IMG/VR virus record: IMGVR_UViG_3300030098_000502
Location: 1 to 26,404 of that record
Reading direction: 5' to 3' (one strand)
Source: a virus
DNA length: 26,404 nucleotides
Under the pieces are notes generated by a model, which was not told where the DNA came from, ran no database searches, and was given only the letters and a program-made list of their open reading frames with translations. Shown one piece after another: positions 1-26,404 of this stretch (position 1 is its first letter; each line of letters opens with the position of its first letter). The position numbers and the translations under genes were made by a program.

Positions 1-447
1 AAGATTAAAGCAGGAGAATTAAAAGGTCTAAGTATAGAAGGCTACTTTACTAATAAATTTGAAGCTATGCAAAAGAAAGAACCAACAGATGCTGAAATAC
101 TATCAGCTCTTAACGAGATAATAAAAGAAAAAACCGAACTAAAATCTAAAAAGGTTGAGTTAGGTATTGTTGATGATTTAGACAAATTACTTAAACAAAT
201 GTCTAACGCAGAAGTAGATATGGATAAGCAACTTAAAAAATCTGACAAAGAGATATTTTCGGCAAAATCTGATTTAAGAGATGTTTCTTCTAAATATAAT
301 AAGATGGTTGGTTTAATGTCAAACAAACTACAAGAATTTCAAAAAGCTGCTAAAGACTTAGGTTTAAAAGTAAATATATCTAAGTATGATAGTGCAATAA
401 AATCTTTTATAGATGTTAGGCAAAAAATAAGTAACTATCTAAGTTAA
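1..447 (+). CDS. Prohead protease, C-terminal part (long allele, 5' truncated by window edge)
   Basis: The reading frame is open from base 1 and its first residues (KIKAGELKGLSIEGYFTNKF) match residues 157 onward of the protease at 25619-26242, so this is the 3' part of that gene with its start missing. The SIEG stretch carries the likely catalytic serine of the XkdF-like (Peptidase_S78_2) family. Past the protease core it runs about 110 residues further, rich in K, E, D and S with heptad-like spacing, so probably a helical or coiled-coil scaffold-like tail. The copy at the right end lacks that tail. Joined across the circle the long form would be about 304 residues, against 207 for the short form. 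An internal ATG at 67 is in frame but would omit the serine and is unlikely to be the real start. Confidence 0.85.
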   Translation, partial: KIKAGELKGLSIEGYFTNKFEAMQKKEPTDAEILSALNEIIKEKTELKSKKVELGIVDDLDKLLKQMSNAEVDMDKQLKKSDKEIFSAKSDLRDVSSKYNKMVGLMSNKLQEFQKAAKDLGLKVNISKYDSAIKSFIDVRQKISNYLS

Positions 448-457
448 AATCTAAAAA
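140..457. repeat. Pair of 13-base direct repeats flanking the variable protease tail
   Basis: TAAAATCTAAAAA occurs at 140-152 and again at 445-457. The two copies sit close to the borders of the segment missing from the right-end allele, whose junction reads GGAAAATCAAATAAA. The A-rich ends give microhomology for loss of the segment by slippage or recombination. Confidence 0.6.
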
Positions 458-458
458 T

Positions 459-489
459 CAAATAAAAATTAATTAATTACATTATATAA
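459..489 (+). promoter_or_regulatory. Putative phage late promoter, copy 1
   Basis: The site reads CAAATAAA (459-466), a 12-base spacer, then ACATTATATAA (479-489), 12 bases before the ATG of the scaffold gene. The same two boxes with exactly the same spacing recur at 2922, 14242, 25367 and 26225, and a weaker form at 15831. The spacing resembles a -35/-10 pair but the boxes are not the host TTTG / TAnnTTTG. Promoter function is inferred from recurrence and position. Confidence 0.65.
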
Positions 490-500
490 AAAAAGAACCT

Positions 501-1217
501 ATGGACATCAAAGAACAAATACTAGTAGCTCTTGGTCTAAATAAAGACGAAGAAGTTAAATTAGCTTGGCAAGCAAAAGGCGAAGATGGTACAATTTATG
601 TATCTACTGCCGAAGAACTTGAAGCAGGCGTAGACATCTCAGTTTTAACTGAAGATGGAACTACAATTTTATTACCAGTAGGCACATACAAGACTGATAC
701 AGGAGTATCATTCAGAGTTGAAGAAGAAGGTATCGTAGCTGAAGTAATAGAATCAGAAACTGAAGAAGAAGTTACTGAAGAAGAAGTTGAAGCATCTGAA
801 TTAGCTGAAGACGATAAAGATGATTACGAAGAAGAAGAAGACGAAAGCCCAGCAGAGAAGGCAGATTGGGCAAAGTCTTACGAAGAGATGAAAGATAGAG
901 TTGATAATCTTGAAGACGCAATAGCTGACATTAAAGCAAGATTAGGCGAAGGTAAAACAGAAGATGTAGAAATGGAAGAAACTCCAGCTCCTTCTGAAAA
1001 CCCTAGAACTAAAACGACTAAGACTACAGAAGTAGTTGAATTTTCAGTTGAAGAATTAAAAGCTGAAAACGAAAGGTTAAAAGCAGAGTTATCAGCAAAG
1101 CCTGCTGAGGCTCCAATCAATACTAATAAATTTAGTGAAGACAGAAAACCTTTAAGCAAAAGAGAATTGTCGAAATTAACAAAACAAGAAAGGTATTTAT
1201 ACGAATTATATAAATAA
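501..1217 (+). CDS. Putative capsid scaffold-like protein
   Basis: This 238-residue protein lies between the prohead protease and the major capsid protein, the usual place for a scaffold. An N-terminal region of about 75 residues, including a stretch rich in DGT and VGTYKTD turns, looks like a small beta domain. It is followed by a very acidic linker (runs of Glu and Asp around residues 78-115), then two predicted helical coiled-coil segments (about 120-150 and 178-198), and a basic C-terminus with KRELSKLTKQ. An acidic, helical, low-complexity body with a basic end suits a protein that binds capsid subunits and is later cleaved by the protease. No enzyme motif is visible. The start ATG is 12 bases after the putative late promoter. 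The scaffold role is inferred from place and composition, not from a recognised domain. Confidence 0.7.
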   Translation: MDIKEQILVALGLNKDEEVKLAWQAKGEDGTIYVSTAEELEAGVDISVLTEDGTTILLPVGTYKTDTGVSFRVEEEGIVAEVIESETEEEVTEEEVEASELAEDDKDDYEEEEDESPAEKADWAKSYEEMKDRVDNLEDAIADIKARLGEGKTEDVEMEETPAPSENPRTKTTKTTEVVEFSVEELKAENERLKAELSAKPAEAPINTNKFSEDRKPLSKRELSKLTKQERYLYELYK

Positions 1218-1244
1218 AAATATTAACATAAAAAAAACAAAAAA

Positions 1245-2150
1245 ATGGCATTAGCAACAACAAGTAATTATGCAGGGAAAGCAGCAGGATTCTACATCTC
1301 GGCTGCATTACGTCAAGCAAACTCTATAGAGTTTTTGACAATGATAGAAAATATCAAGTATAAGAGTAACATTCAAAAAATGGCAGGAGCGAGTATGGTA
1401 GCAGACGCTTCGTGTAACTTTAATGAAGCGGGTACATTAACAATGACTGAAGCAGTTCTTACTCCAAAAAATTTACAAATCAATACAGACCTTTGTAAGA
1501 CTACATTATTAGATTCTTGGGAAGCTGCACAAATGAGAGCAGGAGCAGGTGCTCCACCTCCAGCATCTTTTGATGACTATGTAATTTCTTACTTAGGTGA
1601 GATTATTGCAAACGCAACAGAACAATCTATATGGACAGGTAACGATGCAACAGGAGGAGAGTTTACAGGTTTTGTAGGTGGTGGTGTTGGACACTTAGTA
1701 ACAGATGCTACAGTAGTTGATGTAGCTAAAACAGGTGCAACTTTTGACACTTCAAATATTATAACTAACCTAACAGATACTGTTGCAGCAGTACCAACAG
1801 CAGTATATACTAAAGAAGACTTACATATATATATGTCTCCTAAGTCTTACAGATTATACATAGCAAAAATCTCTGAGCTTGGATATGTAAACGCTTACTC
1901 TATGAATAGAGATTATGATGCAGTATTTGAAGGAATAAAATTAGCTGTTTGTAACGGAATGAAAGATAATGTATTAGTTGCAGCAGAGAGGTCAAATCTT
2001 TTCTTTGGAACTGATTTACTTTCAGACCAAACAAGAATCCAAATGTTAGATATGGCTAACTTAGATGGTTCAGATAATATGAGAGTTGTAGCAAGATATT
2101 CAGGAGGTACGCAAGTAGGTATTGGAGCTGACGTTGTCTTAACTTCGTAA
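1245..2150 (+). CDS. Major capsid protein (HK97-like fold likely)
   Basis: This 301-residue protein has the length and composition of a major head protein. It is rich in Ala, Thr and Asn, has no Cys cluster, and ends in a region (FFGTDLLSDQTRIQM, then MRVVARYSGGTQVGIG) typical of HK97-fold capsid proteins of Bacteroidetes phages. It sits directly after the scaffold-like gene and ahead of a probable tail tube gene. The A-rich leader with a run of A before the ATG fits flavobacterial translation starts, which rarely use Shine-Dalgarno. There is no N-terminal prodomain of HK97 type, so any maturation cleavage by the XkdF-like protease would act on the scaffold or a short end. A stem-loop without a T-run follows the gene. 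The role is supported by resemblance and context; the fold itself was not computed. Confidence 0.85.
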   Translation: MALATTSNYAGKAAGFYISAALRQANSIEFLTMIENIKYKSNIQKMAGASMVADASCNFNEAGTLTMTEAVLTPKNLQINTDLCKTTLLDSWEAAQMRAGAGAPPPASFDDYVISYLGEIIANATEQSIWTGNDATGGEFTGFVGGGVGHLVTDATVVDVAKTGATFDTSNIITNLTDTVAAVPTAVYTKEDLHIYMSPKSYRLYIAKISELGYVNAYSMNRDYDAVFEGIKLAVCNGMKDNVLVAAERSNLFFGTDLLSDQTRIQMLDMANLDGSDNMRVVARYSGGTQVGIGADVVLTS

Positions 2151-2166
2151 CAAATAAATTAAATGA

Positions 2167-2192
2167 AAGTAGGGGGGTAAAACCCTCTACTT
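2167..2192 (+). terminator. Stem-loop after the capsid gene (no T-run)
   Basis: AAGTAGGGGG pairs with CCCTCTACTT (10 pairs, one G-U) around the loop GTAAAA, 17 bases after the capsid stop. No T-run follows, so it is not a classic intrinsic terminator. It may protect the 3' end of the abundant capsid mRNA or partly attenuate transcription into the next gene. Confidence 0.55.
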
Positions 2193-2218
2193 CCTTAACC
2201 TTAAAAACATAAAAAAAT

Positions 2219-2806
2219 ATGGCGTGTACAGCAATAAGCAAGGGAAGAGGGCTAGATTGTAACCGAATATCAGGCGGAATAAAATATGTTTACTTTTCAG
2301 TTTATGATGATTTTGCAAGAGCAGATTGGGCGTATGATTCAACTAATCCGTTAGAAATTGATACTATAGACTTTCAAACATCCACGATATACAGATATAC
2401 TATGCCTTTAGGCGTTGCAAGTTTGACAGATACTATAACAGGGTCAAGAGAAAACGGAACTGTTTTCTATACTCCTACTTTAAATGTAATATTAAACAGA
2501 CTTACAAAAGAAGACCAAAATCAGATTAAGTTATTGGCTGCGACAAAATTAAGAATTTTTGTTCAGCTTAATGCAACTCATACTGCTACAGGGAATGACG
2601 TAATAGTTTGTATGGGAATGATAAACGGAATGGAACTTAATGCAGGAACTATGGATTCTGGAGCTGCTTGGGGAGATAGAGGAGGTTATACTCTTACATT
2701 TGACGGAATGGAGCCATCTCCATTTGCATTTTTAGAAGATGTAGCAGCAGGTGCAGCTCCATTTTCTAACTCAGGTATTTCAGGTTTAAGTATCGTTACA
2801 TCTTAA
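2219..2806 (+). CDS. Probable major tail tube / tail structural protein
   Basis: This 195-residue protein starts MACTAISKGRGLDCNRISGG and has the feel of a family common next to the capsid gene in Bacteroidetes phages. It is beta-rich with many Thr, Gly and Asn, two early Cys (residues 3 and 14), and a C-terminal segment GGYTLTFDGMEPSPFAF. Grouping with the capsid gene, and the strong terminator downstream, suggest a gene made in large amounts, as expected for a tail tube subunit. It could instead be another abundant virion protein such as a head decoration protein; no catalytic motif is present. The start is the only ATG that keeps the conserved-looking N-terminus and has an A-rich leader. 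Confidence 0.6.
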   Translation: MACTAISKGRGLDCNRISGGIKYVYFSVYDDFARADWAYDSTNPLEIDTIDFQTSTIYRYTMPLGVASLTDTITGSRENGTVFYTPTLNVILNRLTKEDQNQIKLLAATKLRIFVQLNATHTATGNDVIVCMGMINGMELNAGTMDSGAAWGDRGGYTLTFDGMEPSPFAFLEDVAAGAAPFSNSGISGLSIVTS

Positions 2807-2831
2807 TCTAATTTGCAGTTTTTATATAGCT

Positions 2832-2882
2832 TGATGAGGGTGGTATGGTTCGACCATATATAGAGTAATCTAGCGTTCATCA
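2832..2882 (+). ncRNA. Structured RNA candidate (three-way junction) in the 3' untranslated region
   Basis: An outer stem TGATGA (2832-2837) / TCATCA (2877-2882) encloses two hairpins. The first is TATGGT / ACCATA (2844-2849 / 2853-2858) with loop TCG. The second is TAGA / TCTA (2861-2864 / 2869-2872) with loop GTAA, a GNRA-type tetraloop. The element lies in the only sizeable gap of the head region, directly before an intrinsic terminator. The pairings are seen by eye; function, and existence as a stable RNA, are inferred. It does not match a tRNA or a hammerhead core. Confidence 0.45.
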
Positions 2883-2886
2883 TAAG

Positions 2887-2914
2887 AAAGGGTGGCTTCG
2901 GCTACTCTTTTTTT
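2887..2914 (+). terminator. Intrinsic terminator after the capsid/tail tube genes
   Basis: GGGTGGC (2890-2896) pairs with GCTACTC (2901-2907) around a TTCG tetraloop closed by C-G, the very stable UUCG type. A further AAA/TTT can extend the stem, and a run of seven T (2908-2914) follows. A putative late promoter begins 8 bases downstream, so transcription probably ends and restarts here. Confidence 0.85.
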
Positions 2915-2921
2915 ATATAAG

Positions 2922-2952
2922 CAAATAAATATACATTTTTTATATTATATAA
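2922..2952 (+). promoter_or_regulatory. Putative phage late promoter, copy 2
   Basis: CAAATAAA (2922-2929), 12-base spacer, ATATTATATAA (2942-2952). It follows an intrinsic terminator and its end lies one base before the ATG at 2954, so the transcript would be leaderless or nearly so if this is a promoter. Confidence 0.65.
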
Positions 2953-2953
2953 T

Positions 2954-3487
2954 ATGATACAAGCTAAAACTAAAAGCCCTATTCTTTTTACAGATGGAGT
3001 AGTAGTTACAGAAGATAATAGAATTTACAATATTTATTCTACTCCTGCAAGTGCTAGTCTAATAGGAAAACTTGTTCCGAAAACCCAGATAAGACACTTA
3101 TTCAAATTCATTAACCAAATGGATAAGTCAGTACAATATGCTTATAATAAAGGTACAATTACAGACAGATATACTTCTATTCAGTTTGGTTATGAAGCTA
3201 CTTTAGATTCTAGTAGTGTTTATAATGGAGATACAAGTTTTAAAATGGCAGGAACTTATGTTTATGAGGTTTACGAAGTAGCTTGGAATGGTACTGTTAG
3301 TTTATTACCTGCAACTGCTCCTGCAACAGAAACGCAAGTTCTAGAACCAGCAGATACAGTAGGGGTAGTAATGGGTATTTGCACTAAAGGAATTATGAAT
3401 GTGACAGACAAAGATGGTACAGCACAAGTTCAATATACACAACGAGAAGAACCAAGTGGAACAAATTACATATACTACGGACAATAA
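2954..3487 (+). CDS. Virion-associated protein of unknown function
   Basis: I do not recognise this 177-residue protein. It has no signal peptide, membrane segment or Cys cluster. It is rich in Thr, Val and Tyr, with predicted beta strands, and contains ETQVLEPADTVGVVMG in the C-terminal half. It stands first in a unit that continues with the portal gene 9 bases later, so a head, neck or tail role is likely. Its start abuts the putative late promoter; the next in-frame Met lies about 55 residues in, so the annotated start is preferred. Confidence 0.6.
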   Translation: MIQAKTKSPILFTDGVVVTEDNRIYNIYSTPASASLIGKLVPKTQIRHLFKFINQMDKSVQYAYNKGTITDRYTSIQFGYEATLDSSSVYNGDTSFKMAGTYVYEVYEVAWNGTVSLLPATAPATETQVLEPADTVGVVMGICTKGIMNVTDKDGTAQVQYTQREEPSGTNYIYYGQ

Positions 3488-3496
3488 AAATAAACT

Positions 3497-5572
3497 ATGA
3501 AAGACAATATTATTAATATAAACTTAGAAACTGATACAGCTCCTCAAGTAGTAGAAGAAAGAGGAAAAGACTGGATAAGTTACGGAACAGAAAATTGGGC
3601 AAACTTATACCCTCAGTTTTTAATTGATTTATATTACAATTCTTCAACTCAGGCAGCCATTATTAATGCTACAGCAGAAATGGTAGCTGCTGAAAACCTA
3701 GTAATAGAAAATTTAGAAGATAGAAATTTAGAGGCTAGAGTTAAGCTACAGCACTTTATGGATAGAGCTAATTCAAATGAAAGCCTACACGAAGTAATTA
3801 AGAAAATAGCCTTTGACTTTAAACTACAAGGGGCGTTTGCACTCAATATAGTGTGGTCTAAGGACAGAACTCAGATAGCAGAGATATACCATATACCTGT
3901 AGAAAAGTTAAGGGCAGAGAAGCCAAATAAAATGGGTAGAGTAGAAGCGTATTATATATCTTCTGATTGGGCAAACACAAGAACTAATAAACCTCATAGA
4001 GTACCTACTTTTAATCCTAATGACAGAACTTGTGCAAATCAGATATTATATTCAGGTCTTTATAGTCCTAATATGAATGTATATCACACTCCAGACTATA
4101 CAGCAGCTAATAATTGGGCGTTAGTAGACCAAAAGGTAGCAGAGTATCACTTATCTAATATATCTAATGGCTTTGCAGGAAGCTACTTTATTAGTTTTGC
4201 AAATGGAGTACCTACAGCAGAAGAAAGAAGACAAATAGAGCAAAGTATTGCTCAAAAATTTACAGGAGAAAAAGCAGCAGGTAGATTCGTACTTACATTC
4301 TCCGATGATAGAACTAGAACTCCTGAGATTGTTCCAATTAGTATGTCTGATGCTGATAAGCAATATTTAGCGTTACAAGAATTACTGACTCAGAATATAC
4401 TTACAGGGCATCGCGTTACTTCTCCTATGCTTATGGGTATTAAAAACGATACAGGATTAGGTTCTAATGTAGACGAGCTTAATGCAGCAGCAAACTTTTA
4501 CCTTAATACAGTTGTAAAACCATACCAAGACCATATCGTAAAAGAACTTAGAAAGATATTCAAAGTAAATGATATGGATATGCCTGTGAACTTTGTTCAG
4601 CTTAAACCTATCACTTTAGAATTTACAAGCGAAGACTTGAAGGCAGTTATGACTGAGACTGAGATAAGAGACGAATTAGGACTTGCTCCGTTAGATGTAG
4701 AAGTAAGAGAAGACTTTGCTAAGGTAGGAACAATGATTACAGATGGCGTAGAATTACCTTTATTTGAAACAAAAGAAGAAGCTGAAGCAGAAGCTAAAAG
4801 AATTGGATGTAGTGGTTCGCATTCTCATAAGCAAGATGGCAAGACTTACTATATGCCTTGCGAGAATCACGAACAAATTACAAGTCTAAAAAAAGAATGT
4901 AATTGTAAACTAAGCGAAGAAACAGAATTAGATGCGTTCTTAGCGACTTTAGAGGATATTCCTGAAGATTGGGAATTAGTAGAAGAAGTAGTAGTAGATG
5001 GAGAGCATCAAGATTTTAATTATGAAAAAGAATTAAATAAAATAGCTAATGAGAAAATAGAGTTAGCATCAACAGGAACAGCTAGACCTAACGCAAGAAG
5101 TGAGCAGGATGGAGTAAATAAGTCTTTTAATGATTATTATAAAGTTAGGTATGTATATACTGAAGATGATTTTTTAACAAACAAGACAGGACAGGTAAGA
5201 CCATTTTGTAAAAAGATGATGTCTGCTAAAAAAGTTTACAGAAAAGAAGATATATTAAAAATGGGGGAAATGACTGTAAACGATTACTACTACTCTAAAA
5301 GACAACAAAAGAATATTGGTTGGGGTCCTAAAGGAGATTTACAATACTCTATATGGCTCTACAAAGGAGGAGGTAATTGTCAGCATTTTTGGTTACGACA
5401 AATATATAAGACTTCTTTAAGAAACGCAAAACAACCAATTAAAGACAGTCAATTAATAGGATATACAAATGCTAAGTCTGAAGGATTTACTGCTGAGAAA
5501 AACGATAATCTCGTTGCAAAACCTCCAAAAAGAATGACTAATAATGGTTTTTTACCATCAAATAAAAGATAA
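3497..5572 (+). CDS. Portal protein with Cys/His-rich C-terminal extension
   Basis: The first roughly 410 of 691 residues look like a phage portal. A helical region follows an early WISYGTENWANLYPQFL segment, and residues 306-345 (RVTSPMLMGI, then a GLGSN loop and a long helix with NTVVKPYQ) are typical of the portal stem/crown region. The portal forms the dodecameric ring at the head vertex through which TerL pumps DNA. After it comes an unusual tail: GCSGSHSH (437-444), YMPCENH (452-458) and C468/C470, a possible metal site; an acidic linker; then a second compact domain (about 548-640) with YSIWLYKGGGNCQHFW. These additions resemble modules seen in head proteins of Bacteroidetes phages (MuF-like or minor head proteins), so the gene may be a portal-minor head protein fusion. 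Portal role strong; tail function unknown. Confidence 0.85.
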   Translation: MKDNIININLETDTAPQVVEERGKDWISYGTENWANLYPQFLIDLYYNSSTQAAIINATAEMVAAENLVIENLEDRNLEARVKLQHFMDRANSNESLHEVIKKIAFDFKLQGAFALNIVWSKDRTQIAEIYHIPVEKLRAEKPNKMGRVEAYYISSDWANTRTNKPHRVPTFNPNDRTCANQILYSGLYSPNMNVYHTPDYTAANNWALVDQKVAEYHLSNISNGFAGSYFISFANGVPTAEERRQIEQSIAQKFTGEKAAGRFVLTFSDDRTRTPEIVPISMSDADKQYLALQELLTQNILTGHRVTSPMLMGIKNDTGLGSNVDELNAAANFYLNTVVKPYQDHIVKELRKIFKVNDMDMPVNFVQLKPITLEFTSEDLKAVMTETEIRDELGLAPLDVEVREDFAKVGTMITDGVELPLFETKEEAEAEAKRIGCSGSHSHKQDGKTYYMPCENHEQITSLKKECNCKLSEETELDAFLATLEDIPEDWELVEEVVVDGEHQDFNYEKELNKIANEKIELASTGTARPNARSEQDGVNKSFNDYYKVRYVYTEDDFLTNKTGQVRPFCKKMMSAKKVYRKEDILKMGEMTVNDYYYSKRQQKNIGWGPKGDLQYSIWLYKGGGNCQHFWLRQIYKTSLRNAKQPIKDSQLIGYTNAKSEGFTAEKNDNLVAKPPKRMTNNGFLPSNKR

Positions 5573-5574
5573 CT

Positions 5575-6150
5575 ATGGCATACGTATTATTTATATCAGA
5601 AGCAAAGCTAAAAGATAGCACCGCAATCAACTTAAATGTAGATGTAGACTTACTATTACCTTATGTAAGACAAGCACAGAAGTTGTATGTAGAAACTAAG
5701 CTAGGTACTGATTTAACACAAAAATTGAAAGACTTAATTACAGCAGGTACTTTAGGTAATGTAGGTAACGAAGCGTATAAGACTTTAGTAGATGACTATA
5801 TTGGAGATATGCTACCAAATTGGGCGTTTTACCACGCAGTACCTTTCCTTAGATTCAAGATAGAAAATGGTAATATCTATTCTAAGACATCAGAAACAGG
5901 CACTCCACTTTCAACAGAAGAATCACAACACCTTAGAGAGGAAGTTAGAAATACTGCTGAATACTATACAGAGAGAATGATAGAGTATGTAAGAAACAAT
6001 ACTTCTAGCTTTCCTGAATATAGCACAAATACTGGAGCAGATGTTACTCCTGATATTAATGCTTATTATAATGGAATGAATTTAGAAACTCCAAGACAGG
6101 GAACTGAACTTACATTGAGAAACTTTTTAAACGCTTCTGACTACTCATAA
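5575..6150 (+). CDS. Head-tail connector-like protein (DUF6712-like)
   Basis: This 191-residue protein starts 2 bases after the portal stop. Its N-terminal half resembles DUF6712-type Bacteroidetes phage proteins: an FISEAKLK opening, then a helix with LLPYVRQAQKLYVETKLGT, and a later segment around LPNWAFYHAVPFL. The pattern of aligned helices and the position right after the portal fit a head completion or connector (adaptor) protein that extends the portal ring toward the tail. No catalytic motif is seen. The family name is from memory of the pattern and was not checked by a search. Confidence 0.65.
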   Translation: MAYVLFISEAKLKDSTAINLNVDVDLLLPYVRQAQKLYVETKLGTDLTQKLKDLITAGTLGNVGNEAYKTLVDDYIGDMLPNWAFYHAVPFLRFKIENGNIYSKTSETGTPLSTEESQHLREEVRNTAEYYTERMIEYVRNNTSSFPEYSTNTGADVTPDINAYYNGMNLETPRQGTELTLRNFLNASDYS

Positions 6151-6275
6151 TGAAGAAATATTATAAACCAAAAACAATTAACATAACTAAGCTAAAGTCC
6201 TACTTGGATAAAAAGCCAAACACTAATAAAAATGAAATCAGTACAAGACACCATTCAAGTAGTAACAGCAAATAG
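6150..6275 (+). CDS. Small basic protein, 41 residues
   Basis: This short frame starts with an ATG that shares a base with the stop of the connector gene (TAATG) and overlaps the next small gene by 44 bases. The product is Lys, Asn and Ser rich with no membrane segment. The tight coupling is the main reason to list it; the overlap with 6232-6390 lowers confidence. Function unknown. Confidence 0.35.
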   Translation: MKKYYKPKTINITKLKSYLDKKPNTNKNEISTRHHSSSNSK

Positions 6276-6390
6276 TACAGCAATTGCCTTTAGTATAACT
6301 GAATGCAATCAAATATTAACCTTTGTTTCTCTATGCTTAGCAATAGCCTTCACGATTTATAAATTTGTAAAATTTAATAAAGATGCCTAA
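6232..6390 (+). CDS. Small membrane protein, holin-like
   Basis: A 52-residue protein with an N-terminal polar part and one hydrophobic segment (about residues 28-44, ILTFVSLCLAIAFTIYKF) followed by a Lys-rich end. Size, single membrane span and basic tail fit a class III holin or other lysis accessory protein, and a DUF5675 hydrolase candidate lies just downstream. It ends 8 bases into the next small gene. Two further small membrane proteins in the window (6932-7120, 17318-17524) are equally good holin candidates, so the role is uncertain. Confidence 0.6.
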   Translation: MKSVQDTIQVVTANSTAIAFSITECNQILTFVSLCLAIAFTIYKFVKFNKDA

Positions 6391-6514
6391 GAAAAGAAAG
6401 CTCAACTCAAAAAACCCTAAATATTTAAAGACAGATGAAAAAGCTCCTAAAGTTCGTAGAGAGTTTGTTCAAGAGGTTAAAGGCGTTAAAGTCTACAAAG
6501 TCTGGTACCTATAA
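6383..6514 (+). CDS. Small basic protein, 43 residues
   Basis: The ATG lies in the last codons of the holin-like gene (8-base overlap). The product is strongly basic (starts MPKKRKLNSKNPKY) and ends with EVKGVKVYKVWYL, a stretch that looks like selected coding sequence. It overlaps the ATG-started form of the next gene by 80 bases in another frame. If that gene really starts at the TTG at 6516 there is no clash. Function unknown. Confidence 0.45.
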   Translation: MPKKRKLNSKNPKYLKTDEKAPKVRREFVQEVKGVKVYKVWYL

Positions 6515-6929
6515 TTTGGACAAGCATATTAATCTTTTATTAATTAGAGATACATTTACAGAAGAATCTACAGTAGGTAGATTATTTATTAATGGAGAAT
6601 TATTTTGTGATACTCTAGAAAATCCTTGGAAAAATAATCAAAGAAATATATCTTGTATTCCAGACGGAGAATATGATGTAAGATTAAGATTACCAAGAGA
6701 AAGTGCATCAAGAGATTACATACATTTATTAGTAAAAGAGGTCCCTAACAGAGATTGGATATTATTTCATAGAGGAAATACAGCTAAAGATACAAGTGGT
6801 TGTATTCTAGTAGGACAAGGAAGTAAACATAACGCTGTTCAAAACTCTAGATTAGCTATGGATTTGCTAATCAAAGAAATTATAAATTTGGGTGGCGAGA
6901 ATATAAAATTAATAATCAAAAATAAATAA
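6435..6929 (+). CDS. DUF5675-like protein, putative cell wall enzyme
   Basis: Residues from about 33 onward match the DUF5675 pattern: LLLIRDTFTEESTVGRL, CDTLENPW, CIPDGEYDV, then LFHRGNTAKDTSGCILVG near residues 110-127. The His and Cys in the last motif recall the L,D-transpeptidase (YkuD) active site, so a peptidoglycan-acting role is plausible, in keeping with its place among holin-like genes. The catalytic assignment is inference. The start is uncertain. The ATG at 6435 gives 164 residues but overlaps another small frame by 80 bases. A TTG at 6516, just after that frame ends, gives 137 residues beginning right before the conserved domain. No signal peptide is evident, so a holin would be needed for release. 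Confidence 0.7.
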   Translation: MKKLLKFVESLFKRLKALKSTKSGTYNLDKHINLLLIRDTFTEESTVGRLFINGELFCDTLENPWKNNQRNISCIPDGEYDVRLRLPRESASRDYIHLLVKEVPNRDWILFHRGNTAKDTSGCILVGQGSKHNAVQNSRLAMDLLIKEIINLGGENIKLIIKNK

Positions 6930-6931
6930 TT

Positions 6932-7120
6932 ATGAAAAAGTACATTTTGACAAAACTATTAATGAGTAAAAAGGTATGGTTAGGTATATCATCTATCGTA
7001 ATACCTTTAATAGCAGGAGCTATTGGAGCTGACGAAGATGCTGTAGCAAAAATATGGTATTCTTGCCTTGCTATGTTATTAGGACAATCTGCTGCTGACT
7101 TTGGAAAAGAATCAAAGTAA
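6932..7120 (+). CDS. Small membrane protein, possible holin
   Basis: A 62-residue protein directly after the DUF5675 gene. It has a basic N-terminus and two hydrophobic stretches (about 16-33, VWLGISSIVIPLIAGAIG, and 42-56, WYSCLAMLLGQSAAD), separated by an acidic turn. Two short spans in a protein of this size next to a candidate wall hydrolase fit a class II holin. Its last 20 bases overlap the start of the phosphoesterase gene. Confidence 0.65.
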   Translation: MKKYILTKLLMSKKVWLGISSIVIPLIAGAIGADEDAVAKIWYSCLAMLLGQSAADFGKESK

Positions 7121-7853
7121 CAGATTTAGACTTAAACCTCACGAAATTCAAGTTATAAAGAATTTACGTAGTAAAAAGGTAAATAGGTTGGTGGTGGGGG
7201 ATATTCATCTCCCATACACCCACCGAAACTATCTTAAATTTGTTACAGATATATATAAAAAATATAATTGTAATGCTGTTTCTTTTACAGGCGATATAAT
7301 AGATTCACATTTCGCTAGCTTCCATCACACCTCAACAGAAACAGATGGAAAGTATGAATTGACAATGGCAATAGAAAAGGTTAAAGAGTGGTACGAAGTA
7401 TTCAATAATGATACTGTACCTAATGGGATTACTATAACATTGGGAAATCACGATTTAATCATCTCTCGTAAAGCAGAGGATTCAGGTATTGATAAAAGAT
7501 GGGTACGTAATTTAAACGAAGTGTTAGGTTGTCCTGATTGGATATTTGAGGAGCAATTCGTACACGATAACGTATTATATACTCACGGAACAGGGTGTAG
7601 TGGTAAGGGTATTATAAAGAGAGTGCAAAATTGGGGTACTTCTATGGTTCAAGGCCATATACATACCCAAGCTTTTATAGACTTTTCAGCTTCTTTAACT
7701 GATCTTAGATATGGTTTACAATGTCCAACAGGTATAGACTATAAGTCTTTCGCTTATGGATATGCTAAATTTCATACTGCAAAACCTATATTAGGATGTG
7801 CTGTTATATTAGACAATGGTAGTTTACCTATAATAGAAACAATGCCCTTATAA
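7101..7853 (+). CDS. Calcineurin-like metallophosphoesterase
   Basis: The motifs of the metallophosphatase superfamily appear in order: VGDIHLPYTH (about 32-41), FTGDIIDSH, LGNHD, THGTG and QGHIHTQ. These supply the Asp, Asn and His ligands of a two-metal site. Such phage enzymes act on phosphomonoesters or phosphodiesters (protein phosphatase, nucleotidase or DNA end-processing); the substrate cannot be read from the sequence. At 250 residues it is a single-domain, full-length member. There is no ATG before the first motif. A TTG at 7101, inside the end of the preceding gene, is the best start because the frame is closed by a stop at 7080-7082; CTG codons at 7089-7097 are weaker alternatives. 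It lies between lysis and early genes, an odd place that suggests a moron-like insertion or a takeover role. Confidence 0.88.
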   Translation: MEKNQSNRFRLKPHEIQVIKNLRSKKVNRLVVGDIHLPYTHRNYLKFVTDIYKKYNCNAVSFTGDIIDSHFASFHHTSTETDGKYELTMAIEKVKEWYEVFNNDTVPNGITITLGNHDLIISRKAEDSGIDKRWVRNLNEVLGCPDWIFEEQFVHDNVLYTHGTGCSGKGIIKRVQNWGTSMVQGHIHTQAFIDFSASLTDLRYGLQCPTGIDYKSFAYGYAKFHTAKPILGCAVILDNGSLPIIETMPL

Positions 7854-7930
7854 TGAAGCTAAATGACTCTACAAAACTTTCTTTATTCTATTTATTAATT
7901 ATAATAATAGTCTTACTTCTCTCCTTATAA
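7853..7930 (+). CDS. Tiny membrane peptide, 25 residues
   Basis: The ATG shares its A with the stop of the phosphoesterase gene (TAATG). The peptide is polar for about 9 residues and then almost entirely Leu and Ile to the end, so it would insert as one membrane span. The coupling supports translation. Function unknown; a lysis accessory role is possible. Confidence 0.4.
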   Translation: MKLNDSTKLSLFYLLIIIIVLLLSL

Positions 7931-7935
7931 TCTTC

Positions 7936-7960
7936 TTATTAACATACTAATTGTTAATAA
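7936..7960. promoter_or_regulatory. Perfect 9-base inverted repeat upstream of the early promoter
   Basis: TTATTAACA (7936-7944) and TGTTAATAA (7952-7960) are exact reverse complements around a 7-base spacer. The centre lies about 64 bases upstream of the expected transcription start of the host-type promoter, a place typical for an activator or operator site. An A+T-only stem makes a terminator unlikely. The binding protein is unknown. Confidence 0.5.
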
Positions 7961-7973
7961 CTTTGTTTAATAT

Positions 7974-8005
7974 TTTGTTAGGAATTAAAATATTTTATAT
8001 CTTTG
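7974..8005 (+). promoter_or_regulatory. Host-type (Bacteroidetes -33/-7) early promoter
   Basis: TTTG (7974-7977) is followed after 20 bases by TATCTTTG (7998-8005), fitting the Bacteroidetes primary sigma pattern TTTG-N19..21-TAnnTTTG. Transcription would begin near 8012, giving a leader of about 23 bases before the ATG at 8035. It should drive the early/middle block and is the only complete host-type promoter I found in the window. Confidence 0.8.
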
Positions 8006-8034
8006 CTTCGTAATTAATTTTAAAAAACGAACAA

Positions 8035-8295
8035 ATGGAAACAATATTTAAAAACACTTTCAAAATGAAAGAAGCTACAAACAAAGAAGAAGCTATTATA
8101 TCTATATGTGATGTAATGTCTGAGAATCCTTTATGGTTAAATAAGTGTAGTAGTCAATTATTTACTATAATTTATAACTTACATAATACAAGAAAAAGAA
8201 TGTCTTGGCTAAATACTTGTGATTTTGATAATGTGAGAGATTTATTTATAGAGATTAAAACTGAGTATTATAACTTTCAAGAAGCTAATTGGTAA
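8035..8295 (+). CDS. Early protein of unknown function, 86 residues
   Basis: First gene after the host-type promoter, so probably the first phage protein made. It is soluble, with two Cys near the middle (Cys25 and Cys38) and many aromatic residues, and looks mostly helical. I recognise no domain. First-expressed small proteins are often host-takeover factors, but nothing here shows that. Its stop overlaps the next start by one base (TAATG). Confidence 0.6.
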   Translation: METIFKNTFKMKEATNKEEAIISICDVMSENPLWLNKCSSQLFTIIYNLHNTRKRMSWLNTCDFDNVRDLFIEIKTEYYNFQEANW

Positions 8296-8552
8296 TGGAG
8301 TTTAAAGACAGAATAGTAATAGAAGGTTATCCAATGTCTAAAATTGCAGCTACGACTCCTAAAGCTATCTGTATAGAGTTTATAGATAGGAATAAAAAGT
8401 GGAATACTTGGATTCCTAAAAAGATAATAACAATAAATAGTTCAAAAGACATAAATATTCATTCTGAAGATATTAAAGAAATAAATATATCTTTGCCTGA
8501 ATGGTTTTTACAAACAGAAAAAATGAGGTTAATACTAATACCTAGAAATTAG
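8295..8552 (+). CDS. Early protein of unknown function, 85 residues
   Basis: Starts at the ATG at 8295, overlapping the previous stop by one base; a TTG two codons earlier is a less likely start. It is a small, beta-looking protein with many Ile and Lys and a WNTWIPKK segment, no Cys and no membrane segment. I recognise no domain. It is translationally coupled to the first early gene. Confidence 0.55.
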   Translation: MEFKDRIVIEGYPMSKIAATTPKAICIEFIDRNKKWNTWIPKKIITINSSKDINIHSEDIKEINISLPEWFLQTEKMRLILIPRN

Positions 8553-8574
8553 TAAAAAATAAAACTATATTAAA

Positions 8575-9045
8575 ATGATTAAAAAAAGTAAAGTAACATC
8601 AGCACAGCCTAACGGAACTTGGGAAGGTAAGTTCGGATTAATGTATAAAAACGAGATAGCTTTTGAGAATGGAGATACTGGAGAATACTCTTCTAAAACT
8701 AGAGAGCAAGATAAGTTTGTAGTAGGTCAAGAAACTGAATACGAATTTATAGGAGGTAATTTTCCTAAAGTAAAACCTGTATATCAAAAACCTCAATCTT
8801 TTGGAGGAGGCGGATTTAAAAAAGATGATAACGTACAGAAAATGATTGTAAAGCAGTCTAGCTTAAAAGCAGCAGTTGATTTTTGTAATGAGGGATGTAG
8901 TGTAGAAGATGTTTTAAAAGTTGCTCAGAAGTTTACAGATTGGGTAATGGAAGAAGCTCCAAAAAAAGCAGATTCGTTTGACCAAAAATTAACTAATAAG
9001 ATAACTGAAATTACTAACGGCTCAGCAGACGATTTACCTTTCTAA
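8575..9045 (+). CDS. Single-stranded DNA-binding-like protein
   Basis: This 156-residue protein has an N-terminal beta-rich segment of about 70 residues (WEGKFGLMYKNEIAFENGDT, then VGQETEYEFIGG) that looks like an OB fold. A Gly-rich linker with FGGGGF, a helical part, and an acidic end finishing DDLPF follow. The acidic D-D-x-P-F tail is the hallmark of bacterial SSB proteins, which use it to recruit replication and repair partners. It would coat single-stranded DNA during replication and recombination. It lies directly before the DnaA-like and winged-helix genes. The core OB fold is inferred from pattern only. Confidence 0.7.
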   Translation: MIKKSKVTSAQPNGTWEGKFGLMYKNEIAFENGDTGEYSSKTREQDKFVVGQETEYEFIGGNFPKVKPVYQKPQSFGGGGFKKDDNVQKMIVKQSSLKAAVDFCNEGCSVEDVLKVAQKFTDWVMEEAPKKADSFDQKLTNKITEITNGSADDLPF

Positions 9046-9046
9046 T

Positions 9047-9556
9047 ATGGAACAAGAACTAAACTTTAAGACTCTTTGTCAAATGACTACAAATATGTTA
9101 GAATTGCCTGAAGGTTCTTTAGCATATAAAAGTCGTAGAGAGGAATTACAGATACCTAGAATGGTTGTAAGTGTAGTCTCTAAAATGATAGATAATACGC
9201 ATTTTAATATAATAGCTTCAGGAATAAATAGAGATAGAACTCTCATTAATTATTATATGAAGATGCACAAATCTAATTATAGGTCTTTTCCAAAATATAG
9301 AGATATGTTTAATAAGATATACAACGCATATAAGGACATACAAGGAGCTAAAAGGACTTTTGCAGACAAGTATCATCTAAGAGAGCATTTGAGACAAGGA
9401 GGGGTTCGTCATAGTACAAATCCTCAAACAACTATAAGAGTAAAGTCAGGAAAAGTTAAGATAGATATAAAAGTTTCTTATAGAGATTTTTCTAATCAAT
9501 TAGAATTATGTAAGTTAGCCCTCACAGATTGTAACTATAATATTAATATTTTATGA
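9047..9556 (+). CDS. DnaA domain IV-like DNA-binding protein
   Basis: Residues about 26-95 resemble the C-terminal DNA-binding domain of DnaA: SRREELQIPRMVVSVVSKMI parallels the first helix, and SGINRDRTLINYYMK parallels the GRDHTTV signature helix that reads the DnaA box. No AAA+ ATPase domain is present. It may act as a phage origin-binding protein or occupy host DnaA boxes. It begins one base after the SSB-like stop and overlaps the replication gene by 4 bases (ATGA). The C-terminal 70 residues are basic and unassigned. Confidence 0.6.
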   Translation: MEQELNFKTLCQMTTNMLELPEGSLAYKSRREELQIPRMVVSVVSKMIDNTHFNIIASGINRDRTLINYYMKMHKSNYRSFPKYRDMFNKIYNAYKDIQGAKRTFADKYHLREHLRQGGVRHSTNPQTTIRVKSGKVKIDIKVSYRDFSNQLELCKLALTDCNYNINIL

Positions 9557-10152
9557 CGCAGAAGCCTAACTACTATGCTATAATACCTGCAAAGGTTAGA
9601 TACTCTAGCTTAAAGCCTAATGCAAAACTCCTATATGGAGAGATTACAGCATTAAGTAATAAGTTAGGGTATTGCTACGCAAGTAATAATTACTTTGCTG
9701 AATTGTATGGAGTAAGTAAAAATACTGTATCAAGATGGCTTTCAGATTTAAGTAAGTTAGGATTTATAACAATACAAATAGAACGTAACAAGAATAAAGA
9801 AATTATAAAAAGGATTATAGGTATTGACAAAAAAGTAGATAACCCTATTGACAAAATAGTCAAAGAGAATAATACAAGTAATAATACTACAAGTAATAAT
9901 ATAACTATAAAGGAAAAATTTATTTCTGAGGTTATGAATTTTGACTATCCGAAAAGTATGTTAGAGGACTTTATTAACTATTGGACTGAAGGCAAAAAGA
10001 AAATGAGATACCAAAAACAATCTACATTTGAAATAAAATTACGATTATTGCGTTGGGCGAAAAATGAAACTAAATGGAACAAACCAAAACCAACAATGTC
10101 AAAGCTAGATGCTCAAATAAATGCTTGGCAAGAAGCTAAAAAATTAATATGA
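9553..10152 (+). CDS. Winged-helix replication initiator-like protein
   Basis: The N-terminal 80 residues form a helix-turn-helix/winged helix of the HTH_36 type seen in phage replication proteins: YAIIPAKVRYSSLKPNAKLL, then YFAELYGVSKNTVSRWLSDL and a wing LGFITIQIERN. A poorly conserved Asn/Thr-rich linker (about 108-122, TSNNTTSNN) leads to a helical C-terminal domain with YWTEGKKKMRYQKQSTFE, common in replisome organiser proteins that load the host helicase. With no phage polymerase in the window, this is the likely initiator. It overlaps its neighbours on both sides by ATGA, so the three proteins are probably made together. Confidence 0.75.
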   Translation: MTQKPNYYAIIPAKVRYSSLKPNAKLLYGEITALSNKLGYCYASNNYFAELYGVSKNTVSRWLSDLSKLGFITIQIERNKNKEIIKRIIGIDKKVDNPIDKIVKENNTSNNTTSNNITIKEKFISEVMNFDYPKSMLEDFINYWTEGKKKMRYQKQSTFEIKLRLLRWAKNETKWNKPKPTMSKLDAQINAWQEAKKLI

Positions 10153-10322
10153 AAATTATACCTTTATATCCAAAAGAAATAATTACAGTAGAAGATGATG
10201 AATGTTTATATTGTTTTGCATATATAGATATAGATAAAGGCGAAATATTTTGTTGTGATGAGTGTGAAAGTGCGTTTAATGAAGAAAATCCTGAGCCTGA
10301 ATTAAAAGATATTGAAATATGA
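10149..10322 (+). CDS. Small Cys-rich (zinc-binding-like) protein, 57 residues
   Basis: The ATG overlaps the previous stop (ATGA) and the frame ends in another ATGA shared with the next gene. The product contains CLYC (19-22) and CCDEC (35-39), a spacing that fits a small zinc ribbon, and an acidic C-terminus. A role as an adaptor for DNA or protein binding is possible. Function unknown. Confidence 0.65.
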   Translation: MKIIPLYPKEIITVEDDECLYCFAYIDIDKGEIFCCDECESAFNEENPEPELKDIEI

Positions 10323-10681
10323 AACCACTATACCAAGAAGATATAAAAGAATTAACTGAGAAAGTATTGGATTTGATTGCTAAAACTTCAGTAGAAATAG
10401 GACACAAATCAGACCCTCAAACTATGGCAAGTCTTAGTAAGATATTCGCAACTGATTTAATAAGAGAAAGAAGGTTCGGTAAAATGACTTTCAATCAAAT
10501 AGTAGATGCGTTTCATATCGGAGTAAGATTTGGAAAAGATGAACCATTTTTAAATATTAGAACCTTTTACAAATGGGTATATTCCCATAAAAAAACAATA
10601 GATGATGCTACTTATCAGACAGAAACTTTAAAGATAAAAAATGTACCATATTATCAAGAACCAAAAAAATTATTAAAATGA
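10319..10681 (+). CDS. Conserved-looking phage protein of unknown function, 120 residues
   Basis: Coupled by ATGA at both ends inside the replication block. It is mainly helical; the segment RRFGKMTFNQIVDAFHIGVR followed by LNIRTFYKWVY looks like a folded core seen in Bacteroidetes phages and prophages next to replication initiators. No catalytic motif or Cys cluster is visible. A helper role in replication is inferred from position only. Confidence 0.65.
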   Translation: MKPLYQEDIKELTEKVLDLIAKTSVEIGHKSDPQTMASLSKIFATDLIRERRFGKMTFNQIVDAFHIGVRFGKDEPFLNIRTFYKWVYSHKKTIDDATYQTETLKIKNVPYYQEPKKLLK

Positions 10682-10776
10682 AAAAAGAAGAAAAATATAC
10701 TTGTTGTGGTATAGAGATAACCGAAACAATTAAAGAAAAAGGGCGTTGTCCTAAATGTTTAGAAAATATAAATTAA
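10678..10776 (+). CDS. Tiny zinc-ribbon-like peptide, 32 residues
   Basis: Begins in the ATGA overlap with the previous gene. It carries TCCG (8-11) and CPKC (24-27), a compact four-Cys arrangement typical of a minimal zinc ribbon. Function unknown. Confidence 0.5.
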   Translation: MKKEEKYTCCGIEITETIKEKGRCPKCLENIN

Positions 10777-10777
10777 A

Positions 10778-10837
10778 ATGATAGGTTGGGTAATCATAAC
10801 CGCTATAATTATGTGGATAATACGAGAGTTAAAATGA
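10778..10837 (+). CDS. Tiny membrane peptide, 19 residues
   Basis: Starts one base after the previous stop and ends in an ATGA overlap with the next frame. Nearly all residues before the last four are hydrophobic (GWVIITAIIMWII), so it would be a single membrane span. It could be real or could serve mainly to relay ribosomes to the next start. Confidence 0.3.
   Translation: MIGWVIITAIIMWIIRELK
10812..10820 (-). promoter_or_regulatory. Consensus DnaA box
   Basis: TGTGGATAA is the exact complement of the DnaA box TTATCCACA. It lies inside the tiny frame at 10778-10837, about 1.3 kb after the DnaA-domain-like gene. One perfect 9-mer in 26 kb can occur by chance, and I see no cluster around it, so an origin is only a weak suggestion. 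Confidence 0.25.
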
Positions 10838-10923
10838 AGATATTAACAATCGTATATTTAATACTTGTTTTATTATGTGTATTAGAAGCTTATTTTTGTA
10901 CTAAATTTGAAGACGAACTTTAA
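10834..10923 (+). CDS. Tiny membrane peptide, 29 residues
   Basis: Coupled by ATGA to the preceding frame. One hydrophobic span (ILTIVYLILVLLCVLEAYF) is followed by a short charged end KFEDEL. Probably an inner-membrane peptide; function unknown. Confidence 0.4.
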   Translation: MKILTIVYLILVLLCVLEAYFCTKFEDEL

Positions 10924-10933
10924 ACTATAAGAA

Positions 10934-11245
10934 ATGAAAACAAAAGAAGTAATAAAAAACCTACTAATAAAATATCCTACTTTAAAAGATAGCGATAGTA
11001 GATTAATGGCTAATTATTGGTCTGAAGAATTAAGCAGGAAGAATAAAGATATTGACGAGATGTCTGCAAGAGATTTACTTGGAATGTTTGCTCAAAGTCA
11101 ATTGACTAATCCTGAGACTATTAGAAGAATGAGAGCAAAGATACAAGAAGAAAGTCCTGAGTTTAGAGGGCAAGTATATAATTCTCGCAAAGGTATTATT
11201 CAAGACAAATGGCGATCAGAGTTAGGCTATGAAGTCAATAAGTAA
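10934..11245 (+). CDS. Unknown helical protein, 103 residues
   Basis: Starts 10 bases after the previous frame and overlaps the NinG gene by 17 bases. It is charged and helical, with ARDLLGMFAQSQLTNPETIR in the middle and a basic end with SRKGIIQDKWR. The pattern of a polar helical body with a conserved-looking ESPEFRG turn is familiar from phage genes upstream of NinG, but I can assign no function. A role as a partner of NinG or in replication is possible. Confidence 0.6.
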   Translation: MKTKEVIKNLLIKYPTLKDSDSRLMANYWSEELSRKNKDIDEMSARDLLGMFAQSQLTNPETIRRMRAKIQEESPEFRGQVYNSRKGIIQDKWRSELGYEVNK

Positions 11246-11633
11246 ACTAAAAAAAGAACTTGATAAGTGGTTTAGTCTTTATATAAGGCTCAGAGATTCT
11301 AACGAGTATGGAATGGTACAATGTTTTACATCAGGTAGAGTATATCATTACAAGAGTATGCACGCAGGTCATTTTATGTCAAGAAAAAGACTAGCCACTC
11401 GTTGGTGTGAGACTAATGTACAGCCACAGTCGCCTGCCGATAATCTTTTTGGTCAGGGCGAACAGTATCGGTTCGGACTTCATTTGGACTCAAAGTATGG
11501 AGAAGGTACAGCAGAAGAAATACAGTTTAAGTCTAGGAACACTTTAAAAATGTCAAGAGTAGAATATGAAGAAAAGATAAGTTATTATAAAGAGATTGTT
11601 AATAAATTAAAAAAAGAAAAAGGATTAGAGTAA
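11229..11633 (+). CDS. ninG: NinG/Rap-like recombination endonuclease
   Basis: The core HAGHFMSRKRLATRWCETNV followed by QPQ and a downstream Tyr/Gly-rich FGLHLDSKYG is the NinG (lambda Rap) signature, an HNH-like fold that cuts branched DNA such as Holliday and D-loop junctions. The 134-residue length is shorter than lambda Rap (about 200), lacking much of its N-terminal part, as is usual in Bacteroidetes phages. The lambda-type zinc cysteines are reduced to one before the core (Cys32). Together with the NinB-like gene at 13875 it suggests a recombination-based replication or repair pathway. The gene overlaps the one before it by 17 bases. Confidence 0.82.
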   Translation: MKSISKLKKELDKWFSLYIRLRDSNEYGMVQCFTSGRVYHYKSMHAGHFMSRKRLATRWCETNVQPQSPADNLFGQGEQYRFGLHLDSKYGEGTAEEIQFKSRNTLKMSRVEYEEKISYYKEIVNKLKKEKGLE

Positions 11634-11654
11634 CTTTTTTATTAACTTTGACGT

Positions 11655-12011
11655 ATGATAGTGCCAATATATGCAAATGAAGAACACAAGAACGCTGTAG
11701 AAACCTATCTAGCGATGTGTGATGACTTTGTGCAGGATGTAAGCACTAAAAACAAATACAATTCATATCAAGATGTTTTGCAAATCATATTAGAGTACCA
11801 TAATAATTACGGAGAAGGAAATAGAGAAAATAATTATTGGGCGTGGCTAATGATTATTCCTATCAATGTTACTGTAATGACAAATGGCTTTTTTGCTGGA
11901 ATAGAAACAAAAGGAAATGCAGCAAAAGTTAGGGCGTATAGAGTTGTATTATCAGAAATGTTAGAGAATTTAGTAGCAAAAATTGAAAAGATAGAACCAG
12001 TCAATGACTGA
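11655..12011 (+). CDS. Unknown protein, 118 residues
   Basis: A soluble, acidic protein with helical ends and a hydrophobic middle (YWAWLMIIPINVTVM, about 56-70) too polar at its flanks to be a sure membrane span. I recognise no domain. A TAACTTTG at 11643-11650 resembles the host -7 box only 5 bases before the ATG, but no matching TTTG lies 20 bases upstream, so a leaderless start is unproven. It overlaps the sigma-like gene by 8 bases, so the two are probably co-translated, and it could be its regulator. Confidence 0.55.
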   Translation: MIVPIYANEEHKNAVETYLAMCDDFVQDVSTKNKYNSYQDVLQIILEYHNNYGEGNRENNYWAWLMIIPINVTVMTNGFFAGIETKGNAAKVRAYRVVLSEMLENLVAKIEKIEPVND

Positions 12012-12585
12012 GATATATCTTGAAATATCAAAGTTGTCAGATAAATTTAGGGAAATGACTTATGGTTTGACAACTGATAAGAACGAAGTAGATGAAGTGG
12101 TGCAGGAATTAATGCTATATTTTTTAAGTATGAACCCTGTAACGCTTAAAGAAATTTGGGAAAATGATGGAGAAAAAGGAATAATCAAATATGGAGCAGT
12201 AGTATTAAAAAGAGCGTTAAACAGTAAATATAGTAGATATTATTATAAATATAAAAAATATTACTCGCATATTGACAGCTCTATTTATACTGGTAGTTGT
12301 ACTTATAGTGATGATAATATATACTTTGACAATAATATTAATAAGAGCTTACATAACATTCCGAACCAAGACAATCAAAATAACTGGCAAAAGTTGGAAG
12401 AAATAGATAATACTTTAGAAAAAGATTTTAATTGGTACGACCAAAAGATTTTTGAGTTGTATTATTATGAGGGAAATACGCTAGACTCACTCGCTGAGAA
12501 AACAAAGATAAGTAGGAATAGTTTATTTAGTACAATAGACAAAGTAAGGGAGTTGCTAAAAAAGAAGTTGAATGACGAAAATTAA
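12004..12585 (+). CDS. Sigma-70-like (ECF-type) transcription factor, putative late sigma
   Basis: This 193-residue protein has the layout of a minimal sigma factor. An N-terminal helical region around DEVVQELMLYFLS (about 29-41) resembles sigma region 2. A long Tyr/Asn-rich linker follows (about 75-130). The C-terminal helix-turn-helix QKIFELYYYEGNTLDSLAEK plus KISRNSLFSTIDKVRELLKK resembles region 4, which reads the -35 box. There is no region 1.1 or 3, as in ECF factors. Expressed from the early block, it is the natural candidate to read the two-box motif found before the late genes. It could instead be a terminase-small-like or other HTH protein; region 2 is weak by eye. Confidence 0.6.
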   Translation: MTEIYLEISKLSDKFREMTYGLTTDKNEVDEVVQELMLYFLSMNPVTLKEIWENDGEKGIIKYGAVVLKRALNSKYSRYYYKYKKYYSHIDSSIYTGSCTYSDDNIYFDNNINKSLHNIPNQDNQNNWQKLEEIDNTLEKDFNWYDQKIFELYYYEGNTLDSLAEKTKISRNSLFSTIDKVRELLKKKLNDEN

Positions 12586-12586
12586 A

Positions 12587-12676
12587 ATGTATAATCCTGA
12601 TAAGAAGAACTCGTTTTTTATGCAGTTCGGTTTTGAACAACCTCTGCCTATTAAATATAAAACTAAAAGACAATGA
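12587..12676 (+). CDS. Tiny protein, 29 residues
   Basis: Starts one base after the sigma-like stop and overlaps the next ATG by ATGA. The product has an FFMQFGFEQPLPIKYK core and a basic end. Tight coupling on both sides is the support. Function unknown. Confidence 0.4.
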   Translation: MYNPDKKNSFFMQFGFEQPLPIKYKTKRQ

Positions 12677-13074
12677 AGTTCTTTGTCAAAGAAGAAGTAT
12701 ATCAGGACAGGATAAAGATATGTAAAGAGTGTATTTATTATTCAAAAACTTTAGGACAATGTAAGGTCTGTAAGTGTTTTATGAAGATTAAAGCAAGATT
12801 AGCTCCTCTCGCTTGTCCTCAGAAGTATTGGGATAAAACAACTGAGATAGAAACTCCTGAAGATTTACCACAAGATATAATAGATGAAATAACAAACCTT
12901 TGGCCAGACTTAAAAACAGGGAGAGCAAAAGATGTAGCAGCAAAAAAGAAAATGATAGAGATATATAATACAATACATCATACTAATTATAATACAGGAA
13001 CTAATTGCGGTTCTTGTATTGCGGCGTGTTATGATGGAATAAAAAAACTATATGAAAAATACAATGGATACTAA
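12673..13074 (+). CDS. Cys-rich zinc-binding phage protein (DUF6171-like), 133 residues
   Basis: N-terminal cysteines form CKEC (17-20), CKVCKC (30-35) and ACP (Cys48), with MKIKARLA between, a pattern resembling the DUF6171-like zinc-binding module found in many tailed phages. A helical middle with DLPQDIIDEI leads to a second Cys group, NCGSCIAACYDGI (about 111-123), often seen in flavobacterial phage proteins. The first module may bind nucleic acid or protein. Exact role unknown; the family name was not checked by search. Confidence 0.65.
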   Translation: MKFFVKEEVYQDRIKICKECIYYSKTLGQCKVCKCFMKIKARLAPLACPQKYWDKTTEIETPEDLPQDIIDEITNLWPDLKTGRAKDVAAKKKMIEIYNTIHHTNYNTGTNCGSCIAACYDGIKKLYEKYNGY

Positions 13075-13243
13075 AAGAACTTATCAAGGAATAAAGAATA
13101 TATTAAGACAGCATATTAAAAATAATGTCAGGTCTTTATGGACTTATGAAGATGATAACTTTACTAGCGTATACGCTAACTATGACGGAGATTCTAGAAT
13201 ATATACTCCTCAGCAAATGCTTAAATTAATAGAAAAACTATGA
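13052..13243 (+). CDS. Small protein of unknown function, 63 residues
   Basis: Overlaps the end of the Cys-rich gene by 23 bases, or by 11 if the second in-frame ATG at 13064 is used. The product has WTYEDDNFTSVYANYDGDSR, then a helical end. No domain recognised. It ends in an ATGA overlap with the next small gene. Confidence 0.5.
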   Translation: MKNTMDTKRTYQGIKNILRQHIKNNVRSLWTYEDDNFTSVYANYDGDSRIYTPQQMLKLIEKL

Positions 13244-13383
13244 ATATAATATTTTTAAGTATAGCTATATTTGCAATAGTATTAACAATATGCTTAACAA
13301 TAGTAGAGAGTAAAAGGCGTAAATACGAAAACAATAAATTAAAAAACAATATAAAAAACTTTGACAATGCCAATAGATTATAA
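13240..13383 (+). CDS. Small membrane protein, 47 residues
   Basis: Coupled by ATGA to the preceding gene. An N-terminal hydrophobic span (IIFLSIAIFAIVLTICLTIV, residues 3-22) is followed by a basic, Asn-rich tail. Topology is probably N-out with a cytoplasmic tail. It overlaps the DUF3310 start by 17 bases. Function unknown. Confidence 0.5.
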   Translation: MNIIFLSIAIFAIVLTICLTIVESKRRKYENNKLKNNIKNFDNANRL

Positions 13384-13624
13384 AGAAGAAACAGAACCTC
13401 ATTATTACATAGGTAAAATACATAAATACTCAGCTAAGAATATAGTAGATGATTTTGACCTTAGTCCTTGGACGGCTCAGGCTGTTCAGTATATATTAAG
13501 GGCAGGTAAAAAAGAAGGAAATTCTACAGCACAAGATATAAGAAAAGCTATTAATGTTTTACACTTTGAATTAGATAAGTTGCACGAAGAAGACAAAACA
13601 AAGACAGGAGGATTAGCAAAATGA
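13367..13624 (+). CDS. DUF3310 family protein
   Basis: The 85-residue product fits DUF3310: PHYYIGKIHKYSAKNI at the start, then a helix with AVQYILRAGKK, then DIRKAINVLHFELDK. This domain occurs in many phages and is often described as a nucleotide kinase-like or SaV-like protein, but its activity is not settled. The ATG at 13367 is preferred over a TTG two codons before it because it gives the standard N-terminus. It ends in an ATGA overlap with the next gene. Confidence 0.82.
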   Translation: MPIDYKEETEPHYYIGKIHKYSAKNIVDDFDLSPWTAQAVQYILRAGKKEGNSTAQDIRKAINVLHFELDKLHEEDKTKTGGLAK

Positions 13625-13875
13625 CTTTATATACTTGCGAATGTGGTAAAGAATCTAAAGAAATAAGCAAAGCTACTATTGTTTATAGAGAGGGGAGGTG
13701 GGTATGTAAAGAAGCTCAATGTAGTTGCGGCAAATATATGAATAGCGAACCTAAAGAAGGTATGCCTACATTAAGACGTACAGAGCCATCATTAAGTAAG
13801 AATAGAGATAAGCTATGGGAAGGAGCAAAAGAAAAGCTAATAGGAGAAAGAGGTATTAACGAGCCATTTGATTAA
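13621..13875 (+). CDS. Zinc-ribbon-like protein, 84 residues
   Basis: Cysteines at CECG (6-9), Cys29 and CSCG (34-37) suggest a small zinc ribbon near the N-terminus. The rest is polar, with KLWEGAKEKLIGERG. It is coupled by ATGA to the DUF3310 gene and shares one base with the NinB-like start. Function unknown. Confidence 0.6.
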   Translation: MTLYTCECGKESKEISKATIVYREGRWVCKEAQCSCGKYMNSEPKEGMPTLRRTEPSLSKNRDKLWEGAKEKLIGERGINEPFD

Positions 13876-14258
13876 TGAAGTTTGTAATAAAGGATAATAA
13901 AGATAAACAAAGCTTAATAAACTATCTAAAAGAATTAGGTAATGATTATATAGTAGATGTAAAGAAACAACGTAATAATAGGTCTATGATGCAAAATAAT
14001 TATTATTGGAAATGTATAGTACAAATGTTAGCAGACGAATTAGGGTATTATCCAAATGAAATGCACGATATACTTAAAGTAAAGTTTGCAAGTGAGTGGC
14101 AAAGCATAGAAGTAAATAACAATAAAGTAGGTCTGCAAGTAATCAATAGTACAGCTACAATGGACACTAAAGAATTTGAGATATATGCAGAACAAATAAG
14201 GATATGGGCTTTGAGCGAATTGAATATAAGATTAATGTTGCCAAATGAATATGAATAA
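13875..14258 (+). CDS. ninB: NinB/Orf-like recombination mediator
   Basis: RSMMQNNYYWKCIVQMLADE (about 36-55), the EMHDILKVKFASEW helix, and STATMDTKEFEIYAEQIRIW match the NinB (lambda Orf) layout, and the C-terminal LPNEYE matches its end. Orf binds single-stranded DNA and SSB to help load the recombination machinery. At 127 residues it is close to the usual size. With NinG and the SSB-like protein it makes a lambda nin-type recombination set. A putative late promoter starts inside its last codons. Confidence 0.8.
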   Translation: MKFVIKDNKDKQSLINYLKELGNDYIVDVKKQRNNRSMMQNNYYWKCIVQMLADELGYYPNEMHDILKVKFASEWQSIEVNNNKVGLQVINSTATMDTKEFEIYAEQIRIWALSELNIRLMLPNEYE

Positions 14259-14272
14259 TTTACATTATATAA
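14242..14272 (+). promoter_or_regulatory. Putative phage late promoter, copy 3
   Basis: CAAATGAA (14242-14249), 12-base spacer, ACATTATATAA (14262-14272). The upstream box overlaps the end of the NinB-like gene. The terminase small subunit starts 32 bases downstream, so here the motif is clearly separated from the start codon, which argues for transcription rather than translation control. Confidence 0.6.
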
Positions 14273-14303
14273 TAAACAAGTTGAATAATCAAGTTTTTTC
14301 AAG

Positions 14304-14561
14304 ATGAGTAAACACGGAGGTAAAAGAGAAGGTGCAGGGCGTAAAAGCAAAGCAGAGGAGCAAAAGTTAATAGAACACTTAACTCCTATGAATAGTAAGG
14401 CATTAAAGTCCTTAGAACAAGGATTAGATAAAAAAGAACAATGGGCAGTTAAATTATTCTTTGAGTATTTTTATGGTAAACCTCAGCAGAGGGTAGATGT
14501 AACTACCAATGATGATAGTATTAATATGCCTTTAATAAACTTTGTAAAAACTGAATCTTAA
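14304..14561 (+). CDS. terS: Terminase small subunit-like protein
   Basis: An 85-residue protein directly before TerL. It begins with GGKREGAGRKSKAEE, the basic GAGRK motif common at the N-terminus of small terminase and related phage DNA-binding proteins. Helices with ALKSLEQGLDKKEQWAVKLF and a YGKPQQRVDV end follow. It would recognise the packaging start and regulate TerL. It is shorter than most TerS proteins. Its 3' end overlaps the proposed TerL start by 11 bases in the +1 frame. Confidence 0.75.
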   Translation: MSKHGGKREGAGRKSKAEEQKLIEHLTPMNSKALKSLEQGLDKKEQWAVKLFFEYFYGKPQQRVDVTTNDDSINMPLINFVKTES

Positions 14562-15753
14562 CGAAAAATACAATCCTTTATTTGAATCTGATGCTCGTTA
14601 TTTTATTATAACAGGAGGTAGAGGTTCTGGCAAGTCATTTGCTGTTACAGTATTCTTGACGTTACTTACAATGTCTAAAAACATAAGAATACTATTTACA
14701 AGATATACAATGGTATCTGCTCACTTATCTATAATACCTGAATTTTTAGAGAAGATTAGTCTACTAGGATTTGAGAATATATTTAGTGTAAATAAAGCAG
14801 AGGTTGTAAACTTAGGCAATAAGAGTGATATACTATTTAGAGGTATAAAGACTTCAGCAGGTAATCAGACTGCCAGTCTAAAGTCATTACAAGGAATAAG
14901 CTGCTGGGTATTAGATGAAGCAGAAGAATTAATAGACGAAGATATATTCGATACTATTGATTTAAGTATTAGAGAAAAAGATGTGCAAAATAGAATCATA
15001 CTTATACTTAATCCTGTCACTAAAGAGCATTGGATATATAACAGGTTTTTTCAGAACAAAGGCGTAGAAGCAGGTTTTAATGGCGTTAAAGACAATGTAT
15101 GCTATATACATAGTACATACCTAGACAATAAAGATAATCTCTCTGCGAGCTTCTTAGAGCGTATTAAGAGTATAAAGCATAATAACTTTAAGAAATATAA
15201 TCACAAGATATTAGGGGGTTGGCTTGATAAAGCAGAAGGGGTTGTATTTACTAATTGGAGTATAGGAGAATTTAATCCTGATGGTCTTCAGACTTCTTGT
15301 GGAATGGACTTTGGATTCTCAGTAGACCCTGACTCACTTACAGAAGTTGCAATAGATAAAAAGAAAATGAAGATATATTTAAAAGAGCATATATATCAGA
15401 ATGGATTAAAGTCTCACGAGTTAGCAAAGATAGTATTAAGCAAAGTAGATAATATGCTTATAATTGCAGATAGTGCAGAGCCTAGACTAATAGCAGATTT
15501 AAGACATCTAGGAGTTAATATAAAACCTGTAAAAAAGGGAACTATTGAAAGTGGTATTACAAGGATGCAAGATTTTCATATTGTAATATCTCCTGAGTCT
15601 ACTAATATAGCTAAAGAATTGAATAACTATGTATATGCAGATAAGGGGTCTAAGTTATATGTAGATGCTTACAATCATAGCATAGATGGAGTGAGGTATA
15701 ATGTTATATATCACTTAGATAATCCTAATGCAGGTAGGTATTTTGTGCAATAG
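14551..15753 (+). CDS. terL: Terminase large subunit (packaging ATPase and nuclease)
   Basis: The 400-residue protein has Walker A GGRGSGKS (22-29), Walker B CWVLDEAE (118-125) with the catalytic Glu, and the nuclease Asp residues in GMDFG (251-255), ADSAEP (306-311) and HSIDGVRY (376-383). This is a Terminase_3-like enzyme that docks on the portal, drives DNA into the head and cuts concatemers. No ATG, GTG or TTG lies between the last in-frame stop (14545-14547) and the Walker A; CTG at 14551 gives the standard opening LNLNEKYNPLF and is the best start. Starting at the later TTG (14656) would delete the ATPase motif. Overlap with terS suggests coupled translation. Confidence 0.9.
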   Translation: MNLNEKYNPLFESDARYFIITGGRGSGKSFAVTVFLTLLTMSKNIRILFTRYTMVSAHLSIIPEFLEKISLLGFENIFSVNKAEVVNLGNKSDILFRGIKTSAGNQTASLKSLQGISCWVLDEAEELIDEDIFDTIDLSIREKDVQNRIILILNPVTKEHWIYNRFFQNKGVEAGFNGVKDNVCYIHSTYLDNKDNLSASFLERIKSIKHNNFKKYNHKILGGWLDKAEGVVFTNWSIGEFNPDGLQTSCGMDFGFSVDPDSLTEVAIDKKKMKIYLKEHIYQNGLKSHELAKIVLSKVDNMLIIADSAEPRLIADLRHLGVNIKPVKKGTIESGITRMQDFHIVISPESTNIAKELNNYVYADKGSKLYVDAYNHSIDGVRYNVIYHLDNPNAGRYFVQ

Positions 15754-15756
15754 AAA

Positions 15757-15782
15757 AGGGGGCATCATAATGACTACCCCCT
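15757..15782 (+). terminator. G/C stem-loop after TerL
   Basis: AGGGGG (15757-15762) pairs with CCCCCT (15777-15782) around a 14-base loop, 3 bases after the TerL stop in otherwise A+T-rich DNA. There is no T-run. It resembles the hairpin after the capsid gene and precedes another putative late promoter, so it may end or stabilise the terminase transcript. Confidence 0.5.
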
Positions 15783-15830
15783 AGAGAAATGGAAAACAAA
15801 TTAGAAATGAGCCGCGAATATACAAACTTT

Positions 15831-15861
15831 AAACTAAATACAAACTTTTTATATTATATAT
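15831..15861 (+). promoter_or_regulatory. Putative phage late promoter, weaker copy
   Basis: AAACTAAA (two changes from CAAATAAA), 12-base spacer, ATATTATATAT. The motif ends one base before the ATG of the tail chaperone gene, as at 2922 and 25367. The spacing is kept although the boxes vary. Confidence 0.45.
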
Positions 15862-15862
15862 T

Positions 15863-16504
15863 ATGAAGGTCAAAATACAGAAGGGCAAAAAGACTAGAAA
15901 TTACAAAGTAATAAGCAGTTGGTCAGAAGTAACTTTAGAAAAATGGCTCAGATTAGTAGACCTTGAAGAGAAGGGGGCTTCGGAGGAAGCTTTGGGAACG
16001 ATAACTGAATTATCTAATATACCTAAGAAACTTGTAAAGGAATTAAGTATAGGAGATGTTTCAGCTATTATGGAAAGAGTGGGGGTGTTACAGCACCAAG
16101 CAAATAGTTCTTTAAAAAGGATAATTGAAATAGAAGGGAAGGAGTACGGATTCCATCCAAGTTTAGATAGAATAACTCTCGGAGAGTTTGCAGATTTGGA
16201 GACGTTTTTAAAAATAGGGATTCACAAACATTTGCCTGAAGTGATGGCAATACTGTATAGGCCAATAGTTGAAAAGAAAAATAAATTCTATACTATTGAA
16301 AAGTACGATGGGAATATAGAAGTCCGTACAGAGATAATGAGAAAGATGAAAGCAGAAGAAGTGCAATCGGCACTGGTTTTTTTTTGGAGTTTCGTCAAAG
16401 AACTCTTAATAGCTTTGCCATCATCTTTGACAAAGAGGATGAAGGTAATGACAGAGCGATTGCAAGCGAAAGCTTCGCAGAAAAATGGGGATGGTTCGGA
16501 GTGA
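15863..16504 (+). CDS. Tail assembly chaperone, short form (gpG-like)
   Basis: A 213-residue soluble helical protein following TerL. Its body (SWSEVTLEKWLRLVDLEEKG, then NIPKKLVKELSIGD, and ITLGEFADLETFLKIG) is typical of Bacteroidetes phage tail chaperones that keep the tape measure soluble during tail building. Near codon 172 lies a run of nine T that allows a -1 shift into the frame ending at 16641. Without the shift translation ends at 16504 with a basic tail. The two products would correspond to lambda gpG and gpG-T. Assignment rests on this two-frame layout and sequence style. Confidence 0.75.
   Translation: MKVKIQKGKKTRNYKVISSWSEVTLEKWLRLVDLEEKGASEEALGTITELSNIPKKLVKELSIGDVSAIMERVGVLQHQANSSLKRIIEIEGKEYGFHPSLDRITLGEFADLETFLKIGIHKHLPEVMAILYRPIVEKKNKFYTIEKYDGNIEVRTEIMRKMKAEEVQSALVFFWSFVKELLIALPSSLTKRMKVMTERLQAKASQKNGDGSE
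16378..16431 (+). promoter_or_regulatory. Programmed -1 ribosomal frameshift site
   Basis: The heptamer T TTT TTT (16378-16384) lies in the correct phase of the upstream frame (GTT TTT TTT TGG). Nine bases downstream GTCAAAG (16394-16400) can pair with CTTTGAC (16425-16431), a 7-pair stem that could stimulate slippage. The -1 frame then runs 85 codons to 16641. This is the classic arrangement of tail chaperone genes. A length error in the T9 run is the main alternative. Confidence 0.75.
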
Positions 16505-16641
16505 TGCATAGACTCTGTAATCAGGATATAAGTAAGTTGGAAAGTATAACAAACTTGAGTTTATTAGAGTGCCTAACTTGGTTAAGTTATGAGACAGATT
16601 TAAACTCACAAAATAAAGTAAAACTGAATGGTAAACAATAA
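16384..16641 (+). CDS. Tail assembly chaperone, frameshift extension (gpT-like)
   Basis: This frame has no good start of its own and overlaps the short form by 121 bases in the -1 phase. After the slip, 174 residues of the short form join these 85 for a product of about 259. The extension has AEKWGWFGVMHRLCNQDISK, then LLECLTWLSYETDL, a Trp-rich helical pattern familiar from the T-domain that binds tail tube subunits. Expression is expected at a low fixed ratio to the short form. The last 14 bases overlap the next gene. Confidence 0.75.
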   Translation: MEFRQRTLNSFAIIFDKEDEGNDRAIASESFAEKWGWFGVMHRLCNQDISKLESITNLSLLECLTWLSYETDLNSQNKVKLNGKQ

Positions 16642-17227
16642 GACATATAATAACGTAGTAAATACTTTGCTCTTAATGGCAGAGAAACACTACGCAATAC
16701 AAACAACTTCAGTAGGAGATATATACGATATTGACTTAGAGAAGAATACTAAATTTCCATTACTACATATTAATCCCGTAAACGTAACTACAGGAGATAG
16801 TCAATTAACATATAACTTTCAGATATTCATAATGTCAATGACAGGGCAGGAAAGTAATTGGACAGAGAATAGAAAATACGCTGGATATCCTGCTGCTATT
16901 ACAGGAACTACATTCAATAAATTATATAAGACTTTAAGTAATGAGCAAACTGTATATAGTGAAACATTACAAATAGCGACAGATTTTATTAGTATGCTAA
17001 GGCATTCTGTAAACCAATCTTTATTTGAAAATACAGGGTCTTCAGATATTGGTAATGATATTAATATTCCTTTATATTTTACTGAAGGGCAATTTACAAT
17101 AGAACCATTTGCTGAGAGATTTGATAATCTTTGCGTAGGTTGGGTATTTAATATAGGTGTGTTAGTACAAAACGACTTTAATGCTTGCGGTGTACCAATA
17201 CCTCAAACTAAAGGTTCAGGATATTAA
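16628..17227 (+). CDS. Tail completion / tail-associated protein
   Basis: A 199-residue protein overlapping the chaperone extension by 14 bases. A helix with NNVVNTLLLMAEKHYAIQ opens it; a beta-rich core follows with FPLLHINPVNV and TYNFQIFIMSM, then a long helix, and FNIGVLVQNDFNACGVPIP at the end. This layout (helix, beta strands, long helix, beta strand) resembles tail terminator/completion proteins that cap the tail tube. No catalytic motif is visible. The assignment is by layout and position and is tentative. Confidence 0.5.
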   Translation: MVNNKTYNNVVNTLLLMAEKHYAIQTTSVGDIYDIDLEKNTKFPLLHINPVNVTTGDSQLTYNFQIFIMSMTGQESNWTENRKYAGYPAAITGTTFNKLYKTLSNEQTVYSETLQIATDFISMLRHSVNQSLFENTGSSDIGNDINIPLYFTEGQFTIEPFAERFDNLCVGWVFNIGVLVQNDFNACGVPIPQTKGSGY

Positions 17228-17228
17228 G

Positions 17229-17318
17229 ATGATAGAATATTTAAAAAAAATAAATAAAATAAAAATAGGAAAAGTAGAGATACAAATAATACCTCCAACT
17301 ATCCGAATTAAAATATAA
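17229..17318 (+). CDS. Tiny basic peptide, 29 residues
   Basis: The frame lies alone between two genes and its stop shares a base with the next ATG (TAATG). The product is Lys/Ile-rich with EIQIIPPTIRIKI at the end, which looks like a beta strand pair. Its exact fit between neighbours supports it; function unknown. Confidence 0.4.
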   Translation: MIEYLKKINKIKIGKVEIQIIPPTIRIKI

Positions 17319-17524
17319 TGGAAGAAGTTTTAAAATTAATAGAAAATTACGGACTTAATGTAGTATTGCTTTTGGGTTGTTTTTACGCATTATATAACTT
17401 CTTCTTTTTTAGTATTCGTGAAGTTAAAGATACATTCTCAAAGCATCACGAAAAGAACGCTGAAAATATGGAAGAACTAAAAGAAAAAATAAATACAATT
17501 TTAACAATATTAAAAAATAAATAA
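17318..17524 (+). CDS. BhlA/UviB-like holin candidate
   Basis: A 68-residue protein with one N-terminal membrane span (VVLLLGCFYALYNFFFF, about 15-31) followed by a charged coiled-coil tail with HHEKNAENMEELKEKINT. This is the layout of BhlA/UviB-type holins and bacteriocin-export proteins. It lies among tail genes and away from the DUF5675 gene. Three membrane candidates share the lysis role, so which is the true holin is open. Confidence 0.65.
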   Translation: MEEVLKLIENYGLNVVLLLGCFYALYNFFFFSIREVKDTFSKHHEKNAENMEELKEKINTILTILKNK

Positions 17525-17526
17525 AT

Positions 17527-17979
17527 ATGGCAGCAGATTTAACAGTAACAATAAGTGAGTCAGTAATACTCAATGGGGCTACAAGAGGTTCTTCAAATTC
17601 ATTAACTACAGCTAATATAGTAGATGTGATGGAAAGAATTTTAACACTAGCTCACTCTAATACTACAACAATAGCAACTTTTGGCTCAACTCCTCACTCA
17701 TCAGCAGGGGCGTTAGACGTAGAAAATGCTAAGTATATTAGAGTCACTAATTTAAGTACAACTGATGATATGATTCTAGCTTTTGTAACGTCAGGAACTA
17801 ATTATCAAGCAACTGTAAGAGCAGGAGGTTCTCACGTATTATACCAAGCAGAAGATGCAGTATTAGGAGAAGCAGATGCAACCCCAGCTTTTACTGGATT
17901 AGCAGATGTTGTAACTATACAAGCTAGACCATCAGCAACTACAGATGTTCAATGTGAAATATTTGTAGCTCTTGTATAA
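17527..17979 (+). CDS. Beta-rich virion protein, 150 residues
   Basis: Composed mostly of Thr, Ala, Val and Ser with predicted strands throughout. It contains YIRVTNLSTTDDMILAFV and a SHVLYQAEDAVLG segment that looks like a small jelly-roll or Ig-like virion domain, common in Bacteroidetes phage particles. No Cys cluster or catalytic motif. It shares its last base with the next gene. Head decoration or tail role is possible. Confidence 0.55.
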   Translation: MAADLTVTISESVILNGATRGSSNSLTTANIVDVMERILTLAHSNTTTIATFGSTPHSSAGALDVENAKYIRVTNLSTTDDMILAFVTSGTNYQATVRAGGSHVLYQAEDAVLGEADATPAFTGLADVVTIQARPSATTDVQCEIFVALV

Positions 17980-18563
17980 TGAAGAATGTAGAGAATTACT
18001 TAAATAGTGTAGGTAAGCAGTTTGTAAAGCGTTCTAGGGCAATCCTCAAAAACAAAGGTAAAGGAGGAGGTAGGTTAGAGAAGTCTATTAGAGCAAATGT
18101 AAAAGAAACTGCTGATGGATATTCTTTGCAATTCTTTATGGAAGATTATGGAACTTTTGTAGACAAAGGAGTAAAAGGAGCAGGAGGGAAAATACCCAAC
18201 GGAAAATATAAAGGAACTTGGGGAGGTCGTAGGTGGTTTATAAACTACAAAGGAAAACGACAAGACAGTCCTTATAAGTTTGGAACAGGAACAGGTAAGA
18301 AAGATGGTCTTACAAAAGGTATTGCTTCTTGGACTAGAAAAAAAGGATTACAACCTAGAAGCGAGGGAGGGCAATATATGTCGCCAAAAGGATTGAATTA
18401 TTTAATTAGAAGGAATATATGGATAAGAGGAATACACGGAATTAGCTTCTTTCAAAAACCTTTAGGAGAAGCAATAAATTCTGTATTAGATTCCAATATG
18501 TTAGATGCAATAAAGAAAGATGTATTAGATGGATTAATTAAAGCAGGTTGGAAAAAAGAATAA
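17979..18563 (+). CDS. Minor tail / head-tail joining protein (HK97 gp10-like)
   Basis: A 194-residue basic protein starting with a helix NYLNSVGKQFVKRSRAI and GGGRLEKSIRANVKE, then FMEDYGTFVDKGVKGAGGK. The pattern of an N-terminal helix, RLxxSI, and YGxFVDxG resembles HK97 gp10-type tail completion proteins. Lys/Gly-rich loops follow, with a C-terminal amphipathic helix. It starts at the last base of the previous gene. Assignment is by motif style. Confidence 0.6.
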   Translation: MKNVENYLNSVGKQFVKRSRAILKNKGKGGGRLEKSIRANVKETADGYSLQFFMEDYGTFVDKGVKGAGGKIPNGKYKGTWGGRRWFINYKGKRQDSPYKFGTGTGKKDGLTKGIASWTRKKGLQPRSEGGQYMSPKGLNYLIRRNIWIRGIHGISFFQKPLGEAINSVLDSNMLDAIKKDVLDGLIKAGWKKE

Positions 18564-18567
18564 AATT

Positions 18568-19998
18568 ATGAGTAACTGTACGATAAAACAAAAGCCAAAA
18601 TATAACTATCTTCCTGTAGGTCAGGATGTAATATTTTCAATAACCAATGACCCTGTAGTGGCTCAGGAAGTGAGAGTAAAGTTTATATGCAAAGTATTTA
18701 TTAGTGGTTCTTCTCCTGCTCAAACAGGTTCTGGTAGTGCTGATTTAATAGGTACGTTCAAAACAGTACCCAACAATGCAGGAGCAGGTATTTTTGATTT
18801 AAGGCAAATATTAGAAAGTTTTGTAAAAGCTGACAATACCAATGGTTCAGGTGTAGCTAAGCATAAAACTGTTTCATTTGCAGAAGGAGAGTTCCCTATA
18901 CATCTTGTAGACAAATTAAGTAGGGCTATGAATAGTATAAGATATTTAAAATGTCAATTCAAAGTAGAGTATGAAGACCCTTCGTCTTCAACAGGAGCTT
19001 TGCTTACAACAGGAACAGTAAATTCAGATGACTATGTTTTCTTTAATGGCTATCTTAATTATGAAGATGAAATAGATAGAACAGGAAATGATTTTGGATA
19101 TTCTTTAGGAATATTTAAACTGAATGCTGCTTCAGGTTCTCCTGATACTCATAGGTTCTTAACTAATGCTCCTACTATACAATATGCAAATCCTGAAGAT
19201 TATGGAACTTCAGCAGTATTATTAGAAACAGGAAGATATGGTAATGATGCTAATGGTATTAAGGAGATTAAATTTACATTCCATAAATACGATGGTTCTA
19301 CTTTTGACAAAGAGTATGACGTAGATTTTAATAATGGAGCATTTGTTGCTAATGCACAAGACCAAGTTCATAACCGATTATTGTACGTTGGGGTATTTCC
19401 TGCTAATTTAAGAGGTTGGAGTTCAACTGTAGATACTGCTCTAACTGCTGGAGAGATAGAGTATTACACTTATAAAGCTGAAGCGAATGGTAGTGTAGAT
19501 ATAAGTCAAGAATATAGAGTCAATGTGCTTTGCCCAAAATATAAAGGATATGTACCTATTCGTCTTGCTTGGATGAATCAATGGGGTACTTGGGATTATT
19601 ATACTTTTACTCAGAAGTCAGTAAAAACTATTAGCACAAAAGAAAGTTCATATAATCAATTAGGAGGAACTTGGAATCAACAAACTTATAGGACAGATAG
19701 TTTTAGGGGAGGTAAAAAAACCTTTAGGCGTAACGCTACTGAAAAAATAAAAATGAATACAGATTACATATCTGAAACAGAAGCTGCTTGGTTTGAGGAA
19801 TTAATGAATAGTCCAGAAGTGTATATCTTAAAAGGATATGATGCTTCTGCAAGTACAGACACCTCTTTTAATACTGTAGTTACTCCTGTTAGAATGTTAA
19901 CCAAATCATACGTTAAGAAAACAGTAGCAAATGATAAGCTAATACAATATACTTTTGAAGTAGAAAAGTCTAAAACATTTAGAACTCAATCGGTATAA
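18568..19998 (+). CDS. Baseplate/distal tail-like protein, 476 residues
   Basis: A long beta-rich protein typical of Bacteroidetes phage tail tips. The N-terminal part has YLPVGQDVIFSITNDP and strand-turn patterns. The centre contains PIRLAWMNQWGTWDYYTFTQ (about 330-349), and the C-terminus has YISETEAAWFEELMNSPEVY with a final TFEVEKSKTFR. It ends one base before the tail-hub gene, so the two form a pair. It may be an upper baseplate or distal tail protein that links the tube to the fibres. No enzymatic motif. Role inferred from position and sequence style. Confidence 0.6.
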   Translation: MSNCTIKQKPKYNYLPVGQDVIFSITNDPVVAQEVRVKFICKVFISGSSPAQTGSGSADLIGTFKTVPNNAGAGIFDLRQILESFVKADNTNGSGVAKHKTVSFAEGEFPIHLVDKLSRAMNSIRYLKCQFKVEYEDPSSSTGALLTTGTVNSDDYVFFNGYLNYEDEIDRTGNDFGYSLGIFKLNAASGSPDTHRFLTNAPTIQYANPEDYGTSAVLLETGRYGNDANGIKEIKFTFHKYDGSTFDKEYDVDFNNGAFVANAQDQVHNRLLYVGVFPANLRGWSSTVDTALTAGEIEYYTYKAEANGSVDISQEYRVNVLCPKYKGYVPIRLAWMNQWGTWDYYTFTQKSVKTISTKESSYNQLGGTWNQQTYRTDSFRGGKKTFRRNATEKIKMNTDYISETEAAWFEELMNSPEVYILKGYDASASTDTSFNTVVTPVRMLTKSYVKKTVANDKLIQYTFEVEKSKTFRTQSV

Positions 19999-19999
19999 T

Positions 20000-22912
20000 A
20001 TGTCAGTACAATTAACAGTATTTCCTCAAAATTATCAAGGAACTTATCAGACAATAAGTGCCGATAGTTATAACTATATAGCAAACGGAGAAGCTCCTTA
20101 TGCTACTTTGAATGATGCAACTGTCAATTTTGTTGATACGACTGGTATTCAAACTTCTTACTGGATGCAGGCTGCTATAGATTTGACTAATACGAGTGTT
20201 TCTCCTATGAATATCAACGAGTGGTATTGTTATTCCAATACAAATACTGGATATATGGCTGCTACTGAAGTTACTTTTCCTGATGCTCAAATTTCAGGGC
20301 TATTTACAATGATGACTAACTTAACTGTAGGAGCAACTTATAGCTACAAAGCAATAGTGCCTGCATTACAACCTGCTTCTACAGGAGGCACTTTAAAAAC
20401 TAACGTATACGTTCCTGCGAGTGGTTCTGGAGGTAATGTGGAAGTATTCGGTGCAAGTGTTCTAAGTCCTGTTCCTGCTTATTATTCTTTACCTAACGAT
20501 TTGGAGCTTGGAGGGACTTTTACCGCTACTCAAGATAATCATATAATTGCTTTTGAATGGTATCCTAATGGAGTAGATACAGGGGCTTCAGGAGATTTTC
20601 TTTTTGTGAGTACTTTTGAGTGCAAGTTAGATACAGAATTAACTTCAGGAACAATCAATGCTTTAGCAGATGGTCAAGTAATACTAGACTTATACGAAGA
20701 TGAAGATATTCCTTTAACACTCAGTATAGATAATTTTATTAATGCTGCTGAAAAGGTACAATCATATTCTAAGGCATTTAATCTGCCAGCAACAAAAAGA
20801 AATAAAAGAATATTTAATCAGCTATTCGAGATTACAAGATATGCTGGTAATAGTACAGTCTTTAATCCATACAGAAAGACTAAAGCATTGTTAAAGCAAA
20901 ATGGATTTATTTTATTTGATGGATATTTAAGATTAATAGATGTAAGCGAGAAAGATGGAGAGATAAGCTATAACGTAAACCTCTATTCAGAAGTAGTGGC
21001 GTTAGCTGATATATTAAAAGAGAGAACATTTGAATATTTGCCTTTAACGGAATTAACTCACGAATACAATAAGACTAATATTGTTAATAGTTGGAATGAT
21101 TCAGGTACAGGAATTGCTTACACCAATCCTAATAATTCAGGATTAAGAGATGATTACGATACTGTAAAATATCCTTTTTGCGACTGGAATCATCAAATAC
21201 CAGTTGCTAATCTTGCTAACGATATTACAGCACAAGTAGGAATGCCTGAACTAACAAATCCTGCACAAGCGTTTAGACCTTGGATTCAATTGAAGTATTT
21301 AATAGACCTAATATTTCAACCTTTAGATTTTACATATACAAGTACATTTTTTGATACTGATAATTTCAAGAAGTTGTATATGGACTTTAATTGGGGAGCT
21401 GATGTTACTATGCCTAATTATCTTGTAACATCTACTATCACTCAGACAGGAACTCTGTATCTTAATAATACTGATACTACAGCAGCACCTTATAATCCTT
21501 CAGGTAGTCCATTTCTTAGTAGTGTTATAACGTCTACAACTTTTTCTCCTTCAGCAGGACAGATGACTCCTCAACTAACTCATTCTTATGATGGGCAAGC
21601 TGGTAGTAGATACAAAGCTACTTATGATGGGCAGGTATTTAAGGTGGATTTTTATTTTAAATTAACAGGAGGAGGGTCAGGAGTTGATTTTGAAGGTCAA
21701 TGGAAAAAGTACGATGACTCGGCAGGCACGAGTGAAGTGATAACAGCAGGTATAAATATGGTCAATCATAACAATGATACATATTGGGAAATTCTTGGCG
21801 TTTCAAGTGAAGTTTGGGAAGGTAGTTTTGAAGTTACCCTAGATGAAGACGATTATATATTTTGTAACCACGATATTGAAAGTGGTAGTGCATCAGCTAT
21901 ACAATGTACTAAAGCAGAAGTAAGTATTACGACAATAGACAAAGAAATTGTAAACGGAGTATTATTAGGAAGTAAAAGAGGAGAGATAGGACAATGGGAT
22001 TTCCTTAAAGGAATTTTTACAATGTTTAATCTTTTGACTTTACCTGACCCTGAAGACAGCCAAAATATAATAATAGAAACTTACAATGATATATTTCCAG
22101 CAGGAACTAATAGTGGAACTACAGGAGACTTATCTTTAAAGTCAAGAGGAATTAATCACGATTGGACAGAGAAAGTAGATGTATCTGAAATAAAACTTAA
22201 TCCAATTCCTGATTTACAAAAGAATGTTATATTTAAGTATGTAGAAGATGAAGACGATTATATGTTCCAGAATTTTAAGTCTTCAACGCAAGGGCATTTA
22301 TACGGAAGTAAAAAAGTAACATTCCCTTCGTATGATATATTAGAAGGAACAAAAGAAATAATTCCTGAACCTTTTGCAGCTACTATAATGAAACCTTTAA
22401 TGTACCCTAGATATAGAGATTTAATTGTTCCAAGTATGTATTCAATGACAGACGAAGGAGAATGCGAAGGGTTTGAGAACTCTCCTCGTATATTGTATAA
22501 TAATGGAGTAGTAGATTTTACTTCTCTTTTTCCAATGTCTTATTTCTTTCCTAAATTTCACGGAGTAGCAGGAGCTAATATTACTCAATATTTAAGATTC
22601 AGTCACTTATCAGATTTACCTACAGTAGCAGGTAGTACAGTAGATGTAAATTTTGGTGCTCAACAATTAGTCGTCCCTAATGAAACAGCACCTCCAAGAA
22701 ATTTATATAGTCTATATCACAGTAGGTATTATTTAGAATTATACAATCCTGATACTAGAATTATGACTTTAAAAGTCAATCTTACAGCAGCAGATATTCA
22801 GATGTTCAAATTCAATGATACTGTATTTATAAAAAACAGATTATTTAGAGTAAATAAAATAGATTACAAACCTAACGACTTAGCTACTGTCGAATTTATA
22901 CTACTACCATAA
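20000..22912 (+). CDS. Tail hub / tail tip protein, 970 residues
   Basis: The largest protein in the window. The N-terminal roughly 220 residues are beta-rich repeats with Thr, Gly and Tyr and could be carbohydrate-binding or virion decoration domains. After about residue 226 comes a segment with EDEDIPLTLSIDNF, KVQSYSKAFNLPATKRNKR and FNQLFEITRYAG, characteristic of the tail-hub proteins of Bacteroidetes siphophages. The last 200 residues hold SRYYLELYNPDTRIMTLKVN and end in a domain like the hub base (FIKNRLFRVNKIDYKP). It probably closes the tail tip and may contact the receptor. No clear protease or hydrolase motif is seen. It shares its last base with the fibre gene. Confidence 0.7.
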   Translation: MSVQLTVFPQNYQGTYQTISADSYNYIANGEAPYATLNDATVNFVDTTGIQTSYWMQAAIDLTNTSVSPMNINEWYCYSNTNTGYMAATEVTFPDAQISGLFTMMTNLTVGATYSYKAIVPALQPASTGGTLKTNVYVPASGSGGNVEVFGASVLSPVPAYYSLPNDLELGGTFTATQDNHIIAFEWYPNGVDTGASGDFLFVSTFECKLDTELTSGTINALADGQVILDLYEDEDIPLTLSIDNFINAAEKVQSYSKAFNLPATKRNKRIFNQLFEITRYAGNSTVFNPYRKTKALLKQNGFILFDGYLRLIDVSEKDGEISYNVNLYSEVVALADILKERTFEYLPLTELTHEYNKTNIVNSWNDSGTGIAYTNPNNSGLRDDYDTVKYPFCDWNHQIPVANLANDITAQVGMPELTNPAQAFRPWIQLKYLIDLIFQPLDFTYTSTFFDTDNFKKLYMDFNWGADVTMPNYLVTSTITQTGTLYLNNTDTTAAPYNPSGSPFLSSVITSTTFSPSAGQMTPQLTHSYDGQAGSRYKATYDGQVFKVDFYFKLTGGGSGVDFEGQWKKYDDSAGTSEVITAGINMVNHNNDTYWEILGVSSEVWEGSFEVTLDEDDYIFCNHDIESGSASAIQCTKAEVSITTIDKEIVNGVLLGSKRGEIGQWDFLKGIFTMFNLLTLPDPEDSQNIIIETYNDIFPAGTNSGTTGDLSLKSRGINHDWTEKVDVSEIKLNPIPDLQKNVIFKYVEDEDDYMFQNFKSSTQGHLYGSKKVTFPSYDILEGTKEIIPEPFAATIMKPLMYPRYRDLIVPSMYSMTDEGECEGFENSPRILYNNGVVDFTSLFPMSYFFPKFHGVAGANITQYLRFSHLSDLPTVAGSTVDVNFGAQQLVVPNETAPPRNLYSLYHSRYYLELYNPDTRIMTLKVNLTAADIQMFKFNDTVFIKNRLFRVNKIDYKPNDLATVEFILLP

Positions 22913-23793
22913 TGTCAAAAGGAGCTACAATACCATACCCTGAAGGATATACAATAAAACCTTATAGCATAGATAGTAGAGGGATAGTACAGTTTACTGA
23001 TGGAACGAATACAAACGTACTTCCTAATGAGCAACAATGTATAAAGTATGGGTATAAATTTGATAGAGTTACTGGAACTTGCTATGCTTGGAAGCCTACA
23101 GTTAAATTATTAGACAATGTAGGGAATGCAGATAATATAGTAAAAGGTAGAGATAATAAAATTGCTCCTGCTCTTACTACTTATGTTTTAGGACAAGGAA
23201 ATGAAGCAAGAGACAACACTTCTAACAATATGATAATCGGTTGTAATAATGTAATAACAACTGATTGCGAAAATGGATTAGTAATAGGAACTAAAGCAAA
23301 TGTAACAACTTCAAATTCTTTAACAATAGGAGGGAATCAAGGCAGCGATAACTTATCAGAAAGACAGACTATAATATTGCAATATGGTTGCCAAACTACA
23401 GGAACAGGTTCAGGAACAGGAGGAGGAACAATATCTGCAGGAATTAATAATTTAGTAGGTACTAGATTTGTTTTGCCTGAAAATGCTATTATATATTTTC
23501 ACGCAGATACAATAGCAGTAAGGACAGGTGGCACATCAGCATCAGGAGCAGTTGGAGATTTTTATTCAGCAGTTGAAAGGGGTGTTATGATAAACAAATC
23601 AGGAACTTGTACTATCTCACGAGAAAGAGATACAATAAAGACTTCAGGAACAGTAACAAATTGGAGAGTAAATTCAGGAGTATCTTCTGATGGTAAGACT
23701 TTAGCTTTACAATGTAGGGGGAATAATGATATGACAATAGAATGGAATATGACAGTAACAATAACAATGATACAAACTAGCGTATCGTTATAA
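22912..23793 (+). CDS. Tail fibre / adhesin with YadA-head-like repeats
   Basis: Between residues about 91 and 147 four short repeats of roughly 15 residues have the form (I/V/L)xxG followed by Asn/Thr: YVLGQG, MIIGCNN, LVIGTKA, LTIGGNQ. This is the left-handed beta-roll pattern of YadA-like adhesin heads. A Gly/Thr/Ser-rich hinge (about 161-175) leads to a C-terminal beta domain of about 110 residues that could be the receptor-binding tip. Cys residues at 43 and 57 near the N-terminus may form a disulphide or attach to the hub. It is the best candidate for host recognition. Trimer formation is inferred from the family. Confidence 0.65.
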   Translation: MSKGATIPYPEGYTIKPYSIDSRGIVQFTDGTNTNVLPNEQQCIKYGYKFDRVTGTCYAWKPTVKLLDNVGNADNIVKGRDNKIAPALTTYVLGQGNEARDNTSNNMIIGCNNVITTDCENGLVIGTKANVTTSNSLTIGGNQGSDNLSERQTIILQYGCQTTGTGSGTGGGTISAGINNLVGTRFVLPENAIIYFHADTIAVRTGGTSASGAVGDFYSAVERGVMINKSGTCTISRERDTIKTSGTVTNWRVNSGVSSDGKTLALQCRGNNDMTIEWNMTVTITMIQTSVSL

Positions 23794-23805
23794 AAATATA
23801 AGATT

Positions 23806-25362
23806 ATGGCAAGAGCAGTATTAGAAGCACAAATAGACAGTAATATAGGCGATGTAAATAAAGGCATAGAACAAGCAGCTGAGAATACAGACAAACTAGC
23901 AAAAGGAGCAAAAAAAGCAGAGAAGGGATTTGGTGGGATTAGAGGTGCTATTAAAAAAGTGGGTACAGCACTTAAAGCAGCAGGTATAGGTCTTATAGTG
24001 GCAGCATTTGCAAAACTATTTGAGATGATGGGGCAGAATCAAAAAGTGATGGATGGATTTAATACTGCTATGACTGCAATAAATACAGCTTTTCAAGACT
24101 TTATAAGTTTGATTATGGATAATGTAGAACCAATTACCAATAACTTTAAAGAGCTTTTTGAGAATCCTACGAAGAAGATTAAAGAAATGAGTGCTGCTAT
24201 AAAAGAAGGGTTGATTGATAGATTCAATGAATGGATTGAAGCTATGTCAATAGCAGGAAAAGCGTTAGGGCATCTAGTTAAAGGAGAGTTTAGCGAAGCG
24301 TGGGGAAAATATAAAGAAGCAGCAGTAGAGATGGTAGATGTTTATACAGGAGTAGATGGAACAGTAGAGAAAGTTTCTGAATCAGTAAGTAATTATACGA
24401 AGAAAGTATGGGATAATGCAAAGGCACAAGTAGCAGCAAATAAAGAAGCTAAATTCGCTGAGTTAGAGGTAAGAAAATTACAAGCTGAGAATCTTAAACT
24501 AGCAGAAGACGAAAGACAAATTAGAGATAATGTAAATTTGACTTTTAAAGAACGTATTGAGGCTAACGAAAGACTAAGTAAAATATTAGAAGAACAACAG
24601 GCAGCACAAAAAGCAGCACTACAAACAGAGATTGATGCCTTAGCACTAGCAGTTCAAACTAATGGAAATGACGAACAAAAATTAGCATTATTAGCAAAAG
24701 AAATAGAGATGCTAGAACTTGAAGAAGCTATTAACGGACAAATGTCTGAACAACTAACAAATCAAGTAGCCTTAGAAAACGAATTAAGAGACGCTAAAGT
24801 ACAAACTTCTTTAGATGGTATGAGTGCTAGAGAAAGAGAATTAGCAGAGCTAGAAGCTAGTTATGATGAACAAGTAAGATTAGCACAAGCAGCAGGTGAA
24901 AGCACAACTGCAATAGACAAGAAATTTGCAAAAGATAAAAAGAAAATAAAGCAAGACCAAGTAAATGAAGAACTATCAGCAGTATCAGGACTATCAGGAG
25001 CATTAGCGACTTTAGCTGGAGATAATAAAGAGTTAGCAGCAGCTTCAGCTATTATAGATACTTATGTAGGTGCGAATAAAGCATTATCTGCATCTCCACC
25101 ACCTTTCAATTTTGTGGCAGCAGCAGCCGTAGTCGCAGCAGGTCTAGCAAATGTATCTAAAATATATTCTACAGATTCAGGAGGAGGAGGAGGAGGTACA
25201 GCACCTCCTGCGAGTGCAGGTCCTGCTCCTCAAATGATGTCAGGAGAATTTGACTTAGCAGGAGGAATAGAACCTGAGCCAGTTAAAGCTTACGTTGTAA
25301 CTGATGAGATGAGTAACAGTCAAAACCAATTAGCTAATATAAGACGTAGAGCTACAATTTAA
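23806..25362 (+). CDS. Tape measure protein
   Basis: A 518-residue Ala/Lys/Glu-rich protein with the usual tape measure layout. The N-terminus is helical with repeated AKGAKKAEKGFG-like stretches; a hydrophobic helix lies near residues 55-72 (AAGIGLIVAAFAKLFEMM); a long coiled coil spans about 205-345; and a hydrophobic Ala-rich segment (FVAAAAVVAAGLANV) precedes a run of six Gly. It sets tail length and occupies the tail lumen. Using about 0.15 nm per residue it implies a tail of roughly 75-80 nm. It sits about 7 kb after the chaperone pair and not next to it, which is unusual. No lysozyme or peptidase domain is visible. Confidence 0.75.
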   Translation: MARAVLEAQIDSNIGDVNKGIEQAAENTDKLAKGAKKAEKGFGGIRGAIKKVGTALKAAGIGLIVAAFAKLFEMMGQNQKVMDGFNTAMTAINTAFQDFISLIMDNVEPITNNFKELFENPTKKIKEMSAAIKEGLIDRFNEWIEAMSIAGKALGHLVKGEFSEAWGKYKEAAVEMVDVYTGVDGTVEKVSESVSNYTKKVWDNAKAQVAANKEAKFAELEVRKLQAENLKLAEDERQIRDNVNLTFKERIEANERLSKILEEQQAAQKAALQTEIDALALAVQTNGNDEQKLALLAKEIEMLELEEAINGQMSEQLTNQVALENELRDAKVQTSLDGMSARERELAELEASYDEQVRLAQAAGESTTAIDKKFAKDKKKIKQDQVNEELSAVSGLSGALATLAGDNKELAAASAIIDTYVGANKALSASPPPFNFVAAAAVVAAGLANVSKIYSTDSGGGGGGTAPPASAGPAPQMMSGEFDLAGGIEPEPVKAYVVTDEMSNSQNQLANIRRRATI

Positions 25363-25366
25363 AAAT

Positions 25367-25397
25367 CAAATAAATAACAAATAAATACATTATATAA
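25367..25397 (+). promoter_or_regulatory. Putative phage late promoter, copy 4
   Basis: CAAATAAA (25367-25374), 12-base spacer, ACATTATATAA (25387-25397), ending one base before the ATG at 25399. It starts the unit that runs through the protease. Confidence 0.65.
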
Positions 25398-25398
25398 T

Positions 25399-25617
25399 AT
25401 GCCGTGTACTAAATGCAAAGAAGGAAAATACAAATGGGGCAAGACAGGTTCTTGCGAGTACGATACTAAAGAAGAATGCGAAAAAGCTAATAAGGATTAC
25501 TATAAAAAAAAGAATACTACTATGAAGCAATATCCAACACCACTAGGAAAGACCTATGAAGAATACGCAAAAGAATTAAAAGAATATAATTTAGGTAATA
25601 TAAAAAATATATTATAA
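25399..25617 (+). CDS. Small Cys-rich protein, 72 residues
   Basis: The N-terminus MPCTKCKEGKYKWG, then SCEY and ECEK, gives four Cys spaced for a small zinc-binding or disulphide-stabilised knot. A helical, charged C-terminus with TYEEYAKELKEY follows. Similar N-termini occur in Bacteroidetes phage proteins near the protease and portal. Its ATG abuts the putative late promoter, and its stop lies one base before the protease start. Function unknown. Confidence 0.65.
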   Translation: MPCTKCKEGKYKWGKTGSCEYDTKEECEKANKDYYKKKNTTMKQYPTPLGKTYEEYAKELKEYNLGNIKNIL

Positions 25618-25618
25618 T

Positions 25619-26242
25619 ATGAAAGAAACTAGAATAGTAGAACTCGTAATAGCAGATGATTCACAAGAGTTAGCAATAGACGCTATTAGCTTAGTAGAAT
25701 CTCCTGCAATAGAACAGGACTTCGTATTTTTTGGAAAAGAAAAAAACAACTTAACATTCGCTAAGGTAGATGAAGAAAAGCGTATGCTAATAAGTCCTGC
25801 GTTGATTCCTAATAAACAAATATTTAGATACGACCCTAATACTGATTCAGACTACTATGTTTACTTTAGTCGTGAGACAGTTAGAAAGGCATCTGAATTA
25901 TATTTAAAACATAACAATCATCACAAAGCTACTCACGAGCATAATGAAAGAGTAAGTGGAGTATTGACTGTAGAATCTTGGATTATAGAAGACACTAAAA
26001 AAGATAAGTCTTCTCTTTATGGATTTTCTTTGCCTAAAGGAACTTGGATGGTAAAAATGAAAATTGAAAATGATGCACTATGGCAAAAGATTAAAGCAGG
26101 AGAATTAAAAGGTCTAAGTATAGAAGGCTACTTTACTAATAAATTTGAAGCTATGCAAAAGAATAACCAAAAGCCTACAGATGCTGAAATATTAGCAGCT
26201 CTTAACGAGATAATAAAGGAAAATCAAATAAAAATTAATTAA
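25619..26242 (+). CDS. Prohead protease, XkdF-like (short allele)
   Basis: A 207-residue serine protease of the XkdF-like Peptidase_S78_2 type. KATHEHNERVSGV (103-115) holds the probable catalytic His106, ESWIIED (119-125) an acidic position, KGTWMVKMKI the core strand, and GELKGLSIEG (161-170) the probable nucleophile Ser167. It would cut the scaffold and possibly the capsid during head maturation. Compared with the copy at 1-447, this one carries a roughly 326-base deletion that removes the helical tail; its last codons (ENQIKIN) read into the neighbouring promoter and stop in its spacer. It lies before the scaffold and capsid genes, as is usual. Confidence 0.85.
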   Translation: MKETRIVELVIADDSQELAIDAISLVESPAIEQDFVFFGKEKNNLTFAKVDEEKRMLISPALIPNKQIFRYDPNTDSDYYVYFSRETVRKASELYLKHNNHHKATHEHNERVSGVLTVESWIIEDTKKDKSSLYGFSLPKGTWMVKMKIENDALWQKIKAGELKGLSIEGYFTNKFEAMQKNNQKPTDAEILAALNEIIKENQIKIN

Positions 26243-26255
26243 TTACATTATATAA
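26225..26255 (+). promoter_or_regulatory. Putative phage late promoter, repeat copy of copy 1
   Basis: CAAATAAA (26225-26232), 12-base spacer, ACATTATATAA (26245-26255), identical to the element at 459-489. Here the upstream 13 bases belong to the coding end of the shortened protease gene, so the deletion stopped just short of the element. Confidence 0.6.
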
Positions 26256-26266
26256 AAAAAGAACCT

Positions 26267-26404
26267 ATGGACATTAAAGAACAAATATTAGTAGCTCTTG
26301 GTCTAAATAAAGACGAAGAAATTAAGCTCGCTTGGCAGTCAAAAGGCGAAGATGGTACAATTTACGTATCTACTGCCGAAGAACTTGAAGCAGGCGTAGA
26401 CATC
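26267..26404 (+). CDS. Scaffold-like protein, N-terminal 46 residues (cut by window end)
   Basis: Second, partial copy of the gene at 501-1217, open to the last base. The first 46 residues differ from the left copy at only a few positions (for example Ile for Val and Ser for Ala). It is most likely the same gene seen again after one turn of the circle in another strain. Confidence 0.85.
   Translation, partial: MDIKEQILVALGLNKDEEIKLAWQSKGEDGTIYVSTAEELEAGVDI

Follow-up and report, generated by a model that had tools for sequence, protein, structure and literature searches.

Candidate late promoters in Bacteroidota-type phages and a phage-encoded ECF-like sigma factor proposed to read them

Known phage sigma factors and the promoters studied here

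Phage-encoded sigma factors with late promoters of their own are known from 7-11, where the promoter is bipartite, and from phiEco32, where it consists of a single element (PMC8948821). The sigma of 7-11 (SaPh711_gp47) acts together with the host polymerase, and this one sigma serves several late promoters (GTAAtg-16-aCTA) placed before late genes; in phiEco32, gp36 is paired with an AT-rich element (tAATGTAtA) at middle and late promoters, and transcription starts 6-8 bp downstream of the element (PMC8948821). The stretch of DNA analysed here, a viral contig of 26,404 bases (the window), has both sequence features of this class, a sigma-family protein and a repeated motif that stands before late operons only. 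As in 7-11, a phage sigma working with host polymerase is proposed, in our case from sequence, and a bipartite promoter recurs before the late genes. The 7-11 system differs in its boxes and spacing, in its enterobacterial host and in its start sites, which lie 6-9 bp from the element, and the part of the published account available to us does not mention a leaderless arrangement (PMC8948821); our searches gave no match of the window sigma to that of 7-11. The phiEco32 promoter lacks the second box found in the window, and gp36 is described in the available text as without region 4 homology (PMC8948821), whereas the window protein has a clear region 4 fold.

Compared with promoters of the Bacteroidota host sigma-A (TTTG / TAnnTTTG; PMC6847099), the window sites share a -10-like register and an AT-rich element near -28, but their second box has no TTTG. 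We consider it very likely that five sites in the window are late promoters, read by a phage ECF-like sigma with the host core polymerase and giving mostly leaderless transcripts. In the open-access literature we found no published account of these promoters, of those of the P12024 phages discussed below, or of phage-sigma late promoters in Bacteroidota phages. As far as that literature shows, the sigma family and its promoter are new, and so are their occurrence in Bacteroidota-type phages, the existence of two parallel sigma/promoter pairs and a match of promoters to start codons so tight that late mRNAs are predicted to be leaderless.

The two-box motif in the window and in related contigs

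A preliminary description had reported the motif CAAATRAA-N12-AYATTATATAA, with an exact 12-base spacer, at six places, and both the coordinates and the spacer proved exact, including those of a weaker site at 15831. All six sites are where they were listed, but only five are independent. The contig end (26086-26404) is a repeat of positions 1-638 that is 91-95% identical but has lost part of the sequence by deletion, and in the near-identical contig G011 (99.8%) window position 26209 is joined directly to 303, leaving a single copy of the junction. Because the contig ends overlap and G011 has one copy, the sites at 459 and 26225 are one promoter, and the second scaffold promoter (26225-26257, plus strand), which lies in the redundant contig end, duplicates 459-491. 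The two versions of this protease-scaffold junction have diverged and the end copy is about 320 bases shorter, as if the sequences of two strains had been joined in the assembly of a circularly permuted genome.

When up to three mismatches were allowed, the pattern matched the window six times (five times without a mismatch, the sixth time with three), always on the plus strand; dinucleotide shuffles gave an expectation of 0.40 matches, and none of 100 shuffles reached six. A position matrix of 35 positions, derived from 86 non-redundant sites of relatives with the window's own clade left out, scored 20.7-30.6 at the six places and found nothing else on either strand, and 30 third-order Markov simulations produced a mean of 0.07 matches and a top score of 12.9. 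The excess over shuffled sequence of the same composition, and the restriction of matches on the two strands of this genome and its relatives to plus-strand sites upstream of late genes, are what had been expected of a genuine promoter motif. As aligned with the sites of relatives, the motif represents the version, in this genome, of a more general consensus, YAAAYWAA-N12-TTYCTATTATATA-N-T-R(+1), in which AC or AT replaces CT in the window's clade. In register with box 2, YAAAYWAA occupies -32 to -25 and is followed by T-rich sequence up to -13, by CT (AC or AT in the window's clade) at -12/-11 and by ATTATATA at -10 to -3, after which come any base, a T and a purine at +1. Box 2 reads ATTATATA at all window sites and does not fit the host -7 element TAnnTTTG.

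All five promoters lie on the plus strand. The scaffold promoter (459-491) has box 1 at 459-466, box 2 (-12 to -3) at 479-488 and a predicted +1 at A491, which would give a 10 nt leader to the scaffold ATG at 501, with the capsid protein gene (1245) next. At the virion-protein/portal promoter (2922-2954; box 1 2922-2929, box 2 2942-2951), the predicted +1 falls on the A of the ATG at 2954, which would make the transcript leaderless. Directly upstream of this promoter is a terminator-like hairpin with a T tract (2884-2914, plus strand; -15.3 kcal/mol, z -5.67), and so strong a hairpin fits the idea of separate late units. The TerS promoter (14242-14274; box 1 14242-14249, box 2 14262-14271) has a box 1 that overlaps the 3' end of gene 13875-14258, and from its predicted +1 at A14274 the leader to the TerS ATG at 14304 would be 30 nt. 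At the tail promoter (15831-15863; box 1 15831-15838, box 2 15851-15860) the predicted +1 again falls on the A of an ATG, at 15863, without a leader; its box 1 has the weaker AAACTAAA form, which is usual at that position, relatives also having TAAACTAAA there. The promoter of the Cys-rich peptide and protease genes (25367-25399; box 1 25367-25374, box 2 25387-25396) is likewise predicted to be leaderless, its +1 being the A of the ATG at 25399. In the matrix scan of the window, which found these five places only, the motif was absent before operon-internal genes, for example the capsid gene at 1245, and before early genes.

The leader of TerS also contains a 12-base near-palindrome, TTGAWTAATCAA (14281-14292), which occurs once per genome, is confined to the TerS leader and is found in contigs G001, G008, G010 and G011 as well; a function in packaging or as an operator is conceivable. 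As RNA, the leader folds poorly (z -0.36). Near the end of the tail-block gene at 15863, a nine-T run (16377-16400) is overlapped in another frame by an open reading frame at 16384-16641, and is likely the frameshift site of a tail chaperone.

A search of a viral collection with gene 12004-12585 of the window, which encodes the sigma-like protein described below, returned 320 related stretches, and we examined 15 related contigs (17.5-31 kb) over all or almost all of their length. Each of the 15 has two to five matrix matches, on the coding strand only and none on the minus strand, and they precede the same late genes, which extends the original observation of sites before head, packaging and tail genes: TerS, the scaffold gene (MDxKxQILVALGL), the MIQ.. 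virion gene, the gene of the MPC..KC peptide and the MKVK.. gene at the head of the tail block, with a METEQKR.., MKQQVKI.. or MKLKIN.. gene in the TerS region instead of TerS in some relatives. We also scanned the viral collection for box 2 plus TATG only, without demanding box 1; this yielded at least 120 stretches, and 94 of the 119 examined encode proteins of the window's phage family, the others being mostly without box 1. No isolated phage in the phage collection carries the window's sigma. Bacterial genomes gave a single match, contig L237 (PAPR01000004.1) in a 'Pseudooceanicola' metagenome-assembled genome, which has much of the phage gene set, a sigma 53% identical to that of the window and the same promoters, and is probably a misbinned phage.

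Predicted start sites and leader lengths

We aligned 122 stricter sites on box 2 and found that at 66 of them +1 coincides with the A of an ATG. At the 56 others, which are partly related by descent, a purine at +1 is not forced by an ATG, and yet the base is a purine in 55 (A in 44, G in 11, T in one), with a T at -1 in 41. Bacterial transcription characteristically starts at a purine preceded by a pyrimidine. The predicted transcription start is therefore the purine 2 bases past the second box, and not 5-9 bases past it as the preliminary description had supposed; with the latter spacing, three of the five genes would have an ATG that lies upstream of the transcript.

Leader lengths in relatives vary while the protein starts do not: orthologues of the MIQ.. 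gene have leaders of 0, 2 or 13 nt, those of the MPC.. gene 0, 12 or 13 nt and those of the MKVK.. gene 0, 2 or 7 nt, each with its protein start unchanged, and leaders of 10-27 nt (scaffold) and 26-30 nt (TerS) are found for the other two genes. This bears out the earlier argument that a varying distance to the start codon speaks for transcription. The motif often adjoins an ATG, and Bacteroidota lack Shine-Dalgarno sequences and use A-rich start contexts instead (PMC6847099), as might be expected if it were a translation signal, either Kozak-like or an A/T-rich ribosome entry element. Such a signal would hold a constant distance to the ATG, and leaders of 0 to 30 nt before fixed protein starts make this highly improbable; we rejected it for that reason and for the purine at +1 in 55 of the 56 sites that have no ATG there. 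The motif is also missing from operon-internal genes such as that of the capsid, and it reaches 32 bases upstream. Its confinement to the forward strand and to late operons, its conservation across the family and the variable leaders all favour a phage-specific late promoter, as first suggested.

A motif that is short, AT-rich and ends at the start site would also suit a phage single-subunit RNA polymerase of the T7 or mitochondrial style. The chance of this is close to negligible, however, as no RNA polymerase gene was recognised among the proteins scanned, and only two proteins come up to the size of such an enzyme, the portal (691 aa) and a tail-block protein (970 aa) that has no polymerase match. 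Three of the five late mRNAs of the window (virion/portal, tail and Cys-rich peptide/protease) are predicted to be leaderless. Leaderless mRNAs are rare in Flavobacterium psychrophilum (5.5%; PMC9723704), so that a share of about 5% there compares with a predicted share of over half of the sites here.

A candidate recognition factor and its counterpart in Nonlabens phages

The likely recognition factor of the late promoters, which the preliminary description did not point out, is the product of gene 12004-12585 (plus strand), an ECF-like sigma of 193 aa with region 2 at about residues 1-75 and region 4 at about 125-190, encoded in the early block (8035-14258). Residues 22-192 match the PHROG family 'RNA polymerase sigma factor' (E 7e-4), and 23 of the 32 members of the sigma family match Sigma70_r4 (E <= 0.01) and 16 match Sigma70_r4_2; the window protein itself scores 17.5 bits against Pfam Sigma70_r4, under the gathering cut-off of 24.1. 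Its AlphaFold model (mean pLDDT 65.6) has helical blocks at 2-73 and 125-188 that are better modelled than the linker (residues 75-128, under 50), and as modelled the protein has the ECF layout of region 2, linker and region 4 within about 200 aa or less. The first Foldseek matches are ECF sigmas (SigL, AlgU, sigmaE; best E 6e-3, probability 1.00), and VIA gave Z 10.6 to SigL and Z 9.2-10.2 to region 4 structures (rmsd 1.7-3.7 A), values to be read with care, since matches of helical models may be unspecific when Z is under about 13. Searches of solved structures by sequence, with a single sequence and with a profile, gave nothing useful for this protein. Despite the modest Z, we favour the sigma identity because the list of fold matches is consistent and there are sequence matches besides.

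According to the mechanism that we propose, host RNA polymerase would transcribe the early block from a host-type promoter and so allow the phage sigma to be made, and this sigma would then bind the host core enzyme and steer it to the late promoters. There the role of the -10 element would fall to box 2 (TTYCTATTATATA, with AC or AT for CT in the clade; about -12 to -3) and that of the upstream element to box 1 (YAAAYWAA, -32 to -25), and the virion-protein/portal, tail and Cys-rich peptide/protease operons would begin leaderless, with leaders of 10 nt for the scaffold and 30 nt for TerS. The sequence itself shows the sites with their order, geometry and conservation, the sigma-like protein in the early block, the host-type promoter before that block and the joint change of the promoters; we infer the binding of the sigma, the timing, the actual start sites and the leaderless translation. 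The distance from box 1 to box 2 is a few bases shorter than the usual -35 distance; box 1 may be a region 4 contact or an AT-rich helper element, and host promoters have an AT-rich element centred at -28 (PMC6847099).

The proximity of box 1 to box 2 compared with a standard -35, and the presence of two boxes, would also suit a phage activator bound at box 1 with host sigma-A using box 2 as its -7/-10. Mu C and P2 Ogr are the model for activator-dependent phage promoters of this kind. We regard such an arrangement as very unlikely in the window: the host -7 element (TAnnTTTG; PMC6847099) contains a TTTG that is missing from box 2, no activator-like gene was recognised except for a replication-initiation-like HTH protein, and a sigma-like gene is present that accompanies the motif across the family.

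Bases -12/-11 vary with the clade of the phage sigma. The window's clade, with sigmas that are 72-100% identical, has AC or AT at every site, and outside it CT is found at 192 of 196 sites, a count in which some contigs appear twice. The promoters within a genome all shift together, as expected from a change in one trans-acting factor; the change is confined to one branch and so is confounded with descent. No single sigma residue tracks the change by separating the groups cleanly, and the residues that come near to doing so are mostly in the low-confidence linker, in addition to Ser/Thr176.

The nearest isolated phages are P12024S and P12024L of Nonlabens (Inhavirus; NC_018271, NC_018272), with a terminase at 62%. 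They also have a sigma gene at the corresponding position before the terminase gene, and late promoters in the same register to the ATG, but the sigma-like protein is a different one, above the Pfam Sigma70_r2 cut-off (PF04542), and the promoter boxes are AAAACAAA followed by CGTTAATA. AAAAC and GTTA are 23 bases apart in 18 of the 24 matches, on the forward strand only. When the two sigma families were compared by hhalign (probability 23%, E 9e-4), the alignment was limited to 48 N-terminal residues, and the two are at best distantly related. A crude k-mer count gave no comparable fixed-offset motif in Riemerella phage CRP6, although its terminase is related.

These phages bear on whether an alternative (ECF) sigma of the host, rather than a phage protein, reads the promoters. 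Flavobacteria have several such sigmas, and in Flavobacterium psychrophilum ECF promoters are held to be marked by a CGT box at -10 (PMC9723704), which resembles the CGTTA box of the P12024 phages. The window's motif and the phage sigma co-occur in one phage family, however, and the two lineages differ in both sigma and promoter; even though these differences could reflect different hosts, we give a host sigma only a slim chance. It is reasonably probable that the two lineages, each with its own ECF-like sigma, both begin late transcription on the A of the start codon or right beside it and thus make the capsid, portal, packaging and tail operons largely as leaderless mRNAs in hosts whose own mRNAs rarely are leaderless. 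The early-to-late switch would in that case change the mode of translation start as well as transcription. For a large group of uncultured phages (the 320 related stretches) this proposes a concrete switch with a named candidate factor and with RNA start sites predicted at single-base precision. Since these promoters are matched to start codons, they would be natural promoters for probing leaderless translation in Bacteroidota, and the two sigma/promoter pairs are candidate orthogonal expression tools for hosts that have few.

The early block is preceded by a host-type promoter, TTTG-N20-TATCTTTG (7974-8005, plus strand), found with the consensus of PMC6847099, while a scan with the sigma-70 consensus gave 80 matches where 76 were expected and was uninformative. 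This promoter and the nearest isolate lead us to infer a Bacteroidota-type host. Besides the sigma gene, the block encodes a DnaD-like replication initiation protein (9553-10152) and a NinG-like endonuclease (11229-11633). At 11640-11657, TAACTTTG-ACGT-ATG places a host-type -7 box almost at the start codon of gene 11655, and the early transcript of that gene may also be nearly leaderless.
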